Positions 1-64,000 of a stretch of 64,000 bases of DNA are shown here, one piece after another (position 1 is the first letter of the stretch; each line of letters opens with the position of its first letter). This DNA comes from Christiangramia salexigens. Its GTDB lineage: Bacteria > Bacteroidota > Bacteroidia > Flavobacteriales > Flavobacteriaceae. Position numbers and translations under genes: made by a program. The stretch spans positions 1,150,501-1,214,500 of the forward strand of contig NZ_CP018153.1 in NCBI RefSeq assembly GCF_001889005.1. Direction: 5' to 3'. A model generated the notes under the pieces. That model did no database searches. It saw nothing but the letters and a program-made list of their open reading frames with translations, and was not told the DNA's origin.

Positions 1-974
1 TAAAATTTGGCTTTAAGGCACTGCCGTCTGCAAAAATGCTGACAGAGCATTATTTTAAAAATGAAAAGACAAGGGCATTTTTCTATGGCGCCGCCGCACA
101 TTCCTGCCTGCCCATGGATAAGTTAGCCTCGTCATCTTTTGGACTTGTGCTGAGCATTATGGCTTTAAAATATAACTGGCCATTTCCAAAAGGCGGTGCC
201 TCTGAACTCATAAAGGCTCTGATCTCATATTACAGATCTATAGGTGGTAAAATTGGATACAATCGAAAGGTAAGATCTATTAAAGAACTTCCAAGATCTG
301 AAACCTATCTGTTTGATCTCACCCCTAAACAGTTACTGGAAATTGAGGGCACAGAATTTTCTTCACTTTACAAAAAACGGATGTCTGCATATAAATATGG
401 CCCTGGAGTATTCAAGATGGACTGGGCATTAAAGGCTCCTATTCCTTTTTTGAATGAAGACTGCCGGAAAGCCGGAACCATACACATAGGCCTTTCCACA
501 GAAGAGATCGAGCAATCTGAGAAACTGGTAGATCTGGGGAAGATGTATGATAAGCCATATGTTCTGCTGGCTCAGCATAGCCGATTTGATAATACACGGG
601 CACCGGATAATATGCATACGGCCTGGGCCTATTGCCATGTCCCCCATGGCTGTGACGACGATCAAACTAAACTTATAGAAGATCAGATAGAGCGGGTCGC
701 GCCCGGATTTAAGGAACTCATTCTGGCAAGATCTACCAAGAATGCTTCAGCACTTAACCGATTCAACCCAAATATCATTGGCGGGGACATCAATGGCGGG
801 AAACAGGATATAAGTCAGTTATTTACCAGACCCATTGCCAAGCTTTCCCCCTATGCTACATCAAATAAACGTATCTATATCTGTTCCTCATCAACTCCAC
901 CGGGTGGCGGGGTTCACGGAATGTGTGGTTTTCATGCCGCGCAAAAGGTGTTGAAGGATCATTTTTCGGTATAA
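1..974 (+). CDS. CrtI-like NAD(P)/FAD-dependent oxidoreductase, 3' part
   Basis: The frame is open from base 3, so this is the C-terminal part of a gene that begins before the window; the ATG at 36 is internal. The visible part has the GGASELIKAL segment and the C-terminal flavin-contacting segment TPPGGGVHGMCG, both typical of the phytoene desaturase / all-trans-retinol saturase superfamily, followed by an alanine-containing helix. The N-terminal Rossmann GxGxxG motif is outside the window. These enzymes desaturate or isomerise polyprenoid-like substrates using FAD, but the substrate here cannot be read from sequence. It ends in a shared terminator facing the next gene on the other strand. 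Confidence 0.8.
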   Translation, partial: KFGFKALPSAKMLTEHYFKNEKTRAFFYGAAAHSCLPMDKLASSSFGLVLSIMALKYNWPFPKGGASELIKALISYYRSIGGKIGYNRKVRSIKELPRSETYLFDLTPKQLLEIEGTEFSSLYKKRMSAYKYGPGVFKMDWALKAPIPFLNEDCRKAGTIHIGLSTEEIEQSEKLVDLGKMYDKPYVLLAQHSRFDNTRAPDNMHTAWAYCHVPHGCDDDQTKLIEDQIERVAPGFKELILARSTKNASALNRFNPNIIGGDINGGKQDISQLFTRPIAKLSPYATSNKRIYICSSSTPPGGGVHGMCGFHAAQKVLKDHFSV

Positions 975-1005
975 AAAAAGCCATCCTAAAAGATGGCTTT
1001 TTCAC
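973..1005. terminator. bidirectional hairpin terminator
   Basis: An A-run, the stem GCCATC / GATGGC with a short CTAAAA loop, and a T-run lie between two convergent genes. It can end transcription in both directions. Confidence 0.85.
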
Positions 1006-1021
1006 AAAATATAAAAGAAAA

Positions 1022-2140
1022 CTACTGTAGGGCCGGTTCTCTTTCAGTCTTAATTTCATAATCCAGGTAACCTTCAGGCCCCGGTGTATAAAATGTATCG
1101 GGATCGTATTCTGATAATTCCACACCTTGTTCAAATCTTTCTACAAGATCCGGGTTGGAAATATATGGTTTACCAAAAGCCACCAGATCGGCGTTACCTT
1201 CAGCGATCACCTTATTCCCTTTTTCCTGATCGAATCCACCATTAATCATGATCGTACCATGATACATTGGGCGGTATCTTTTAGCGATTTCGGTCTCTGC
1301 ATGTGGAACATCTGATACATCATTAAAAGGTTCCGATAGATGCAAATAAGAAAGATCGTATTCATTTAATTTTTTAATGATATAATCGAAGGTAGGAATG
1401 GTCTCTTCATCCAGAACGGTTCCAAATATCCCGTTCAGCGAAGGATTCAGTCTGATTCCTATCCTATTTTCGGGCATTACTTGCTTAACCTCATCAAGAA
1501 TTTCGAACAAGATCCTCGCGCGATTCTCTATACTTCCACCATACTCGTCTGTTCGCTCATTTGAGCTCGCATTAAAGAACTGATGCAATAAATACCCGTT
1601 AGAAGAATGTATCTCTATCCCATCAAAACCGGCATCCATTGCGTTTTTTGCAGCCTTTTTAAAATCCTGAATGGTATTCTTTACCTCTTGTGTAGTCATT
1701 GCGCGCGGAGTCACGGTATCCTTGAAACCTTCAGGAGTATAAGATTGTTCATTTGGATTTATTGCAGAAGGAGCTAACGGCAATTCACCATTATGAAAAT
1801 CGGGATGGGACATACGCCCCACATGCCATAGCTGAATAAAGATCCTTCCATCTGCATTATGCACTTCTTCGGTAACTTGTTTCCAGCCCTCAACCTGCTC
1901 TTTGGAATAGATACCGGGGGTATTAATATAACCCACAGCCTGTTTAGAGATCTGTGAACCTTCAGTAATAATAAGGCCCGCACTGGATCTTATCTTATAA
2001 TATTCACCCTGCTTCTCGCGGGTAGGTTTATTCTCTTCATTAATAGCCCTGCTTCTCGTCATTGGCGCCATTACCACGCGGTTTGGAAGTTCCAGGTCGT
2101 TCAATTTATATGATCTTAGCAATTCCTGAGTGTTACTCAT
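1022..2140 (-). CDS. Old Yellow Enzyme family ene-reductase
   Basis: This is an FMN-dependent NAD(P)H:flavin oxidoreductase of the OYE family, reducing activated C=C bonds (enals, enones, maleimides or nitro compounds). From the ATG at 2140 the product is 372 residues, the normal family length; an ATG at 2206 would add 22 residues not typical of the family. Seen: the N-terminal LPNRVVMAPMTRSRA segment, the conserved QLWHVGRMSHP segment, and the substrate-contacting HSSNGYLLHQFF and NERTDEYGGSIENR segments. The usual D in GYLLDQF is H here. A Crp/Fnr-type regulator lies just upstream on the same strand and may control it; the native substrate is unknown. Confidence 0.9.
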   Translation of the reverse strand: MSNTQELLRSYKLNDLELPNRVVMAPMTRSRAINEENKPTREKQGEYYKIRSSAGLIITEGSQISKQAVGYINTPGIYSKEQVEGWKQVTEEVHNADGRIFIQLWHVGRMSHPDFHNGELPLAPSAINPNEQSYTPEGFKDTVTPRAMTTQEVKNTIQDFKKAAKNAMDAGFDGIEIHSSNGYLLHQFFNASSNERTDEYGGSIENRARILFEILDEVKQVMPENRIGIRLNPSLNGIFGTVLDEETIPTFDYIIKKLNEYDLSYLHLSEPFNDVSDVPHAETEIAKRYRPMYHGTIMINGGFDQEKGNKVIAEGNADLVAFGKPYISNPDLVERFEQGVELSEYDPDTFYTPGPEGYLDYEIKTEREPALQ

Positions 2141-2276
2141 TATATCTGATTTTTTAAATTCAACAATTTCTGAAAGGTCCTGTTTATAAGGTTTTTCAGA
2201 ATTCAAACAAATATAAGAAGTAGGATGGGCTCAACTTATTGATATATGTTAAGCGAGCGAGTTAAAAAATGTTAAG

Positions 2277-2849
2277 TCAGATGAGTTCCTTGCGAATACG
2301 GCTAAGGCTTTCGGGTTTCAGACCGAGATAATTCGCTATCTGATAGTTAGGTACACGTTTTTCGATGTTTGGGTAAGCTTCACAAAATTCAATATAGCGT
2401 TCCTTCCCCGTTTTTTGAAGGCTGGACAAAATTCGGCCTCTCAATGCCACAAATGCGTTCGTGGTCTTTATGCGGAAGAATCTTTCAAATTTAGGGATCC
2501 TTTTATAGAGCTGAGTAAGAGAGGTTTTATCTATCCCGACCAATTCTGAATCTTCTATAGCCTCGACATATAACTGAGCAGGCTTATCATTAAAGAAAGC
2601 CTCAAAATCGCTTATCCACCAGTCCTCTATCGCAAACTGAATGATATGATCCTCCCCGGCCTGATCCTGATAATAAGCTTTAAGACAGCCCTTTTCCACG
2701 TAATATTCGGTATCCACATTATCACCCGGCTTGTAGAGGAATTCTTTTTTAGATAATTTCAGTTCGGAAAGCAGTCCTATGAATTCTTCGCTTTCGGCAT
2801 CTGAAAGTTGTATGTCCTTTGATATATGTTCTAAGATCCTGGAATACAT
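2277..2849 (-). CDS. Crp/Fnr family transcriptional regulator
   Basis: A 190-residue protein with an N-terminal cyclic-nucleotide-binding-like beta-roll (about residues 25-115, including YKPGDNVDTEYYVEKGCLKA) and a C-terminal winged helix (about 150-190, ending NYQIANYLGLKPESLSRIRKE). Flavobacteria have many such regulators, which usually lack the arginine and serine that bind cAMP in E. coli Crp, and I see no such pair here. It lies 137 bp upstream of the OYE gene on the same strand, so it may sense the redox or electrophile stress that the enzyme relieves. That link is inference from position only. Confidence 0.85.
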   Translation of the reverse strand: MYSRILEHISKDIQLSDAESEEFIGLLSELKLSKKEFLYKPGDNVDTEYYVEKGCLKAYYQDQAGEDHIIQFAIEDWWISDFEAFFNDKPAQLYVEAIEDSELVGIDKTSLTQLYKRIPKFERFFRIKTTNAFVALRGRILSSLQKTGKERYIEFCEAYPNIEKRVPNYQIANYLGLKPESLSRIRKELI

Positions 2850-3111
2850 GAAATAATTTGAATGCTAAGGTATTAATCAGGTTTTAAAAATAGGGAAATC
2901 TATGCTGAAGCGCCCAATAGTTCTGAATTTTTAGCATGGCTTCCATTCTGATGAAATAAGGCTAAAAAACACTACTGGACAGAGGAACAAATATTAATGT
3001 TAAATCGCTAAAGATCAAGAATTTATCGCCGTATAACCACTCTGATTTTTAATAATAATTTTCAGTTTAATGTTCTTATTTTCACTATGTTAGCTCAATT
3101 TATTTTATCAC

Positions 3112-4275
3112 ATGGAGCAGGTTATTTTACGTCCTTTTTTTCACCGCGGACAACATCAGGTAGGTGTGTTTTTCAAGTATAATTCAGAGATCAGAGAACA
3201 TCTGAAGCTCTTAAGGGGACTTACCTGGAGTAAGACCTTTTCATGTTTTTATTTACCGGACAATCCAGAAAACAGAAATTTACTGAAGTCACATATGGAA
3301 GCCGGAAATTACACTACCGATTGCAGTGCATTTATTAAGACAGAAGAAAGCGAAGTGCTTCTTAAAGATGAATTGGATACAGATTCAAAACAGCTTCTGG
3401 AGGCATATATTCTTTTTCTTAGAGGTAAGCGTTATAGCCAGAGTACGGTCTCTACCTATTGCAATTTTGTGAATAAATTCCTTTTGTTCAATGATGCGCC
3501 ACTGACAAGTCTAAAGAACCGGCATTTAGAGCTATTCATTGAAAAAGTGATCGCCAGAAATAATTATTCTATAAGCTCTCACCGCCAATGTATAAGCGCA
3601 TTTACTCATTTAGCAGTGCTGCTGGAGTTACCGGAACTGGATCTTGAAAAGATGAATCGGCCAAGAAAGAGCAGGATCCTGCCGGTGATCCTTTCCCCGC
3701 AGGAGATCATAGACATTCTGGTAGCCACCAGGAATTTAAAGCATCGTGCTGCACTGGCATTGATCTATGCTTCGGGGCTCAGGGTTGGAGAATTGATGAA
3801 ATTAAAGTTAAACCATATAGATATAGACCGGCGGCAACTGCTTATAAAACAAGCTAAGGGTCGTAAAGACCGGTATGTTGGAATGGCAGACAGTTTTATT
3901 CCGCTGCTGATTAATTACCTGAACACTTATCAACCCAAAGTATATTTTCTTGAGGGGCCAGACGGGAAGGAATACAGTGCCTCGTCTGTACGGAGTTTTC
4001 TAAAGGAATCCTGCAGGAGGGCGGGAATCAGGAAAAAGGTAAGTCCGCATAGTTTACGACATGCTTATGCCACGCATATGCTGGAAAACGGGATCGGGTT
4101 GAGGTATATACAGGCATTGTTGGGGCATTCGCGGCCGGAGACCACGATGATCTACACTCAGGTTACGCAGATGGACATGGTGCAGATAAAGAGTCCGTTA
4201 GACCTGGCAGTGACCAAGTACAAGGGGGATAAAGCGGAAGGAAAGCTGCGCTTATCCCGCAACTCGAACTTATAA
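3112..4275 (+). CDS. tyrosine recombinase, putative cassette integrase
   Basis: A 387-residue site-specific recombinase. Residues 1-75 form a small domain seen in Bacteroidota recombinases (LRGLTWSKTFSCFYLPD), 90-180 a SAM-like core-binding domain, and 195-370 the catalytic domain. Catalytic residues are visible: R224 (ASGLRVGEL), lysine near 249-252, H313 and R316 (PHSLRH), H339 (LLGHS) and the nucleophile Y348 (MIYTQV). The tail IKSPLD (359-364) matches the xxSPLD seen after the tyrosine in IntI and in many Bacteroidota recombinases. The long insertion (I2 helix) that canonical IntI has between the R and HxxR boxes is absent. The gene points toward the cassettes and ends 27 bp before the first core, which suggests it acts on them; activity is inferred. 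Confidence 0.85.
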   Translation: MEQVILRPFFHRGQHQVGVFFKYNSEIREHLKLLRGLTWSKTFSCFYLPDNPENRNLLKSHMEAGNYTTDCSAFIKTEESEVLLKDELDTDSKQLLEAYILFLRGKRYSQSTVSTYCNFVNKFLLFNDAPLTSLKNRHLELFIEKVIARNNYSISSHRQCISAFTHLAVLLELPELDLEKMNRPRKSRILPVILSPQEIIDILVATRNLKHRAALALIYASGLRVGELMKLKLNHIDIDRRQLLIKQAKGRKDRYVGMADSFIPLLINYLNTYQPKVYFLEGPDGKEYSASSVRSFLKESCRRAGIRKKVSPHSLRHAYATHMLENGIGLRYIQALLGHSRPETTMIYTQVTQMDMVQIKSPLDLAVTKYKGDKAEGKLRLSRNSNL

Positions 4276-4310
4276 ATGTGTATATTGGTCACGATATAAC
4301 ACGTTGGCAA
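4276..4310 (+). other. putative attI-like primary recombination site
   Basis: The 27 bp between the recombinase stop codon and the first cassette core GTTGGCAA (4303-4310). There is no long palindrome here, unlike the cassette ends, which fits an attI-type recipient site. Its left limit, possibly inside the recombinase gene, cannot be defined by eye. Confidence 0.55.
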
Positions 4311-5131
4311 CAAGCCAGAAGTTGAAAAATATTGATACGAAAATATTGGTAGCAATTCCATTACTGGCTTTCTTTCTTTGCATTTTCTTTATTGCAACAG
4401 ATCAAGGAGGATCAGCATTTGGAAATATTATTGATACACTGAGAATAACTTCAGTAATATTATTCATTTATTGTCTTCTACTTCTTATTGTTTCTTATAA
4501 GAAAAATATCAAAAAAGTTGAAGTTTGGTTTGTAATACTTATTAGTTCACCATTTGCACTAATTCTCATTTCAAGTAAAATCAATAATTTAAAATTAGAA
4601 CTAACAGAAACTACAACTCCACAGGAATTTGAATACAATCTATATATCGATCAGATAAAATACTTGAACGATAAAAAAATAATTGAAAATGAAATTGATA
4701 GTTTAATTGAGATTAAAACAGTCCATAAACCATCAAAATTAGCTTTAAGATATTTTAATGGGAAAACATATCACGATACAATAGAAAGAGACTGGTCAAT
4801 AAATCTGCCTTTGGATATTGAATATCGTAAAACAGTTATTGACACTTTATTTTATTCAGTAGACGGAGAACAAATTAAAGCAGGCTTACTAATTAATAAA
4901 GTGGTTAATAAATATAGATCTAAACCTGAAGATAGCATCGACTTCATTGGAAATGCGTTTATCTATAATTCAAATTCTAGAAAACCATTCAAAATTCTTA
5001 GATACAGATTTTTAGGATTTGATACTTACGAAGCTTGTTCTGATAGATTAAGGTTTTGGTACTTGAAAAAATTAGGGACCGACGAAAATGAATATAATCT
5101 AAATGATAAGAGGTTCTTGAGCAAAATTTGA
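4304..5131 (+). CDS. cassette 1: membrane protein with three N-terminal helices
   Basis: The protein is not recognised. It has three hydrophobic segments near the N-terminus (about residues 15-33, 43-62 and 72-88) and then a mostly soluble domain of about 180 residues, probably facing one side of the membrane. There is no in-frame ATG near the start: the frame opens with the TTG that belongs to the recombination core (4304), and a second TTG is at 4322, so translation may start at either. It is the cassette nearest the recombinase and so, on the integron model, the most recently inserted. The gene ends 13 bp before its attC. Confidence 0.6.
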   Translation: MATSQKLKNIDTKILVAIPLLAFFLCIFFIATDQGGSAFGNIIDTLRITSVILFIYCLLLLIVSYKKNIKKVEVWFVILISSPFALILISSKINNLKLELTETTTPQEFEYNLYIDQIKYLNDKKIIENEIDSLIEIKTVHKPSKLALRYFNGKTYHDTIERDWSINLPLDIEYRKTVIDTLFYSVDGEQIKAGLLINKVVNKYRSKPEDSIDFIGNAFIYNSNSRKPFKILRYRFLGFDTYEACSDRLRFWYLKKLGTDENEYNLNDKRFLSKI

Positions 5132-5144
5132 ACTAATCGGCCAG

Positions 5145-5279
5145 TTGCCAACAACGGTTATCGCAAATAGGCGGTAGCGTTAGAAAGAAAATAATTAACT
5201 TGATCAACTATTAAAACACTAAGCCGACAAATCCGTGTCCCCTACTCCGCCAACTTGCGTTAACCGGGACCGTTGGCAA
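5145..5279 (+). repeat. attC site 1 (arm class A)
   Basis: R'' TTGCCAAC at 5145 mirrors the opening GTTGGCAA of cassette 1; R' GTTGGCAA at 5272. The arm CGGTTATCGCAAATAGGCGG pairs with CCGCCAACTTGCGTTAACCG, 17 of 20 positions complementary. Confidence 0.9.
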
Positions 5280-5995
5280 TAATACTTAAAGAAAAAATTC
5301 GATTGACTCATAAATATTATCTGAAATCTAAAAAAGAAAAAAGGAAATTCCATTTCCAACTTGCTAGTTATACCTTATTATTTCTCATATTAATATTTTC
5401 AATTTCATATTATTACGGACTTTATTTTCTTCCCTTTATTTCTATATGGTTGACATTAATGATCTTAGCTCCTTTTATTGATGTTCCTACTTTAGTTAAA
5501 AAAGAGAAAATAAATTATTACTCCCAATTGCTATTAGCGGAAAATCAAAAAAATAATTCCATTACTATTCATGGCGGAACTTTATTCGATTATTACTTCA
5601 TATTTGACAATAGATCAAACGGACCAGAAAGGAAAAAATTTATCCTTCAACAATATTTAGAAGGACTTTTGAATTTGATTAAAGAACATGAAAAAACCTC
5701 CGACAAGAATTTAAATATTAAGGGAACTACCTATATCATAAATGAAAACACCGGTAAAAAATTAGGCTTTAAATCTAATAAACCTGATTTTGTCCAAATG
5801 ATAATCTTAATATTAAATTACCCTAATTTACTGCTTACAAAGTCCATTGCAAATAATAAATTATCATTTCCTAATCTGACTAATATTAGAACGTATGAAG
5901 CAAGTTTAGATGAACTAAAATTAAATAAGGGTAAGATTGAAAATATTAACAATAGGCTAAAAAGTACTATTGCCAACAACGGTTATCGCAAATAG
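5273..5995 (+). CDS. cassette 2: membrane-anchored hypothetical protein
   Basis: The protein is not recognised. It has a basic N-terminus (residues 15-25, KYYLKSKKEKRK), two hydrophobic helices (about 29-70), then a soluble domain of about 170 residues. The frame opens at the core TTG (5273), with another TTG at 5303 and no ATG nearby, as in cassette 1. The 3' end is unusual: the frame runs into the attC and stops at the TAG in GCAAATAGGCGG, so the last residues (NNGYRK) are encoded by the recombination site. Confidence 0.6.
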   Translation: MAIILKEKIRLTHKYYLKSKKEKRKFHFQLASYTLLFLILIFSISYYYGLYFLPFISIWLTLMILAPFIDVPTLVKKEKINYYSQLLLAENQKNNSITIHGGTLFDYYFIFDNRSNGPERKKFILQQYLEGLLNLIKEHEKTSDKNLNIKGTTYIINENTGKKLGFKSNKPDFVQMIILILNYPNLLLTKSIANNKLSFPNLTNIRTYEASLDELKLNKGKIENINNRLKSTIANNGYRK

Positions 5996-6105
5996 GCGGT
6001 AGCGTTAGAAAGAAAATAATTAACTTGATCAACTATTAAAACACTAAGCCGACAAATCCGCGTCCACTACTCCGCCAACCTGCGTTAACCGGGACCGTTA
6101 TATGC
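5970..6105 (+). repeat. attC site 2 (arm class A)
   Basis: R'' TTGCCAAC at 5970 mirrors the opening GTTGGCAA of cassette 2; R' GTTATATGC at 6097. The left arm also encodes the end of the cassette 2 gene. Confidence 0.9.
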
Positions 6106-6155
6106 AAGTGCCAGAAAATTTTTAGTAAATTGAAAACTGACGAAACATTCTACTC

Positions 6156-6554
6156 ATGAAAAAGATCATTCTTCTTATCTCTATCGGACTTTTTTATATA
6201 TCTGCTCAAGCACAAAATGACAGTAATAAATATGAAAATTTTGAATTAATTATTCGGACTTCTAATGATCAAGTTGTCTTAACTAGCAAAAAAGGAAGCG
6301 CGTGGAAAAAATTGACATTTTCTACAAACAACCTTCCACAAGCTATTGACGAATATGGAATGACAGTACTTGAAAATAAGGTGAATAAAAGAGAGAAATC
6401 GGAAAAAACTTTGGCCGACTATACCTTCATATTAAACATTGAAAAAGATGAAATTATTTTAAAAGGTTTAGAAGGAACTGCCTGGAAAGAACTGACTTTT
6501 CCTTGTGCAGATAATGATTGTGCTTCTAGAATAAATGAAATGGGAATGAGGTAA
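6156..6554 (+). CDS. cassette 3: secreted two-repeat protein, copy 1 of 3
   Basis: A 132-residue protein with a Sec signal peptide (residues 1-20, cleavage after AQA-Q likely). The mature part is a tandem duplication: residues 29-69 and 90-131 share the pattern hydrophobic strand, D-x-V/I-x-L, G-S/T-A-W-K-x-L-T-F, and I-D/N-E-x-G-M. The second repeat has an added pair of cysteines (CADNDC), possibly a disulfide in the periplasm or outside. Function is unknown. The ATG lies 59 bp after the core. Two almost identical cassettes follow at 10297 and 15534, including leader and attC. Confidence 0.8.
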   Translation: MKKIILLISIGLFYISAQAQNDSNKYENFELIIRTSNDQVVLTSKKGSAWKKLTFSTNNLPQAIDEYGMTVLENKVNKREKSEKTLADYTFILNIEKDEIILKGLEGTAWKELTFPCADNDCASRINEMGMR

Positions 6555-6567
6555 CTGCTCTGCACAA

Positions 6568-6704
6568 GCATATAACAACGGTTAAGGCAAATAGCGGTAG
6601 TTGACAAAAAAGAGTATTTTAGTTCACTAACCAGCTTTTATACTAAGCGGACAATTCCGCGGACTTATGTCCGCTCCTTGTCCTTAACCGAGACCGTTGG
6701 CAAC
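6568..6704 (+). repeat. attC site 3 (arm class C)
   Basis: R'' GCATATAAC at 6568 mirrors the opening GTTATATGC; R' GTTGGCAAC at 6696. The arm CGGTTAAGGCAAATAGCGG pairs with CCGCTCCTTGTCCTTAACCG, a covarying variant of the class A arms. Confidence 0.9.
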
Positions 6705-6726
6705 AAGTATCAGAAAACTCTGAATA

Positions 6727-7287
6727 GTGAAGAAAATTCCAATTATTATAATTTCAATATTTTTATCTAGTTGTGCTGTAAATAAAGTACCTAAACCTGA
6801 ACAGGTAATGAAGTACTATCAAGGTTTACAAAAATCTGAATATCCCGAAATCGAAAAAGTTCTGTCTGACAGTCTTATAATTTCAGAAGGTGATTACGTT
6901 ATGAAATTTACACCTGAAAGTTATTATGAACATTTTAAGTGGGATTCTGTTTTCAATCCAGCATATAAAATTGTAGGATTAAAGGAACAAGAAAATTTTG
7001 TGAGTGCTACTGTATCAGTTAGTTCTTCGCGATTTGATTTTTTAGAAAATAACCCTTTGACTTGTAAACGAAGATTTTATTTCAAACATGGAAAAATAAG
7101 GCGAATTGAAAATTTAGATTGTGTCGATGCAAATTGGATTATTTGGCAAAAACAACGAGACTCTTTAGTTGCTTGGGTGAAAATTAATAATCCAGAATTA
7201 GATGGATTTATTAATGATCTAAGTGAACAAGGAGCTATTAATTATATGAAAGCAATTGAATTATATAAAAAACAAAAATTGAAATAA
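6727..7287 (+). CDS. cassette 4: lipoprotein of unknown function
   Basis: A 186-residue protein starting with GTG at 6727, 30 bp after the core, with a short lipoprotein signal (LSSC, cysteine at about residue 16). The mature part is rich in aromatic and charged residues, with no family I recognise; its size and alternating strands would fit an NTF2-like or SnoaL-like fold (SVSSSRFDFLEN, RRFYFKHGKIRRIE), but this is a guess. It probably sits in the inner or outer membrane facing the periplasm. It ends 7 bp before its attC. Confidence 0.7.
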   Translation: MKKIPIIIISIFLSSCAVNKVPKPEQVMKYYQGLQKSEYPEIEKVLSDSLIISEGDYVMKFTPESYYEHFKWDSVFNPAYKIVGLKEQENFVSATVSVSSSRFDFLENNPLTCKRRFYFKHGKIRRIENLDCVDANWIIWQKQRDSLVAWVKINNPELDGFINDLSEQGAINYMKAIELYKKQKLK

Positions 7288-7294
7288 ATACCAG

Positions 7295-7430
7295 TTGCCA
7301 ACATCGGTTATCACAAATATGCGGTTTCCGACAAAAATTGATAAATTGAACTAATTAACCTGGTTTGGTACTAGCGGACTAATCCTACGGATTACTCCGC
7401 ACACTTGTGTTAACCGAGACCGTTGCCCAC
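7295..7430 (+). repeat. attC site 4 (covarying arm variant)
   Basis: R'' TTGCCAAC at 7295 mirrors GTTGGCAA; R' GTTGCCCAC at 7422. The arms CGGTTATCACAAATATGCGG and CCGCACACTTGTGTTAACCG show compensating changes relative to class A (CGCAA to CACAA with TTGCG to TTGTG; GGCGG to TGCGG with CCGCC to CCGCA). Confidence 0.9.
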
Positions 7431-7439
7431 AATTTCTCA

Positions 7440-8123
7440 ATGACGATATTCCTTATAATCTTAGCAGTTTTTAGTCTTATATCATTAGGATTAATAATTT
7501 CAAAATATTACAATCCTAATATTGAAAAGGTGCTTACTAGATTAGTCATAATAAGCTTCTTACTAAGTATTATAATAAGTATTTTAATGTGGTTTGAATT
7601 CCGATTAAAAGGTAGTTATACTACTTCAATTATCGGAATGACATTTTGGTGCGGAACTATTCTACTTTATGGATTAACAAAAAACAAAACAAAAAGAATA
7701 ATCACAGGTTTGTTAACGATTCCAACATTTATAATTGGTATTATGAGCCTTATTGTTCAACCTCTAGTTTTACTGTTTGCCGTCCCGTATTTGGCTTTCC
7801 AGTCTCCAATGGCAAAATTTGATATTGATAAAAAACATAATATAGAAGTAAGAAATCCCGGATTTATGGCATGCGGAGAAAGTCTCTATGTGACTAAATC
7901 CGAATATTTAATATTTGATAAACAGATATATGTTGGAAATAATCATTGCGTGAAAGGAATTCACAAAATAAAAACTATAGAATTCAATAAACAAAAAATG
8001 ATTTTCCTGATATATCATGACGGGGTTGAGAAAGAAGAAAATCCATATAAATATGAGGTAAGTAGAGAAACGGTGGGCAACAACGGTTCATCGCCAATAA
8101 GCGGCACCGTTAGAAATAAATAA
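7440..8123 (+). CDS. cassette 5: polytopic membrane protein
   Basis: Starting at the ATG at 7440, ten bases after the core, the product is 227 residues. It has about four transmembrane helices in the first 130 residues (including MTIFLIILAVFSLISLGLII and a segment rich in proline and leucine near 105-130), followed by a soluble tail of about 90 residues with a conserved-looking CGESLY segment. No family is recognised. The coding frame runs through the left arm of the attC and stops 43 bp into it, so the last 14 residues (from NNGSSPISG on) are encoded by the site. Confidence 0.65.
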   Translation: MTIFLIILAVFSLISLGLIISKYYNPNIEKVLTRLVIISFLLSIIISILMWFEFRLKGSYTTSIIGMTFWCGTILLYGLTKNKTKRIITGLLTIPTFIIGIMSLIVQPLVLLFAVPYLAFQSPMAKFDIDKKHNIEVRNPGFMACGESLYVTKSEYLIFDKQIYVGNNHCVKGIHKIKTIEFNKQKMIFLIYHDGVEKEENPYKYEVSRETVGNNGSSPISGTVRNK

Positions 8124-8209
8124 ATTAACTTGACCAACAAACCAATATTAAACCGACAAATCCGTGTCCCTCACTCCGCCAACTGGCGATAACCGAGACC
8201 GTTAGCAAA
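8073..8209 (+). repeat. attC site 5 (arm class B)
   Basis: R'' GTGGGCAAC at 8073 is the exact reverse complement of the opening GTTGCCCAC; R' GTTAGCAAA at 8201. The left arm TCATCGCCAATAAGCGG pairs with CCGCCAACTGGCGATAACCG and leaves one unpaired C. Confidence 0.9.
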
Positions 8210-8216
8210 AATTTTA

Positions 8217-8759
8217 ATGAGGAAAATTATACTTTCAATATTTTCAATTTTAATATTTAGTTGTGCTACTAAAATTTCACAAGACCAGATTGAATCCGAT
8301 TTAATGAATTATTTGAACTTCGTACAAAAAGGAAATTATGACGAAGCTGTAAATTATATGCCTACTAAATTTTGGGAATTTTACGATAAAGAGAATTATC
8401 TAAAAAGATTAAACCAACTGTCCAAGAAAACAGGAAACCTACTATTTGAAAATATGGCAATAACCAAGATAAGTGATCGCAAAAAAATTGATGATAATTA
8501 CTTTAAGATTATCGATTATAAAACCAATATCCTATTCGATTCTTCTCAAATCTCAGAAAACGTAATTGAAAAATATAAATCAAATTTTGGAGAGAAAAAC
8601 GTAGAAATAGATACGATAAATAAGAAATTAAAAATTCTCAATGAGAGTTCAATAATTGCCGTTTATGATAAAAATGTAGATCAATGGAGATTCTTGGAAC
8701 AAACACAAAATGGAATTGTAAAACTATATGGACTCAACACTTGGCTAGAACTCCATTAA
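8217..8759 (+). CDS. cassette 6: lipoprotein of unknown function
   Basis: A 180-residue protein with a lipoprotein signal peptide (IFSC, cysteine near residue 16) starting 16 bp after the core. The segment after the signal (about residues 25-60, YLNFVQKGNYDEAVNYMP) resembles the helix that opens many NTF2-like or tetratricopeptide-related periplasmic domains, and the C-terminal ends in short strands with tryptophan. No specific family is recognised. It is similar in size and build to the lipoproteins of cassettes 4 and 11, which may be distant relatives. Confidence 0.7.
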   Translation: MRKIILSIFSILIFSCATKISQDQIESDLMNYLNFVQKGNYDEAVNYMPTKFWEFYDKENYLKRLNQLSKKTGNLLFENMAITKISDRKKIDDNYFKIIDYKTNILFDSSQISENVIEKYKSNFGEKNVEIDTINKKLKILNESSIIAVYDKNVDQWRFLEQTQNGIVKLYGLNTWLELH

Positions 8760-8763
8760 AACT

Positions 8764-8901
8764 TTAGCTAACAAAGGTTCATCGCCAATAGACGGCAGCG
8801 TTAGAAAGAAAATAATTAACTTGACCAACAAACCAATACTAAACCGACAACTCCGCGTCCCGCACTCCGCCAACTGGCGATAACCGAGACCGTTGTGGTG
8901 C
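8764..8901 (+). repeat. attC site 6 (arm class B)
   Basis: R'' TTAGCTAAC at 8764 mirrors GTTAGCAAA with one mismatch; R' GTTGTGGTGC at 8892. The arms carry the class B pair CATCGCCAAT / CTGGCGATAACC. Confidence 0.88.
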
Positions 8902-9145
8902 ATTTTAAAGAAATGACAAGCTTACAAGGATACTAAAAGAATTGTAATCCTTTTATTTTTAAAAATTATTTGTAAATCTACTTCAATATATATTCAAATT
9001 ATCACCAAGAAAATGCCCCTAATTTCTCAATAATTTCGATTGTTATTTCAACTATATTTATACGGTTTTAGCAATAATTGACAAACAATAAATGTATCGC
9101 AATAATCATAGTTGTGATAAGTATAAATAGAAATTAGAACAGAAT
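8902..9145 (+). promoter_or_regulatory. long leader of cassette 7, probable internal promoter
   Basis: This gene-free 245 bp leader has a weak hairpin around 8930-8960 (AAGGAT / ATCCTT followed by a T-rich run) that could stop read-through from upstream. AT-rich promoter-like sequence follows at 9050-9130. No exact TTTG-N19-TAnnTTTG pair was found, so the promoter is not placed. Confidence 0.35.
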
Positions 9146-10099
9146 ATGGTAATAGCCTTACTATTAATAATCATTGGTTTTACAGCTTTAATTTATGGAG
9201 CGAATTGGATGGTTGACGGAGCTTCCTCATTAGCCAAAAAACACAATATTTCCGATTTAGCCATAGGATTAACTATAGTTGCTTTTGGAACTTCCGCGCC
9301 TGAGTTAGTAGTGAACTCTATGGCATCATTTGACGGATTATCTGATATAGTATTAGGAAATATTATAGGTAGTAACAATTTCAATTTATTCCTTATTCTG
9401 GGTATAGCTGGCTTAGTTTATCCAATTAAAGTCCAATCTTCTACAGCATGGCGGGAAATTCCCATTTCACTACTCATTACTATACTATTTTTGGTATTAG
9501 CAAACGACTTCTTTTTAAACTCAAATTCCAGGATTTCAAGATCTGATGGTCTAATTTTATTCACCCTCTTTTTAGTATTTATATTTTACGTCTTTAAACA
9601 AATGAAAACTGATGAAGGTGAAGTAGTAGCCTACGAACAAAAGTCAAATTTAAAAATTTGGAAACTGATCTCATTTGGCCTTTTAGGACTTATTATTGGC
9701 GGTAAATTAGTTGTAGACAATAGCATATCTGTTGCAACAGATTTAGGAGTGAGTCAAAAGATTATTGGTTTAACTATCATTGCTGCTGGAACATCACTAC
9801 CTGAACTGATAACGTCGATTGTGGCCGCACTTAAAAAAAACAGTGATATTGCAATTGGAAATGTAATAGGCTCAAATATTTTTAATATTCTTCTAATTCT
9901 CTCTATTAGTTCCTTCATTAAACCAATTAATTATAATGACATTTTCAACATTGATTTATTCATATTAATTGGCGGAACCTTATTTCTGATTCTTGCTATG
10001 TTTACAGGGAAAAGAAAAAAGCTTGATAGATGGGAAGCGGCTTTACTTGTGATATTTTATTTGACTTATACTATTTATTTAATATTAAAGGAAACGTAA
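9146..10099 (+). CDS. cassette 7: CaCA-family Na+/Ca2+ exchanger
   Basis: A 317-residue membrane antiporter of the YrbG-like branch of the calcium/cation antiporter superfamily, moving Ca2+ out in exchange for Na+ or H+. Both alpha repeats are visible: alpha-1 around residues 35-75 (AFGTSAPELVVN, then GNIIGSNNFN) and alpha-2 around 210-255 (AAGTSLPELITS, then GNVIGSNIFN). The GTSxPEL glutamates are the ion-binding residues of the family. About ten transmembrane helices, normal length. It has a leader of 245 bp after the core, unusually long for this array, so it may carry its own promoter. Confidence 0.92.
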   Translation: MVIALLLIIIGFTALIYGANWMVDGASSLAKKHNISDLAIGLTIVAFGTSAPELVVNSMASFDGLSDIVLGNIIGSNNFNLFLILGIAGLVYPIKVQSSTAWREIPISLLITILFLVLANDFFLNSNSRISRSDGLILFTLFLVFIFYVFKQMKTDEGEVVAYEQKSNLKIWKLISFGLLGLIIGGKLVVDNSISVATDLGVSQKIIGLTIIAAGTSLPELITSIVAALKKNSDIAIGNVIGSNIFNILLILSISSFIKPINYNDIFNIDLFILIGGTLFLILAMFTGKRKKLDRWEAALLVIFYLTYTIYLILKET

Positions 10100-10105
10100 T
10101 AAAAC

Positions 10106-10246
10106 GCACCACAACAACGGTTATCGCAAATGGCGGGTTTAATAGAAAAGAACTAAATTAGTTTCCATAACAAACCAAACCGTTACGCCGACTAATCCGC
10201 ATCCATAATTCCGCGCCACTTGTCGTTAACCGAGACCGTTATATGC
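10106..10246 (+). repeat. attC site 7
   Basis: R'' GCACCACAAC at 10106 is the exact reverse complement of the opening GTTGTGGTGC; R' GTTATATGC at 10238. The loop is different from the others (AGAAAAGAACTAAATTAG). Confidence 0.9.
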
Positions 10247-10296
10247 AAGTGCCAGAAAATTTTTAGTAAATTGAAAACTGACGAAACATTCTACTC

Positions 10297-10695
10297 ATGA
10301 AAAAGATCATTCTTCTTATCTCTATCGGACTTTTTTATATATCTGCTCAAGCACAAAATGACAGTAATAAATATGAAAATTTTGAATTAATTATTCGGAC
10401 TTCTAATGATCAAGTTGTCTTAACTAGCAAAAAAGGAAGCGCGTGGAAAAAATTGACATTTTCTACAAACAACCTTCCACAAGCTATTGACGAATATGGA
10501 ATGACAGTACTTGAAAATAAGGTGAATAAAAGAGAGAAATCGGAAAAAACTTTGGCCGACTATACCTTTATATTAAACATTGAAAAAGATGAAATTATTT
10601 TAAAAGGTTTAGAAGGAACTGTCTGGAAAGAACTGACTTTTCCTTGTGCAGATAATGATTGTGATTCTAAAATAAATGAAATGGGAATGAGGTAA
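10297..10695 (+). CDS. cassette 8: secreted two-repeat protein, copy 2 of 3
   Basis: The second copy of the 132-residue protein of cassette 3, with the same signal peptide and the same two 41-residue repeats. It differs only at a few positions in the second repeat: TVWKEL instead of TAWKEL, and CDSKINE instead of CASRINE. The cassette leader (10238-10296) and the attC are also nearly identical to those of cassettes 3 and 13, so whole cassettes were copied, not just genes. Function unknown; an exported product that is kept in three copies suggests either a dosage benefit or recent cassette duplication. Confidence 0.8.
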   Translation: MKKIILLISIGLFYISAQAQNDSNKYENFELIIRTSNDQVVLTSKKGSAWKKLTFSTNNLPQAIDEYGMTVLENKVNKREKSEKTLADYTFILNIEKDEIILKGLEGTVWKELTFPCADNDCDSKINEMGMR

Positions 10696-10708
10696 CTGCT
10701 CTGCACCA

Positions 10709-10845
10709 GCATATAACAACGGTTAAGGCAAATAGCGGTAGTTGACAAAAAAGAGTATTTTAGTTCACTAACCAGCTTTTATACTAAGCGGACAATTCCG
10801 CGGACTTATGTCCGCTCCTTGTCCTTAACCGAGACCGTTATGCCC
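10709..10845 (+). repeat. attC site 8 (arm class C)
   Basis: R'' GCATATAAC at 10709, R' GTTATGCCC at 10837. Nearly identical to attC sites 3 and 13. Confidence 0.9.
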
Positions 10846-10846
10846 A

Positions 10847-12622
10847 ATGCTTCAATCAAACTTTTCTATGTTTGAAACCTTCGCAGATTTTTACAAATAT
10901 CAGGACAATGATAAAAAAATCTATTTTGAGCTCGGAATTTCAAACCAACTTACAGCTCTTCGAGATAAATTAGAAAAACCTGAAAAAGAAAACTGCTCTT
11001 ATGAAATATACTTTGCAGATTTCAATTTTCGTAATGGAGAATATGTACCATTATTTTCCAATGGTGAAAACCAATATCCCGATAAATCACAATTTAATGA
11101 TTTTGATTACATAGAATTTAGAACAAATGACGGCAATTTAGAGAACCCAAAATATTTAGCTAAATACAATCATTTGCTATGGGAAAGTCCTAGGAAGAAT
11201 ATAAAGTTTGCAAAAAAAGCAATTGATAATTACTTAGTTGTACTCCAAACTTTTCAAATTTCATTAGAAGATAATTTGTCTCAACGAGGGTATAGTGAAG
11301 TGTTTAAAAATTTTCATTATCTATCAGAGAAAATAAATTATAGAAAAATTGACTGTTTAAATTTATTGATAAAAGAGATCGAATTTGATAAATTGAATGG
11401 ATTTATAAAATTTGATTTAATCGCCTATGTGTTAAGTAATAGGAAAAAAATTGATCAAAAAGATTTAAATCTCTTCTTAAATTTTAGCAATAAAGTAATT
11501 CACGAAAATACTTATCCAGACTTAAAAGAAGAATATTTAAAATTATTAATACAATTAGCTTCCAAATTAAATAAGTCATCGAAAAAATATTTGAATGACC
11601 TGGGTGAATACTACTTAAAAAAGTCAAAGGATTATGAGGGCAGTTTTGTTGTCCACGATTTCTTAATTAAGTCTCTTCAAAAATTCCAAAAAGCGGGTAA
11701 TAAGCAAAGAGTTGAAGAAGTGACTGTACTAATTGAAAAGGAAAAGGATAACTTAAATTTCAAATTAATTCAAACAGAACATACAAGTCCTGAATTACAA
11801 AAATGGTTTGACACAGTAGATAAATTTACAGACGATTTAATTGAAAATTATAGTAGCAAAGAAATATTTGAGTTCATTATTCTGTCAAAGGATATTTTCC
11901 CAAGTAGTAAGACTTACGAAAAAAAGATTCAAAAAAGTCCTTTAATGGATTTAATGACAACGATGAATTTTGATATTAATAGAAATGTGAGTAACAACAA
12001 AAATAATGGATTGAATAGTTACCTTATCCAGTTAAATAATTTTAGTATTCGATTCCTGGGAATGATTTTTAGTAAAGGAATTAAATGCAACAAAATCACC
12101 TCTGAAACTTTGTGTGATTATTTGAGAAACAATTCTTGGATTGGTCGTGATATAAAATATACCAATCCAGACGGTAAAGAAGAAAAACATAACTGGCTTG
12201 ATTTACTTGCTCCTGGATTGATACAGTTTTTTCAACAATCAGAAATAGATATCAAATCTAATTCAAATAATTCTCAAGGATATATTTTATCGATTGATTC
12301 ATTAACTCTTAAGTTTGAAGGAATCGTAAGAGAATTTTCAAGAAAAATTGGTGCTCAAACCATTGAATTTAAAGATAATGGAACTCAGGAACGTATATCT
12401 TTCGAAAAACTATTAGAAAACGAAAAGTTTAAAAAAACTATTCCAGAAGATGATTTGGCACTTTTCAAATTTCTTTACCTTTCCTATGATCTAAACTTGA
12501 GAAATAATATTGCACATAGTTTTTATAAAGTAAAAGATTATTCATCATCAATTGTGCTTTTGATTATCAGTTCAATTCTTAAAATTGGCAATTATAAATT
12601 TGAGGAGTCGCACAGGGCATAA
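10847..12622 (+). CDS. cassette 9: DUF4209-like protein with HEPN-type RNxxxH motif
   Basis: A 591-residue, mainly helical soluble protein. The C-terminal domain (about 400-575) ends with LNLRNNIAHSF; R552-N-N-I-A-H557 matches both the RNxxxH signature of the DUF4209 family and the R-x4-6-H motif of HEPN ribonucleases. The N-terminal 390 residues are charged, all-helical and unrecognised. HEPN proteins often act in abortive infection or toxin systems, so an RNase-type defence role is possible; this is inference from the motif. The ATG at 10847 overlaps the core region; an ATG at 10868 is an alternative. The TAA stop lies inside R''. It is the largest single cassette protein. Confidence 0.65.
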   Translation: MLQSNFSMFETFADFYKYQDNDKKIYFELGISNQLTALRDKLEKPEKENCSYEIYFADFNFRNGEYVPLFSNGENQYPDKSQFNDFDYIEFRTNDGNLENPKYLAKYNHLLWESPRKNIKFAKKAIDNYLVVLQTFQISLEDNLSQRGYSEVFKNFHYLSEKINYRKIDCLNLLIKEIEFDKLNGFIKFDLIAYVLSNRKKIDQKDLNLFLNFSNKVIHENTYPDLKEEYLKLLIQLASKLNKSSKKYLNDLGEYYLKKSKDYEGSFVVHDFLIKSLQKFQKAGNKQRVEEVTVLIEKEKDNLNFKLIQTEHTSPELQKWFDTVDKFTDDLIENYSSKEIFEFIILSKDIFPSSKTYEKKIQKSPLMDLMTTMNFDINRNVSNNKNNGLNSYLIQLNNFSIRFLGMIFSKGIKCNKITSETLCDYLRNNSWIGRDIKYTNPDGKEEKHNWLDLLAPGLIQFFQQSEIDIKSNSNNSQGYILSIDSLTLKFEGIVREFSRKIGAQTIEFKDNGTQERISFEKLLENEKFKKTIPEDDLALFKFLYLSYDLNLRNNIAHSFYKVKDYSSSIVLLIISSILKIGNYKFEESHRA

Positions 12623-12751
12623 CAACGGTTATCGCAAATAGGCGGCACCGTTAGAAAAAAAATATTTAACTTGATCAACTATTAAAACACTAAGCCGACA
12701 AATCCGCGTCCCCTACTCCGCCAACTTGCGTTAACCGGGACCGTTGTAGCC
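12615..12751 (+). repeat. attC site 9 (arm class A)
   Basis: R'' GGGCATAAC at 12615 is the exact reverse complement of the opening GTTATGCCC; R' GTTGTAGCC at 12743. The stop codon of the cassette 9 gene lies inside R''. Confidence 0.9.
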
Positions 12752-12858
12752 AATGCGGACATTGAAAATTCAGCTTAAAAACCAAATTTCTAAAAAAGAA
12801 AGTTACCAAGTTTAAATTCGTAATTTATCTTGCAACCTCTAGATAAATTTAAAGCTTA

Positions 12859-13653
12859 ATGAATAAGTCAGTTTTCGAAATTTCAAAAATGGATTGTCCT
12901 TCAGAAGAAAATCTGATAAGGATGAAATTAGATGGAATTTCTAGTATAAAAAATCTCGATTTTGACATACCAAATAGAAAATTAACGGTATTTCACGAAG
13001 GTGAAATTCAATCCATAGAAAAATCATTAAGCGGATTAAAACTAGGAACTAAGAAAATAAAAACTGAACAAACCGACCAAACTCAATTCGAAGAAAATTC
13101 TCAACAAAAAAAATTGCTCTGGTCTGTACTAGCGATAAATTTTGCATTTTTTATCATAGAAATGACAACAGGTTTAATCTCAAAATCTATGGGATTAGTT
13201 GCAGATAGTTTAGATATGCTAGCAGATTCTTTTGTTTATGGATTAAGTATTTTCGCTGTAGGAGGTTCAATCGTAAGGAAGAAGAAAATTGCAAATTTAG
13301 CAGGTTATTTTCAAATTTTATTAGCGTTAATCGGGTTTGCAGAAGTATTAAGAAGATTTTTTGGAAATGAAAAACTTCCTGACTTTTCAACAATGATTAT
13401 CATTTCAATTCTTGCTTTAATTGCAAATGGAGTTTGTTTGTATCTTCTTCAAAAATCTAAAAGTAAAAAAGAAGCACATATGAAAGCAAGTATGATTTTT
13501 ACCTCAAATGATATAATAATAAACGTAGGAATTATAATTGCCGCTTTACTAGTTAATTGGTTAAATTCAAGTAAACCCGATCTAATTATTGGAACAATTG
13601 TATTTATTCTTGTAATTCAAGGAGCAATAAGAATTTTAAAAATAGGTAGGTAG
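12859..13653 (+). CDS. cassette 10: CDF cation transporter with N-terminal HMA-like domain
   Basis: A 264-residue inner-membrane transporter. Residues 1-62 form an HMA-like ferredoxin fold in which the usual CxxC is replaced by MDCPSEE. Then come five to six transmembrane helices with the CDF signature: MTTGLISKSMGLVADSLDMLADSFVYG holds the paired aspartates of the metal site (D in VADSLDMLADS), and a later HMKASMIFTSNDIIIN segment holds the second histidine/aspartate pair. It is shorter than CzcD-type proteins and lacks a C-terminal metal-binding domain. It probably exports a divalent or heavy metal ion. A leader of about 100 bp follows the core. Confidence 0.88.
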   Translation: MNKSVFEISKMDCPSEENLIRMKLDGISSIKNLDFDIPNRKLTVFHEGEIQSIEKSLSGLKLGTKKIKTEQTDQTQFEENSQQKKLLWSVLAINFAFFIIEMTTGLISKSMGLVADSLDMLADSFVYGLSIFAVGGSIVRKKKIANLAGYFQILLALIGFAEVLRRFFGNEKLPDFSTMIIISILALIANGVCLYLLQKSKSKKEAHMKASMIFTSNDIIINVGIIIAALLVNWLNSSKPDLIIGTIVFILVIQGAIRILKIGR

Positions 13654-13660
13654 CCGCACG

Positions 13661-13799
13661 GGCAACAACAACGGTTCATCGCAAATAACGGGTTATTTGC
13701 TGAAAATGGTTATTTTAGAGACCAATTATGAAAGCAACAAAGCCGACAAATCCGCGTCCTTACTCCCGCAACTTGCGATAACCGAGACCGGTTGCAAAC
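13661..13799 (+). repeat. attC site 10
   Basis: R'' GGCAACAAC at 13661 mirrors GTTGTAGCC with one mismatch; R' GTTGCAAAC at 13791 with an extra G before it. The arms are TCATCGCAAATAACGGG and CCCGCAACTTGCGATAACC. Confidence 0.88.
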
Positions 13800-13804
13800 A
13801 ATAT

Positions 13805-14407
13805 ATGTTTAGAAAATTTCTGCTTCTATTTTTTTCAGTTCTATTGATATCTTGTGCTTCAAACAAGAATAAAAGCGAACTCTTATTCGATCAAAAATTC
13901 AAAGAATGTACGGATGAAAAATATGATCGTTTGGCAAACCAATCTTTACCTATCGATACTTTATTATTTCAAAAAGAAAATATTCATTCCCTATTAGAAA
14001 ATGAATTAATAATTGCAGGTTATTTAGATAAAATAAGTAAAGAAGGATATTTAAAATTATTCGAAAACAACATACACCCAGAATTTTTCAAAACGTTCGA
14101 ATCCAAAATTGGATTTGATCCAGATTTATTATTTCCAATTAATTCATATATCTCCTGTTACGGCAATTTATATCATAGATTAAAATTATATGATGAAGAT
14201 AGCTGGCAATTCAAATTTGGATACGCTTATAATCAATATGAAGCTTATGGAAATATGAAAATCAAAAGCAACTATTTGAAAGAAGCTCTAAAGCAGATTC
14301 CAGAAAGAAAATTTAAAAATATCATTTATAGAAAAGTCTTTTTAGATTTACTCTATACATATTACGAACAAACATATACTGTTAGCAACAACGGTTATCG
14401 CAAATAG
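13805..14407 (+). CDS. cassette 11: lipoprotein of unknown function
   Basis: Starting at the ATG at 13805, six bases after the core, the product is 200 residues with a lipoprotein signal (LISC, cysteine near residue 17). The remainder is a helical, aromatic-rich periplasmic domain with no recognised family. The upstream extension of the frame (to 13697) runs through the attC of cassette 10 and is not expected to be translated. The 3' end reads into the attC and stops at the TAG of GCAAATAG, so the last residues SNNGYRK are encoded by the site, as in cassettes 2 and 23. Confidence 0.68.
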   Translation: MFRKFLLLFFSVLLISCASNKNKSELLFDQKFKECTDEKYDRLANQSLPIDTLLFQKENIHSLLENELIIAGYLDKISKEGYLKLFENNIHPEFFKTFESKIGFDPDLLFPINSYISCYGNLYHRLKLYDEDSWQFKFGYAYNQYEAYGNMKIKSNYLKEALKQIPERKFKNIIYRKVFLDLLYTYYEQTYTVSNNGYRK

Positions 14408-14518
14408 GCGGCACCGTTAGAAAGAAAATAATTAACTTGATCAACTAATAAAACACTAAGCCGACAAATCCGCGTCCCCTACTCCGCCAACTTGCGTTAA
14501 CCGGGACCGTTGTGCGTT
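14381..14518 (+). repeat. attC site 11 (arm class A)
   Basis: R'' GTTAGCAAC at 14381 mirrors GTTGCAAAC with two mismatches; R' GTTGTGCGTT at 14509. Confidence 0.88.
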
Positions 14519-14530
14519 ATTTTTGTGTAT

Positions 14531-14872
14531 ATGAAAGTAATTAATTTTGAAGATTGGAAAAGGAAAAATGAGAAGTCGGATACTCATTTAAAAATTTCAA
14601 AATCATATGAAGATTTAACTGATAATGAAATAAGACTTTTATTAGAAAAAGTAGTAGATAGATTAAATTTCTCTATTGATCAATTATATAATTCCTATAA
14701 ACATCATAAGGAAATTTTTGAAATTCTTGATTCAATAACCAAGAATCAAAACACAGTTAAAAAGAACTATGACGCATTAAAAAGTCTAACACTTAAAACC
14801 AATGAAGCTCTCCATTCGCAAGCTCGAGTTATAAAAATATTGATGGATAATAACGAGAAAGAAAAAAACTAG
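14531..14872 (+). CDS. cassette 12: N-terminal half of a frameshifted gene
   Basis: Starting at ATG 14531, the product is 113 residues, mostly charged helices with a possible coiled coil (about residues 25-105); not recognised. The stop codon TAG follows directly after a run of seven A (14862-14868). Removing one A joins this frame to the next one (14844-15374), which has no start codon of its own, so the two are most likely halves of one gene of about 281 residues. Either this is a frameshift mutation, or the slippery A-run allows occasional shifting. The TTG at 14510 is part of the core and is not taken as the start. Confidence 0.6.
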   Translation: MKVINFEDWKRKNEKSDTHLKISKSYEDLTDNEIRLLLEKVVDRLNFSIDQLYNSYKHHKEIFEILDSITKNQNTVKKNYDALKSLTLKTNEALHSQARVIKILMDNNEKEKN

Positions 14873-15374
14873 ATTACGAAAAGTAACCGAATGGAAAAAA
14901 GGTAGAATAGACAACATAGGTGTAGTAACTCCTTTTCCTTATGATATACTTTTTAACCATTTTCATAACAAGAATATTTTAGATATAATAGAAAACTTTT
15001 TTACGGATTCAACTAAAAAAATTGATTTACTCGATCTTTGTGTTCTTGAACAATATTGGTGGACTAAAAATTCGATAATAAGTGCCCGATATTCAAAAAT
15101 TGATCATCCAACTCATTATTCAGGTGAATATGTTTATGACGAGAAAAATAATAGAAGAACAATAATTGAAGTGAGACAGCCGGACATTGATGGAAAGCAT
15201 TGGAAAGCCGACCATATTCATAAAAAAAGGGGATTAATTGATCCTAATTATGATTATAAGATTATTAAACCAACTTTTAATGAACATATAGAATTGACTA
15301 GCCATATAATACAAGGTGTTTATATCATGAGAGTGGACAAAAAACAACGCACAACAACGGTTCATCGCCAATAA
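14844..15374 (+). pseudogene. cassette 12: C-terminal half of a frameshifted gene
   Basis: An open frame of 176 codons between a TGA at 14841 and a TAA inside the left arm of attC 12. It has no ATG, GTG or TTG before the GTG at 15171, and overlaps the end of the N-terminal half at the A7 run. The encoded segment is rich in aromatic residues (LEQYWWTKNSIIS, KHWKADHIHKKRG) and unrecognised. The last residues (TTTVHRQ) are encoded by the attC. A one-base deletion in the A-run restores one continuous reading frame. Confidence 0.6.
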
Positions 15375-15484
15375 GCGGCACCGTTAGTAAGAAAATAATT
15401 AACTTGATCAACAAATCAATACTAAGCCGACAGACCCGCGTCCCCTACTCCGCCAACTGGCGATAACCGAGACCGTTATATGCA
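15347..15484 (+). repeat. attC site 12 (arm class B)
   Basis: R'' ACGCACAAC at 15347 is the exact reverse complement of the opening GTTGTGCGT; R' GTTATATGC at 15476. Class B arms TCATCGCCAATAAGCGG / CCGCCAACTGGCGATAACC. Confidence 0.9.
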
Positions 15485-15533
15485 AGTGCCAGAAAATTTT
15501 TAGTAAATTGAAAACTGACGAAACATTCTACTC

Positions 15534-15932
15534 ATGAAAAAGATCATTCTTCTTATCTCTATCCTACTTTTTTATATATCTGCTCAAGCACAAAATGACA
15601 GTAATAAATATGAAAGTTTTGAATTAATTATTCGGACTTCTAATGATCAAGTTGTCTTAACTAGCAAAAAAGGAAGCGCGTGGAAAAAATTGACATTTTC
15701 TACAAACAACCTTCCACAAGCTATTGACGAATATGGAATGACAGTACTTGAAAATAAGGTGAATAAAAGAGAGAAATCGGAAAAAACTTTGGCCGACTAT
15801 ACCTTCATATTAAACATTGAAAAAGATGAAATTATTTTAAAAGGTTTAGAAGGAACTGCCTGGAAAGAACTGACTTTTCCTTGTGCAGATAATGATTGTG
15901 CTTCTAGAATAAATGAAATGGGAATGAGGTAA
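15534..15932 (+). CDS. cassette 13: secreted two-repeat protein, copy 3 of 3
   Basis: The third copy of the 132-residue exported protein of cassettes 3 and 8. It differs from copy 1 at two visible positions (signal peptide SILLF instead of SIGLF, and YESFE instead of YENFE), and shares the second-repeat sequence of copy 1 (TAWKEL, CASRINE) rather than copy 2. The same leader and attC accompany it. The pattern (copy 1 and 3 closer in one segment, copy 2 different) suggests that the copies arose by repeated cassette excision and insertion rather than by one tandem duplication. Confidence 0.8.
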   Translation: MKKIILLISILLFYISAQAQNDSNKYESFELIIRTSNDQVVLTSKKGSAWKKLTFSTNNLPQAIDEYGMTVLENKVNKREKSEKTLADYTFILNIEKDEIILKGLEGTAWKELTFPCADNDCASRINEMGMR

Positions 15933-15945
15933 CTGCTCTGCACCA

Positions 15946-16082
15946 GCATATAACAACGGTTAAGGCAAATAGCGGTAGTTGACAAAAAAGAGTATTTTAG
16001 TTCACTAACCAGCTTTTATACTAAGCGGACAATTCCGCGGACTTATGTCCGCTCCTTGTCCTTAACCGAGACCGTTGCCAGC
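15946..16082 (+). repeat. attC site 13 (arm class C)
   Basis: R'' GCATATAAC at 15946 mirrors GTTATATGC; R' GTTGCCAGC at 16074. Nearly identical to attC sites 3 and 8. Confidence 0.9.
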
Positions 16083-16105
16083 AATATTCACAGAAATTCG
16101 AACTA

Positions 16106-16819
16106 ATGAGAAAACTGACTTTTATTATTCTTGTAACCATAACAATTTTAGGTTGTAAAAATGAAAAGAAACCGAAAGTTAATTATGATAATCAAACTGA
16201 TAAAAAAGAAATAATTAGAGATTCTTCTACAGTCATAATTAATGAACTTCCATTTGAGATTGATAGTACTGAATATTTGATATACGTTATCGGTGAACCA
16301 AGTAATTTAAGTTATGGATCATCTTATAGCGGATTCGGTGCAGAATCTAATAATCGAAATAGTTTTTCAGTAAATAATTCTTATGACTCTAATATTTCAG
16401 GAAACATTCATAATTTAAAATTTCAAAAAAATGAATCTGACACAATTACTCAATTGACTGACCAAACAATCCTAATAAATTCAGTAGATTTTTTAAGAGA
16501 AATATTCAATAAAAACAGAAAAGAATACCTTCTCTACACAGTTTACGATAGTGACACAAATGGTGACCAAAAGATAAATTATCGAGATTTGAGAAGTCTT
16601 TATATGAGTAAAATTAATGGTGAAGATTTCAAGAAAATAAATCCTGAATTACAAGAATTGATTGATTGGAAAATTATAAAAAGTCAGAACCGTCTTTATT
16701 TTAGAACAATTGAGGATGTAGATAAGAATGGAGAATTTGACAATGAAGATAATTTACATTATTTCTATATAGATTTTGATGAAGAAAACTTAAAGCCTAA
16801 AGAATATAATTCCATCTAA
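16106..16819 (+). CDS. cassette 14: lipoprotein with two EF-hand-like loops
   Basis: A 237-residue lipoprotein (ILGC, cysteine at residue 17). Two calcium-loop motifs are visible: residues 148-159 (DSDTNGDQKINY, a full DxDxNGDxxIxx EF-hand loop) and residues 204-212 (DVDKNGEFD, a second, dockerin-like loop). Between the signal and the loops lies a serine/asparagine-rich stretch (about 65-100) that may be flexible. It is probably a Ca2+-binding protein at the cell surface or in the periplasm. The partner is unknown; the same array holds a CaCA exchanger, but a link is only speculation. Confidence 0.72.
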   Translation: MRKLTFIILVTITILGCKNEKKPKVNYDNQTDKKEIIRDSSTVIINELPFEIDSTEYLIYVIGEPSNLSYGSSYSGFGAESNNRNSFSVNNSYDSNISGNIHNLKFQKNESDTITQLTDQTILINSVDFLREIFNKNRKEYLLYTVYDSDTNGDQKINYRDLRSLYMSKINGEDFKKINPELQELIDWKIIKSQNRLYFRTIEDVDKNGEFDNEDNLHYFYIDFDEENLKPKEYNSI

Positions 16820-16825
16820 AATACT

Positions 16826-16964
16826 GCAGGCAACAACGGCTCATCGCAAATAACGGGTATTGCCGAAAAAGTGTAATTTTAGAAACCAAGAAAGAAAACA
16901 ATTAAACCGACAACTCCGCGTCCCCTACTCCGCCAACTTGCGTTAACCGGGACCGTTATGTGCA
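16826..16964 (+). repeat. attC site 14
   Basis: R'' GCAGGCAAC at 16826 mirrors GTTGCCAGC with one mismatch; R' GTTATGTGC at 16956. The left arm is TCATCGCAAATAACGGG and the right arm class A-like. Confidence 0.88.
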
Positions 16965-17074
16965 AGCTGAGCCAACGAATCATCAGGCGTATATCACCTA
17001 AAAATTCTTTCTTTTTGTAACATTTTTCTAATTCATCTTGTCCAAATTATGCAAACAATAAAAACCGTAATCTA

Positions 17075-18208
17075 ATGCACAAAAAGATGAAACACAGATT
17101 AATTACGTTCAAAAAAATCTACACATTTTTATTCTATTGTCTAATTTGTTTTAGTTGTCATGCTCAGGATGAAGGGAAACCAATTATTTCAATATCGGGT
17201 AATAAGATTAGTGCTAAAGAACTAACAATGAAAATTGATAGCATAATGAGCGCTACGGACATACCTGGTTTGTCAATAGCCGTTATAAATGATAATGAAA
17301 TTGTTTATCATAGGGTTTTCGGAGTAATAAACACAGAAACGGATATACCTGTTAGTGAGAAAACTATATTTGAGGGAGCCTCTTTAAGCAAACCGATTTT
17401 CGCCTACTTTGTAATGAAAATGGTAGAGCAAAAAGTTATTGACTTGGACAAACCACTATATAAGTATTTGGAACATCCAAATATGTCAGAACATTCGCGT
17501 GAAGAATACAAATTTATAACTGCCAGAATGGTATTATCCCATCGCACAGGTTTCCCCAACCACGCCAATGAGGAAAAAATAACACTGGCATTTCCGCCGG
17601 GAACAGATTTTTTGTACTCTGGAGAAGCTTTTCAATATTTAGCTAAAGTTATATGTAAATTGAAAGGTATCGACATTGAAGGTGATTTGAATTCATTATT
17701 TCGTACCGAGGTTACAGAGCAATTGAATATGCCGCACAGTACCTTTGTCTGGAACAATTATTTAGCTACTCATAAAGCTAATGGACACGAGGAAAATAAT
17801 CAGCCAACAAACAATAGTCCAGGAAATGGAAATTGGAATGGAAAGACGTTCAGTTCATATTCAAGTCTTCATAGTGAATCTTCAGAATATGCAAATTTTT
17901 TAATTGCATTACTAAAACAGACGGGCTTAGAAAGAGATTCATTTGTCGAAATGTTCACTGAACACACGCATTTTAAAGATAGTAATCCCTTGAAACAGCA
18001 AATTGGGCAAACGGGTTGGGGATTGGGTATAACTCAAAAAAAAACAGAATACGGAACAATGCATATGCATACAGGTAATAATCATGACTTTCAATCTTAT
18101 ATGATGATATTGCCTGAAAAGGATTTCGGGATAGTTTTCTTTACCAATAGTGGAAAGGCAATCCCGTTTATTCAAGGACTTAATTCTGTTATTGGCCCTG
18201 TTTTCTAA
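17075..18208 (+). CDS. cassette 15, gene 1: serine beta-lactamase-like hydrolase
   Basis: A 377-residue secreted or lipid-anchored protein (FSCHAQ near residue 28) of the beta-lactamase/PBP4-like (class C, esterase EstB) family. The active-site serine is in SLSK (ASLSKPIF, about residue 107), the second motif is YSG (LYSGEAFQY), and the third is HTG (MHTGNNHDF) in place of KTG. Such proteins may be D-aminopeptidases, esterases or peptidoglycan hydrolases; true beta-lactamase activity is not implied. It opens a four-gene cassette whose later genes are a membrane protein, a sigma factor and a membrane partner, and it starts about 110 bp after the core. Confidence 0.87.
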   Translation: MHKKMKHRLITFKKIYTFLFYCLICFSCHAQDEGKPIISISGNKISAKELTMKIDSIMSATDIPGLSIAVINDNEIVYHRVFGVINTETDIPVSEKTIFEGASLSKPIFAYFVMKMVEQKVIDLDKPLYKYLEHPNMSEHSREEYKFITARMVLSHRTGFPNHANEEKITLAFPPGTDFLYSGEAFQYLAKVICKLKGIDIEGDLNSLFRTEVTEQLNMPHSTFVWNNYLATHKANGHEENNQPTNNSPGNGNWNGKTFSSYSSLHSESSEYANFLIALLKQTGLERDSFVEMFTEHTHFKDSNPLKQQIGQTGWGLGITQKKTEYGTMHMHTGNNHDFQSYMMILPEKDFGIVFFTNSGKAIPFIQGLNSVIGPVF

Positions 18209-18219
18209 AATAAATTAAT

Positions 18220-18564
18220 ATGGATACAACAACACAAGAAACGATATTAGGGGTTGGATTTTTTACCTCGATTATTATAATCTTTTTCATCCTTATCCGA
18301 TACACTTATTTGGTAAGGAAGGCAATGGCCGAGAATGGTCAGGCACCATCAAAAGCAATCACAAAAATTAAATTCTTAAGTATTGGCGGAATCTTAATAG
18401 GACTAGGTTTTGGACTGATGGTCTCTTCTATATTCACATTTTTTGATTTGAAAGAAGGTACAGCGGACTTATTGATTTGGGGAACAATAATAATTTTTGG
18501 TGGTATTGGACTTATTACTGCACACTTTTTAGACCAGAAGTTTGAGCGAACGAATAGAAGATAA
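18220..18564 (+). CDS. cassette 15, gene 2: three-helix membrane protein (DUF6249-like)
   Basis: A 114-residue inner-membrane protein with three hydrophobic helices (about residues 9-30, 49-71 and 82-101) and short basic ends. It resembles the DUF6249 family, small membrane proteins that in Bacteroidota often sit next to an ECF sigma factor gene. It starts 11 bp after the hydrolase stop codon and overlaps the sigma-factor start by 23 bp, so the genes are probably translated together from one mRNA. It may be part of the signal-sensing unit for the sigma factor. Confidence 0.75.
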   Translation: MDTTTQETILGVGFFTSIIIIFFILIRYTYLVRKAMAENGQAPSKAITKIKFLSIGGILIGLGFGLMVSSIFTFFDLKEGTADLLIWGTIIIFGGIGLITAHFLDQKFERTNRR

Positions 18565-19120
18565 TGACCGAGAGCTTGTAATTAAGGTGCAGAATGGGGA
18601 TTTGAATGCTTTTTCTATTCTGGTGGATAAGTATAAAAATAAATCTCTGTCTCTAGCTGTGTCAATCGTAAAAGACACCTTCCTAGGAGAGGATATTATT
18701 CAAGAGGTATTTATAAAAGTCCATTCTAAGATTAAGAACTTTAGGTTCAAATCAAAATTTTCAACTTGGCTTTATCGTATTGTAGTCAACACATCCTACA
18801 ATGAACTGAAAAAGAGAAAACATACTATTCCAATTTCAATCTATGAAATCTCAGAAGATGTGAGACCAGGGTCAACTAATGGAAAATCATTGAGTATAGA
18901 AGAACAAAAAAAATACATTAAATATGGAATGATGCTGTTAAAAGAAGATGAAGCCCTTATTTTACGCCTATTCTATCTTTGCGAAAACAGCATTAAAGAA
19001 ATAGAAGATATTACAAATTTCAATTCGTCCAAGATTCGCGTTAATTTACATAGAGGAAGAAAAAACTTAAAACGAAAGCTCATATCAATATTGGGTGCAG
19101 AAATCGATAGTTTATTATGA
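18542..19120 (+). CDS. cassette 15, gene 3: ECF RNA polymerase sigma factor
   Basis: A 192-residue sigma-70 family protein. Region 2 is at about residues 20-95 (DAFxxLVDKY-type opening, GEDIIQEVFIKVHSKI, FSTWLYRIVVNTSYNELKKRK), the region that binds core RNA polymerase and the -10 element. Region 4 (about 120-185) ends in SKIRVNLHRGRKNLKRKL, the -35-binding helix. The TTG at 18542 is the best start; it lies inside the previous gene. An ECF sigma factor inside a mobile cassette could switch on host genes or its own cassette. Its target promoter is unknown. Confidence 0.88.
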   Translation: MSERIEDNDRELVIKVQNGDLNAFSILVDKYKNKSLSLAVSIVKDTFLGEDIIQEVFIKVHSKIKNFRFKSKFSTWLYRIVVNTSYNELKKRKHTIPISIYEISEDVRPGSTNGKSLSIEEQKKYIKYGMMLLKEDEALILRLFYLCENSIKEIEDITNFNSSKIRVNLHRGRKNLKRKLISILGAEIDSLL

Positions 19121-19434
19121 AAAACGAAGACTTTAAAAAACTCATCGAACGAAGTGAGATAAAGACAAGTGCTGATTTTACAGTCAAGTTGATGGATAAT
19201 ATTAAATTATCTGAACTGAAACCAAATCAACTTAAGATTTGGTCTTTATGGAAAGTGGTCATAGGCTTTATATTAATTTCTGGACTTACCATCTTTGGCT
19301 GTTACTTTTTTCAAAAGATTAAAGTGCTATCTGGAAGTTTATTTATTCCAGTTATAGTCTCATTGATTCTTTTAGTGGCTTTAAACCATCTGATTGTACT
19401 TAATAAATGGCATCAAACTACATCAATAGAATAA
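19117..19434 (+). CDS. cassette 15, gene 4: probable anti-sigma-type membrane protein
   Basis: A 105-residue protein with a soluble N-terminal part (about 1-40) and two membrane helices (about 45-67 and 73-94). The start ATG overlaps the sigma-factor stop codon (ATGA), the usual arrangement for a sigma/anti-sigma pair, so it probably holds the sigma factor at the membrane. There is no zinc-binding HxxxCxxC motif, and the assignment rests on position and layout, not on recognised family similarity. Confidence 0.6.
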   Translation: MKNEDFKKLIERSEIKTSADFTVKLMDNIKLSELKPNQLKIWSLWKVVIGFILISGLTIFGCYFFQKIKVLSGSLFIPVIVSLILLVALNHLIVLNKWHQTTSIE

Positions 19435-19474
19435 TAAAAAACAAAATGGTTAGGATCCGCAACTTGGAAAGCCT

Positions 19475-19609
19475 GCACATAACACAGTATATAAAAAATA
19501 GCGTAAAAGTCCTATACAAAAAGTTAGTTTTGTAAATTCATATTCGATTATTATCTGAAAAGTTGGTGCGTTAAACCCGCTACTTTTCATATACTAGACC
19601 GTTGTGTGT
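19475..19609 (+). repeat. attC site 15 (second repeat family)
   Basis: R'' GCACATAAC at 19475 is the exact reverse complement of the opening GTTATGTGC; R' GTTGTGTGT at 19601. The inner sequence is unlike class A-C: left arm ACAGTATATAAAAAATAGCG, right arm CGCTACTTTTCATATACTAG; the arms still pair. Confidence 0.85.
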
Positions 19610-19622
19610 AATTTTTCGAGAA

Positions 19623-20045
19623 ATGATTAAAAATAAAATTAAAGGATTAGGAGAAGTTATTTTGAGAGTAAATAACATGGAAAAGATGAAAAATTTCTAT
19701 CAAGAAATCATCGGACTTCAATTAATTCAAGAATCAGAAAATTATACTTTCTTTAAAATCGCCGAAGGGTATAAAGGTCATAATCAGACTCTCGCATTAT
19801 TTGCAAAAACAAACTTAAACGCCTTCAATGAAAAATTTGAAGATATAAATTTCAAAAAAAGTTCTCTACATCATTTCGCACTGGAAATAGATAAAAAGGA
19901 CTATGATGAAATTTTGCAATTATGCAAAAATTTTCAACTAGAGCATACCACAGAAAAATTTGATTGGATAAAATGGAAATCTATTTTCATTAAAGATCCT
20001 GAAAACAATGTTATAGAATTTGTTTGTCATGATTCCAATTTATAA
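19623..20045 (+). CDS. cassette 16: VOC/glyoxalase-like protein
   Basis: From ATG 19623 the product is 140 residues of the vicinal oxygen chelate superfamily, the fold of glyoxalase I, bleomycin-resistance proteins and FosA. Two beta-alpha-beta-beta-beta modules are visible: the first (about 5-55) begins LGEVILRVNNMEKMKNFYQEI, the second (about 85-135) begins LHHFALEI and ends IKDPENNVIEFV with the typical metal-site glutamate. The histidine in HHF and the last glutamate are metal-ligand candidates. The substrate cannot be told from sequence. The TTG at 19602 belongs to the core. Confidence 0.85.
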   Translation: MIKNKIKGLGEVILRVNNMEKMKNFYQEIIGLQLIQESENYTFFKIAEGYKGHNQTLALFAKTNLNAFNEKFEDINFKKSSLHHFALEIDKKDYDEILQLCKNFQLEHTTEKFDWIKWKSIFIKDPENNVIEFVCHDSNL

Positions 20046-20130
20046 TTAATAATTCGAAGAACTTAAGTTCTATATGCTGGAAAAGGAATTTCAGTATTTT
20101 AGAATACCACATAATTGGGGTAAAAAAACT

Positions 20131-20267
20131 ACACACAACAACGGTTCATCGCCAATAAGCGGCAGCGTTAGTAAGAAAATAATTAACTTGACCAACAACA
20201 AAACACTAAGCCGACAATTCCGTGTCCCTTACTACGCCAACTGGCGATAACCGAGAACGTTGGCAGC
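20131..20267 (+). repeat. attC site 16 (arm class B)
   Basis: R'' ACACACAAC at 20131 is the exact reverse complement of the opening GTTGTGTGT; R' GTTGGCAGC at 20259 (preceded by AGAAC instead of AGACC). Confidence 0.9.
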
Positions 20268-20286
20268 AAACTAAACATTAATATAG

Positions 20287-20931
20287 ATGAAAACATATTT
20301 TTCTGACTTAATTCCTAGACTTCAGAAATATTCGAGAAAACTTGATGATCTAACCTTATTAACTGACCAACATTGGGTGTTAATTGATGGTTTAGGAAAC
20401 TCGAAAAATGTATTCATATTTAAAAAAGATAATACCTTATTACTATCAAAAAATGGCAATGTTATAAAAGGGAATTGGGAATATTTAGGCAATAACTCTC
20501 TATTAATAGATCTTGATGAAAGCTATCTATATAAACATGGGTTTTTCGATGAGAACATTTTAGCTTTAAAAGTTGATAGTAAAAAAGAATACACTTTTTT
20601 AGTTAATGAAAATAAATTCGAAGGAGAACTAAATAATCTAGAAAGCATATTTAAATTTCTTGAAGAAAAATACCTCAGAAAGTCTCCAGGTGAAAAAGAG
20701 TCAACAATAGGAAGAGTGCTTGACGATTCAGATATACCTAAAAATCATAAAAAGATTGAAAAACGACTTAGTGATGGAAATATCTTAACCATCTATTCAA
20801 CTTCAGAAAAAACAGATGATTTTAATATTGGAGATAGAGTTTCAATAAATGGCAGAATTCCAAAAGATGGTAATTATCATTATGGTTGGACCGGTGGTAT
20901 AACTGTCCAAAATGGTAAAATTAGATGGTAA
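20287..20931 (+). CDS. cassette 17: soluble protein of unknown function
   Basis: A 214-residue protein without a signal peptide or membrane helix, so probably cytoplasmic. The N-terminal half (about 1-125) is made of short strands with a lysine/asparagine-rich turn pattern (IFKKDNTLLLSKNGNVIKG looks like a beta-hairpin with sequence similar to stress- or adhesin-type repeats). The C-terminal half ends with a glycine-rich segment (INGRIPKDGNYHYGWTGGI). No family is recognised. ATG 20287 is 28 bp after the core, and the gene ends 12 bp before R''. Confidence 0.6.
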   Translation: MKTYFSDLIPRLQKYSRKLDDLTLLTDQHWVLIDGLGNSKNVFIFKKDNTLLLSKNGNVIKGNWEYLGNNSLLIDLDESYLYKHGFFDENILALKVDSKKEYTFLVNENKFEGELNNLESIFKFLEEKYLRKSPGEKESTIGRVLDDSDIPKNHKKIEKRLSDGNILTIYSTSEKTDDFNIGDRVSINGRIPKDGNYHYGWTGGITVQNGKIRW

Positions 20932-20942
20932 CTCCTACGTCA

Positions 20943-21079
20943 GCTGCCAACAACAGTTCATCGCCAATAGCCGGCACCGTTAGAAAGAAAATAATTAACT
21001 TGACCAACGAACTAATACTAAGCCGACAAATCCGTGTCCCCTACTCCGCTAACTGACTGTAACCGAGACCGTTATCTGC
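20943..21079 (+). repeat. attC site 17 (partly degraded)
   Basis: R'' GCTGCCAAC at 20943 is the exact reverse complement of the opening GTTGGCAGC; R' GTTATCTGC at 21071. The right arm (CCGCTAACTGACTGTAACC) no longer pairs fully with the left arm. Confidence 0.85.
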
Positions 21080-21099
21080 AATTAAATAAACACAGAAAA

Positions 21100-21573
21100 A
21101 TGGAAGAAACACTTAAACTCGCCAAATCTGAATTAGGAATACGTAAGCCTGTTAAAGAAGTTTTTAATGCGTTTATTGAACCGGATATAACGACAAAATT
21201 TTGGTTTACCCATAGTTCAGGAAAAGTTAAAGAAGGAGCTACCATAGAATGGAGGTGGGAAATGTATAATTTGATTATTCCAGTAACTGTTCTAGAAGTC
21301 GTTGACAATAAAAAGATACTTATTGAGTGGGGAGAAGGAATGTATCAGTCAACTGTATTATGGGAATTTAATTCGGTAAATGATAACCTGACATTTTTGA
21401 CAATTAAAAATTACGGTTTCAAAGGAAACGATGATGAATTATTGGCTCAAATTAAAGATTCAACAAAGGGATTTAGATTCGTACTATCTGGATTGAAATC
21501 TTGGTTAGAGTATAAAATACAATTGAGATTAGTAGAAGATGCTTTTCCTATAGAACTAATGACAAAAAAATAA
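21100..21573 (+). CDS. cassette 18, gene 1: AHSA1-type SRPBCC protein
   Basis: From ATG 21100 the product is 157 residues with the SRPBCC (START-like) fold, in the AHSA1 (activator of Hsp90 ATPase homologue 1) group. Typical features: the early helix KPVKEVFNAFIEPDITTKFW, the WRWEMYN strand, and the long C-terminal helix that closes a hydrophobic pocket (RFVLSGLKSWLEYKIQLRLVE). Such proteins bind small hydrophobic molecules; the ligand is unknown. It is followed after 26 bp by a VOC gene in the same cassette, a pairing also seen elsewhere in Bacteroidota genomes, where the two may act on related compounds. Confidence 0.85.
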   Translation: MEETLKLAKSELGIRKPVKEVFNAFIEPDITTKFWFTHSSGKVKEGATIEWRWEMYNLIIPVTVLEVVDNKKILIEWGEGMYQSTVLWEFNSVNDNLTFLTIKNYGFKGNDDELLAQIKDSTKGFRFVLSGLKSWLEYKIQLRLVEDAFPIELMTKK

Positions 21574-21599
21574 TACTTATACAACACGAAAGCAAGAGA

Positions 21600-21968
21600 A
21601 TGATAAGAACAGAGGCTATAATTGGAGTCTGCAATGTCGAAAAAAGTTCAAAATGGTATCAAAAACTTTTAGGCTGCAAAAGCAATCACGGAGGACAGTA
21701 TTTTGAAATATTAGCAGACCAATACGAAACTACCATTCTTAACCTACATAAATGGGAAGAACATGGCCATCCGACATTAAATAATCCAAAAATGGCAGAA
21801 AACGGACTTATTTTATATTTCCGTGTAGATAATTTGGAGGAAATATGGCAGAATGCCAAAAGTTTGAGTGCCGTAATTGAAGAAGAACCCAATTTGAACC
21901 AAAATTCAGGAAGGAAAGAATTTTCAATTAGAGATATAGACAACTACTATTTGATAATTTCATTGTAA
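21600..21968 (+). CDS. cassette 18, gene 2: bleomycin-resistance-like VOC protein
   Basis: A 122-residue protein with one full VOC unit (two beta-alpha-beta-beta-beta modules). Seen: the N-terminal strand AIIGVCNVEKSSKWYQKLLGCKSNHGG, the histidine in NLHKWEEHGHP, and the C-terminal FSIRDIDNYYLIIS, where the last aspartate/asparagine-aromatic motif replaces the usual DPxGNxxE. It belongs to the bleomycin-resistance/dioxygenase-type subgroup that often binds rather than cleaves its ligand. It is co-transcribed with the AHSA1 gene and ends 22 bp before R''. Confidence 0.8.
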   Translation: MIRTEAIIGVCNVEKSSKWYQKLLGCKSNHGGQYFEILADQYETTILNLHKWEEHGHPTLNNPKMAENGLILYFRVDNLEEIWQNAKSLSAVIEEEPNLNQNSGRKEFSIRDIDNYYLIISL

Positions 21969-21990
21969 AAACAGACTGAGAATAAAAAAA

Positions 21991-22189
21991 GCAGATAACA
22001 CTGTATATAGCAAATAGGGCATTCGGTAGTTTACGAAAGTCCAGTGCTATTTACCAACACCGCCAAATCGTTGATTTGGTTTTAAGAATGAATAAATTAA
22101 AAACAAAATACAACGTTTTGGCTAAGTGCAAACCTGAAAGATTATCTCTTTCTACTGCCCTACTTGCCATATACTAACCGTTAGGCAGC
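21991..22189 (+). repeat. attC site 18 (second repeat family, long)
   Basis: R'' GCAGATAAC at 21991 is the exact reverse complement of the opening GTTATCTGC; R' GTTAGGCAGC at 22180. It is 199 bp, with left arm CTGTATATAGCAAATAGGGC pairing with GCCCTACTTGCCATATAC; the loop holds CCAAATCGTTGATTTGG, another short hairpin. Confidence 0.85.
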
Positions 22190-22203
22190 ATAATTTTTTC
22201 GTG

Positions 22204-22247
22204 TTGGGAACTTCTAATTTTTTACTTATCTTTGACGTTAGTAACGT
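22204..22247 (+). promoter_or_regulatory. cassette 19 promoter with palindromic operator
   Basis: A Bacteroidota-type -7 box TATCTTTG (22227-22234) with GTTG about 20 bp upstream (22203-22206). Directly downstream is the perfect palindrome ACGTTA-G-TAACGT (22235-22247), a likely binding site for the HigA antitoxin. Confidence 0.6.
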
Positions 22248-22262
22248 GAAACAAAATTATTT

Positions 22263-22544
22263 GTGATTAAAACTTTTGCAGACAAAGAAGCTGACAAAAT
22301 TTGGAACGGGACCCAATCGAGAAAGCTTCCTGCTAATATTCAAAATGTAACAAGAAGAAAACTGAGAATGATAAATAATGCTCAAAATATAAATGACTTA
22401 AGAATTCCTCCAGCGAATCATTTAGAAAAGTTGAGCGGGAATTTAGAAGGTTTTCATAGCATTAGAATTAATAAGCAATGGAGAATAATATTCAAATGGG
22501 AAAATGACAATGCTTTTGAAGTTCAAATTGTTGATTACCATTAA
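22263..22544 (+). CDS. higB: cassette 19, gene 1: HigB-type toxin (RelE/ParE superfamily)
   Basis: A 93-residue toxin of the HigB/RelE-like mRNA interferase family (plasmid maintenance system killer type). It starts with GTG at 22263 and shows the family pattern IKTFADKEADKIWNG, RRKLRMINNA, and the C-terminal GFHSIRINKQWRIIFKW with the conserved arginines (R in SIRI and WRII) that act on ribosome-bound mRNA. It precedes the antitoxin gene, the toxin-first order typical of higBA. The cassette has its own promoter and palindromic operator, so it does not depend on upstream read-through. A nearly identical second copy (23683) has a stop codon. Confidence 0.9.
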   Translation: MIKTFADKEADKIWNGTQSRKLPANIQNVTRRKLRMINNAQNINDLRIPPANHLEKLSGNLEGFHSIRINKQWRIIFKWENDNAFEVQIVDYH

Positions 22545-22562
22545 TTTTAAAAAGATAAAAAA

Positions 22563-22862
22563 ATGAAAAAGTTAGAAAATATACATCCTGGAGAAATCTT
22601 GAAAGAAGAATTTTTAGATCCAATGGAAATTACTGCATATCGACTTTCTAAAGAAACTTTTATTCCGCAGACAAGAATAAGCGAAATCATAAAAAAGAAA
22701 AGAAGAATAACTGCTGACACCGCTCTTCGACTTTCAAAATATTTTGGAACCACAGCAAAATTTTGGCTGGGATTGCAAGATGATTATGATTTAGAAGAAG
22801 AAAAATCTTTAAAGGAGAAAGAATTCAATAACATAAAACCGTTAGAAAACAACGCAGCCTAA
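22563..22862 (+). CDS. higA: cassette 19, gene 2: HigA antitoxin (HTH_XRE)
   Basis: A 99-residue antitoxin and autoregulator with an XRE-type helix-turn-helix (about 20-70; AYRLSKETFIPQTRISEIIKKK). The N-terminal motif HPGEILKEEFLDPM is the VapI/HigA signature. It starts 18 bp after the toxin stop codon and ends in the R'' of the attC (its TAA is inside GCAGCCTAAC). HigA binds and blocks HigB and represses the operon, probably through the palindrome at 22235. Confidence 0.92.
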   Translation: MKKLENIHPGEILKEEFLDPMEITAYRLSKETFIPQTRISEIIKKKRRITADTALRLSKYFGTTAKFWLGLQDDYDLEEEKSLKEKEFNNIKPLENNAA

Positions 22863-23002
22863 CAACGGTTATCACAAATAACGGGTTTATCGAAAAAGTG
22901 TAATTCAGTATCCTAAGTAAGAAAACAACTAAGCCAACTCCCGAAGCATCGGGACGCGTCCCTTACTCCGCCAACTTGCGTTAACCGGGACCGTTAGGAT
23001 GC
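22854..23002 (+). repeat. attC site 19 (loop hairpin variant)
   Basis: R'' GCAGCCTAAC at 22854 mirrors GTTAGGCAGC with one mismatch; R' GTTAGGATGC at 22993. The loop carries CCCGAAGCATCGGG, a short perfect hairpin that makes the site about 149 bp. Confidence 0.88.
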
Positions 23003-23018
23003 AATGCAACAGAATTAG

Positions 23019-23468
23019 ATGAAAGAACTTAAACAATTAAAACTTCTATTAATAATATCTCATTCATTGATACCAATTGCTGCTGGACACGGATTAGGAA
23101 TTTTATTTCTTTTTGAAATTATAAGTCCGATCAGAATATTCCAGAACGGAATTTTATTTGATATCAACGCGGAATTTCAAGATAGATTGATGCTTGTTGG
23201 TCTAATTTCAATATTGAGCAAAATAATTCTAATTATAAGCTTAATAATAAAGAACTCAAAATTCAAGAATTGGCTGACAATTTCTGGAATCTTTGTTCTA
23301 TGGTTTGCAACATACATCCTGACTAAAAAACCCGATATTGATTCATTAGCTGACTTACCTTTAATAACAAGTTTAATTGCAATAATATTATCGGTAGTAG
23401 TCCTGATTAAAACGCTAAACAAAGAACTAAAACTAAAGAAGAAAGGTATAGTTAAGCACTGCACCTAA
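23019..23468 (+). CDS. cassette 20: four-helix membrane protein
   Basis: A 149-residue inner-membrane protein with four hydrophobic segments (about residues 8-35, 54-76, 83-100 and 113-134) and a basic C-terminal end (KELKLKKKG). The first helix contains HSLIPIAAGHG, histidine and glycine-rich, which might be functional. Not recognised. ATG 23019 is 26 bp after the core; the stop codon overlaps R''. It lies between the two HigBA cassettes, which shows that these were not a simple tandem duplication. Confidence 0.65.
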   Translation: MKELKQLKLLLIISHSLIPIAAGHGLGILFLFEIISPIRIFQNGILFDINAEFQDRLMLVGLISILSKIILIISLIIKNSKFKNWLTISGIFVLWFATYILTKKPDIDSLADLPLITSLIAIILSVVVLIKTLNKELKLKKKGIVKHCT

Positions 23469-23609
23469 CAACGGTTATCGCAAATAGACGGCACCATTAG
23501 AAAGATAATAATTAACTTGATCAACTATTAAATCACTAAGCCGACTCCCGAAGCGTCGGGACGCGTCCCTTACTCCGCCAACTTGCGTTAACCGGGACCG
23601 TTAGGCAGC
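23461..23609 (+). repeat. attC site 20 (loop hairpin variant)
   Basis: R'' GCACCTAAC at 23461 mirrors the opening GTTAGGATGC with small changes; R' GTTAGGCAGC at 23600. The loop has CCCGAAGCGTCGGG. Confidence 0.88.
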
Positions 23610-23623
23610 ATAATTTTTTCGTG

Positions 23624-23667
23624 TTGGGAACTTCTAATTTTTTACTTATCTTTGACGTTAGTAACGT
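23624..23667 (+). promoter_or_regulatory. cassette 21 promoter with palindromic operator
   Basis: Identical to the cassette 19 promoter: TATCTTTG at 23647-23654 followed by the palindrome ACGTTAGTAACGT (23655-23667). Confidence 0.6.
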
Positions 23668-23682
23668 GAAACAAAATTATTT

Positions 23683-23964
23683 GTGATTAAAACATTTGCA
23701 GACAAAGAAGCTGACAAAATTTGGAACGGTACCCAATCGAGAAAGCTTCCTGCTAATATTCAAAATGTAACAAGAAGAAAACTGAGAATGATAAATAATG
23801 CTTAAAATATAAATGACTTAAGAATTCCTCCAGCGAATCATTTAGAAAAATTGAGCGGGAATTTAGAAGGTTTTCATAGCATTAGAGTTAATAAGCAATG
23901 GAGAATAATATTCAAATGGGAAAATGACAATGCTTTTGAAGTTCAAATTGTTGATTACCATTAA
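23683..23964 (+). pseudogene. higB: cassette 21, gene 1: HigB toxin broken by a nonsense mutation
   Basis: Second copy of the HigB gene at 22263. CAA at codon 41 has become TAA (23803-23805), which cuts the toxin to 40 of 93 residues and removes both catalytic arginines. Other differences from copy 1 are almost all synonymous (one isoleucine to valine change downstream), so the inactivation is recent relative to the duplication. The downstream region has no good restart before the antitoxin. Confidence 0.9.
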
Positions 23965-23982
23965 TTTTAAAAACATAAAAAA

Positions 23983-24282
23983 ATGAAAAAGTTAGAAAAT
24001 ATACATCCTGGAGAAATCTTGAAAGAAGAATTTTTAGATCCAATGGAAATTACTGCATATCGACTTTCTAAAGAAACTTTTATTCCGCAGACAAGAATAA
24101 GTGAAATCATAAAAAAGAAAAGAAGAATAACTGCTGACACCGCTCTTCGACTTTCAAAATATTTTGGAACCACGGCAAAATTTTGGCTGGGATTGCAAGA
24201 TGATTATGATTTAGAAGAAGAAAAATCTTTAAAGGAGAAAGAATTCAATAACATAAAACCGTTAGAAAATAACGCAGCCTAA
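23983..24282 (+). CDS. higA: cassette 21, gene 2: HigA antitoxin, second copy
   Basis: The protein is identical to the 99-residue HigA at 22563; only synonymous changes are seen in the DNA (for example AGC to AGT, GCA to GCG). Its own toxin is dead, so this intact copy would act only as an extra source of antitoxin against the toxin of cassette 19, or against plasmid- or phage-borne relatives, and as an extra repressor of both promoters. It keeps HPGEILKEEFLDPM and the XRE helix-turn-helix. The TAA lies inside R''. Confidence 0.92.
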   Translation: MKKLENIHPGEILKEEFLDPMEITAYRLSKETFIPQTRISEIIKKKRRITADTALRLSKYFGTTAKFWLGLQDDYDLEEEKSLKEKEFNNIKPLENNAA

Positions 24283-24422
24283 CAACGGTTATCACAAATA
24301 ACGGGTTTTATCGAAAAAGTGTAATTCAGTATCCTAAGTAAGAAAACAACTAAGCCAACTCCCGAAGCATCGGGATGCGTCCCCTACTCCGCCAACTTGC
24401 GTTAACCGGGACCGTTGTGCAA
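24274..24422 (+). repeat. attC site 21 (loop hairpin variant)
   Basis: R'' GCAGCCTAAC at 24274 mirrors GTTAGGCAGC with one mismatch; R' GTTGTGCAAAATGC at 24414. Nearly identical to attC site 19. Confidence 0.88.
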
Positions 24423-24499
24423 AATGCAAAGAATGTTCGATCTAAATAAGAAAATTGGTAAACGGAGGTTATCTAAAAAAATATGTTTTAATAAACTGA

Positions 24500-24958
24500 C
24501 TAATCTCCTTCACTTAATGAAAAACTTCCATCGCCGTTAAAATTAGAAAGATAAATAGTGACTGACCAAATTCCGGAAGTTCCTCGAGCAGTTACACCAG
24601 AGAATGAATCAGGTTCAACACCACCCCTTAAGGTTTTATTTAAAACAACATTCCCGTCGGCATCCTTAACTTCCATTTTAAATAACCCATTACTTGAAGA
24701 AGTAATATCAGCATTATAATCGGCAGTATTTAATGAGTTTTGCCATAAAAATGTTCTTTCGCCACTTCCACCATTACCGGTAAAATCACCATCAACATCA
24801 CCATTAAAATCATCTCCATCATCAAAAAGAACTGTTCCATTGACGGTTAATTCAACAGATTCAGTCGAATCATCATCTGAGCTACATCCAAAATTCATTA
24901 GCAATAACGAAAACGAAATAGCCACTAGGGCAGGCTTAATTAAGTTTTTTAGTATCAT
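24500..24958 (-). CDS. cassette 22: reversed lipoprotein gene
   Basis: A 152-residue lipoprotein encoded opposite to all other cassette genes. Signal peptide to NFGC (cysteine near residue 25), then the acidic linker SSDDDSTES typical of flavobacterial surface lipoproteins, and a small beta-rich domain (ELTVNGTVLFDDGDDFNG..., aspartate- and glycine-rich). No family is recognised. Because the cassette is read opposite to the array, it must have its own promoter, between the start codon at 24958 and the attC at about 25036. Reversed single genes are uncommon in integron cassettes. Confidence 0.75.
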   Translation of the reverse strand: MILKNLIKPALVAISFSLLLMNFGCSSDDDSTESVELTVNGTVLFDDGDDFNGDVDGDFTGNGGSGERTFLWQNSLNTADYNADITSSSNGLFKMEVKDADGNVVLNKTLRGGVEPDSFSGVTARGTSGIWSVTIYLSNFNGDGSFSLSEGD

Positions 24959-25035
24959 ATGTAGTAGTTTTAAAAACGTTAAAATTTGTTTAATATTACG
25001 AAAACAATATTAATCGGATATTTCACATATTTTGC

Positions 25036-25186
25036 GCATTTTGCACAACAACGGTTCATCGCCAATAAGCGGCAGCGTTAGAAAGAAAATAATTAACTTG
25101 ACCAACTACTAAAACACTAAGCCGACTCCCGAAGCATCGGGACGCGTCCCTTACTCCGCCAACTTGCGTTAACCGGGACCGTAAGT
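25036..25186 (+). repeat. attC site 22 (hybrid arms)
   Basis: R'' GCATTTTGCACAAC at 25036 is a perfect 14-base reverse complement of the opening GTTGTGCAAAATGC. The left arm is class B (TCATCGCCAATAAGCGG) but the right arm is class A (CCAACTTGCGTTAACC), so the arms pair poorly. The closing core reads GTAAGT at 25181: the expected GTT is missing. Confidence 0.8.
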
Positions 25187-25483
25187 AATTTTTCAATCAA
25201 GATTCAGATAATCAGATATTTTAAGAACATATTATTATTTCAAAGAAACATTTTCCTCATCGGATTATTTTTTTCTATTGTTATTGGTCTTTTAACCAAT
25301 AATACTTCAATGATTGGATTATGCTATTTATTATTAAGTCCAGTTATTCATTACTTAAACTACGAGATAAGAGGTAACTACGAATATTATTATTATTTCA
25401 ATCTCGGATTTCGCAGAACGATTTTATGGGGTTCAACAATACTTCTTGGTATCATTAATCTTTTAATTTTTTCGATGCTTTGA
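25181..25483 (+). CDS. cassette 23, gene 1: small membrane protein without a standard start
   Basis: An open frame of about 100 codons ending TGA at 25481-25483, overlapping the next gene start. It codes for three hydrophobic helices (around NIFLIGLFFSIVIGLLTN, MIGLCYLLLSPVIHYL and ILLGIINLLIFSML) separated by short loops, the second loop being tyrosine-rich. There is no ATG, GTG or TTG before the ATG at 25311, which would remove the first helix. It may use a rare start codon (ATC or ATT around 25196-25204), or the start may have been lost with the three bases missing from the core. It is the likely membrane partner of the ABC ATPase. Confidence 0.45.
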   Translation, partial: VSNFSIKIQIIRYFKNILLFQRNIFLIGLFFSIVIGLLTNNTSMIGLCYLLLSPVIHYLNYEIRGNYEYYYYFNLGFRRTILWGSTILLGIINLLIFSML

Positions 25484-26163
25484 AAGATCTTCATATAGAT
25501 AGCGTAAGAAAATCATATCAAGGAAAATTAATATTGAGTGACATTTTCTTGTCTTGTAAAAAAGGTGAAATTGTTGGATTGATTGGAAGAAATGGTTCTG
25601 GAAAATCTACATTACTAAATATAATTTTTGGAACTGAAAGTGCAGAAAATAAGTTCGTTAGAGTTGATAATAAAATTTTAAAAAGCTTCGCTGATTCTAG
25701 TAAAATAATAAATTACCTCCCGCAAGATAACTTCCTACCAAAGGAAGTTAAGGTTCATAATATTATAAAGTTATTCCTTTCACAAAAAAGGAAAATACAA
25801 TTAATAAATAATGATTTTATTAAGCCATTATTACAGAAAAAATTTAAAGTACTTTCCGGAGGAGAAAAAAGAATATTAGAAGTTTTCCTATTATTAAACT
25901 CAGAAGCTAATTTTGTGCTATTAGATGAACCTTTTAATGGCGTAAGTCCAATCATTCGAGATTATATAATGAAAATTATAAATGATGAAAGACAGAACAA
26001 AGGATTCATTATAACAGATCATGACTATGAGAATGTCTGGAAAGTATCAGATAGAGTTTTACTACTTAATAATGCAAGTATTAAGGAAATAATTGATGAA
26101 GAGGAACTAATTAAATATGGTTATTTAATAAAAACTACTTACAACATCGGTTATCGCAAATAG
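25480..26163 (+). CDS. cassette 23, gene 2: ABC transporter ATP-binding protein
   Basis: A 227-residue nucleotide-binding protein. Walker A GRNGSGKST (about residue 37-45), signature LSGGEKR (about 127), Walker B FVLLDEP (about 147) and H-loop TDHD (about 180) are all present; the Q-loop is at LPQDN. The signature is followed by a short C-terminal part, as in single-domain ATPases of the LptB/CcmA-like export group. It starts with TTG at 25480, overlapping the membrane-protein stop codon by two bases. The end is encoded by the attC (NIGYRK then TAG). Its transported substrate is unknown. Confidence 0.88.
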   Translation: MKDLHIDSVRKSYQGKLILSDIFLSCKKGEIVGLIGRNGSGKSTLLNIIFGTESAENKFVRVDNKILKSFADSSKIINYLPQDNFLPKEVKVHNIIKLFLSQKRKIQLINNDFIKPLLQKKFKVLSGGEKRILEVFLLLNSEANFVLLDEPFNGVSPIIRDYIMKIINDERQNKGFIITDHDYENVWKVSDRVLLLNNASIKEIIDEEELIKYGYLIKTTYNIGYRK

Positions 26164-26284
26164 GCGATACCGTTAGAAAGAAAATCTTTAACTTGATCAA
26201 CAATTAAAACACTAAGCCGACTCCCGAAGCATCGGAACGCGTCCCTTACTCCGCCAACTTGCGTTAACCGGGACCGTTGTGGTT
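26137..26284 (+). repeat. attC site 23 (class A arms, loop hairpin)
   Basis: R'' ACTTACAAC at 26137; R' GTTGTGGTTAAT at 26276. R'' would match an original opening GTTGTAAGT, which supports loss of three bases at the junction at 25181. Confidence 0.85.
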
Positions 26285-26293
26285 AATATTTAA

Positions 26294-26833
26294 ATGAAAA
26301 AGCCAACTATAATGATAAAAATTAAAGTTTTATATACTATTGTTTTTATCAGCTTAATATTTAGCTGTAAATCAGGAAAAATAGAAAGTGAAAATACCTA
26401 TGAAATAATTAATTCTATCACTAAATCGGAAGGGAATAAAAAGACAAAAATTTATTATAAAACAACTTCTTCCAAATATGATGGAGTTCAAATTGCAAAT
26501 TTCTTAAATAAGAATACGGTACAATTTAACCTTTGCGCACCTTCATTTGACAGAAATATTGCTGAGCTGACGCAAAAAGAAATAAATCTTCTTAAAGAAA
26601 AATTTAAAGATGTCAATTCTAAAAAATTTGACTTTTCAAAAATTAAGAATCGGGAAGAATTTACAAAAAGAAAAACCAATAGCACTGTCCATATATCGGA
26701 ACCGATAAAATTTAGAAATGGTGAATTTGCCATTTATTATTCAGAAGGAAGATATGGAGGAGAATTTACTTTATTAAAAATAGAAAAATCAAATTGGAAA
26801 AAAGTTTGCTCTAGTATGGTGTGGATAGAATAA
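26294..26833 (+). CDS. cassette 24: lipoprotein of unknown function
   Basis: A 179-residue protein with a lipoprotein signal (FSCKSGK, cysteine near residue 25); an ATG six codons later (26312) may be the true start. The mature part is charged at first, and ends in an aromatic, glycine-rich segment (FAIYYSEGRYGGEFTLLKIEKSNWKKV) that resembles the beta-sheet tail of small periplasmic proteins that end in a predicted NTF2-like or barrel fold. Not recognised. The ATG is 17 bp after the core, and the stop codon lies 2 bp before R''. Confidence 0.68.
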   Translation: MKKPTIMIKIKVLYTIVFISLIFSCKSGKIESENTYEIINSITKSEGNKKTKIYYKTTSSKYDGVQIANFLNKNTVQFNLCAPSFDRNIAELTQKEINLLKEKFKDVNSKKFDFSKIKNREEFTKRKTNSTVHISEPIKFRNGEFAIYYSEGRYGGEFTLLKIEKSNWKKVCSSMVWIE

Positions 26834-26835
26834 AT

Positions 26836-26986
26836 ACTAACCACAACAACGGTTACCGCAAATAGGCGGCACTGTTATACAGAAAATAATTAACTTGAAA
26901 AACGATTAAAACACTACGCCGACTCCCGAAGTATCTGGACGCGTCCACTACTCCTGCAACTTGCGGTAGCCGAGACCGTAGCCAAT
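26836..26986 (+). repeat. attC site 24 (closing core mutated)
   Basis: R'' ACTAACCACAAC at 26836 mirrors the opening GTTGTGGTTAAT with one mismatch. The closing core reads GTAGCCAAT (26978) instead of GTTGCCAGT, the form expected from the R'' of cassette 25. Confidence 0.82.
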
Positions 26987-27219
26987 TTTATAATTCAAGT
27001 TACGGACTAATAAATTTAAATCCTTTCTAAGCCTTATTCTTAATTTCTACACTTCTTATTATTGATTTCATAATTAAAATATAAAAAGACCTTACTTATC
27101 TAAAGATCAAAAAAATTAGCCTAAGTATTTTAATACGTTAATTTTAAGTACTTTAATAGTCTGTTTCTGATCGAAAATAACTATATGGAAAATTATAGTT
27201 TAACATAAAAATCCAGATT

Positions 27220-28161
27220 ATGAAAACATTGAAATTAATTGCTCTACTCCTGCTTTTAGAAAGTTTTATAGGCTGCAAAACCCAAAATACCGCTGTTCAA
27301 GACTCCCCCCAAACGGAAACCGTGGTGGTCGACCAGCCGAAATCCGTGGATATCCGTGGGGAGAAAATTCATTACATCGAACAAGGTTCTGGCGAACCCC
27401 TTATTTTCATCCACGGTACTATCAGTGACTATCGAGTTTGGATTTCACGTATGGAATCTTATTCAAATGAATATCATGTGATAGCCTATAGTCGGCGTTA
27501 TGCATATCCTAACAACCAGATTTTCGATGAGTCTCAGGACTATTCTGTTCGGGTACATGCCGATGACCTTTATGCATTAATCAAGAAACTCGATTTAAAA
27601 AAGGTCAATATCGTTGCACATTCTTACGGAGCCTTTACCGCTTTATTGATGGCATTGGATCATCCCGAAGTAGTAAACTCGATGGTACTTGGAGAGCCAC
27701 CCGTAGCCTCACTAGCGCAAAACACCGAAAAGGGCAGAGCAAGTTGGTCAGCTTTTTTAGAAGATTACTTGAGACCGGCAAAGCAAGATTTTATTTTGGA
27801 ACATAATGAAGCAGCCTTGGAACATTTTGTGCAGGGTGTACTTGGTGATAACTTTAAATTGTCTCAGGTGCCTCCGGAGGTTAAGCGAGGTTGGATGGAC
27901 AATCTAAATGAATTGTGGGGAGTAGCCATGAATGAGGACTTTATACAATTAGATGAAGATGCTATTAAATATTTAAACGTGCCCGTATTGCTATTGGTAG
28001 GTGACATTTCACCCAGCTATCTTATCGAGATTTCCAATGAATTGGACCGCCTTTTGCCTAAAAGCGAAATCGTCCGTTTTGATAATATGAACCATGGTCT
28101 CTATTTTGAACAGCCTGAAACTGTGGATAGAGCTGTAATGGAATTCTTGGATCGAAATTAA
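27220..28161 (+). CDS. cassette 25: alpha/beta hydrolase lipoprotein
   Basis: A 313-residue lipid-anchored hydrolase (GCKTQ, cysteine near residue 19). The alpha/beta fold starts at about residue 45 (IHYIEQGSGEPLIFIHGTISD with the oxyanion HG), the nucleophile elbow is AHSYGAFT (serine at about residue 135), an acid follows in LLVGDISPSY, and the catalytic histidine is in NMNHGLYFEQP (about 288). The domain resembles haloalkane/epoxide hydrolase-type and proline iminopeptidase-like enzymes of the family; substrate unknown. The leader is 230 bp, long for this array, so it probably has a promoter of its own. Codon use is visibly less AT-rich than in nearby cassettes. Confidence 0.88.
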   Translation: MKTLKLIALLLLLESFIGCKTQNTAVQDSPQTETVVVDQPKSVDIRGEKIHYIEQGSGEPLIFIHGTISDYRVWISRMESYSNEYHVIAYSRRYAYPNNQIFDESQDYSVRVHADDLYALIKKLDLKKVNIVAHSYGAFTALLMALDHPEVVNSMVLGEPPVASLAQNTEKGRASWSAFLEDYLRPAKQDFILEHNEAALEHFVQGVLGDNFKLSQVPPEVKRGWMDNLNELWGVAMNEDFIQLDEDAIKYLNVPVLLLVGDISPSYLIEISNELDRLLPKSEIVRFDNMNHGLYFEQPETVDRAVMEFLDRN

Positions 28162-28193
28162 AACAAATTAAAATCATAATTGTGCTATATAAA

Positions 28194-28344
28194 ACTGGCA
28201 ACATTAACGGTTTTCGCAAATGGCGGCACCGTTAGAAAGAAATTATTTAACTTGATCAACTATTAAAACACTAAGCCGACTCCCGAAGCATCGGGACGCG
28301 TCCCCTACTACGCCAACTTATGTTAACCGGGACCGTTAGGCACA
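28194..28344 (+). repeat. attC site 25 (loop hairpin variant)
   Basis: R'' ACTGGCAAC at 28194; R' GTTAGGCAC at 28336. The loop has CCCGAAGCATCGGG. The left arm is degraded (TTAACGGTTTTCGCAAATGG). Confidence 0.85.
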
Positions 28345-28491
28345 ATACTTAAGCAAAATTGTAACATATTGGAACATGAAAATTAGAGTACTATCCAGTA
28401 TACCTTACTTTCAATATTTAACAGTTGTTTAAATTACGATTGGATATCACACCGGAATTTCTATATTTGGCGAACAACAAAAACTACTTCA

Positions 28492-29787
28492 ATGCATCAC
28501 AAATTTTACCTGTCTCTGCTACTAGCAGTTACAGTTCTATTATCTTCCTGCACGGTAGATGATAGTGCACCATCAATCGATTATTCCATCAAATCAGATT
28601 CTTATTTCAAAATTCTAAGTCAGTATGACAATGGCTGGATCAAAGAAGCGAAATATGTGGACCCAGATGATTTGCCATTAAATGAAGTCACGTATCATGA
28701 AAACGGATTTATAGAATCGGCTAAAGTATATCACTTCAACAATCGGGCTTTATATATGGAGGTGAGAAGGGATGAACAAAATATGCCTCTATGGTCGAAA
28801 TACTACACTCCTGAAGGAGATGTATGGTTCGAAACTAAATATTTGAATGGCAAGGTTTCAGAAAAAATAGTCTATAGCGAGCAAGGAACTGCGGTACATA
28901 CATATTCAAACGGAGAGGTCACTTCTATAGAATTTACAAATTTGAACGGCATAGACAAGAGTCTTACAACCTACGATTTAGAAACAGACACAAAAACCGT
29001 AGAAATTACTAAGAATACTGAGATAATTCTGGAACAAGAATTTACCGGCATGGATGATTTTGGTGCGGGAATACTAACAAATAACCATGCTCCCAAAGCT
29101 AATCCATTTCATGAGCCAGAAAATAGTTATATCCCAATAGGAACATCTTTTTTCCATAATCCCATTTGGAAATACAAAGCAGATCCTATAAATGAAATGA
29201 TGCCCTATAGAAAATATGCTGATACTTTTAATCCTAACTCAAAATTCGCAGACCAACATGCCGTTAATTTTGAAGTTTATCAAAATATTATAGAACAATA
29301 TCCATTTACTGAAGATCAGGTCTTGATAATGAGCTATAACGAAAAAGAAGGTAGAGCAGGATTGACCCAGGTTTCCAGGGATGAAAAGTTAGCTGTTGAT
29401 GCTGAACGGCTTGAAAACCCTGAACTGTTTTCACTTAAATATGGAGACCAGTATATAGATAAGATCCATTACGGGAAAAATCTTGTGATCATTGGTGCAT
29501 TGCGTAATATGCCCACTAATGAGTTAGCTATTCGTATAATTAACCAGATCGCTAATAATCGTATGAACGATATTCTTAACGGCAGCAATCTTGTGAGTGA
29601 GAATGAGATGGAAATACTGAATAAAGTTTGGTTTGAAGTAAAATTGTTCTCTACTTTTAAGAACCAGAGAAATGGGATAGTACTTGAGAACACTGAAGAT
29701 TATCAGGCAGCTTTGGAAGAGTTCACAGCAGCTGAATCTGTGATCATCCAGTTTGAATACGCTAAATACGAACACCTGGTTCAATAA
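28492..29787 (+). CDS. cassette 26: large lipoprotein, possible pore-forming-like domain
   Basis: A 431-residue lipoprotein (LSSC, cysteine near residue 20). The N-terminal half (about 25-190) has irregular beta repeats of the MORN/toxin_repeat type (YHENGFIESAKVY, YTPEGDVWFETKYLNGKVSEKIVYSEQG). The C-terminal half (about 200-430) is unrecognised, but one stretch (SLKYGDQYIDKIHYGKNLVII, about 305-325; quoted in part) resembles the core strand of MACPF/cholesterol-dependent cytolysins. That similarity is short and weak. The ATG is about 150 bp after the core, and a rho-independent terminator follows 20 bp after the stop codon. Confidence 0.65.
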   Translation: MHHKFYLSLLLAVTVLLSSCTVDDSAPSIDYSIKSDSYFKILSQYDNGWIKEAKYVDPDDLPLNEVTYHENGFIESAKVYHFNNRALYMEVRRDEQNMPLWSKYYTPEGDVWFETKYLNGKVSEKIVYSEQGTAVHTYSNGEVTSIEFTNLNGIDKSLTTYDLETDTKTVEITKNTEIILEQEFTGMDDFGAGILTNNHAPKANPFHEPENSYIPIGTSFFHNPIWKYKADPINEMMPYRKYADTFNPNSKFADQHAVNFEVYQNIIEQYPFTEDQVLIMSYNEKEGRAGLTQVSRDEKLAVDAERLENPELFSLKYGDQYIDKIHYGKNLVIIGALRNMPTNELAIRIINQIANNRMNDILNGSNLVSENEMEILNKVWFEVKLFSTFKNQRNGIVLENTEDYQAALEEFTAAESVIIQFEYAKYEHLVQ

Positions 29788-29807
29788 AATTTTAAACAGT
29801 TCTAAAC

Positions 29808-29842
29808 AAAAGCCATCCATTTCCGGGTGGCTTTTTCTTTTC
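29808..29842 (+). terminator. hairpin terminator of the cassette 26 gene
   Basis: The stem AGCCATCC / GGGTGGCT (one G-T pair) with T-run CTTTTTCTTTT, directly after the stop codon of the 431-residue lipoprotein gene. One of the few terminators inside the array. Confidence 0.8.
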
Positions 29843-29943
29843 TATAGTTTAAATATTTTATATTAGAGCGTTATTATAATTGTATATGGTATACTTTCCT
29901 ATAATAGGTTGACTAGAAATTAAACCTTTTATCACTAAACCTA

Positions 29944-30189
29944 ATGAAAGCACAAAATCAACACTGTCGAAAAACTACCTACAAAAGAGCAGTCCTGTTG
30001 ATGATCTTAATCTCAATTTATGGATGTGGAGATTAAAATTGGGATGTAAATTTATATGAACAAATAATTGAAGAAATTTCGAAAGCAATTTACAAGTATG
30101 ATGCTTGGGGAGGTTTTGACTCTCTCACGAATTTGGATATACAAATATTTTCAATTATCATTTTTTTTAAACCCAAAAACTATAATTAA
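29944..30189 (+). pseudogene. cassette 26: decayed lipoprotein gene
   Basis: ATG 29944 opens a typical lipoprotein signal (VLLMILISIYGCGD) and then meets TAA two codons after the cysteine (30034). The frame continues open for another 50 codons, ending at TAA 30187-30189, with a plausible soluble sequence (LYEQIIEEISKAIYKYDAWGG). So this is a small lipoprotein gene killed by a stop codon just after the lipobox; its former 3' end is probably also lost. It suggests that a second cassette once lay here and its attC has gone. Confidence 0.65.
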
Positions 30190-30234
30190 ATCAGATCAAT
30201 TTTTAATCGAGGAATATTCAAAGAAAAAAGTACT

Positions 30235-30370
30235 GTGCCTAACAACGGTTATCGCAAATAGGCGGCACCGTTAGAAAGAAAATATTTAACTTGATCAACT
30301 ATTAAAACACTAAGCCGACAAATCTGCGTCCCCTACTCCGCCGACTGGCGATAACCGGACTATTAGTATT
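30235..30370 (+). repeat. attC site 26 (closing core mutated)
   Basis: R'' GTGCCTAAC at 30235 is the exact reverse complement of the opening GTTAGGCAC at 28336, so the whole 28336-30361 stretch is one unit. The closing core reads ATTAGTATT instead of GTTAGT. The preceding ACC has become ACT. Confidence 0.82.
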
Positions 30371-30529
30371 AAACAATAAATATACTATATCGAGAATGAT
30401 GGTAAAGTGCATATTATATCGCATATAATCAATCCTTTAATCGTCGGACTAATCATATTCGGCAAAATAGTTAAACCAAGTACACTCTCCCTTTGTTTTA
30501 TTAAATTGCAAAATATAGAAATAGCCGAA

Positions 30530-31654
30530 ATGAAAAATCTTATAATTAAACTGAGAGTTATATTAGCAATAATAAGTATTACAGTTTTTTTAATATCATG
30601 TACGGGTTCACGTTCTGTACCGTCTAATGTCATAACTTTAGCTGAACAGGGAAGTTTTGCAGTCGGGGGAACGGTAATAAGCAGTTCTGGTACATTTGAT
30701 CCTATCCAGGATGGTGCATTTAACCCAACAAATCAAAACACCTCAGGTCAAACACTTCATGGTGATCACGCTAGCGTTTTCTATCAAATCCCCGCTGAAC
30801 CCCGTAAACTTCCGTTAGTATTCTGGCACGGCTACGGGCAATCTATGAGAACCTGGCAAACTACGCCGGACGGGAGAGAAGGTTTTCAGAGTATTTTTCT
30901 TCGAAAAGATTTTCCCGTTTATCTAATAGATCAGCCCCGTCGAGGTCTGTCTGGACGCAGTACAGAACCTATTAGCATAAGTGCATCTACAGATGATCAA
31001 CTTTGGTTTGGCATTTTCAGGCTTGGTTTAGGAAATGATTTCTACCCCGGAGTTCAATTTTCTAAAGATCCAGAAGCATTAAATCAGTTTTTTCGCCAAA
31101 TGACACCTGATACGGGGCCGTTGAGTATTGAAATAAATATTAAGGCTGTTTCAGCATTATTTGATAAAATAGGTCCTTCAATACTTGTTACACATTCTCA
31201 TAGTGGAGGTCAGGGATGGCTTACGGCATTAAAAAATAATAATATCAAAGCAATCGTATCCTATGAACCCGGTAGTAATTTCGTATTTCCTGAAAATGAA
31301 GTACCGGCACCTATGCAATATCTCGGCGGAGAGCTGAAGGCAAGAGGAGTTCCTATATCTGAATTTAAACGGTTGACCGAAATACCCATAATTATTTACT
31401 ATGGAGATTATATTCCTGAAGAACCTGTAGTAAATCCGGGTAAGGAACAATGGAGAGTTGCGCTATCTATGGCAAAAAAATGGCGTGATATAGTAAATAA
31501 ATATGGAGGGGATGTGACTTTAGTTCCTCTCCCTGAAGCAGGTCTAAAAGGCAATACACATTTCCCAATGTCAGACCTTAACAATAAAAAAGTAGCTGAT
31601 CTAATGTACAATTGGCTAAAGGAAAAAGGATTAACTAAAAAAGAGAAAAAATGA
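30530..31654 (+). CDS. cassette 27, gene 1: alpha/beta hydrolase lipoprotein
   Basis: From ATG 30530 the product is 374 residues with a lipoprotein signal (LISC, near residue 22). The alpha/beta hydrolase domain (about residue 85 onward) shows LPLVFWHGYGQSMRTWQ, the oxyanion region, the elbow THSHSGGQG (nucleophile serine in HSHSGG) and the final ISEFKRLTEIPIIIYYGDYIP followed by a late histidine (GNTHFPMSD). It belongs to the group of large exported hydrolases found near cupin and flavodoxin genes in Bacteroidota. It overlaps the cupin start (ATGA) and so is translated with it. Substrate unknown. Confidence 0.85.
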   Translation: MKNLIIKLRVILAIISITVFLISCTGSRSVPSNVITLAEQGSFAVGGTVISSSGTFDPIQDGAFNPTNQNTSGQTLHGDHASVFYQIPAEPRKLPLVFWHGYGQSMRTWQTTPDGREGFQSIFLRKDFPVYLIDQPRRGLSGRSTEPISISASTDDQLWFGIFRLGLGNDFYPGVQFSKDPEALNQFFRQMTPDTGPLSIEINIKAVSALFDKIGPSILVTHSHSGGQGWLTALKNNNIKAIVSYEPGSNFVFPENEVPAPMQYLGGELKARGVPISEFKRLTEIPIIIYYGDYIPEEPVVNPGKEQWRVALSMAKKWRDIVNKYGGDVTLVPLPEAGLKGNTHFPMSDLNNKKVADLMYNWLKEKGLTKKEKK

Positions 31655-32124
31655 AAAATTTAATTACAGTATTATTATTTGTTGTTCCAATGTGTGTTTT
31701 CGCCCAAAATGAATCTTATTCAGTTTCTTCATATATGGAGGAGGGTACTAAGGCTCCAAATACTCATTATATAGGAGAGGCCTGGCTAAATGGGTTACTG
31801 GAGGTTGAAGGAGATTTAAACTTTCATATTACCAAGGCTAGTTTCAAAGCAAATTCTACTCTGGATTGGCATAAACACGCCTCTACCCAAGTCTTAATTT
31901 ATGTTGAAGGCGAAGGTTATTATCAGGAAAGAGGAAAAGACCCTGTTATTCTTAAAGCCGGGGACGTAATAAAATGTGAAAAAGATACAGAGCATTGGCA
32001 TTCATCCACCGAAAACAGTGATGTTACTTACTTGGCTGTGTATGGCGGAGAACAGCCCACTACCTGGACCGAAGTTCTATCGCAGGAATATTACGATAGT
32101 GTAGCAAAAAAATTGAAAGAATAA
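31651..32124 (+). CDS. cassette 27, gene 2: exported cupin
   Basis: A 157-residue single-domain cupin with a Sec signal peptide (MKNLITVLLFVVPMCVFAQ). The cupin motif 1 is DWHKHASTQVLIYVEGEGYY (about residue 70; quoted in part) with H, H and E for metal binding, and motif 2 is VIKCEKDTEHWH (about 115) with the final histidine. Such proteins are often carboxymuconolactone-decarboxylase-associated or quercetinase-like enzymes. It is the second gene of a three-gene operon and overlaps the hydrolase stop codon by four bases. Confidence 0.85.
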   Translation: MKNLITVLLFVVPMCVFAQNESYSVSSYMEEGTKAPNTHYIGEAWLNGLLEVEGDLNFHITKASFKANSTLDWHKHASTQVLIYVEGEGYYQERGKDPVILKAGDVIKCEKDTEHWHSSTENSDVTYLAVYGGEQPTTWTEVLSQEYYDSVAKKLKE

Positions 32125-32143
32125 GTTCTTATTTAATTTTGAA

Positions 32144-32743
32144 ATGAAAATTACACAATTAAATAAGCTCATTGGTTTATTGGTAATCGTTTTTATGATG
32201 TTGGGTGTACAGGCCAATGCCCAGGAAAATATTGCCATAGTTTATTTATCCAGAACAAAAAATACCGAAGCTGTTGCTAAGCTTATTCATGATAAAGTTG
32301 GTGGTTATTTAGTGGCTCTAGAGAAGCAAGATAAGTACCCGGAAGATTATCAGGAAATAGTAGCCCAGGTAGACAGAGAAAATGAAGAAGGATACTTACC
32401 ACCATTAAAAACAAAAATTGAGAATCTTGAGACCTATAATATTATATTTATTGGTTTTCCTACTTGGGATATGCAATTGCCTCCACCAATGAAGAGCTTT
32501 TTAACTGAAAATGATCTGAGCGATAAGATTATAGTACCTTTTAATACTAATGCAGGATTTGGCGTAGGTAAAGGATTTGATCAGTTAATAAAATTATGTC
32601 CAGATAGCGAAGTAGTTAAAGGTCTTTCTGTAGAAGGTGGCTATGAAAAGAAAGGAGTCTATCTATCCATAAAAGGAAAAAGGAAAGATGAAGTGTCCCG
32701 GAAAGTAGACAATTGGTTAAAGGAAATTGGTATATCCCGTTGA
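32144..32743 (+). CDS. cassette 27, gene 3: exported flavodoxin-family protein
   Basis: A 199-residue protein with a clear signal peptide (residues 1-26, ending VQANAQ), which places it outside the cytoplasm. The flavodoxin fold begins at residue 28 (IAIVYLSRTKNTEAVAKLI, the phosphate-binding loop) and continues with FIGFPTWDMQLPPPMKSFL, the flavin-contacting loop. Most flavodoxins are cytoplasmic, so an exported FMN protein beside a cupin and a hydrolase may form part of a periplasmic redox pathway. It starts 19 bp after the cupin stop codon. Confidence 0.85.
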   Translation: MKITQLNKLIGLLVIVFMMLGVQANAQENIAIVYLSRTKNTEAVAKLIHDKVGGYLVALEKQDKYPEDYQEIVAQVDRENEEGYLPPLKTKIENLETYNIIFIGFPTWDMQLPPPMKSFLTENDLSDKIIVPFNTNAGFGVGKGFDQLIKLCPDSEVVKGLSVEGGYEKKGVYLSIKGKRKDEVSRKVDNWLKEIGISR

Positions 32744-32746
32744 AGG

Positions 32747-32790
32747 ACTAACACTCGCAACATATAGCAATTTGGCGCAACAGAAAATAA
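32747..32790 (+). repeat. left half of a second-family attC
   Basis: ACTAAC at 32747-32752 mirrors the (mutated) opening of cassette 27 (ATTAGT). It is followed by ACTCGCAACATATAGCAATT and TGGCG, the left arm of the second repeat family (as in sites 15 and 18). Its right half is missing: a class A site follows directly. Confidence 0.6.
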
Positions 32791-32791
32791 A

Positions 32792-32920
32792 AATGCTAAT
32801 CGCAAATAGGCGGCACCGTTATACAGAAAATAATTAACTTGATTAACTATTAAAACACTAAGCCAACAAGAACGCGTCCCTACTCCAAGCTAGTTGCATT
32901 AACCAAGACCGTTGTGTCAT
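32792..32920 (+). repeat. attC site 27 (left core lost)
   Basis: Class A interior (CGCAAATAGGCGGCACCG ... TAACCAAGACC) and R' GTTGTGTCAT at 32911, but no R'' of its own: it is joined to the half site before it. Confidence 0.75.
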
Positions 32921-32941
32921 AATAAAACAACTTAATAGACA

Positions 32942-33511
32942 ATGAATTTTAAAGAAAAAAATCCAGCTTTGATTCTTATCGATGTTCAAAAAGCATTTTT
33001 AGATGAAAAATACTGGGGTGGTAATAGAAATAATAAAAGCGCTGAAAAAATTTGTGGCAAAATTTTAAATAGATGGAGGGAACTAAATTTACCAATTTTT
33101 CATATTAGACATTGTTCTAAAAATCCGAATTCTATATTTAATAAATCGAACATAGGATTTGAATTTAATGATCATGTAATTCCAAAATTTGAAGAAGAAG
33201 TAATTACCAAATATGTTAATAGCGCATTTATAGGAACAAATTTGCAGGAACAGTTGGATAAACAAAATATCGATACTTTAGTTATTGTAGGTATAACAAC
33301 TAATCATTGTGTATCTACTACAACTCGAATGGCAGGCAATTTTGGTTATAAAACTTATCTAATATCGGATGCAACGGCAGCATTTGACAGAATTGGAGTT
33401 AATGGGGACAATTTTGATGCTGAAATAATACACTTAACATCACTAGCAAATTTGAATGATGAGTTTGCTACTGTATTGGATTCGCAACAACTGATGTCTA
33501 AACTTGCTTAA
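32942..33511 (+). CDS. cassette 28: isochorismatase-like cysteine hydrolase
   Basis: A 189-residue cytoplasmic hydrolase of the isochorismatase/nicotinamidase superfamily. The catalytic aspartate is D14 in LILIDVQKAFLD, the lysine is in ITKYVNSAFIGT (about residue 92), and the nucleophile cysteine is in GITTNHCVSTTTRMAG (about 122), preceded by the cis-peptide bond region. It is shorter than isochorismatase proper and most like the nicotinamidase/maleamate amidohydrolase-type group; the true substrate is unknown. ATG 32942 is 31 bp after the core; the stop codon lies 3 bp before R''. Confidence 0.9.
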   Translation: MNFKEKNPALILIDVQKAFLDEKYWGGNRNNKSAEKICGKILNRWRELNLPIFHIRHCSKNPNSIFNKSNIGFEFNDHVIPKFEEEVITKYVNSAFIGTNLQEQLDKQNIDTLVIVGITTNHCVSTTTRMAGNFGYKTYLISDATAAFDRIGVNGDNFDAEIIHLTSLANLNDEFATVLDSQQLMSKLA

Positions 33512-33514
33512 CGC

Positions 33515-33660
33515 CTCACAACAACGCTTATCCTTAATAGACGGTAGCGTTAGAAAGAAAAAAACTAACTTGATTAACGATTAAAACACAAAGCCAACTC
33601 CCGAAGCATCGGGACGCGTCCCTTACTCCGCCAACTGGCGATAACCGAGACCGTTGGCAA
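33515..33660 (+). repeat. attC site 28 (loop hairpin variant)
   Basis: R'' CTCACAAC at 33515 mirrors the opening GTTGTGTC with one mismatch; R' GTTGGCAA at 33653. The loop has CCCGAAGCATCGGG. Confidence 0.85.
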
Positions 33661-33688
33661 TAATATATTTATAAAGCAAAATACATAA

Positions 33689-34228
33689 TTGAAATTATTA
33701 AGAACTATAATAGTGCTAATTCTCTTTAGTTCAATAAACTGTTTAGCACAAGACGAGGAATATATCGTTACAAATAGCAACGATACAATATTTGGAAAAA
33801 TATCAAGATCAACCAATTTCTTGAATACTGCAGAGGTCAGATTTAAGATCAAAGATACTACTGGGAATAAAAGCCGGATAGACCCCGGAAAAGTTAAGTT
33901 TATTAAATCATCAAATAGTGTTGATGGAGATTGTATTATTGCCACCGTGTATGGTAAATGGTTTATAAAAAGAATAATAAATGGTAGAATAAAAGTTTAT
34001 CAGTTAGTTGATGGAATAATCTTTTTCACTTCCAAAGATGATTCTGAGGTCATTTCAAACGACTTTGGCGGACTACACAAAAGAGAAGATTCTAAGGAGA
34101 GAATTAGACCACTAATTGAAGATAATGCGATCATCCTTCAGGAATTCAATTCCATGAAAGGAAGTGAAAAAAACATCCTTCATATAATTGAAAAATATAA
34201 TGCTTTAGAGGGACCAAATGAAATTTAA
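33689..34228 (+). CDS. cassette 29: exported protein of unknown function
   Basis: A 179-residue protein with a signal peptide (LKLLRTIIVLILFSSINCLAQ, cleavage after CLA-Q likely; quoted in part) starting with TTG at 33689. The mature part has several short strands with the pattern IVTNSNDTIFGKI..., common in flavobacterial outer-membrane-associated proteins of the DUF4369-like or GLPGLI-like groups, but no firm family. The C-terminus is helical. The core of its own attC is badly decayed, so the cassette is probably immobile. Confidence 0.65.
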   Translation: MKLLRTIIVLILFSSINCLAQDEEYIVTNSNDTIFGKISRSTNFLNTAEVRFKIKDTTGNKSRIDPGKVKFIKSSNSVDGDCIIATVYGKWFIKRIINGRIKVYQLVDGIIFFTSKDDSEVISNDFGGLHKREDSKERIRPLIEDNAIILQEFNSMKGSEKNILHIIEKYNALEGPNEI

Positions 34229-34310
34229 ATAAAAATCATTCTTCAATTCACGATCCCAAAAATGACTAAAAGATTTTTATTAAAATCTATCATCTCAAAA
34301 AAATAAATAA

Positions 34311-34485
34311 TAGCGAACCCAATATATAGCTGAAAGAATAGAGGTAAAAACGTCCTACATAATCTATAAATGTAAAAGAGGTTCGGGTATTTACTCAAAC
34401 CGCTTTTGCATTAATTTGCGTATCTTAATTTTCCAAAAGGAAAGTGCACTTAATTCGCTACTTCCCTTATTCTAAGTTTCATGAG
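34311..34485 (+). repeat. attC site 29 (second family, decayed)
   Basis: TAGCGAAC at 34311 followed by CCAATATATAGCTG matches the second-family left arm, and TTCGCTACTTCCCTTATTC the right arm. The cores are changed (GTTTCATGAG at 34476). About 175 bp. Confidence 0.6.
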
Positions 34486-34502
34486 TAAAAAAATTGGATG
34501 TT

Positions 34503-35378
34503 ATGAAGAATATTTTATCCCTTTTGTTTTTATTCTATTTGACCAATGTTTCAAGTCAGATTATTGATATGCATACCCATAGTTATACTGAGGAAGATTA
34601 TTGGGGAGGAAATACGCATCCTACAGGTGTAGAATCACCTAAATCTGTAGAGGAGCATTTGGAACAGACCATAAAATTAATGGATAAACATGGTATTGAG
34701 TATGCCGTAGTAAGCGGCTGGTCGTTAGAAGGTGTAGAGAAATACGTAGCAGCTGATTCCCGTTTTATTCCAGGTTATATGGATGAGGGAAACCCCATCC
34801 CGGTAGAGCAATTCGAAGACTTGGTAAAAAGCGGTAAAATTAAAGTGTTTGGTGAAGTTTCGGGAGTTTACTTTGGTAAAACTTTAAATGATCCAATGTA
34901 TGCACCATACCTTGAAATTTGCGAAAAATACAATATCCCGGTAGCTTATCACTCTGGAGGTGCACCCCCTATGGCGCCTTTTACATGCTGTCCGGACTTC
35001 AGGATATCTATTGGTGACCCACTACTTATTGAAGATGTTTTAGTAAAATATCCCAAACTCCGTATTTACCTAATGCATGCCGGAGAAGTTTATTTTGAGC
35101 AAGCAGTAAGAATGATGAGTATGTATAAATCCTTATATGTCGATTTAGGAGCTATTTTATGGGTAGATCCTTTAATAAAGGATTACGCAATTCGATTTTT
35201 AAAATTGGCTCAAACTGCTGGAGTGCTGGACAGGGTTATGTTTGGATCAGACCAAATGGTGTGGCCGGGGGCCATTACCAGATCAATCGATTTTATAAAT
35301 AATCTTGATTTTTTAAGCAATGAGGAGAAACAAATGATTTTATATGGAAACGCTAAACAATTTCTCAATTTAAAATAA
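34503..35378 (+). CDS. cassette 30: exported amidohydrolase (TIM-barrel)
   Basis: From ATG 34503 the product is 291 residues with a signal peptide (residues 1-19) and a metal-dependent amidohydrolase-2 (TatD/ACMSD-like) barrel. The first strand ends IIDMHTHSYTEED, the metal-binding HxH. Later landmarks: FGEVSGVYFG (glutamate/metal-bridging strand), PVAYHSGGAPP (third histidine), YLMHAGEV (fourth histidine) and MFGSDQMVWPG (the catalytic aspartate). The family includes decarboxylases and hydrolases of aromatic or lactone substrates. The exported location is unusual for the family. Confidence 0.85.
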   Translation: MKNILSLLFLFYLTNVSSQIIDMHTHSYTEEDYWGGNTHPTGVESPKSVEEHLEQTIKLMDKHGIEYAVVSGWSLEGVEKYVAADSRFIPGYMDEGNPIPVEQFEDLVKSGKIKVFGEVSGVYFGKTLNDPMYAPYLEICEKYNIPVAYHSGGAPPMAPFTCCPDFRISIGDPLLIEDVLVKYPKLRIYLMHAGEVYFEQAVRMMSMYKSLYVDLGAILWVDPLIKDYAIRFLKLAQTAGVLDRVMFGSDQMVWPGAITRSIDFINNLDFLSNEEKQMILYGNAKQFLNLK

Positions 35379-35381
35379 TGA

Positions 35382-35500
35382 TTCACAACATCGATTTTCG
35401 CAAATAACGAGCGTAATATTAACTGCCAGAAAATAAACTGATTAAGCAATAAGTCCGCTTCCCTACTCTGCCAACTTGCGTTAACCGGGACTGGTGCAGT
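35382..35500 (+). repeat. attC site 30 (decayed)
   Basis: Left part ATTCACAACATCGATTTTCG (left core changed) and CGCAAATAACGAGCG; right part CTGCCAACTTGCGTTAACCG with the closing core GTGCAGTAA instead of GTT. Confidence 0.75.
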
Positions 35501-35565
35501 AAATTTTACACGCAACCATTCTGATCAAATTCCATCTAATAATTATAATCAACAATCAATAAATT

Positions 35566-35970
35566 ATGAGATTAAAACCAACATTCCTTTTATTTCTACT
35601 AGCATTCTCTATTATTGGATGTTCTAAGAACGATTCAACTAATGAGACAGAGAACACAAAAAATTTAATTGGTAATAAATATGCCCATTTATTGTTTGAG
35701 ACCCGTGAGGAATGTGAAGCTGCTCAAGAATCATATATGATTAATTGTGCTCAAGGTCTAGAAATAATTAGCGATACTGAAGTAAGAATTTTTCTAACTG
35801 ATATTTTATACAACTCTAATTTCTACGTAAAAAATAATATGTTAGTTGTTGAATCTACCCCGGACACCTATGAATTCTCCGAAGATCTAATTTTCGAAAT
35901 AATGGATAATGGTGATCTTAAATTAGGGGAGGATAATTGGATAAAATATGAAGAAGACTTTTTTGAGTAA
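35566..35970 (+). CDS. cassette 31: small lipoprotein
   Basis: A 134-residue lipoprotein (IIGCSKNDS, cysteine near residue 19, with an acidic-polar linker after it). Its domain (about 35-130) is a small beta-rich unit with two cysteines (EECEAAQ and INCAQG), perhaps a disulfide in the periplasm. No family is recognised, though small flavobacterial lipoproteins with two cysteines of this type are common. It lies far from the recombinase, with decayed sites at both sides. Confidence 0.7.
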   Translation: MRLKPTFLLFLLAFSIIGCSKNDSTNETENTKNLIGNKYAHLLFETREECEAAQESYMINCAQGLEIISDTEVRIFLTDILYNSNFYVKNNMLVVESTPDTYEFSEDLIFEIMDNGDLKLGEDNWIKYEEDFFE

Positions 35971-36054
35971 TATCTCTAAATTCTATAAAATCCAGGCGAA
36001 TAATAGATTTAAGTAATTTACACGTTATAATTGCATTTGCATTACAGTAAATCC

Positions 36055-36200
36055 TTGAACAACATTGGTTCACCGCAATCATGCGGCACCGTTAGAAAGA
36101 AATAAAACCACCTGAGTAACTAACCAACACTAAGCCAACTCCCGAAGCATCGTAACTAACACTACTCCACAATTTTACCTTAACCCTAACTGTTTGTCCA
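36055..36200 (+). repeat. attC site 31 (decayed, last recognisable full-length site)
   Basis: TTGAACAACATTGGTTCACC at 36055 and the right part CCTTAACCCTAACTGTTTGTCCA (quoted in part). The loop still holds GTTAGAAAGAAAT and CCCGAAGCATC. The closing core is GTTTGTCCA at 36192. Confidence 0.7.
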
Positions 36201-36260
36201 CATTATTTTAACCTCACCTACTTTTTTTTAAAGTCATATATTTAGAGAAACTAACCTCTA

Positions 36261-37009
36261 ATGATAAAATTCTTTAGAAAAATCCGTCAACAATTGCTGG
36301 CCGAAAACAAATTCAGCAAATATCTGCTATATGCAATTGGGGAAATAATTCTTGTAGTAATTGGAATTTTAATCGCCCTACAGATCAATAATTCTAATGA
36401 ATTAAATAAACAAAGGGCTAAGGAGGTTCGATTCTTGAAAAATCTAAAGAGCGATCTAATTTTTGAAGAAACCGAACTTGAACGCTATACCAAAATTAGA
36501 GAAAGTATAGTGAATTCTGCTCAAATTGCTCTTGAACACTTTAATGGCAAGCCTGTGGAAAACATTCAAATGTTTAATTATCACACATTTAATGTGGGTA
36601 TATGGCAAGAGTTCCAAAGAAATAATAATACATTTTTGGAGTTAATCAATTCGGGTAATTTGACCATAATTTCAAATGATTCAGTAAAAAATGGTCTAAA
36701 TTTAGATCTTATTTATAAAACTATTATATCCAATCGAGAACATTTAAGAAATGATCTAGAGCAATATTTTTATAATCCCTGGTTTGAAACTGTAGATTTG
36801 GATCCTCTGGCTCAAAGCTTTGTATTCTACGCCAATAATGGAGAATTTGATGAAAATATCGAGCTCTCCAGACAAGAATTAGATAGACTTTTAAATAACA
36901 AGGTGTTTAAGAATGGATTAATTCAATAATAATTGACGATCATAAAAGAATGAAAGATTTAAACAAGAAAGTAGTTGAATTAATAAATAAAGAAATAGGG
37001 AAAGGCTAA
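36261..37009 (+). pseudogene. DUF6090 membrane protein with a late frameshift
   Basis: The first 222 residues are a typical DUF6090 protein: a membrane helix after KFSKYLLYAIGEI (about residues 23-45, ending IGILIALQINNSN) and a long coiled-coil-like periplasmic or cytoplasmic domain. The family normally continues to a C-terminal helix of the ELINEEI type. Here the frame stops at TAA 36927-36929, but the frame shifted by one base runs on from 36923 to TAA 37007-37009 and codes for KRMKDLNKKVVELINKEIGK, the missing helix. So a single-base frameshift cuts the end off. Function unknown. Confidence 0.7.
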
Positions 37010-37085
37010 CTGGGTATACCAATTGTTGGCATTATTAATCACAATTGTACTTTCCTGGCAATGCCATAAAAAGTAGTATGAAGGT

Positions 37086-38036
37086 ATGAAATCAGTAACA
37101 GTCATCGGATGCGGAATAATCGGTTTAACGACCGCCATTAAACTGCAAGAAAAAGGTTTTAAGGTTACAATAATCGCCAAAGAGCCGTTTAATAGAACCT
37201 TATCCAGTAAAGTGGGTGCTATCTGGTTTCCGTTTGAAATTCATCCTAAAGAAAAAGCTAACAAATGGTCGGCTCTTACCTTTAAAGAATATCAGTTAGA
37301 TGAAAAAGAAGGGAATGGCGTGTCCTTTATACCTTTTATAACCGCATACAATAACGAAAGCAACACAGATTGGACACATCAGTTACCCAAAGGCAGCGTT
37401 AGAAAAGCCTTATCTAAAGAATTACCAAAAGGAATAGAAAAAGCCCATATTTCCATAGTTCCATTAGCGGAACCACATTCTTATTTACCTTATTTATATA
37501 ACCGGTTTATAAATAAAGGTGGCGTTTTTAAAAACCAAAAGATTACCAGCCTTCAGGAAGCATCTACTTTAAATACTTTGATCGTTAACTCTACGGGTTT
37601 AGGAGCGAAAGAATTATGCAATGATGAGGATTTACAGCCTATGCGTGGACAAATTTTACGTTGTCGAAAAATGGATATTCCTTCTTGTGCAGATTCTACA
37701 AAAAAAGGAGCATTAAGTTATGTGATTAACCGTAGTAATGACTGCGTAATTGGTGGTACAGATTACGAAATGGATTGGAATACCAATGTAGAGATTAGTG
37801 ACACCAAATTAATAATTAAGCGGCTATTACAGGGTGGCTTATCGCAAGAATCACCAGAAATAATCGAAGAAATTGTAGGACTGAGACCCAAAAGAAGCTG
37901 TGTTCGTTTTGAATTTGATGAAGACTTTCCCAATGTTTTTCATAATTATGGTCACGGAGGTGCAGGTTTTACCGTAGCTTGGGGTTGTGCAATTGAGCTT
38001 GCCGAAAAATTTGATTTAAAATCAAGTAAGGCTTAA
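37086..38036 (+). CDS. FAD-dependent oxidoreductase, D-amino-acid-oxidase type
   Basis: A 316-residue flavoenzyme of the DAO family. Seen: the N-terminal Rossmann motif VIGCGIIGLTTAIKLQEKG (residues 5-23, quoted in part), the GAIWFP segment near 45, the conserved VNSTGLGAKEL segment, the QPMRGQIL strand, and the C-terminal HNYGHGGAGFTVAWGCA flavin-contacting loop. Length matches the D-amino acid oxidase/D-aspartate oxidase subfamily. It would oxidise D-amino acids to imino acids and H2O2. It sits between two decayed attC sites and may be an old, fixed cassette. Confidence 0.87.
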   Translation: MKSVTVIGCGIIGLTTAIKLQEKGFKVTIIAKEPFNRTLSSKVGAIWFPFEIHPKEKANKWSALTFKEYQLDEKEGNGVSFIPFITAYNNESNTDWTHQLPKGSVRKALSKELPKGIEKAHISIVPLAEPHSYLPYLYNRFINKGGVFKNQKITSLQEASTLNTLIVNSTGLGAKELCNDEDLQPMRGQILRCRKMDIPSCADSTKKGALSYVINRSNDCVIGGTDYEMDWNTNVEISDTKLIIKRLLQGGLSQESPEIIEEIVGLRPKRSCVRFEFDEDFPNVFHNYGHGGAGFTVAWGCAIELAEKFDLKSSKA

Positions 38037-38048
38037 AAACGAATTCAT

Positions 38049-38117
38049 TATGGTTATCGCATACAGGCGATACCGTTAGGAAGAAAATATCTTAGTTAAT
38101 CAACGATATAAATTGGT
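38049..38117 (+). repeat. fossil attC, left half
   Basis: TGGTTATCGCATACAGGCGA at 38050, followed by TACCGTTAGGAAGAAAATAT, matches the left arm and loop of class A. The right arm is missing. Confidence 0.65.
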
Positions 38118-38141
38118 TCAACACTCATCCAAAATAAAATT

Positions 38142-38612
38142 ATGAAAAGGTGGAATTTTAAATTGAAAAGTAATCCTAATGTAATTAGTGAAAATTTAAA
38201 ATCTTCACTTAATTCTGACTACGGATTTGTGCTCATTATAAAAAATGAAGGAAGCGATTTAATATTATTTAAAATTCGTAAATGGCTAAATTATGCTTGG
38301 TACATAATATATCATAACAACGTAATTGTAAATGGTAGATTATCTAAAACAGATACTGATAATGAAACAAATGTAGAAATCTCATTTAAGCAACATTTAT
38401 TATGGAAATTAGTGATATTTACTCATTTGGTGCTAGGTTTGATTTTTGTGATTGCCATAATCTTAAGTAAGAATACAGGTGTCGCTATGTATTCATTAGC
38501 GTTAGGGACAATAGCAGTTGGGATATTTTTGCGGTTGAGACTGCAAAAAAAGCATGAAAGAAATATTGAAGAATACAGGACTCTGATTTCTGAAATATTG
38601 GAGCTTAAATGA
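38142..38612 (+). CDS. membrane protein of unknown function
   Basis: A 156-residue protein with a soluble N-terminal half (about 1-85, aromatic-rich; KWLNYAWYIIYHNNVIVNG) and two membrane helices near 93-113 and 115-130, then a basic C-terminal end. Not recognised. It lies just after a fossil attC, so it may have arrived as a cassette. The start ATG 38142 has no strong ribosome-binding site. The following 250 bp (38613-38863) hold no gene that I can see. Confidence 0.6.
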   Translation: MKRWNFKLKSNPNVISENLKSSLNSDYGFVLIIKNEGSDLILFKIRKWLNYAWYIIYHNNVIVNGRLSKTDTDNETNVEISFKQHLLWKLVIFTHLVLGLIFVIAIILSKNTGVAMYSLALGTIAVGIFLRLRLQKKHERNIEEYRTLISEILELK

Positions 38613-38863
38613 GAATAAGCGTTACATTCTAGTTTGTAAGGGTTACGCTTAACGCACTTTACTTGTATTAATTGAAAAAGTGTAAGTTTGGATCCAATGA
38701 AAGGTAACAACTTCTTATATAATTAATTGCAAAAGCAAGCCTTGTTTCAAAAATTCGCGCTCATTTTTTATTCGGTTTTTATTGACTAAATTAACTGGTA
38801 ACCAATCGATTAATATTAAACGATCAGGTTGTGTCGGGATTAAAAAAGTAATTTATCAATAAT

Positions 38864-40192
38864 ATGAAAAACCTGTACCTAATTTTTGGTCCATTTATCT
38901 TTGCGGTGATTGGGTGCGGGGAACAACAAACCGATATATATCAGTCAGAAAAAACACGGATTGAAAAGTGGATTGAGGACATAGCCTATTTTGAGAACGA
39001 TTATCTAAAAGAATCAAAAACTTTCTCAAAAGATTCAATCGCATCCTCTATAAAATTATTGACCAGTTTAAAAACAAAAATTGGATCACTATCAGACAAT
39101 GAAATCATTTTACAGTTGTCTAAGTGTGTTGCTATGGCCAATAATGGGCATACTACGATTCATCTAAGTGGAATGGACAAAATACCTGTAAGGTTCTATT
39201 GGTTTTCGGATGGCCTCTACATCATCAAAACCGATAAATCTTCGGAAGAATTTCTGGGCTCAAAAGTATTGAATATCAACTCGATAGAGATAGACACAGT
39301 ACTCAAACGACTAAAGCCTTACTTATCTGGTATTGATCGTTTTAAAAAATTTATCGCTTCTAATTATTTAACAAGTCCGCAAATACTTAATGGAATTGGA
39401 CTTACAGCACCAGATTCAATGCGACTTACGCTCTTGAAAGGAAAAGATGCATTAGACGTATGTTTCGGAATAAAAGAAATGCCCGATAATAAATACGAAT
39501 ATGAAACCTGGGCCGACTTGTATCCCGATTGGACTAATAGTGATTCTTGGGAATATTTTTTGAAAAGGAATGATTCCCTTCCACTTTATTTAAAACATAT
39601 GAATGAAGGGGTTTTCTACACCTTTCTGGATTCGAAAAAAATAGCTTATTTCAGTATAAATTCTTTATGGTACAAATCAGGTGATTTCAAAGAGCAAATT
39701 GAGGAGTTTTTAGATGAGTTAAAAAGAAAAAGAGACTATAACATTGTCTTCGATTTAAGATATTACACAGGAGGTGATTATTTAATTCCCACCAAATTAG
39801 CAACCAAACCGCCCAGGATAATTAACAAAGACAAAAAGATTTATCTCATAACCAGTTCAATGACTTTTTCAGCTGGATTAGTTACGGCGGCAAGGATCAA
39901 ATATTTTGCTAAAGATAAAATAGTCATTGTGGGGGAAGAGGTCGGCGATAATTTGAAATTTTGGGCCGAGGGCGATTACTATAAAACACCAAATTTTGTT
40001 ATAGAAATTCAAGATTCTAAATATGAGCACGATTGGAAAGATAATGAGTTTATTCTAGGCAGAACTTTCTGGATTAACGCATTTTACGGTGTTCCAGCAG
40101 AGAATTTGGACTTAGATAAAAAAATACAACTAAGCTTCAAAGACTTTCAAGATGGAAATGATCCAATTTTAGACTGGATTTTCATACAGTAA
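38864..40192 (+). CDS. S41-peptidase-like lipoprotein
   Basis: A 442-residue lipoprotein (IGCGEQ, cysteine near residue 18). It has the N-terminal helical region and the C-terminal processing-protease fold of the S41 (tail-specific/C-terminal processing) family: the strand YNIVFDLRYYTGGD (the DLRxNxGG-like motif, with N replaced), YLITSSMTFSAGLVTAA with the candidate nucleophile serine, and IVGEEVGDNL. No PDZ domain is seen. The asparagine and lysine of the catalytic dyad cannot be confirmed, so it may be a non-catalytic relative. A fossil attC follows the stop codon. Confidence 0.75.
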   Translation: MKNLYLIFGPFIFAVIGCGEQQTDIYQSEKTRIEKWIEDIAYFENDYLKESKTFSKDSIASSIKLLTSLKTKIGSLSDNEIILQLSKCVAMANNGHTTIHLSGMDKIPVRFYWFSDGLYIIKTDKSSEEFLGSKVLNINSIEIDTVLKRLKPYLSGIDRFKKFIASNYLTSPQILNGIGLTAPDSMRLTLLKGKDALDVCFGIKEMPDNKYEYETWADLYPDWTNSDSWEYFLKRNDSLPLYLKHMNEGVFYTFLDSKKIAYFSINSLWYKSGDFKEQIEEFLDELKRKRDYNIVFDLRYYTGGDYLIPTKLATKPPRIINKDKKIYLITSSMTFSAGLVTAARIKYFAKDKIVIVGEEVGDNLKFWAEGDYYKTPNFVIEIQDSKYEHDWKDNEFILGRTFWINAFYGVPAENLDLDKKIQLSFKDFQDGNDPILDWIFIQ

Positions 40193-40312
40193 TTGCAAAC
40201 AGGTGATACCGTTAGATTGGAAAAAAGTTATTTGACCAACGATTTAAATCTAAGCCGATATCTGAAACCGTGGGACGCGTCACTACCGCGGTAACTTGTA
40301 TTGAGAGTAAGT
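40193..40312 (+). repeat. fossil attC
   Basis: TTGCAAACAGGTGATACCGT and TTAGATTGG, then a class A-type loop (ATTTAAATCTAAGCCGATAT), GGGACGCGTC and GGTAACTTGTATTGAG. It has the order of a class A site but with cores no longer recognisable. Confidence 0.65.
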
Positions 40313-40374
40313 CTGATACGCAAGGGAATAAAAAAATAATCACTAATTTGAATCTTTAATTAACTAATCATAAA

Positions 40375-41109
40375 ATGAAAAGAATTATTCTGATTTTATT
40401 AGTGATCACCTCACTATCAACCGCCGCTCAGGAATCTGTTTTATTGCGCCTTAATTACACCCAGGGAGATAACTATGTTATAGATGTCGAATCTAAACAA
40501 AGTATGGGAATGCAGGGTGGGATGAACATGAATATGAGCATGGAGATGAAAATCACTGAAGTAACAGCGAAAAGAATCAAAACAGAATCTAAGATTACAT
40601 CTGTAATTATGGATATGATGCAGGGAGGAATGACGATGAGCTATGATTCTAATAAGAAAGACGAGGAACTGGATGACATGGGAAAAATGATGAAGTCTCA
40701 GTTTGGACCAATGTTGAATGCTACCATTCATACTACCTTAGATAAGAAGGGGAATATGACTGACACAAAGATCGAACCGCCCATTCCTGGAATGGACCAA
40801 ATAACAGGTAATACAAGTACAATTCATTATCCCGAAGAAAAAGTATCTGTTGGATCATCCTGGACTTCTGAAGATGAGAACGAGGGGATGAAAATGAATA
40901 CTACCTATACGGTAAGTAATATTGCTAATGGGATGGTTTATTTAGATCTTTCGGGAACTGTAAGCGGTACTGGAACTGGAACTATCAAAGGACAAACCAT
41001 AGTTGATATTAAAAGTGGAATTCCAACAAGTGCAACCTATGAGGCTGAAATTTCTGCTCAAGGCATGGATATGAGCATAACTAACAATACTATTATAACC
41101 AAGACATAA
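40375..41109 (+). CDS. DUF6263-like exported protein
   Basis: A 244-residue exported protein with a signal peptide (residues 1-19, AAQ-E). The mature part is rich in methionine (QSMGMQGGMNMNMSMEMK and a second Met-rich segment near 80) and beta-rich, with the pattern EEKVSVGSSWTSEDENEG typical of the DUF6263 family. Methionine-rich segments can bind Cu(I) or act as oxidation sinks, but family members without them are known, so this is speculative. It lies downstream of a fossil attC. Confidence 0.75.
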   Translation: MKRIILILLVITSLSTAAQESVLLRLNYTQGDNYVIDVESKQSMGMQGGMNMNMSMEMKITEVTAKRIKTESKITSVIMDMMQGGMTMSYDSNKKDEELDDMGKMMKSQFGPMLNATIHTTLDKKGNMTDTKIEPPIPGMDQITGNTSTIHYPEEKVSVGSSWTSEDENEGMKMNTTYTVSNIANGMVYLDLSGTVSGTGTGTIKGQTIVDIKSGIPTSATYEAEISAQGMDMSITNNTIITKT

Positions 41110-41212
41110 GATAAAATGCTTGGAAAAATTCCCGTGTACCTTGAAATATAAAATGCATTCTATTCCTGTTTATACAGAACTTTATCTGCAGTAAGAAGAA
41201 ATATTTTCCAGT

Positions 41213-41686
41213 ATGACAAAAAGCGAACAATTAGCAAACCGACTTCGTGAGGTAATTCTAAACGGAACCTGGATAGCAAATACCAATTATAAAGATCAGC
41301 TGGAAAATATAGATTGGAAAATTGCAACACAAAGAATTGCACCTTTTAATAATATTTCGATATTAGCTCAACACATCCATTATTATATTGAGGGCATAGA
41401 GAACGTATATACAACTGGTAAACTTGAAATTAGGGACAAATATAGTTTCGATTTTCCACCTATTGGTTCACAATCTGAATGGGAGACATTTCTCACCAAA
41501 TTTTGGAGTGATACAGAAAACCTTTGCGGACGAATAGAAAATATGTCTGAAGATCAACTTACTGAAAAATTTGTAAACGAAAAATATGGGTCTTTTTTGC
41601 GAAACATAGATGGCATGATAGAACATAGCTATTACCATCTTGGACAAGTAGTACTATTAAAGAAAATGATTTTAAAAAGTATATAG
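41213..41686 (+). CDS. DinB-family protein
   Basis: A 157-residue four-helix-bundle protein of the DinB/YfiT superfamily. The three metal-binding histidines are visible: H in ILAQHIHYY (about residue 52) and HSYYHLGQV (about 142 and 146), in the typical arrangement of one histidine in helix 2 and a pair in the last helix. Bacteroidota members are often thiol transferase-like or of unknown function. A fossil attC follows at 41694. Confidence 0.85.
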   Translation: MTKSEQLANRLREVILNGTWIANTNYKDQLENIDWKIATQRIAPFNNISILAQHIHYYIEGIENVYTTGKLEIRDKYSFDFPPIGSQSEWETFLTKFWSDTENLCGRIENMSEDQLTEKFVNEKYGSFLRNIDGMIEHSYYHLGQVVLLKKMILKSI

Positions 41687-41693
41687 ATTAATA

Positions 41694-41778
41694 CCCACAA
41701 CATCGGTTATATCTTATACCGGTTTCAATCGAAAAAATAGTATTTAATTTTCACCATAGAAAACACACGATCTATTTT
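41694..41778 (+). repeat. fossil attC, left part
   Basis: CCCACAACATCGGTTATATC and then ATACCGGTTTCAATCG: the left core and first arm of an attC, followed by a partial loop. No right arm is found. Confidence 0.5.
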
Positions 41779-41786
41779 AGAATAAC

Positions 41787-42209
41787 ATGAAAAAATACAA
41801 AGCCAGAAAAGGTAAGTTCATTTATTACCTATTAATTGGCCTCCTTTTAATTCCGATAGCCGGCTTTTGGATTGATCATAAAATGATAATTGATCGCCCC
41901 TGGATAATGATCCCTCTTATTACACCTGCTTTACTGATCTTATGGATCCTTTTAGACACCTCCTATGCCATAGATGGCGAACGCTTAAAATTTAGATCTG
42001 CAATTAATAAAGGGAGTATCCCAATAAAAGCCATATTTGAAATAAGAAAAAATAAAACAATGTCGGTAGGCTTAAAACCTGCGATGGCTAAGAATGGGAT
42101 GATCATCAAATATGGGAAATATGATGAAATCTATGTTGCGCCAGTGAATAATGATAAAATGATTTCCGATCTCAAAGCGATCAATCCTGATATAAGAATA
42201 AGCAATTAG
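41787..42209 (+). CDS. small membrane protein with PH-like domain
   Basis: A 140-residue protein with two membrane helices (about 13-32 and 45-64), then a short beta-rich domain (about 65-135) containing YAIDGERLKFRSAINKGSIP, which resembles the bacterial PH-like (bPH) domains of small membrane proteins. These are thought to sense or bind membrane-associated ligands. Weakly supported. A strong terminator follows. Confidence 0.65.
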   Translation: MKKYKARKGKFIYYLLIGLLLIPIAGFWIDHKMIIDRPWIMIPLITPALLILWILLDTSYAIDGERLKFRSAINKGSIPIKAIFEIRKNKTMSVGLKPAMAKNGMIIKYGKYDEIYVAPVNNDKMISDLKAINPDIRISN

Positions 42210-42227
42210 ACCTTCATCCTTCAACAT

Positions 42228-42267
42228 AAAAAAAGCCTGTGAACGTCAAGATCACAGGCTTTTTCTG
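42228..42267. terminator. bidirectional hairpin terminator
   Basis: A-run, stem AGCCTGTGA / TCACAGGCT with a 9-base loop, then TTTTTCTG. It separates the gene ending at 42209 from the glycosyltransferase gene on the other strand. Confidence 0.88.
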
Positions 42268-42288
42268 TTAGGTGAATTTCACCCTGAA

Positions 42289-43695
42289 TTATTTCTTTGT
42301 ACTCAGTTCACGGGTTAACCAACCACTCTTACTTGCCGTAGCAATTGCGTAAGGCGTGATCCAGAACAATCCGAATGTATATAATATGCTATATGAATAC
42401 GCCCAGAAAGATTCCGTAATATTATACTTCTTGGCATAGAAAAATGCCGGGAAACTCGATAGGATCAATATACTTAGCAGCGTAGAACTTATGAAAAGTA
42501 CAGGATGGGATACTACAAAGAACAACATTAAGAAAATAAGCGGGTAGCTCATGATGATCTTAAGGAACTGGTTTATAAAAAGAAGCCTTGTACCAGTTTT
42601 TGAGCCTTCCCTGAAATTAGTAAAGACATATTTGGCCATCTGGATATTCTCACGAACATTGCTTCTTCCCCATCTAATGAACATTTTATACAGACCTTTG
42701 TAACGCTCTGGCACATTAGTATATGCATAAGCATTTCTCTGAAACAGAACATGTTTACCCTGTTTAAGGATCATATTGGTCATCGCACGGTCCTCTCCAA
42801 TATCTGAAGCTTTCCCCATAAAGGTCTGATTGATCCACTTTGGTAAACATTTAAAAACAGCAGAACTACGATATGCTGCCAGGGCACCTGGAGTACAAAG
42901 AACAGACTCCAAGGAACTTTCTGCAGAACGAACAAATTCAAAACTCAATACAAAACTTACATTGAGCATCTTCGGCAGTAAAGCCTTCTCATTGTTCAAT
43001 ACACGGATATTTCCGGCTACAGCTCCACATTTCTCATTCACCACGAATGGGCTAACCAGGTTTCTTAAAGTATCTGGATTCACCACAGAATCACTATCTA
43101 CAGTTACAAATACCTCACCGGTTCCCAGGTTGAATCCCCGGTACAGGGCATGACGTTTTCCTTTGTTCTCCGGTTGCTGAAATATGGAAACACGATCACC
43201 TAATTCATCATTTGCCTTTTTCATCCAGGCCCAGGTATCATCCTTACTACCATCATCTATAGCCAGTAACTGTATCTTTTCTATAGGATAGTCGCTGGCT
43301 GCGAGACTTAGCAGGGTGGCATAAACCTGTTTTCCCTCGTTATATGCAGGGACGATCACTGTACATGTTGGTAGCTCTTCGTCTGTAACAGATTCAATAG
43401 CTTTATATCTAAAGTATAGGTAAAGATTATAAATAAAGAAACCAGCTCGGTAAAGAAATAAAGCGCCGGCAATTATAAAGAAAACGAATCCCCAGGTGGA
43501 GTTCAATCTTTCCATGTTATATGCGGCGAAATCGGTTTGTAGGTTATACACCAAAAAAGCTGCCCCAATCATTAAAATGAAGCTGCTTATAAGTACTACT
43601 ATTCCCCAGGTATTCGCCGGGTTTTTAACTGGCTTGTTATTGTTAGATTCAAAATTTGCAGATGCGCCTGCATTAAACTTATTGCCTGAATTCAT
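42289..43695 (-). CDS. family 2 glycosyltransferase, membrane
   Basis: From the ATG at 43695 the product is 468 residues; a longer frame to 43851 has no family support. It has two N-terminal membrane helices, a GT-A domain (about 110-330) with VIVPAYNEGK, the DxD-type VTVDSDSV, and the QxxRW-like IRWGRSN in the third part, and several C-terminal membrane helices. The layout is that of a processive GT2 (hyaluronan/cellulose/PgaC-like) enzyme, making a beta-linked polysaccharide from a nucleotide sugar at the inner membrane. A C-terminal PilZ domain is not seen. The DUF4494 gene lies upstream on the same strand. Confidence 0.85.
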   Translation of the reverse strand: MNSGNKFNAGASANFESNNNKPVKNPANTWGIVVLISSFILMIGAAFLVYNLQTDFAAYNMERLNSTWGFVFFIIAGALFLYRAGFFIYNLYLYFRYKAIESVTDEELPTCTVIVPAYNEGKQVYATLLSLAASDYPIEKIQLLAIDDGSKDDTWAWMKKANDELGDRVSIFQQPENKGKRHALYRGFNLGTGEVFVTVDSDSVVNPDTLRNLVSPFVVNEKCGAVAGNIRVLNNEKALLPKMLNVSFVLSFEFVRSAESSLESVLCTPGALAAYRSSAVFKCLPKWINQTFMGKASDIGEDRAMTNMILKQGKHVLFQRNAYAYTNVPERYKGLYKMFIRWGRSNVRENIQMAKYVFTNFREGSKTGTRLLFINQFLKIIMSYPLIFLMLFFVVSHPVLFISSTLLSILILSSFPAFFYAKKYNITESFWAYSYSILYTFGLFWITPYAIATASKSGWLTRELSTKK

Positions 43696-43881
43696 ATACT
43701 CTGATTTTATAAAATCATTTTGAATTGGTGCATAAGCAATTGACGTGCCAGTGTCAAGGCCTTTAAAAATCAGGCGGTTAAAAAGATCGGGAAAACAAGT
43801 TGGGGAAAATTTCCCCACTAATCCCGCTAATGCGATTAAGAATACACACAAACGGGATCTTGGGGGATTTTATAATAAGGC

Positions 43882-44385
43882 TTATATAGCCTCGCTTTCT
43901 TCTAACTCAGCTTCTTTGGCTTCTATAGATTCAGAAGAGTTAGTCTCTTCTTCCCCTGTAAAATATGGGAATACGTCTAAAATGGGAGACTCAGAAATTG
44001 CCGGGATGGTATAATCTCCGGTGGTGCCTTCCATGGCCTGCTCGGTATTTTCGTAAGCCTCCTTTACATCATTGGCCTGAACCAGCATATACAGGTTGGA
44101 TTTGCTCTCCTTCCCGCTTTCATCATCATAACTTATTAATGAAACCTTGGATTTGAACCATCTATCTGAATTTTCTACCGGATGAACTTCAGCGAAATTT
44201 GCAACTTTAATATTGGTGATCCTGAATTCTTCGCTGGTGTAGGTAGCCATCTCTTCTGTGATCCTAGATTCGGCTTCTGTATAAGAAACCGCATCCAGCA
44301 GATAGGTTTCGGTGGTGATCTTAGATTCTCCTGTTTCGTGTGTTTTTCTGTATTTTACTTTGCACTCGTACCAGATTACGCTCAT
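43882..44385 (-). CDS. DUF4494 protein
   Basis: A 167-residue soluble protein of the Bacteroidota-specific DUF4494 family: WYECKVKYRKTHETGE at the N-terminus and the segment TYLLDAVSYTEAESRI, followed by SEEFRITNIKVANFAEV and WFKSKVSLISYDDESG. The C-terminal 30 residues are glutamate- and serine-rich and less conserved. Function unknown; usually found as a single-copy core gene, so it marks conserved chromosome next to the accessory region. Confidence 0.9.
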   Translation of the reverse strand: MSVIWYECKVKYRKTHETGESKITTETYLLDAVSYTEAESRITEEMATYTSEEFRITNIKVANFAEVHPVENSDRWFKSKVSLISYDDESGKESKSNLYMLVQANDVKEAYENTEQAMEGTTGDYTIPAISESPILDVFPYFTGEEETNSSESIEAKEAELEESEAI

Positions 44386-44585
44386 ATCTCAAATTTATTT
44401 TTGGGAGGCCAAATATAGATTTTAATAAAAATCTGAATGATGAACCTGAAAATAAATATTCACAATTTTGAACCGTCACCTTTCTATGATTCTTGATCAT
44501 TTTTAATCAGATAAAAACTGAAATAGGAGAACTGCATTCAGTTTTAAATTTTTATTTTCCCAATTCAGAAAATTCGAAGGATTCC

Positions 44586-45395
44586 ATGAAAACGATTCTA
44601 TACCTTACAGATCTGTATTACAAAGCCAACGGCAGGAAATATTATGAAGAAGATCTTTTCATAACAGATAGATTAAGAGCACACTTCAATATTTTGATCG
44701 GACATCCGCAGCAGGCAATTCGTTTTTTGGAACATTCAGATCTGGTGGTTTTCAGGAATACCGGGCCGGTGATAGGCTATCAGGAATATTTTCAGAAGTT
44801 TCTTGAAGCCGTAAAGGATCATGAGGTAAAAACTTTCAATTCTTTTGACGGAAAAGCCGATATCAAAGGCAAGCAATATCTTATAGATCTTACCAAAAAT
44901 GGGTTTCCTGTGATCCCTACAATAAACAGTGCAGAAGCTATAGATCAATTAGGACATTGCGACAAATACGTACTCAAGCTTAAGAATGGTGCCGATTCCA
45001 TTGGAATGAAGATCCTGAATAAGAAAGATTTACTCAAATCCGATCTGGAAAATAAGCTTATTCAACCATTCATAGATTTTAAATATGAAGTATCGTTCTA
45101 TTATTTGAACGATGAATTCCAGTATGCTCTCTATGCGCCAGATAAGGCAAAGCGCTGGGAATTGACCGAATATGAAGCTAGCGAACAGGATCTAGATTTT
45201 GCTGAAAAATTCATATCATGGAATGGAATCCAACAGGGTATTACCAGAGTGGATGCCTGCCGACAACCGGATGGTTCACTATTGCTCGTAGAGTTGGAGG
45301 ACCTGAATCCCTTTCTTTCCATTGATCTTCTAAATGCTGAAAAACGAGAGGAATTTATAAATGCATTGATACATAGTCTAAAGAAAATAATTTGA
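44586..45395 (+). CDS. ATP-grasp domain protein
   Basis: From ATG 44586 the product is 269 residues; an earlier start (44493) has no clear support. The C-terminal two thirds are ATP-grasp-like: a lysine strand KYVLKLKNGADSIGMKIL (about 138-155), IQPFIDFKYEVSFYYL (the 'EVSF' strand), and a metal-binding glutamate/asparagine pair in LLLVELEDLNPFLS. The substrate-binding N-terminal domain has TLYLTDLYYKANGRKYYEED-type sequence (quoted in part). It would join a carboxylate to an amine or thiol with ATP; substrate unknown. Confidence 0.8.
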   Translation: MKTILYLTDLYYKANGRKYYEEDLFITDRLRAHFNILIGHPQQAIRFLEHSDLVVFRNTGPVIGYQEYFQKFLEAVKDHEVKTFNSFDGKADIKGKQYLIDLTKNGFPVIPTINSAEAIDQLGHCDKYVLKLKNGADSIGMKILNKKDLLKSDLENKLIQPFIDFKYEVSFYYLNDEFQYALYAPDKAKRWELTEYEASEQDLDFAEKFISWNGIQQGITRVDACRQPDGSLLLVELEDLNPFLSIDLLNAEKREEFINALIHSLKKII

Positions 45396-45495
45396 ACTCA
45401 TTTGATGAAGCCATGACCAGTAACAAAAAGTTAACTTGTTATACTGAATGCTTTTAAAATATCGCCTGAGAAATAGGTTTTACCAATAGAAAGGA

Positions 45496-45914
45496 ATGAG
45501 GAAAAAAAGAATAGCGTATTTATTGCAACAAGTCTGGATGGCTATATCTCTGATAAAAATGGCGGAATTGACTGGCCCTACGACAAACCTGTCTTTGTTT
45601 TGAGTAATAAATTAAGTGAGATCCCGGAGAGCCTTCAAGGTAAAGCATTTTTGATAAAAGGGAATTTGATTGATATTCTAAATAAAATTCATGAAAAAGG
45701 CTATTATCGGCTTTATATTGATGGCGGAACCACAATAAGAAATTTCTTAAAAGAAGATCTAATAGATGAAATGACTCTCACAACAATTCCAATTCTGTTA
45801 GGTGGCGGAACTTCTTTATTCTCCGAACTTCCCAATGAAATGAAATTTGAACTGATCGGAACAAAAACATATTTGAATCAGATTATTCAAAATCATTACA
45901 AAAGGCAGAAATAA
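45496..45914 (+). pseudogene. RibD/DHFR-type reductase, frameshifted and internally deleted
   Basis: The ATG at 45496 is one base out of frame with the rest, at a run of A (45502-45508). The following frame codes for FIATSLDGYISDKNGGIDW, the start of a dihydrofolate-reductase-family (RibD C-terminal) protein. The sequence then jumps directly to WPYDKPVFVLSNKLSEIP; homologues have about 45 more residues here (including the MGRxTFE segment). The rest (RLYIDGGTTIRNFLKEDLID and ILLGGGTSLF) is normal. So the gene has a frameshift plus an in-frame deletion and is not functional. Confidence 0.8.
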
Positions 45915-46079
45915 AAAATGATATGGCTATATCGTTTATGATATATACAATTGAATTCTGAAAAAAGCTCCCGGCTGCTCTGTTCTCGGTTACATATGGT
46001 AAACGAAACGCCTGATTGTAATTTTTTAATTAATTCTGAAGTCATTCCAGTTCGCAATATCAGATATCTTACATAAGGG

Positions 46080-46222
46080 GTTAATTAAAAAGTGTATTTT
46101 TAGAAAGCAATAAAAAATTAGTTCCTATAACTATAGGGACGCGTCCCCTACCCCGGCTATTTGAATTTAACCAACATAAACTCCCCCACCCGATTCTTCA
46201 TTTAAGCGAAACCGTTATATTG
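46080..46222 (+). repeat. fossil attC
   Basis: TTAGAAAGCAATAAAAAATT, the variant GGGACGCGTCCCCTACCCC, GAATTTAACC and GAAACCGTTATATTGCA. The order (loop, GACGCGTCCC, AACC, ACCGTT) follows the loop and right arm of class A, with an insertion of about 35 bp in the right arm. Confidence 0.65.
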
Positions 46223-46270
46223 CAATTCATTATCCACTATATTCAGAAATAAGCCATTAAGCCGTTCCTC

Positions 46271-47302
46271 ATGAAAAACAAGTCAATTCTTCTTAGTATT
46301 CTTATCGCGATCATATCCGTTCTAATTTCCTGTGAACCCACTCCGCCTGAAAAAGCTCCGGAAGTGATTTCTGAAGAAAAAGAAACTCCTGTAGTCGAAG
46401 AAGAAGAAGAAGAAGAAGAGGAAACAGAAGAGGAAGAAACTCCGGTGATCGAATACCTCGACTTTCCCGATCCTAATTTTAAACATGCCTTAGTTAATAC
46501 CAAATGTATAGATGTGGATAATGACAGAATTGGTGATATGGACATGGACTCCAACGATGATGGGGAAATTGATAAGAGTGAAGCAGAATTCATTGAAAAT
46601 TTAATACTTCAGTTTAATTACTGGGATATTAAAAGAACGGTTGATATTACAGGCATTGAGAACTTTAAAGATCTTAGATCATTAATTATTACAAGTGGTG
46701 AATCTGAAGGTTTCATAGAAAGCACTAAAACAGAACCAATTTCCTACAATCTTACCATTTTAACTCAATTAGAATTTTTACGGATAACTGAACTTGGAAC
46801 AGAGTTTTTTGATTCGATAGATCTAACCGGTCTTTCCAGTTTGGTTGAGGCCGATCTATGGGGAAACAGGCCTAGTTTTTTAAGTGATTCCCGTGAATGG
46901 GAGGATCCTATTTATTTTACCGAATTAAAGTTGACAGGTTGTTCCAGCCTGAAACAACTAAGAATCATGAATAGTTTTTTCATAGTCGATTTTTGTCAGG
47001 TTCCAACATTGGAAAAGCTTAATATGCGCTATTTAGAAGCAGGAGAACCTGAGGTTTTTGATTTTCACTGTTTAACCCGGCTTAAGTGGTTAGATATTTC
47101 AGAAAACACTATAGAATCCCTGATCTTAAAGAATACTTCTGTACTGGAAACTTTTGAGGTTAGTTATATTGGTTCTGAAGCTGATCATTCTAATTATCCT
47201 TTCGTAAAATATATCTGTATCGATGATATTCCAGAAGAATATGAACAGATAACCACATTAATAGATCAAAATACAGTGGTTACAACAGATTGTACTTTTT
47301 AA
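46271..47302 (+). CDS. lipoprotein with EF-hand and leucine-rich segment
   Basis: A 343-residue lipoprotein (LISCEPTPPEK, cysteine near residue 21). Residues 35-57 are a glutamate-only tract coded by GAA/GAG repeats (46396-46440), a possible variable-length region. Then an EF-hand-like calcium segment (VDNDRIGDMDMDSNDDGEID, about 77-96), and a leucine-rich-repeat-like C-terminal half. The product is probably surface exposed and may bind partners or Ca2+. It follows a fossil attC. No specific function. Confidence 0.72.
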   Translation: MKNKSILLSILIAIISVLISCEPTPPEKAPEVISEEKETPVVEEEEEEEEETEEEETPVIEYLDFPDPNFKHALVNTKCIDVDNDRIGDMDMDSNDDGEIDKSEAEFIENLILQFNYWDIKRTVDITGIENFKDLRSLIITSGESEGFIESTKTEPISYNLTILTQLEFLRITELGTEFFDSIDLTGLSSLVEADLWGNRPSFLSDSREWEDPIYFTELKLTGCSSLKQLRIMNSFFIVDFCQVPTLEKLNMRYLEAGEPEVFDFHCLTRLKWLDISENTIESLILKNTSVLETFEVSYIGSEADHSNYPFVKYICIDDIPEEYEQITTLIDQNTVVTTDCTF

Positions 47303-47474
47303 TTAAACCACTTTGGTAGACAAAACTTAACATAACTGTCTAAAAGATCTCTGGAATAGTCATTTTTATCGGAAGAAAAGATGAAGTTAAATAGAACTAA
47401 AAAGATATCTGAAAACCCCATTTAAAATAGTGTTTACAGATATCTTCTTTAAATTTGAATTACTTTAGGTTTAC

Positions 47475-47981
47475 TTATTGAAAATTCCCCATTTCATCCA
47501 ATTTCACACGCATGGTTTTACCCGCATTTTCCAGTTTTAATTTATATTTCTTATTGGCACCCCGATTTTCATAGAAAGTTACCAAATAGACATCCTGGGT
47601 TATGGTCCATCCCGGATACTTACCTAAAACAGCCTCCGTAATGACTAATGGGAGTTTAATGTTTTCAAATCTTTCGGCAGCTCTAAGTATATTACCATCC
47701 CTGTCATAAGCTGCTAATATCTTCCCTTGAGGAATATAGAAACTTACAACATATTCATCGTAATCATCGTGGTAAAAATCAGCTTCTTTAATATTAAAAC
47801 TGGCTACCTGGCGTTCAAGCTCTTTTACCGGAATTGATGCCACTTCCCCTGTGTTAACATCATTCAGATACTTGTAGTTCGTTGCGAGAACTGTTACCTC
47901 AGATAACTCCTCGATCTGTGCGAATAGCTGAGGAGTTAATCCTAAAGCCAACAATACAATTAATAATTTTTTCATGATCAA
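47475..47981 (-). CDS. exported PepSY-like protein
   Basis: A 168-residue exported protein; the true start is probably the second ATG (47975), giving a signal peptide ending LFAQ. The domain (about 60-165) resembles the PepSY-like/BLIP-type domains of Bacteroidota: YVVSFYIPQGKILAAYDRDGNILRAAERFENIKLP (quoted in part) then PGWTITQDVYLVTFYENRGANK. These domains are thought to bind peptides or inhibit proteases. The intergenic region upstream (47982-48243) shows no genes. Confidence 0.75.
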   Translation of the reverse strand: MIMKKLLIVLLALGLTPQLFAQIEELSEVTVLATNYKYLNDVNTGEVASIPVKELERQVASFNIKEADFYHDDYDEYVVSFYIPQGKILAAYDRDGNILRAAERFENIKLPLVITEAVLGKYPGWTITQDVYLVTFYENRGANKKYKLKLENAGKTMRVKLDEMGNFQ

Positions 47982-48243
47982 TATGTTTAAGTTAATAATT
48001 CAAACTTTATAAGGACTAAATTATCTTTTATAGATCTGACAAACAATGACTTACGTCATGTTTACACATAATAGATAAAGATTTCTGTAATTGTGAATTT
48101 TTATTAAAAAGGTTATACCAGCCTAAACCCTTTGGATATGTTCTTCTTTCTTGCAAGAGTCCTCAAAAACTTGCATTTTACGGACTTATCGGAATCCATT
48201 TTGAAAAAATTAAACGATTGGTCTAACTTTATTTAGTTTAAAA

Positions 48244-48843
48244 ATGAAAAAATCCCTTATCTATAAAATATGTGGCATACTGGGAATCCTTGGTTGCGTT
48301 GGAGTCCTTGCCGGAGATATTATTGGAATAGCGCTTCATGAAGCACATGATCCTATTAGTGACACTATAAGTATGCTGGCAATAGGGAAATATGGCTGGA
48401 TCCAGGATTATGGATTGGATCTTCTGGCGGTGGGTTATATGGCCCTTGCGATTGGTCTTTATAACTGGAAAAGTACCGGCACAAAATGGATAATTAGTCT
48501 TATTATACTTGCAATAATAGGTATAGACCTGGTTATCATCGCAGAACATAATCAATATGCAGGAAGACCCGGGTATACTATTCACCGAAAATTAGTTTAT
48601 CTGTTGGCCGGATTGTTTCTGGCTTTGAACTTTCTGATATATAAAGATCTAAGTTCCCTGAAACCGTGTTTAAAGAAGTTTTCACTATATATTGGGTTTC
48701 TTTGGCTCATCTTTGCACCATTTTTTCCTCTTATTCCCGACGGATGGGACGGCGCTTATGAAAGATTAGCCTGTACGCTATTGGTGATCTGGCCCGGAGT
48801 CGTTTCTTTTCACCTGATAAGAACTGCAGACAAGGAAGATTGA
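48244..48843 (+). CDS. DUF998 membrane protein
   Basis: A 199-residue inner-membrane protein with five to six helices (first at about 8-28, then 55-75, 82-103, 120-137, 145-163 and 175-193) and the DUF998 pattern: HDPISDTISMLAIGKYGWIQDYGL in the loop between helices 1 and 2 (quoted in part) and SFHLIRTADKED at the C-terminus. Function unknown. It is followed by a nucleoside deoxyribosyltransferase gene 40 bp downstream. Confidence 0.85.
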   Translation: MKKSLIYKICGILGILGCVGVLAGDIIGIALHEAHDPISDTISMLAIGKYGWIQDYGLDLLAVGYMALAIGLYNWKSTGTKWIISLIILAIIGIDLVIIAEHNQYAGRPGYTIHRKLVYLLAGLFLALNFLIYKDLSSLKPCLKKFSLYIGFLWLIFAPFFPLIPDGWDGAYERLACTLLVIWPGVVSFHLIRTADKED

Positions 48844-48885
48844 TAGCCATATAATACATTTCAAAAAATTATACGAATTCAGAAT

Positions 48886-49359
48886 ATGCCAAATACTAAT
48901 ATTTATTTCGCCGGACCACTTTTTAGCATAGCCGAAAGAAATTATAATCAAGAGCTTACTTCTAAAATAGAGAATATTGACTTTAAAGTATTTTTACCTC
49001 AAAGAGATGGTGCTGAATTAGACAAACAGCCATTTGAAAAATTGACCCAATCAGAAAGAAATAGAGTCATTTTTGATCTCGATGTTGAACAGGTATTAGA
49101 TAGTGATGTTTTTTTATTTATTCTGGACGGAAGGGTGCCAGACGAAGGTGCCTGCTTTGAATTAGGCATCGCATATTATCAAAAAAGACATACTAATCCT
49201 GAAAAACAGATAATAGGTCTTCATACCGATATGAGGGCATCATTTATAAATTCAAAGTTAAATGCAATGATCGAGGGTGCTTTTGATAAAATTTTTACAT
49301 CTGAATTCGATTTGCTTGAGTACCTGAGTAAAATAAAGGAACGCGTTACAACACCTTAA
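48886..49359 (+). CDS. nucleoside 2-deoxyribosyltransferase
   Basis: A 157-residue cytoplasmic enzyme, the normal length of the family, which swaps the base of 2'-deoxynucleosides in nucleotide salvage. The start is NIYFAGPLFSIAERNYNQEL, the AGPLF motif of the substrate-binding strand, and the catalytic glutamate is in PDEGACFELGIAYY (about residue 87, E in DEGACFE). The intergenic region after it is 170 bp with a short poorly conserved stretch but no clear attC. Confidence 0.9.
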   Translation: MPNTNIYFAGPLFSIAERNYNQELTSKIENIDFKVFLPQRDGAELDKQPFEKLTQSERNRVIFDLDVEQVLDSDVFLFILDGRVPDEGACFELGIAYYQKRHTNPEKQIIGLHTDMRASFINSKLNAMIEGAFDKIFTSEFDLLEYLSKIKERVTTP

Positions 49360-49528
49360 ACCGGAAACCAGGGATTTACCACTAAGGAATTTGAATAGCT
49401 ATAATAGAGTCGGAAATCTAATTAGAATTCAAGTATTTACCAGGAACTCTGCCCTAGCTAACGACCTTGATTAATAAAGCCTAAAAAAGGAATTAGGCCT
49501 TATATTTGGAACTATTAAAGCATAAAAA

Positions 49529-50392
49529 ATGAAAGAGATTCGTGTGGGATTTTTAATGTCCTATGATTATAAATTATTAAAGAATTCCATCCCATTAGTT
49601 TATGCTGAAGCAGATTCGATCACAATTGCCCTGGATGAGAATTTGAGAACATGGTCCGGTGAAAAGTTTGAAGTTGAGGATAGTTTTTTTGAATGGCTTA
49701 AATCTTTCGATACTAAAGATAAGATTTCCATATATCGGGATAATTTCTACAATGCCGGGCTTAATGCAATGGAAAATGAGGTAAGGGAACGAAAGATGTT
49801 AGCCACTAAAATGGGAATAGGCAATTGGCTAATTCAAATAGATAGTGATGAGTATTTTGTGGACTTTAAAAAATTCACAGAAGAACTTAAGCGCAGAAAT
49901 AAATATCTGAAGGATCCGAAAAAAAATCAAATTCAGATAGCAGGGTACTATGTGAATCTATATAAATATACAGAGGATGGGATCTTATATATATCAGAAC
50001 CAAGAAATCAAAAATTTGCAACTAATTACCCGGGTTATGTAACAGGCAGAAATACGAAGAAGCGGGTTATTTATATACCAAATATCGTTATTCATGAATG
50101 CTTATCGCGTAGTGAAGCCGAAATTAGAACTAAGTTTTCTAATTGGGGACATTCACATCAAGTGGATATAGAAGGGTTTTTAGAGAAATGGCGAAAAATT
50201 GACGTTTCCAATTATGAAAAGTTTGAAGACCTGTTTTATCTCGAGCCTGAAAAATGGAAAAGCTTAAGTTATGTAAAAGGCACCTCAATTTCAGAAATAT
50301 CCCGTAATCTTAACTATCCCGATTTAATTCCCTCAAGATGGCATATTCAAAGTAAGAATTTCGGGCAGTGGTTTAAGTTCCTATTCAAATAA
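49529..50392 (+). CDS. putative glycosyltransferase (GT-A-like)
   Basis: A 287-residue cytoplasmic protein. The N-terminal strand-helix (RVGFLMSYDYKLLKNSIPLV) and the acidic motif WLIQIDSDEYFVDFKKF (DxD-like, about residue 108-120) fit a GT-A nucleotide-sugar fold of the kind that has a glycosyltransferase-2-like core, but the rest is not clearly any named family. The C-terminal region is rich in aromatic residues. A transferase role in cell-surface glycan synthesis is possible; only moderate support. Confidence 0.6.
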   Translation: MKEIRVGFLMSYDYKLLKNSIPLVYAEADSITIALDENLRTWSGEKFEVEDSFFEWLKSFDTKDKISIYRDNFYNAGLNAMENEVRERKMLATKMGIGNWLIQIDSDEYFVDFKKFTEELKRRNKYLKDPKKNQIQIAGYYVNLYKYTEDGILYISEPRNQKFATNYPGYVTGRNTKKRVIYIPNIVIHECLSRSEAEIRTKFSNWGHSHQVDIEGFLEKWRKIDVSNYEKFEDLFYLEPEKWKSLSYVKGTSISEISRNLNYPDLIPSRWHIQSKNFGQWFKFLFK

Positions 50393-50471
50393 ATATTGCC
50401 TCTTATTGAATTGCCCAGGCGCTATTTTAAGTTTCAACCAGCATCCCTTGTCCTAAAAACGAGAGATTCTT

Positions 50472-50550
50472 TCATAGAAAAGAATTAACTTCACCAATAA
50501 GCCTTGAAACCAACATAAAGGCTTTGGAGTTATCCCCTACTCCTGTATCC
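50472..50550 (+). repeat. fossil attC, loop and right part
   Basis: TCATAGAAAAGAATTAACTT, CACCAATAAGCC and later CCCCTACTCCTG match the loop and CCCCTACTCCGCC part of class A/B attC sites. The cores and arms are lost. Confidence 0.45.
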
Positions 50551-50630
50551 CGTGCGAATTGAAAGCCTTTGGAAGCATTTGAGTAATGATACTCAGAGAT
50601 CTTTGAGAAAACATCCAAATTTTAGAGTTG

Positions 50631-51347
50631 ATGTATGAACATAAAAAACTAAGATCTAAAAAACTCATCCAAGGCAAAAGTCTTAAGGTTTTTTATATAC
50701 TGGGATTTATCAAAAAAGTCAACTCGTATACTTTATTTACATTAATTCTACTCTTTACTTTTTTTACGACCACTGCGCAGGAACATTCTAGCAAAATGTC
50801 CATAGGCGTATTTTATGGTAATGGTTCTGAAGACAGGTTCCCTTTTAACTCCCCATCCTACCGCCATAAGGTTAATTTATTCAGAGTCGAGTTAAATTAT
50901 TTAATGAAACAACATAAAAATTGGTCGTATGAACTGCTGGTTGCGCCAGAATATTCAGTAAGTAAACATCAGTTCAATAATATGTTATTAATGGAGTCCG
51001 CTAATGCTGAAAGTCATTCAGAAATAAATAATCAATATTTATATGAAAAAAAGATTATAGGATTTGGTTTAAATTTTGGGGGAATTATACGTTATTCAAT
51101 TTTAAAACCATTTAATTCTTATGCTTTAATTAGTGTAGGACCTATGATAAACAGTACCTCCACCGAACGACTTGCAAATGGGTTTTCTTTTGTAGATGTC
51201 TTTTCCCTTGGGCTTTCGTATAGGCTAAATAGGATCTCGTTGGATTTTAGATATGGCATAAGGCATCTATCCAATTTAAATATTCAGAACCCTAATGCCG
51301 GCCACAATTCGACAATTTTAAAATTTGGCACTACATTTCATTTTTAA
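50631..51347 (+). CDS. PagL-like acyloxyacyl hydrolase
   Basis: From ATG 50631 the product is 238 residues: an N-terminal basic extension of about 28 residues, then a signal peptide-like helix (about 33-48, TTAQ), then an eight-stranded outer-membrane barrel of the lipid A 3-O-deacylase (PagL) family. The C-terminal strand pair carries FRYGIRHLSNLNIQNPNAGHNS (quoted in part), in which H and S of RHLSN and the glutamate/aspartate-type triad of PagL are recognisable. It would remove an acyl chain from lipid A in the outer membrane. The N-terminal extension is unusual. Confidence 0.82.
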   Translation: MYEHKKLRSKKLIQGKSLKVFYILGFIKKVNSYTLFTLILLFTFFTTTAQEHSSKMSIGVFYGNGSEDRFPFNSPSYRHKVNLFRVELNYLMKQHKNWSYELLVAPEYSVSKHQFNNMLLMESANAESHSEINNQYLYEKKIIGFGLNFGGIIRYSILKPFNSYALISVGPMINSTSTERLANGFSFVDVFSLGLSYRLNRISLDFRYGIRHLSNLNIQNPNAGHNSTILKFGTTFHF

Positions 51348-51403
51348 GCAACATTGATTTTTATGTATTTAACCTCAAAAGGTTTAAGTAGAAACAATGT
51401 TTT

Positions 51404-51495
51404 CTAACAGCGGTTATCACTAATTGCTGATACAATTCTGAATATCAAAAGCCTTATAGATTTTCCATGTACCTGTATTTGTTAAATTAGCTGCA
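51404..51495 (+). repeat. fossil attC, farthest recognisable
   Basis: CTAACAGCGGTTATCACTAA at 51404, then TTGCTGATACAATTCTGA. It matches the R'' and left arm of class A sites (CTAACAACGGTTATCACAAA). No right arm is recognised beyond TTAAATTAGCTGC. Confidence 0.6.
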
Positions 51496-51538
51496 AATTA
51501 ATCCAACTAATTTTACAACACTCCTACAATCTTATCGC

Positions 51539-52762
51539 ATGAATAGAATCTGCTTTTTATTAATAATGTTTTTATCCACTATAAACATTTCAATTGCGCA
51601 GGAAATAAATATAGGCACGCGGGATACACTTTACTCAGCGATCTTAGAAGAAGAAAGACCTCTGTCTATATATTTCCCACCCTCATATAACTATAAGACA
51701 GAAAGGAATTATCCAGTTCTATACATACTCGATGGCAATTACGACTTTCAATATGTCGCAGGCCTATTGGAGTTACAAGCCGGAATTGCAGAGAATATTC
51801 CTGAAATGATCCTGGTAGGAATTTCAGGTAAAGGATCTAAGATCTATAAAAAAAATTGCAAACCTGATATCCAGGGTATTGAGGACAGTGGAAATGCAGA
51901 TAAAGTACTGGAATTTCTTGAAAAAGAACTCATCCCTTATATTGATAATAATTATAAAACGCTCGATTATAATGTACTTGCAGGACATTCTATCGGTGGG
52001 TTATTTATAATAAATGCAGCTCTAAAAAAACCCCAGCTTTTTAAGGATTATATCGCCATAAGTCCGGCCTTATGGTGGGAAGAAAATGCCATTAATATCG
52101 TGGCTAAGAAAACTTATAAAGTTCAGGATTCTATAAAAAGCAATACTTACGTCTCTCTGGCCAATGAAAAAAGAATGGGTGTAAAGGAATTTCTAGAATT
52201 AGTGGGGCCTGAGTTTAAATTTAAACAATTTGAACATGAAAATCATAACTCGGTAGGCGCTCCTACTTATGAATGGGCACTTAAGGATATCTTCAAAGTC
52301 TGGAAAAATGATAAAAAATATTTTGAATCTGCTGATGAATTAGTGAAGTATCAAAGTTTAAATTCATCAAACTACGATGTTTCTCTTCCAGTTTCAGAGG
52401 CTATATTATACAACACAGTCATTTACATCCTAAACGATAAACCAGAAGAACTCGAAAAGATCAGGCATATTATTTCAGAAAACTATCCGGGTTCTGAAGC
52501 CTACTTCATCACGCTTTTAGCAACGATCCATATTAATGCACAAGATTTTCAAAAAGCCCGGGATTTGCTATTGGAGAGTCTAAAACTTCATCCCGAATCT
52601 TTCGAGTTATATGAAAAGCTTGCGGAAGTTGACCTGCATCTGGAGGAAAAAAAGAGAGCAAAAGAAAAAATACAGAAAGCACTTGGTTTAGCAAAAGACC
52701 AGGGAGTAAGACAATGGAGAATTGATGAAATAAAGGCACTGAAGGAGAAATTGAAAAATTAA
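51539..52762 (+). CDS. exported alpha/beta esterase with TPR tail
   Basis: A 407-residue exported protein with a signal peptide (residues 1-19, ISIAQ). The alpha/beta hydrolase domain of the esterase-D/Fes group (about 25-275) begins LSIYFPPSYNYKTERNYPVLYILDG (quoted in part), with the nucleophile elbow AGHSIGG (serine about 144) and the histidine near FEHENHNSVGAP. Residues 300-400 form tetratricopeptide-like helices (QDFQKARDLLLESLKLHPES). The family hydrolyses siderophore esters or other carboxylesters; the substrate is unknown. Confidence 0.87.
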   Translation: MNRICFLLIMFLSTINISIAQEINIGTRDTLYSAILEEERPLSIYFPPSYNYKTERNYPVLYILDGNYDFQYVAGLLELQAGIAENIPEMILVGISGKGSKIYKKNCKPDIQGIEDSGNADKVLEFLEKELIPYIDNNYKTLDYNVLAGHSIGGLFIINAALKKPQLFKDYIAISPALWWEENAINIVAKKTYKVQDSIKSNTYVSLANEKRMGVKEFLELVGPEFKFKQFEHENHNSVGAPTYEWALKDIFKVWKNDKKYFESADELVKYQSLNSSNYDVSLPVSEAILYNTVIYILNDKPEELEKIRHIISENYPGSEAYFITLLATIHINAQDFQKARDLLLESLKLHPESFELYEKLAEVDLHLEEKKRAKEKIQKALGLAKDQGVRQWRIDEIKALKEKLKN

Positions 52763-52831
52763 ATTAGGGGATAGCAATTCCTTAGTATGTGTAACAAACT
52801 ATAAACTGAATTGTCTTTATTGAAAACAATA

Positions 52832-53653
52832 ATGAAATTTTACGCACTTCTCTTTTCCCTTCTGTTTAGCTTACAATTAATTGCCCAGGAAAACAGAACA
52901 AGGGTTCTGAGCCTTGGCACCTTTCATTTCAACTTTCCTAATAATGACTTTGTTCAAACAAAGAATTCAAATCAAATCGATGTTCTACAGCCTCATTATC
53001 AAAAGGAAATAGAAGTAATCGTTGAAAAGATAAAAAAATTCAAGCCTACCATCATTGTAATAGAAGGCCGGGCTTCCAAACAAAATCAAGTGGATTCGCT
53101 TTACAATTTGTATCTAAAAGGAGAGTATGAATTAGAAAGAGAGGAATCGCAACAAATTGGATTTAGATTAGCAAAAACGATCGGGATTAAAAAACTGTAT
53201 TGTGTTGATGAATGGGGTGAATTCAATCAGCAGGTTGATAAGGTCCTGTTTGGGAATGATACTTTAAAACAAAAGAATTTTACGCAGTATTTCGAGAAGA
53301 ATCCGGATACTTCTAAAAGGTATACTCCTGCACCCATATATAAAACAGAAGGAATTCGGAACGAACTGATCAGATTAAATGACCCCAATAACATTAAAAA
53401 AACTTTGGGAAATTATCTGATCGGAGCATTTAAATACGAAGAGGAAAAAGGAGATTTTTTCGGTGTTAACTTTGAAACCGGTAGATGGTTCAATAGGAAT
53501 TTGAAGATCTTTAGAAATATTCAACGCATCGATGCAGAGCCGGACGACAGGATCCTTGTTATTTTCGGCTCCGGGCATATGAATATTCTCAACCTGCTAT
53601 TTGATAGTTCGCCTGAATTTGAATTGGTCAGTACAAATAAGTTTCTGCAATAG
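52832..53653 (+). CDS. TraB-like / DUF5694 exported protein
   Basis: From ATG 52832 the product is 273 residues with a signal peptide (residues 1-19, LIAQ); the frame is open from TTG 52811, which is not supported. It has the DUF5694/TraB-type GTFHF motif (RVLSLGTFHFNF) and the conserved PTIIVIEGR strand, followed by a C-terminal VIFGSGHMNILNLLF, whose histidine with the first GTxH motif may bind metal. TraB-family domains are membrane-shedding metallopeptidase-like; function here unknown. Confidence 0.8.
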   Translation: MKFYALLFSLLFSLQLIAQENRTRVLSLGTFHFNFPNNDFVQTKNSNQIDVLQPHYQKEIEVIVEKIKKFKPTIIVIEGRASKQNQVDSLYNLYLKGEYELEREESQQIGFRLAKTIGIKKLYCVDEWGEFNQQVDKVLFGNDTLKQKNFTQYFEKNPDTSKRYTPAPIYKTEGIRNELIRLNDPNNIKKTLGNYLIGAFKYEEEKGDFFGVNFETGRWFNRNLKIFRNIQRIDAEPDDRILVIFGSGHMNILNLLFDSSPEFELVSTNKFLQ

Positions 53654-53850
53654 GTTTCAAACTACTTAATATCTTAAATAACGATCTTCCTCCAGGAGCG
53701 GTTCTTAAATCATAATCAACTAATAATCAGTCGTTTCACAAAAAAGAACTAAATTAGTTAGTGAATATTTTCAAGGTTCATCTTAATTTTTTTTACCTGT
53801 AAGCGTTTTTTGTAGTAATCCGGACTCCTGTAGTCTATAATTAATAAGCT

Positions 53851-54282
53851 ATGTTTGAATTAGTTTATAGATCTTCCGCAATACCTAACCTCACTCACAC
53901 GGATATTTCAAATATCCTGGAGACCGCTATAAATTTTAATTCAGAGAACTCGATTACAGGATGTTTGGTTTACCATAATCACAGCTTTCTCCAAATACTG
54001 GAAGGTGAAGAGAATATCATACAAGAGCTTTTTGTGAGTATAAGACAGGATGTACGTCACACGGATATAGAACTCTTACATGAAGACAAAATAATGAAGA
54101 GATTATTTAAATCCTGGAATATGGCTTATGTAGATCTCAATGTTCTTTATAATAATAATAATACAGACCGTGAACTGTTTAAATCCAACTTTATTACCTA
54201 CGCTACTTTGGCAGATAAGTCCAATGAAGCTTCAAAACTATTTTGGGAAAATGCGAAATCTATTATCAGGGAAAGTGCCTAA
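53851..54282 (+). CDS. BLUF-domain blue-light sensor
   Basis: A 143-residue protein consisting almost only of a BLUF domain, which binds FAD and senses blue light. The flavin-ring tyrosine is Y6 (FELVYRSSA), the N and Q of the hydrogen-bond network are in ENSITGCLVYHNHSFLQILEGE (Q in FLQILEG), and the conserved tryptophan and methionine are in KSWNMAYVD (about residues 90-95). No output domain is fused, so it probably signals through a partner protein, as in short BLUF proteins of the PixD type. The neighbour is a VKOR-type membrane protein. Confidence 0.9.
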   Translation: MFELVYRSSAIPNLTHTDISNILETAINFNSENSITGCLVYHNHSFLQILEGEENIIQELFVSIRQDVRHTDIELLHEDKIMKRLFKSWNMAYVDLNVLYNNNNTDRELFKSNFITYATLADKSNEASKLFWENAKSIIRESA

Positions 54283-54435
54283 CTTAATATCTGGATCTTC
54301 ATAAGATCCGAGTTTTCTTCCCCCAATATAATTACCGTATACAGCCCTTAGATGGCTGGAATGTAAATGTACTAACGCCTTTTAATTAATAAGTTTCATT
54401 AAGGTCAATTAGAATAAGGTTAAAAACGGAAAACC

Positions 54436-54834
54436 ATGGACGCAATTATGAATATTACATTGGGGATTACAATCGCAGGAATCCTGAACACTATATATCT
54501 TAGCTATCATTCCATTAAAGGCACTTTGGTATATTGCTTATTCTTTCCAAAGGAATGGTGTGAAAAGGTCCAAAAGAGCCGGTACAGTAAAACATTTGGA
54601 ATGCCCAATCCCTACCTTGGCTTTCTTATGCTCTTAAGCATTCTGGTATTGTTGTTACTTTATGATGAGAGCATAGTTCCCCTTTGGTATGCCATGGCCC
54701 TTATAAATTTTGGCTTCCTGTTCTCCCTGTATTTCCTATATATACAGGCATTTATAATTAAAGCCTATTGTACCTGGTGTGTAGTTTCGGCTTTGGTTTT
54801 CATATCTCTGTTTATCTTACAGTTCTTCCTATGA
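54436..54834 (+). CDS. vitamin K epoxide reductase-like membrane protein
   Basis: A 132-residue inner-membrane protein with four helices, homologous to bacterial VKOR, which reoxidises periplasmic disulfide formation proteins using quinone. The loop cysteines are in YCLFFPKEWCEKVQKSRYSKTFGMPN (quoted in part; residues about 36 and 44), and the active-site CxxC is AYCTWCVV (about residues 115-118). Small size with no thioredoxin domain. Its partner for oxidised DsbA-like proteins was not seen in this window. Confidence 0.87.
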   Translation: MDAIMNITLGITIAGILNTIYLSYHSIKGTLVYCLFFPKEWCEKVQKSRYSKTFGMPNPYLGFLMLLSILVLLLLYDESIVPLWYAMALINFGFLFSLYFLYIQAFIIKAYCTWCVVSALVFISLFILQFFL

Positions 54835-54836
54835 TC

Positions 54837-55145
54837 CTACTGCGCTGACTTTTTCCTTCCCCATTCATCCATACTTTTTAGAATTCGTTCTAAAGATCTG
54901 CCTTTGCGGCTCAAACTATATTCAACCTTAGGTGGAACCACGGGAAAAACTTTTCTATAGATCAAACCGTCCCTTTCTAACTCTCGCACAGTTTGCGTGA
55001 ACATCTTATTAGAGATCTCAGGAACTTTTTTCTGCAGAACACCGGACCGCACAGGACCTTCTAATAAATGAAACAAAACCAAAGGTTTCCATTTTGTTCC
55101 GATAAGATTCATGGTATAATTAAGCGGACAATAATTTTTACTCAT
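54837..55145 (-). CDS. HxlR-family transcriptional regulator
   Basis: A 102-residue winged-helix regulator of the HxlR type: CPLNYTMNLIGTKWKPLVLFHLLEG at the N-terminus (C for redox sensing and K-W-K-P-L of helix 2), GVLQKKVPEISNKMFTQTVRELERDGL for the recognition helix (quoted in part). HxlR proteins usually sense aldehydes, hypochlorite or other electrophiles through the N-terminal cysteine. It lies back-to-back with a VOC gene across a 124-bp gap and probably controls it. Confidence 0.9.
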   Translation of the reverse strand: MSKNYCPLNYTMNLIGTKWKPLVLFHLLEGPVRSGVLQKKVPEISNKMFTQTVRELERDGLIYRKVFPVVPPKVEYSLSRKGRSLERILKSMDEWGRKKSAQ

Positions 55146-55269
55146 ATTTAAAATATAAATATCTGATTATCAACATTTAACTCTTTTAGTAACCTATATT
55201 ACTTTTAGGTAACTTATTGTTTAGCAGTTAAATATATGTTTAATTTACCCGTGAAAAAATCGAAACAAT

Positions 55270-55782
55270 ATGAAAACGAAAGAAAATTATCCAAAATCAT
55301 TTTCTCATATAGGAATAACTGTACCTGATATTGAAAAAGCTGTTCAATTCTATTCAGACGTCATGGGTTGGTATATAATAATGCAACCTTCGGTAGTGAA
55401 AAAGGAAAGAGATACCGCTATTGGTAGGATGTGTATCGACGTTTTTGGAGAGGACTGGGAAGAATTTGAAATAGCACATATGTCAACTTCAGACAGCATT
55501 GGCATAGAACTATTTTCATTTCCTCATGGTATCAAAGAGGCTCCGGATTTTAACCCTTTTAATACCGGACTTTTTCATTTCTGCGTTCAGGATCCCGATA
55601 TTGAAGGCTTGATCGACAAAATTTTAGCCTATGGTGGCAAACAAAGAATGCCCATAAGAGAATATTATCCCGGGGATAAACCATATAAGATGTGCTATGT
55701 TGAAGATCCTTTTGGAATTGTGTTCGAAATATATACGCACAGTTATGAGCTAACCTATTCCTCCGGTGCGTATACAGATTGA
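55270..55782 (+). CDS. VOC-family lactoylglutathione lyase-like protein
   Basis: A 170-residue protein of the VOC/glyoxalase superfamily. First module: FSHIGITVPDIEKAVQFYSDVMGW (quoted in part), with the metal histidine in SHIG. Second module: LFHFCVQDPDIEGLIDKI with the histidine, ending EDPFGIVFEIYTHS with the glutamate. It is divergent from the HxlR gene, which suggests induction by a reactive aldehyde or similar compound. A bidirectional terminator follows. Confidence 0.87.
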   Translation: MKTKENYPKSFSHIGITVPDIEKAVQFYSDVMGWYIIMQPSVVKKERDTAIGRMCIDVFGEDWEEFEIAHMSTSDSIGIELFSFPHGIKEAPDFNPFNTGLFHFCVQDPDIEGLIDKILAYGGKQRMPIREYYPGDKPYKMCYVEDPFGIVFEIYTHSYELTYSSGAYTD

Positions 55783-55816
55783 AAAATTTACATGCCAGAT
55801 AAGGCATTCTTGTTAT

Positions 55817-55849
55817 AAAAAAGGTGACTCAATTTGAGTCACCTTTTAA
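55817..55849. terminator. bidirectional hairpin terminator
   Basis: The stem AAAAGGTGACTCAA / TTGAGTCACCTTTT is perfect, between the VOC gene (+) and katG (-); it serves both. Confidence 0.9.
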
Positions 55850-55876
55850 ATTTAATATCTATGTTATTTTAATGAT

Positions 55877-58132
<2,256 letters not shown>

Positions 58133-58407
58133 TTAATGAATACTTTAAAAGTACAATTATCATTTACCTTCCCCATAGAAAGCTAATAGTTAAAAACTAT
58201 TTTTTAGATGGGTCTTCTCTATGATTATAAGGGAAATTGCTTATTTCTAAAGCTTAATGATACAAATAAGGGGGTACGATTTCCTTAAGTTTAGTGAATC
58301 TGATAATCTGAAAAAGCAGTAATAAGGGTGAATATCAGCTTGAAATAAAAGCCACCCGGAAATATGACTCCAGAAGTAAAGCTGACTCCTGGAGATGTTA
58401 GCTTGGT

Positions 58408-59586
58408 TTAGTGTATCCTATAGGATCGAATAATGTTCCTTAGCTTTCGCTTCAGGTCCTCTCCTGTATCATAAACCATTTGTTCATCGCTTGGAAAGGG
58501 TAGCCTTCGGCTGTTCAATAGCAGTTCGTCCTCCTTGCTCAGGGCCCGTTTATCCCCATTGATCCTTGCATAGACATTTTCAAAGATGAAATTGCTTTCC
58601 AGATCAAATTTATCCAACACCCTATCTGCAGCAAGGTCTATATAAACTATTTCTGCCTGAACCTGTGATGATTTAAGCTGAACGCTTTCCAGCACATTGC
58701 ACTTCACCTTAATGATATTATCTATTTTAATATCATTACCCAGGCTATCTTTTGCAACATTCCCGTTAGTATCCAGCTGATACTTCCAGCCGTCTATGAT
58801 CTCTTTTTCTCTCGTAAATTCCCGTTCCCTTAAACGCTCCGGAGACACAGCTATATGATTTAAATTTAGCTGCAGAGCATAATCGTAATTATGATCCTCA
58901 TCAAAATTGGTATGATAAACGCTCCAGAAATCCTTCTGATCATAAATATTCATCTCCAGCAATTCATCTTCCAGTCTGGCAGGCATAAGGATATCTGAAT
59001 TATTATTGATCTCCACAAAAACGTGATCCTGTCCTAAATAATGCGCCTCTTCCAGTAGTTCTCTGGTATCGGAATAATTAGGATTTATCTTCTCCAGATA
59101 ACTGAATGTCCGGTAAGCCGCTCTTATATCGCTTTTATTATTCGATCCCAGCAAGGCATTAGCCTGATCATATAAATGACGCGTTAACTTGTTCTTTGAA
59201 ACTATGATTTCGTCGCTATAATCCTTAAATCTGAAGGGGACCTTCTTTCCCTCGATCATTAAAGGTAAAAGTGGCTGAATCTTTCTCTGGCGAGAATCCA
59301 GACTAATATAAGTTTCATAGATCTTCCTGTAAAGTTCCGGATTATTATCTTTTTTCAGGTGGCTTATTGTCTTTTGATCTCTTGCTGAAGCTTTATGAAA
59401 AGACTCCTGAAGCATTCCAATATATTCCATATTTCGCTTCTTATGCTTATTCGTTCTAAGCTTACCGATCGCGGTATTGATCGCCTGATCATAATTACCG
59501 GAATTCATCGCTACCTCAACATGCTTTTTGGTATTACAGGAATACAGAAATAGAGATACGAATGCTAATAGTAGAAGTTTTTTCAT
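58408..59586 (-). CDS. lipoprotein with helical repeats
   Basis: A 392-residue lipoprotein (LYSCNTKKHVE, cysteine near residue 17). The N-terminal half (about 20-190) is helical, with TPR-like stretches (VAMNSGNYDQAINTAIGKLR, AYRTFSYLEKINPNYSDTRELLEEA), and the C-terminal half (about 195-385) is a beta-rich domain. It seems to belong to a flavobacterial family of unknown function, probably facing the periplasm. Upstream (59587-59884) is 298 bp with no gene found. Confidence 0.72.
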   Translation of the reverse strand: MKKLLLLAFVSLFLYSCNTKKHVEVAMNSGNYDQAINTAIGKLRTNKHKKRNMEYIGMLQESFHKASARDQKTISHLKKDNNPELYRKIYETYISLDSRQRKIQPLLPLMIEGKKVPFRFKDYSDEIIVSKNKLTRHLYDQANALLGSNNKSDIRAAYRTFSYLEKINPNYSDTRELLEEAHYLGQDHVFVEINNNSDILMPARLEDELLEMNIYDQKDFWSVYHTNFDEDHNYDYALQLNLNHIAVSPERLREREFTREKEIIDGWKYQLDTNGNVAKDSLGNDIKIDNIIKVKCNVLESVQLKSSQVQAEIVYIDLAADRVLDKFDLESNFIFENVYARINGDKRALSKEDELLLNSRRLPFPSDEQMVYDTGEDLKRKLRNIIRSYRIH

Positions 59587-59884
59587 ATTTCAAAAATCAG
59601 GGGGTTCAAAATTTTCAAGCCAATTTTAATGCCAAAAATAGAAAAACAAAATAATGTTAAAATTTAAAAATTAAAGTATGTGTAATTCTTCAACGCGAAG
59701 TAGATGGTATAAAATGATTAAACCCCGCTAGACCAAACCCGACTTCAACCATGTAGTAAATCGTAGAAAATAAGTAACTTACTTACTGGTTAAAGTTTGA
59801 ATCGGCCTTATTGAGTAAATACTTCCGGGAACAGATAGCCTTTATTAGCACATTAAGCATATTATTAACCTATAAGAATATATT

Positions 59885-60427
59885 ATGGATAAGGCACTTC
59901 AAACAATGATAGATAATATGCCTGAGAAAACCGGCAGATCACTTAATGAATGGAAAAGCATTCTCTCTAAAAAAAGCTTTCCAAAACATACTGAGGCTGT
60001 TAATTTTCTAAAAAAAGAACATGGGGTCACCCATGGATTTGCGAACACCATTGTCACTTTATCCAAAGAAGAAGAAAATTCACCAGACGATCTGGTGGCA
60101 AATCAATACCTGAACAAGGAAAATTTGATCCCTGTATATGAAAAACTGTTAGCGATAATAAGATCATTTGGAGATGATGTGACTATAGTTCCTAAAAAGA
60201 CCAGTGTAAGTATGATAAGAAAAAGACAATTTGCTTTGATTAAACCCGCTACCAAATCCAGAATTGATCTTGGTTTGAAAATTAAAGACAAACCTACTGG
60301 TGGCAGGCTTGAGGCTTCCGGCCCTTTTGGTAGTATGTGTACGCATAGAGTGCAGATCACACAGGAAAAGGAGGTTGATGAGCAGGTTAAGGAATGGCTT
60401 AAAGAAGCCTATGATAGATCGGTGTAA
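59885..60427 (+). CDS. DUF4287/DUF5655 protein
   Basis: A 180-residue protein. The N-terminal DUF4287 part (about 1-60) has MPEKTGRSLNEWKSILSK and FLKKEHGVTHGFANTI, and the C-terminal DUF5655 domain (about 80-175) has VYEKLLAIIRSFGDDVTIVPKKTSVSMIRKRQFALI (quoted in part), followed by the HR-type end. The two domains occur fused in many Bacteroidota. DUF5655 is related to the DNA- or nucleotide-binding YdhG/DUF1801-type fold; function unknown. Confidence 0.87.
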   Translation: MDKALQTMIDNMPEKTGRSLNEWKSILSKKSFPKHTEAVNFLKKEHGVTHGFANTIVTLSKEEENSPDDLVANQYLNKENLIPVYEKLLAIIRSFGDDVTIVPKKTSVSMIRKRQFALIKPATKSRIDLGLKIKDKPTGGRLEASGPFGSMCTHRVQITQEKEVDEQVKEWLKEAYDRSV

Positions 60428-60586
60428 AAAACAATCTTCCCCAGACTCCCCTTAAAGTTTATGAGCTTTCCGGTTTGGATTAAATCATCAATAAATCAAT
60501 TAAAAGCCTTAAATTTAAGTTGTTATACGCACCCATGCCTGAACTTCTACGACTCCTAATCTTAAAGAAAATGATTTACTAAATCA

Positions 60587-60877
60587 ATGATCATGAAAAA
60601 TTCAAGACTTTTAATTATCATGCTTATCGCGACTACGCTCCTATTAATACCTTTGGTAGCCATGCAATTTACTTCCGAAGTAAATTGGACGCTATCCGAT
60701 TTTTTAGTCGCGGCAGTTTTGCTGTTCAGCACCGGCCTATTATGTGAGTTGGCACTGCGTAAGACCAGAAAAATAAAATACAGACTTTTCATCTGTGTGG
60801 CCATACTGGTCATTTTTCTCCTGACCTGGGCTGAGCTTGCTGTAGGGATCTTCGGCACTCCATTTAGCGGGAGTTAA
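60587..60877 (+). CDS. small three-helix membrane protein
   Basis: A 96-residue inner-membrane protein with three hydrophobic helices (about 6-26, 34-52 and 61-87). The first amino acids are basic (KNSRLLIIML). ATG 60587 and an ATG at 60593 are both possible starts. Not recognised. It lies 26 bp upstream of the DUF5996 gene and may be in one operon with it. Confidence 0.7.
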   Translation: MIMKNSRLLIIMLIATTLLLIPLVAMQFTSEVNWTLSDFLVAAVLLFSTGLLCELALRKTRKIKYRLFICVAILVIFLLTWAELAVGIFGTPFSGS

Positions 60878-60903
60878 CAGGCCATTTCAATTATTTACAG
60901 CTT

Positions 60904-61842
60904 ATGAAAAATTCTGATATTACTCCTGTAAAATGGCCGGTCCTTGACTTTACTGAAATGCAGGACACCATAGAAACCTTGCATCAATGGATACAGATCC
61001 TGGGTAAGATAAGATTGAAATCCATGCCCTGGCAAAATCATTCCTGGCATACCACGTTTTACATCACTTCTACAGGCTATTCAACCAATCCAATTCCATA
61101 TGAGGGCTGTATTTTTCAGATAGATCTCGATTTTAAAAAGCATCAACTCATAATAAAATGTTCAGAGACCGAAGCTCTAAGTATGGATCTATACCCCAGA
61201 ACTGTTGCCGATTTTTACACCGAACTTTTTGATAAATTATCCTCTTTAGGCATCAACATAAGAATCCACCCAAAACCCAATGAGATAGAACCGGCAATTC
61301 CTTTTGCAGAGAATATCATAAATAAAGCATACGACCCGGATACAGCTAATAAGCTTTGGCGAGCCATGCTTAGAACTAATGAAGTTTTCTCCAAATTCAG
61401 GAGTGACTTTATTGGCAAAGCCAGTCCTGTTCACCTTTTTTGGGGCGCTTTTGATCTTGCAGTAACCCGCTTCTCAGGTAAAAAGGCTCCTCTCCATCCC
61501 GGAGGCATGCCTAATATGTCACTAAAAGTGATGCAGGAAGCCTATTCTCAGGAAGTTAGCAGTGCGGGCTTCTGGCCGGGTTCCAAAGACAGCCCGACCC
61601 CCGTTTACTATTCCTATGCCTATCCTGCAGATAAGGGATTTGGAGAACAAAAAGTCTTACCAAAAGAAGCTTTTTACAATGCAGATATGGGTGAATTCTT
61701 TCTGAAGTATGAAGACGTCCAAACTTCTGAAAATCCTGAAAAGACCATAATGGACTTTCTGCAAACCACTTATGAGGCCGCGGCCATTACTTCCGGTTGG
61801 GATCGGGCTTCCCTGGAAAAACACCTAGAAGCGAGGGATTAA
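60904..61842 (+). CDS. DUF5996 protein
   Basis: A 312-residue protein of the DUF5996 family: WPVLDFTEMQDTIETLHQWIQILGKI (quoted in part), the substrate-like pocket PWQNHSWHTTFYITSTGYST and later HLFWGAFDLAVTRFSGK and YYSYAYPADKGF. The many conserved histidines, tryptophans and arginines suggest an enzyme, but no reaction is known. It is a common chromosomal gene in Bacteroidota and Proteobacteria. Confidence 0.9.
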   Translation: MKNSDITPVKWPVLDFTEMQDTIETLHQWIQILGKIRLKSMPWQNHSWHTTFYITSTGYSTNPIPYEGCIFQIDLDFKKHQLIIKCSETEALSMDLYPRTVADFYTELFDKLSSLGINIRIHPKPNEIEPAIPFAENIINKAYDPDTANKLWRAMLRTNEVFSKFRSDFIGKASPVHLFWGAFDLAVTRFSGKKAPLHPGGMPNMSLKVMQEAYSQEVSSAGFWPGSKDSPTPVYYSYAYPADKGFGEQKVLPKEAFYNADMGEFFLKYEDVQTSENPEKTIMDFLQTTYEAAAITSGWDRASLEKHLEARD

Positions 61843-61928
61843 GGGTCTAGGCAGAATTAATTAAGAAATATCTCTATCTTGGAATAGATTTTTAGAAAAG
61901 AGATTAACCCGAATTATACATCCATATA

Positions 61929-62666
61929 ATGCTTGGAATCCTAGTGCTCCTTATTCTATCCTGGGGCCTGCTTTATCTGCTTGAAAAACAAGATCTTTCT
62001 ATATTGGGATTTAAACCGGTAAATAAACGACTAAGGCAGTTTGGGTATGGTTTTATGATAAGCCTGATACTTGCGATCATTTTTCAACTTCTGGATATCT
62101 CATTAAAGTCACTGGATTGGTCTTTAAATCCGTCAATTCAGGCGGTCACAATTTTAAAAATGTTCTGGTGGGATCTAATATCGGTGCTTACAGAAGAACT
62201 TATCTTTAGGGGAGCGATGCTGTATATCCTCATAAAAAGGTTTGGAGCGAACACGGCAATGATTATTTCGGCCATAGCTTTCGGGATCTTTCACTGGTTT
62301 TCTTTTGGGATTTTAGGGCAGATCATGCCAATGATAGTTGTATTGATAGGTACAGGACTCATGGGATATGCGTGGGCGTTAGCCTTCTGTAAAACAAGAT
62401 CCATATTCCTTGCTTTTGGATTACACCTGGGCTGGAATTTTACCATGAACACCATTTTTTCCAGAGGACCATTAGGAGATGGACTGTTCACATTTTCCGG
62501 CGGAAATATGATCAGTGACTGGTACTCGCTTATCGGCTTATGGCTGGGACCATTGATCATTTTCATAATTATTAAGTATTTTGTGAAACCGGAGAAATAT
62601 GCATTGGGGAATAACAATACCATGAGGCCGGAAGGTGTTAAAACCTCTCCGTCCGGCAAAGCCTGA
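61929..62666 (+). CDS. CPBP-family intramembrane metalloprotease
   Basis: A 245-residue inner-membrane protein with seven or eight helices and the CAAX protease and bacteriocin-processing (CPBP/Abi) motifs: motif 1 VLTEELIFRGAMLY (the EExxxR glutamates), motif 2 FGIFHW, and motif 3 FGLHLGWNF with the second histidine. These proteases bind a metal ion and cleave prenylated or peptide substrates within the membrane. Many neighbour secretion genes; here it follows the DUF5996 gene and precedes a secreted VOC gene. Confidence 0.92.
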   Translation: MLGILVLLILSWGLLYLLEKQDLSILGFKPVNKRLRQFGYGFMISLILAIIFQLLDISLKSLDWSLNPSIQAVTILKMFWWDLISVLTEELIFRGAMLYILIKRFGANTAMIISAIAFGIFHWFSFGILGQIMPMIVVLIGTGLMGYAWALAFCKTRSIFLAFGLHLGWNFTMNTIFSRGPLGDGLFTFSGGNMISDWYSLIGLWLGPLIIFIIIKYFVKPEKYALGNNNTMRPEGVKTSPSGKA

Positions 62667-62763
62667 TATGGCATACTTAAGTTTTAAAGAAATTATTTAA
62701 CTTACCTGAGAATTCGCTGAAGTTAAGGAGAGTCAAAAACTCCCATTTTCAATACTTTATATC

Positions 62764-63228
62764 ATGAAGAGATTTATCACTCTGTTCGCAATAATTTTAA
62801 TTTCATTCAATACTATGGGACAAAATAAACATCCAATGAAGATCGCTATGGTTAGCGTCTTGGTCAAGGATCCGGTTAAGGCTTTTAAATATTATACCGA
62901 AGTTTTGGGCTTCGAGGAGTATATGTACTCACCCGAAAATTATATCGCTATTGTGAAATCTCCGCTCGATGGAGATGGCACCACGATATTGCTGGAGCCC
63001 ATAGGACCGGGAGGCATTGAAATTGCCAGCAAGTTCAAGCATGAAATCTATGACATGGGGATGCCGGTGATCACTTTCAGCGCTCCCGATATTCAGAAGA
63101 CCTATGAGGAATTGAAAGCAAAAGGCGTGAAATTCAAAAAAGAACCCACCAAAACCGACTATGGCTATGAAGCCGTATTTGATGATGATAATGGAAATTA
63201 TATCCAGTTAATAGAGTGGAATCAATAA
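62764..63228 (+). CDS. exported VOC-family protein
   Basis: A 154-residue protein with an N-terminal signal peptide (residues 1-20, TMGQ) followed by a VOC domain: MKIAMVSVLVKDPVKAFKYYTEVLGF for the first module and FSAPDIQKTYEELKAKGVKFKKEP for the second (quoted in part), ending FDDDNGNYIQLIEW with the metal-site residue. Exported VOC proteins are uncommon; the substrate is unknown. Confidence 0.85.
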   Translation: MKRFITLFAIILISFNTMGQNKHPMKIAMVSVLVKDPVKAFKYYTEVLGFEEYMYSPENYIAIVKSPLDGDGTTILLEPIGPGGIEIASKFKHEIYDMGMPVITFSAPDIQKTYEELKAKGVKFKKEPTKTDYGYEAVFDDDNGNYIQLIEWNQ

Positions 63229-63284
63229 AAGCTTAATAAAGCAATTAACTATATCAGGAAGTTTAAGATCAATATTTTTAAATA

Positions 63285-63490
63285 ATGCAGATCAAATTAG
63301 AATCTAAAATTACCTGTCCCGAATGCGGCCATGAAAAAACCGAAAAAATGCCACTGATGCCTGTCAGTTTTTCTACGAATGTGAGCATTGTAAAAAGGTG
63401 TTGAGACCTGTTGAGGGAGATTGCTGTGTATACTGCTCCTACGGTAGTGTTGACTGCCCATCCATTCAGAAAGGAAAAGATTGCTGCTAA
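63285..63490 (+). pseudogene. GDCCVxC-domain protein with a frameshift
   Basis: ATG 63285 opens the zinc-ribbon start MQIKLESKITCPECGHEKTEKMP of the GDCCVxC family (quoted in part). Near 63350 one base is missing, so the frame changes; from there the other frame reads TDACQFFYECEHCKKVLRP and EGDCCVYCSYGSVDCP, and stops at 63490. Together they make one complete family member of about 68 residues. So it is either an inactivated gene or a sequencing error in the single base. Confidence 0.8.
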
Positions 63491-63585
63491 TAAAACTCCA
63501 TATAGGGGGAACCAACTTCACAGCCTGGTAAAGCATGTCTTATTTCAATTAAGTTTAAAGATCTTAACTCTTAATCCTTTAAAAT

Positions 63586-64000
63586 ATGAACCCCAGTACC
63601 GATAGATTTAAACTGCAGGAAATAGAAGCTTCCGATATTTCGTTTATTCATAAAGGTCTTTCAGATCCGGAGGTCACCAGATATTACGACGTGCATTTTT
63701 CAAGCCTGGAGGCCACTAAAGAGCAGATGGACTGGTATGCCGATCTAAAGTCGAACGGCACCGGACTCTGGTGGAAGATCCTCTATAAAGATTCAGAACA
63801 ATGTTGTGGCGCTGGTGGGTTTAACGCACTGGACAAAAAGCATAGAAAAGCCGAAATTGGTTTCTGGCTACTTCCCGAATACTGGGGCCGCGGAATTATG
63901 TCTGAAGTTATGCCCGTGATCCTGAACTATGGCTTTGAAAATTTATATCTCAACAGGATAGAAGGCATCGTAGAATCTGAAAATGAGAAGTGCAGGCAGG
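63586..64000 (+). CDS. GNAT acetyltransferase, 5' part
   Basis: The start of a RimJ/RimL-type GNAT N-acetyltransferase; the gene runs out of the window at residue 138. It begins MNPSTDRFKLQEIEASDISF, with the central strand pair AEIGFWLLPEYWGRGIMSEV (the acetyl-CoA pyrophosphate-binding motif, R/QxxGxG/A-like here) and RIEGIVESENEKCRQ, the last acetyl-CoA segment. It would acetylate an amine on a small molecule or ribosomal protein; the substrate is not clear. Confidence 0.87.
   Translation, partial: MNPSTDRFKLQEIEASDISFIHKGLSDPEVTRYYDVHFSSLEATKEQMDWYADLKSNGTGLWWKILYKDSEQCCGAGGFNALDKKHRKAEIGFWLLPEYWGRGIMSEVMPVILNYGFENLYLNRIEGIVESENEKCRQ

What the first reader, a model, noticed from the sequence alone, without database searches (positions are those of the whole stretch)
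3112..36200. Integron-like array of about 31 gene cassettes in a flavobacterium
Seen: 27 bp after a tyrosine recombinase begins a 32 kb run of short units, each closed by a 135-199 bp imperfect palindrome of one repeat family (with a second family at three places). Units hold unrelated genes, nearly all in one direction. Known: canonical integrons are best described in Proteobacteria, with large arrays in Vibrio; arrays of this size and type in Bacteroidota are not something I can name. Inference: this is a sedentary chromosomal integron-like platform, probably an undescribed lineage.
Basis: partly seen in the sequence, partly recalled or inferred. Interest (0 to 1): 0.95.

Follow-up and report, generated by a model that had tools for sequence, protein, structure and literature searches.

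The report
Bacteroidota integrons without the integron integrase
A flavobacterium carries 30 gene units in a row behind a recombinase that lacks the domain thought essential for integrons, and the same layout recurs in many Bacteroidota, where it likely lets them capture, shuffle and trade genes.

Summary
Confirmed and extended. Window 3112-4275 encodes a tyrosine recombinase; 27 bp after its stop begins an array of 30 units (4304 to about 36190), each closed by an imperfect palindrome. Each unit's first nucleotides are complementary to its own far end, not its neighbour's (6 variable nt in 27 distinct units: 137 of 162 match, permutation mean 56, maximum 94 in 100,000): the signature of units exchanged as circles, as in integrons. 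Single units recur in other species (up to 99.6% identical) and in another genus (97.8%), in other surroundings, with these borders. An attI-like motif follows the recombinase in 48 of 51 orthologue loci. The bottom-strand hairpin is the more stable in 236 of 238 sites. It is not a canonical integron: the IntI-specific domain is missing and 11 of 238 borders fit GTTRRRY. Without using site sequence, the same logic appears behind 13 of 18 more distant recombinases that share the N-terminal domain, against 3 of 45 without it. Recombination itself is untested. Ten searches of a PMC library showed no paper on it.

The parts
3112..4275 (+). Tyrosine recombinase (387 aa), XerA/IntI-like catalytic part, N-terminal extra domain (about residues 1-80), no IntI additional domain; same direction as the cassettes
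4252..4259 (+). TTATCCCG in the 3' end of the recombinase gene; TATCC is kept here in 26 of 30 orthologue loci; perhaps the outer part of the attI-like site (inferred)
   Evidence: in L030 it lies behind an early stop codon
4281..4304 (+). attI-like site TATATT-N7-GATATAACACG|TT; insertion point of cassette 1 (role inferred)
   Evidence: motif in 48 of 51 orthologue loci, exactly 27 bp after the stop in 33 of these 48
4304..5272 (+). cassette 1 (ORF of unknown function) with its site 5144-5272
   Evidence: own-end match 10/12
5273..6097 (+). cassette 2 (unknown)
   Evidence: 11/12
6098..6696 (+). cassette 3 (132-aa protein; first of three copies of this 599-bp cassette)
6697..7422 (+). cassette 4 (unknown)
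   Evidence: 10/12
7423..8201 (+). cassette 5 (unknown)
   Evidence: 10/12
8202..8892 (+). cassette 6 (unknown)
   Evidence: 10/12
8893..10238 (+). cassette 7 (Na/Ca exchanger family)
10239..10837 (+). cassette 8 (second copy of cassette 3)
10838..12743 (+). cassette 9 (DUF4209 protein)
12744..13791 (+). cassette 10 (cation efflux family); own-end match poor (4/12), but the unit recurs at 87% in G794
13792..14509 (+). cassette 11 (unknown)
   Evidence: 10/12
14510..15475 (+). cassette 12 (unknown)
   Evidence: 11/12
15476..16074 (+). cassette 13 (third copy of cassette 3)
16075..16955 (+). cassette 14 (unknown)
   Evidence: 10/12
16956..19601 (+). cassette 15 (four ORFs: serine beta-lactamase-fold hydrolase, DUF6249-like, sigma-70, small); closed by a site of the second family
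19602..20259 (+). cassette 16 (glyoxalase family)
20260..21071 (+). cassette 17 (unknown)
   Evidence: 10/12
21072..22180 (+). cassette 18 (AHSA1-family and glyoxalase-family ORFs); closed by a site of the second family
22181..22993 (+). cassette 19 (HigB-HigA toxin-antitoxin pair), recurs in five other genomes
22994..23600 (+). cassette 20 (unknown); own-end match 6/12
23601..24414 (+). cassette 21 (second HigBA copy, toxin frame interrupted by a stop)
24415..25181 (+). cassette 22 (gene on the minus strand, 24500-24958); own ends 12/12
25182..26276 (+). cassette 23 (ABC ATPase)
26277..26978 (+). cassette 24 (unknown)
   Evidence: 11/12
26979..28335 (+). cassette 25 (alpha/beta hydrolase)
28336..30357 (+). 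cassette 26 (unknown)
   Evidence: 11/12
30358..32911 (+). unit 27 (weakly hydrolase-like, cupin, flavodoxin); borders decayed, own-end match 3/12
32912..33653 (+). cassette 28 (isochorismatase family); own-end match 6/12
33654..35493 (+). unit 29 (unknown ORF and amidohydrolase); own-end match 9/12
35494..36190 (+). unit 30 with a decayed terminal site (about 36058-36190); own-end match 6/12

Best explanation
Behind a tyrosine recombinase gene lie an attI-like site and 30 tandem gene units, most with two ends complementary to each other, and the recombinase likely captures, excises and shuffles these units as circular cassettes, predicted to act on the folded bottom strand of each site. Shown by sequence: the tandem array, the G|TT borders, the pairing of a unit's start with its own end, the attI-like motif behind orthologous recombinases, copies of single units with the same borders in different surroundings, other species and another genus, one lone unit with matched ends elsewhere in the chromosome, and predicted bottom-strand hairpins more stable than top-strand ones. 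Inferred: excision as a circle restores complementary arms, insertion goes into attI between the recombinase and cassette 1, the crossover is after the G of G|TT, and single-stranded bottom DNA is the substrate. Also inferred, and least sure: the N-terminal domain, whose predicted fold comes nearest to the damage-recognition domain of XPB, helps read the folded DNA in place of the missing IntI domain. The recombinase is not IntI, so this works like an integron but with a different recombinase and different site cores.
For: Own-end pairing: 25 of 30 units at 9 or more of 12 nt, next unit 1 of 29; permutation z 11.6 on 27 distinct units. 14 arrays of this and other genera: own match 5 or 6 of 6 in 243 of 327 units, next unit 27 of 327. 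Site-independent first-unit test: exact 9-nt partner in 26 of 41 genomes, control 4 of 1628. Chains of three or more such units: present on the array strand of all 16 arrays, on the other strand of none. attI-like motif in 48 of 51 orthologue loci, in 0 of 19 outgroup loci. HigBA copies match 20 of 20 nt after the border and 5 of 20 before it. HigBA unit 97.8% over 684 of 684 nt between this genome and G309, another genus, although the recombinases share 55%. Shared units are not collinear in the pair of arrays that shares most. Recombinase in 23 of 24 genomes of the genus, one match each at E 1e-60. Draft contigs end within 5 kb downstream of it in 18 of 23, upstream in 2 of 23. Bottom strand more stable in 236 of 238 sites.
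Confidence: 0.87

Rival explanations
1. It is an ordinary (divergent) canonical integron with an IntI integrase and standard attC sites.
For: NCBIfam matches include TIGR02249 integron integrase at 175.6 bits; IntI4 is among the top structural matches; an AU test does not reject a single clade of these recombinases with IntI (p 0.208).
Against: Below the TIGR02249 cut-off of 265. IntI4 aligns in two pieces with chain residues 182-247 skipped; the KDR-to-HxLRH spacing is 58 residues in 19 of 20 members (one not scored), against 100 in 5 and 81 in 1 of the 9 IntI rows (3 not scored). Separate 100% SH-aLRT clades. Only 11 of 238 borders fit GTTRRRY.
Confidence: 0.06
2. A passive repeat family (REP- or MITE-like) happens to lie between ordinary genes, kept alike by gene conversion.
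For: Sites are repeated and palindromic; the nearest pairs are 94-98% identical.
Against: All 27 genome matches on one strand, 26 in one array. Conversion cannot make each unit's start complementary to its own end with 104 distinct 9-mers in 238 units, nor explain units of up to 99.6% identity in non-collinear places with the same borders.
Confidence: 0.02
3. The array is moved by the host XerC/XerD at dif-like modules (as pdif modules of some plasmids, recalled), the adjacent recombinase being incidental.
For: Two Xer-like recombinases of about 300 aa, named so by eye, lie elsewhere in the genome.
Against: The recombinase is adjacent to such arrays in orthologues, with an attI-like motif right behind its gene; sites are 107-184-nt palindromes, not the short dif type (recalled).
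Confidence: 0.03
4. The array was built by such a system but is now a fossil in this genome.
For: Distal sites are decayed and one of the two HigBA copies has a broken toxin frame.
Against: The recombinase frame is intact, HigBA copies are 98.5% identical, and the 599-bp unit is present three times, the copies at 99%.
Confidence: 0.08

Closest known systems
Sedentary chromosomal integrons (Vibrio superintegron type; IntI, attI, attC)
   Same: Tyrosine recombinase next to an attI-like site; long one-way arrays of small cassettes; imperfect palindromes with a stronger bottom-strand fold; G|TT border; toxin-antitoxin and duplicated cassettes (the last two recalled for Vibrio)
   Different: Recombinase lacks the IntI additional domain and carries an N-terminal domain instead; it runs in the same direction as the cassettes; border core GTTR followed by largely free positions (GTTRRRY in 11 of 238); pairing of a unit's own ends reaches 9-12 nt
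Archaeal and IntegronFinder-type integrons (PMC9668308, PMC9024848, passages read)
   Same: attI directly behind the integrase gene, tandem cassettes
   Different: Those are found by the IntI-specific domain, which this family does not have
XerA / Xer recombinases
   Same: Closest solved structures (5hxy, 4a8e) and best NCBIfam model NF040815, itself below its cut-off (193 against 220 bits)
   Different: XerA acts in chromosome dimer resolution and has no cassette arrays (recalled)
HARP domain of SMARCAL1 / damage-recognition domain of XPB

Membership tests
Canonical integron | Tyrosine recombinase with the catalytic residues | tested here: met
   Phage_integrase domain; R224, K249, H313, R316, H339 and Y348 invariant in 36 sequences (catalytic roles recalled)
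Canonical integron | IntI-specific additional domain | tested here: not met
   Missing in the alignment to IntI4; spacing 58 against 100 or 81 residues; other non-IntI recombinases scored there have 56-63
Canonical integron | Integrase within the IntI family | tested here: not met
   175.6 bits against a cut-off of 265; separate 100% clade, though a joint clade with IntI is not rejected (p 0.208)
Canonical integron | Conserved attI beside the integrase gene | tested here: met
   Motif in 48 of 51 loci; that it is the insertion site is inferred from the first unit's own-end partner
Canonical integron | Tandem one-way gene cassettes with precise borders | tested here: met
Canonical integron | attC: imperfect palindrome, bottom strand favoured | tested here: met
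   236 of 238, fold energies only
Canonical integron | R' core GTTRRRY | tested here: not met
   11 of 238
Canonical integron | attI x attC and attC x attC recombination by the integrase | not testable with these tools
   needs an assay
Canonical integron | Promoterless cassettes expressed from an integron promoter | not tested
   no promoter analysis done
REP/BIME-type repeats | Copies scattered through the genome in both orientations | tested here: not met
XerC/XerD dif modules | Short dif-like sites, recombined by host XerCD | tested here: not met
   sites 107-184 nt. Which enzyme acts was not assayed
HARP/XPB-DRD domain family (N-terminal domain) | Significant sequence or fold match | tested here: inconclusive

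The most novel reading that the evidence does not exclude
Bacteroidota have their own integrons, invented a second time: a Xer-type recombinase with an XPB/HARP-like structure-reading domain, instead of the IntI domain, captures genes as single-stranded hairpin cassettes, and this phylum-wide system has been missed because integron searches look for the IntI domain.
Probability: 0.5. Interest if true: 0.97.

Novelty: new variant of a known kind. Interest (0 to 1): 0.93.

Why it matters
Integrons are the best known gene-capture machines of bacteria, and the IntI domain is held to be what lets them use hairpin DNA. A system with the same logic but without that domain gives a natural test of what cassette recombination really needs. 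It would also open a large pool of mobile genes in a common environmental phylum: one relative's array spans about 180 kb with 80 sites detected. And it would explain why draft assemblies so often break just behind this gene (18 of 23).
Full report
What is there. The window is G000:C1:1150501-1214500 of a one-contig 2.98-Mb genome. A 387-aa tyrosine recombinase (3112-4275, +) is followed 27 bp after its stop by the first of 30 units. Each unit ends in an imperfect palindrome of 107-184 nt, measured from the AAC of its left arm to the G of the right border (29 sites).

The key test. If units move as circles, a unit's start must have been next to its own end, so these two should match each other and not the neighbour. 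They do: with 12 nt compared, 25 of 30 units score 9 or more against their own end, 1 of 29 against the next unit. On the six variable positions of 27 distinct units (3 duplicates left out) the sum is 137 of 162, against a permutation mean of 56.5 (sd 6.9, maximum 94 in 100,000). Units 10, 20, 27, 28 and 30 fail; the last three lie in the decaying end. In 14 arrays of this and other genera, 243 of 327 units match their own end at 5 or 6 of 6 nt, 27 of 327 the next one's start (the offset is the best of four for both).

Tests that do not use site sequence. In 41 genomes with at least 1 kb behind the attI-like site, the first 9 nt of the first unit find an exact reverse complement, followed by A, within 1.46 kb in 26; starts from other genomes do so in 4 of 1628 trials. 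With one mismatch allowed the figures are 33 of 41 and 117 of 1628. Chains of three or more such units occur on the array strand of all 16 arrays, and on the other strand of none (overlapping chains may count a unit twice).

The insertion site. Behind the gene, 48 of 51 orthologue loci carry an ATA(A/G)C-NN-G|T motif, exactly 27 bp after the stop in 33 of the 48, between 12 and 146 bp in the rest. The motif is absent in L021, L030 and L031, and in the Mesonia locus L091; it is present in 5 of 5 other close loci and in 0 of 19 outgroup loci, one of which had only 34 nt to look at. A TATCC element near the gene's last codons is kept in 26 of 30 loci, in L030 behind an early stop, so it is probably kept as DNA (counted by eye; inference).

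Movement in evolution. The 599-bp unit is present three times (99% over 599 nt) and the HigBA unit twice (98.5%). The two HigBA copies match 20 of 20 nt after the G|TT border and 5 of 20 before it; they sit behind sites of two different families. In other copy pairs the 20 nt before the 5' border still match at 14-18 of 20, since the preceding sites are related, but 200-400 nt upstream the sequence is unlike (25-31%) in the five between-genome pairs looked at. The HigBA unit recurs in G309, G788 (twice), G787, G785 and G778; in G309, of another genus, it is 97.8% identical over 684 of 684 nt, while the recombinases are 55% identical. Other units are shared between species of the genus at up to 99.6% (514 of 514 nt), and in the pair of arrays that shares most the order is not collinear. 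Most units are not shared at all: of 23 window units, 1 or 2 have a match in any one other array. A lone unit with a PLD-like gene, whose ends match over 10 nt by reading, sits about 37 kb past the array, as expected of an off-site insertion; no empty site could be shown.

Not scattered repeats. One site searched against the whole genome gives 27 matches, all on the + strand, 26 within the array. In draft genomes the contig ends within 5 kb downstream of the recombinase in 18 of 23 and upstream in 2 of 23, as expected if repeats begin there.

Strand. Folded as DNA, the bottom strand of 238 sites, all pre-selected for own-end match, is the more stable in 236 (mean -23.0 against -19.5 kcal/mol). 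That is the strand used in classical attC recombination (PMC9892861 and PMC4792948, passages). That it is used here is inferred.

Is it an integron by family? The recombinase falls below the cut-off of the integron integrase model (175.6 against 265 bits). IntI4 aligns only in two pieces, with residues 182-247 skipped. The spacing between two catalytic motifs is 58 residues in 19 of 20 members (one not scored), and 100 in five and 81 in one of nine IntI rows (three not scored). In a tree of 50 recombinases the family is one clade (SH-aLRT 100) and IntI another, but a joint clade is not rejected (p-AU 0.208). PMC8138268 (passages) calls the IntI insertion essential for integron function, while noting it is not fully conserved in its subgroup; PMC9668308 (passages) says IntegronFinder requires the IntI-specific domain. 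[quoted passage not shown] My scan finds IntI over the cut-off in 105 of 395 genomes of the phylum as drawn, one of them in the host's class and none in its family (how many family members were drawn is not told). The border core GTTRRRY is met in 11 of 238 units.

How far it reaches. Matches at E 1e-80 or better occur in 100 of 397 genomes of the family, and at 1e-60 in 23 of 24 of the genus, one each; the genome without one is 67% complete. Among more distant relatives with at least 1 kb downstream, own-end units appear in 13 of 18 that share the N-terminal domain and in 3 of 45 that do not; the chance rate is 71 of 3906. Chains of such units follow in Seonamhaeicola aphaedonensis (7), Winogradskyella ursingii (5), a Sphingobacteriales MAG (4), Flavobacteriaceae S0862 (4), Algoriphagus ornithinivorans, Flavobacterium aciduliphilum, an Aquiflexum and a Bacteroidetes MAG (2 each); four of the 12 loci tried gave a chain of one; random GTT starts give 7 chains of one and none longer in 717 tries. 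One of the 18 is labelled a Spirochaetota MAG (L118), which may be a binning matter. In a draw of 390 genomes of the phylum, 128 match the alignment at E 1e-50, but these include recombinases without the N-terminal domain, so this is not the prevalence of the system.

Cargo. Of 35 array proteins scanned, 16 reach a Pfam cut-off: a Na/Ca exchanger, a cation efflux protein, two glyoxalases, a HigBA pair, an ABC ATPase, hydrolases, a sigma factor, an isochorismatase and others.

Verdict. Activity is untested.

Noticed in passing
G000:C1:1222835-1223772 (L244 about 8335-9272, outside the window): A lone cassette with a PLD-like gene, own ends matching over 10 nt and a 94% identical site, away from the array: looks like an off-site insertion.
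   Followed up: partly
window 23601-24414: In the second HigBA copy the toxin frame is interrupted by a stop codon; the antitoxin frame is open.
   Followed up: no
window 38045, 40190-40310, 41699, 46203: Decayed site remnants beyond the stated end suggest an older, longer array.
   Followed up: no
G788:C1:2189001-2389000 (L204-L213): A relative's array spans about 180 kb with 80 sites of the main type detected.
   Followed up: partly
L061-L090: Canonical IntI over the model cut-off in 105 of 395 sampled genomes of the phylum, 104 of them outside the host's class. The phylum as drawn may include groups that papers count apart from Bacteroidetes.
   Followed up: no
L107 11157, L114 11138, L120 11182: More distant relatives have another sequence before the first unit (for example ATCCAATTG|TT), so attI seems to differ by clade.
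   Followed up: no
plasmid records H10-H30: Mostly Acinetobacter plasmid recombinases, one labelled TnpF, share 40% over 63% of the protein; the match does not include the N-terminal domain.
   Followed up: no
window 2277-2849: A minus-strand gene, which I take for a Crp/Fnr-type regulator by eye, lies divergent to the recombinase; a regulatory role was not tested.
   Followed up: no
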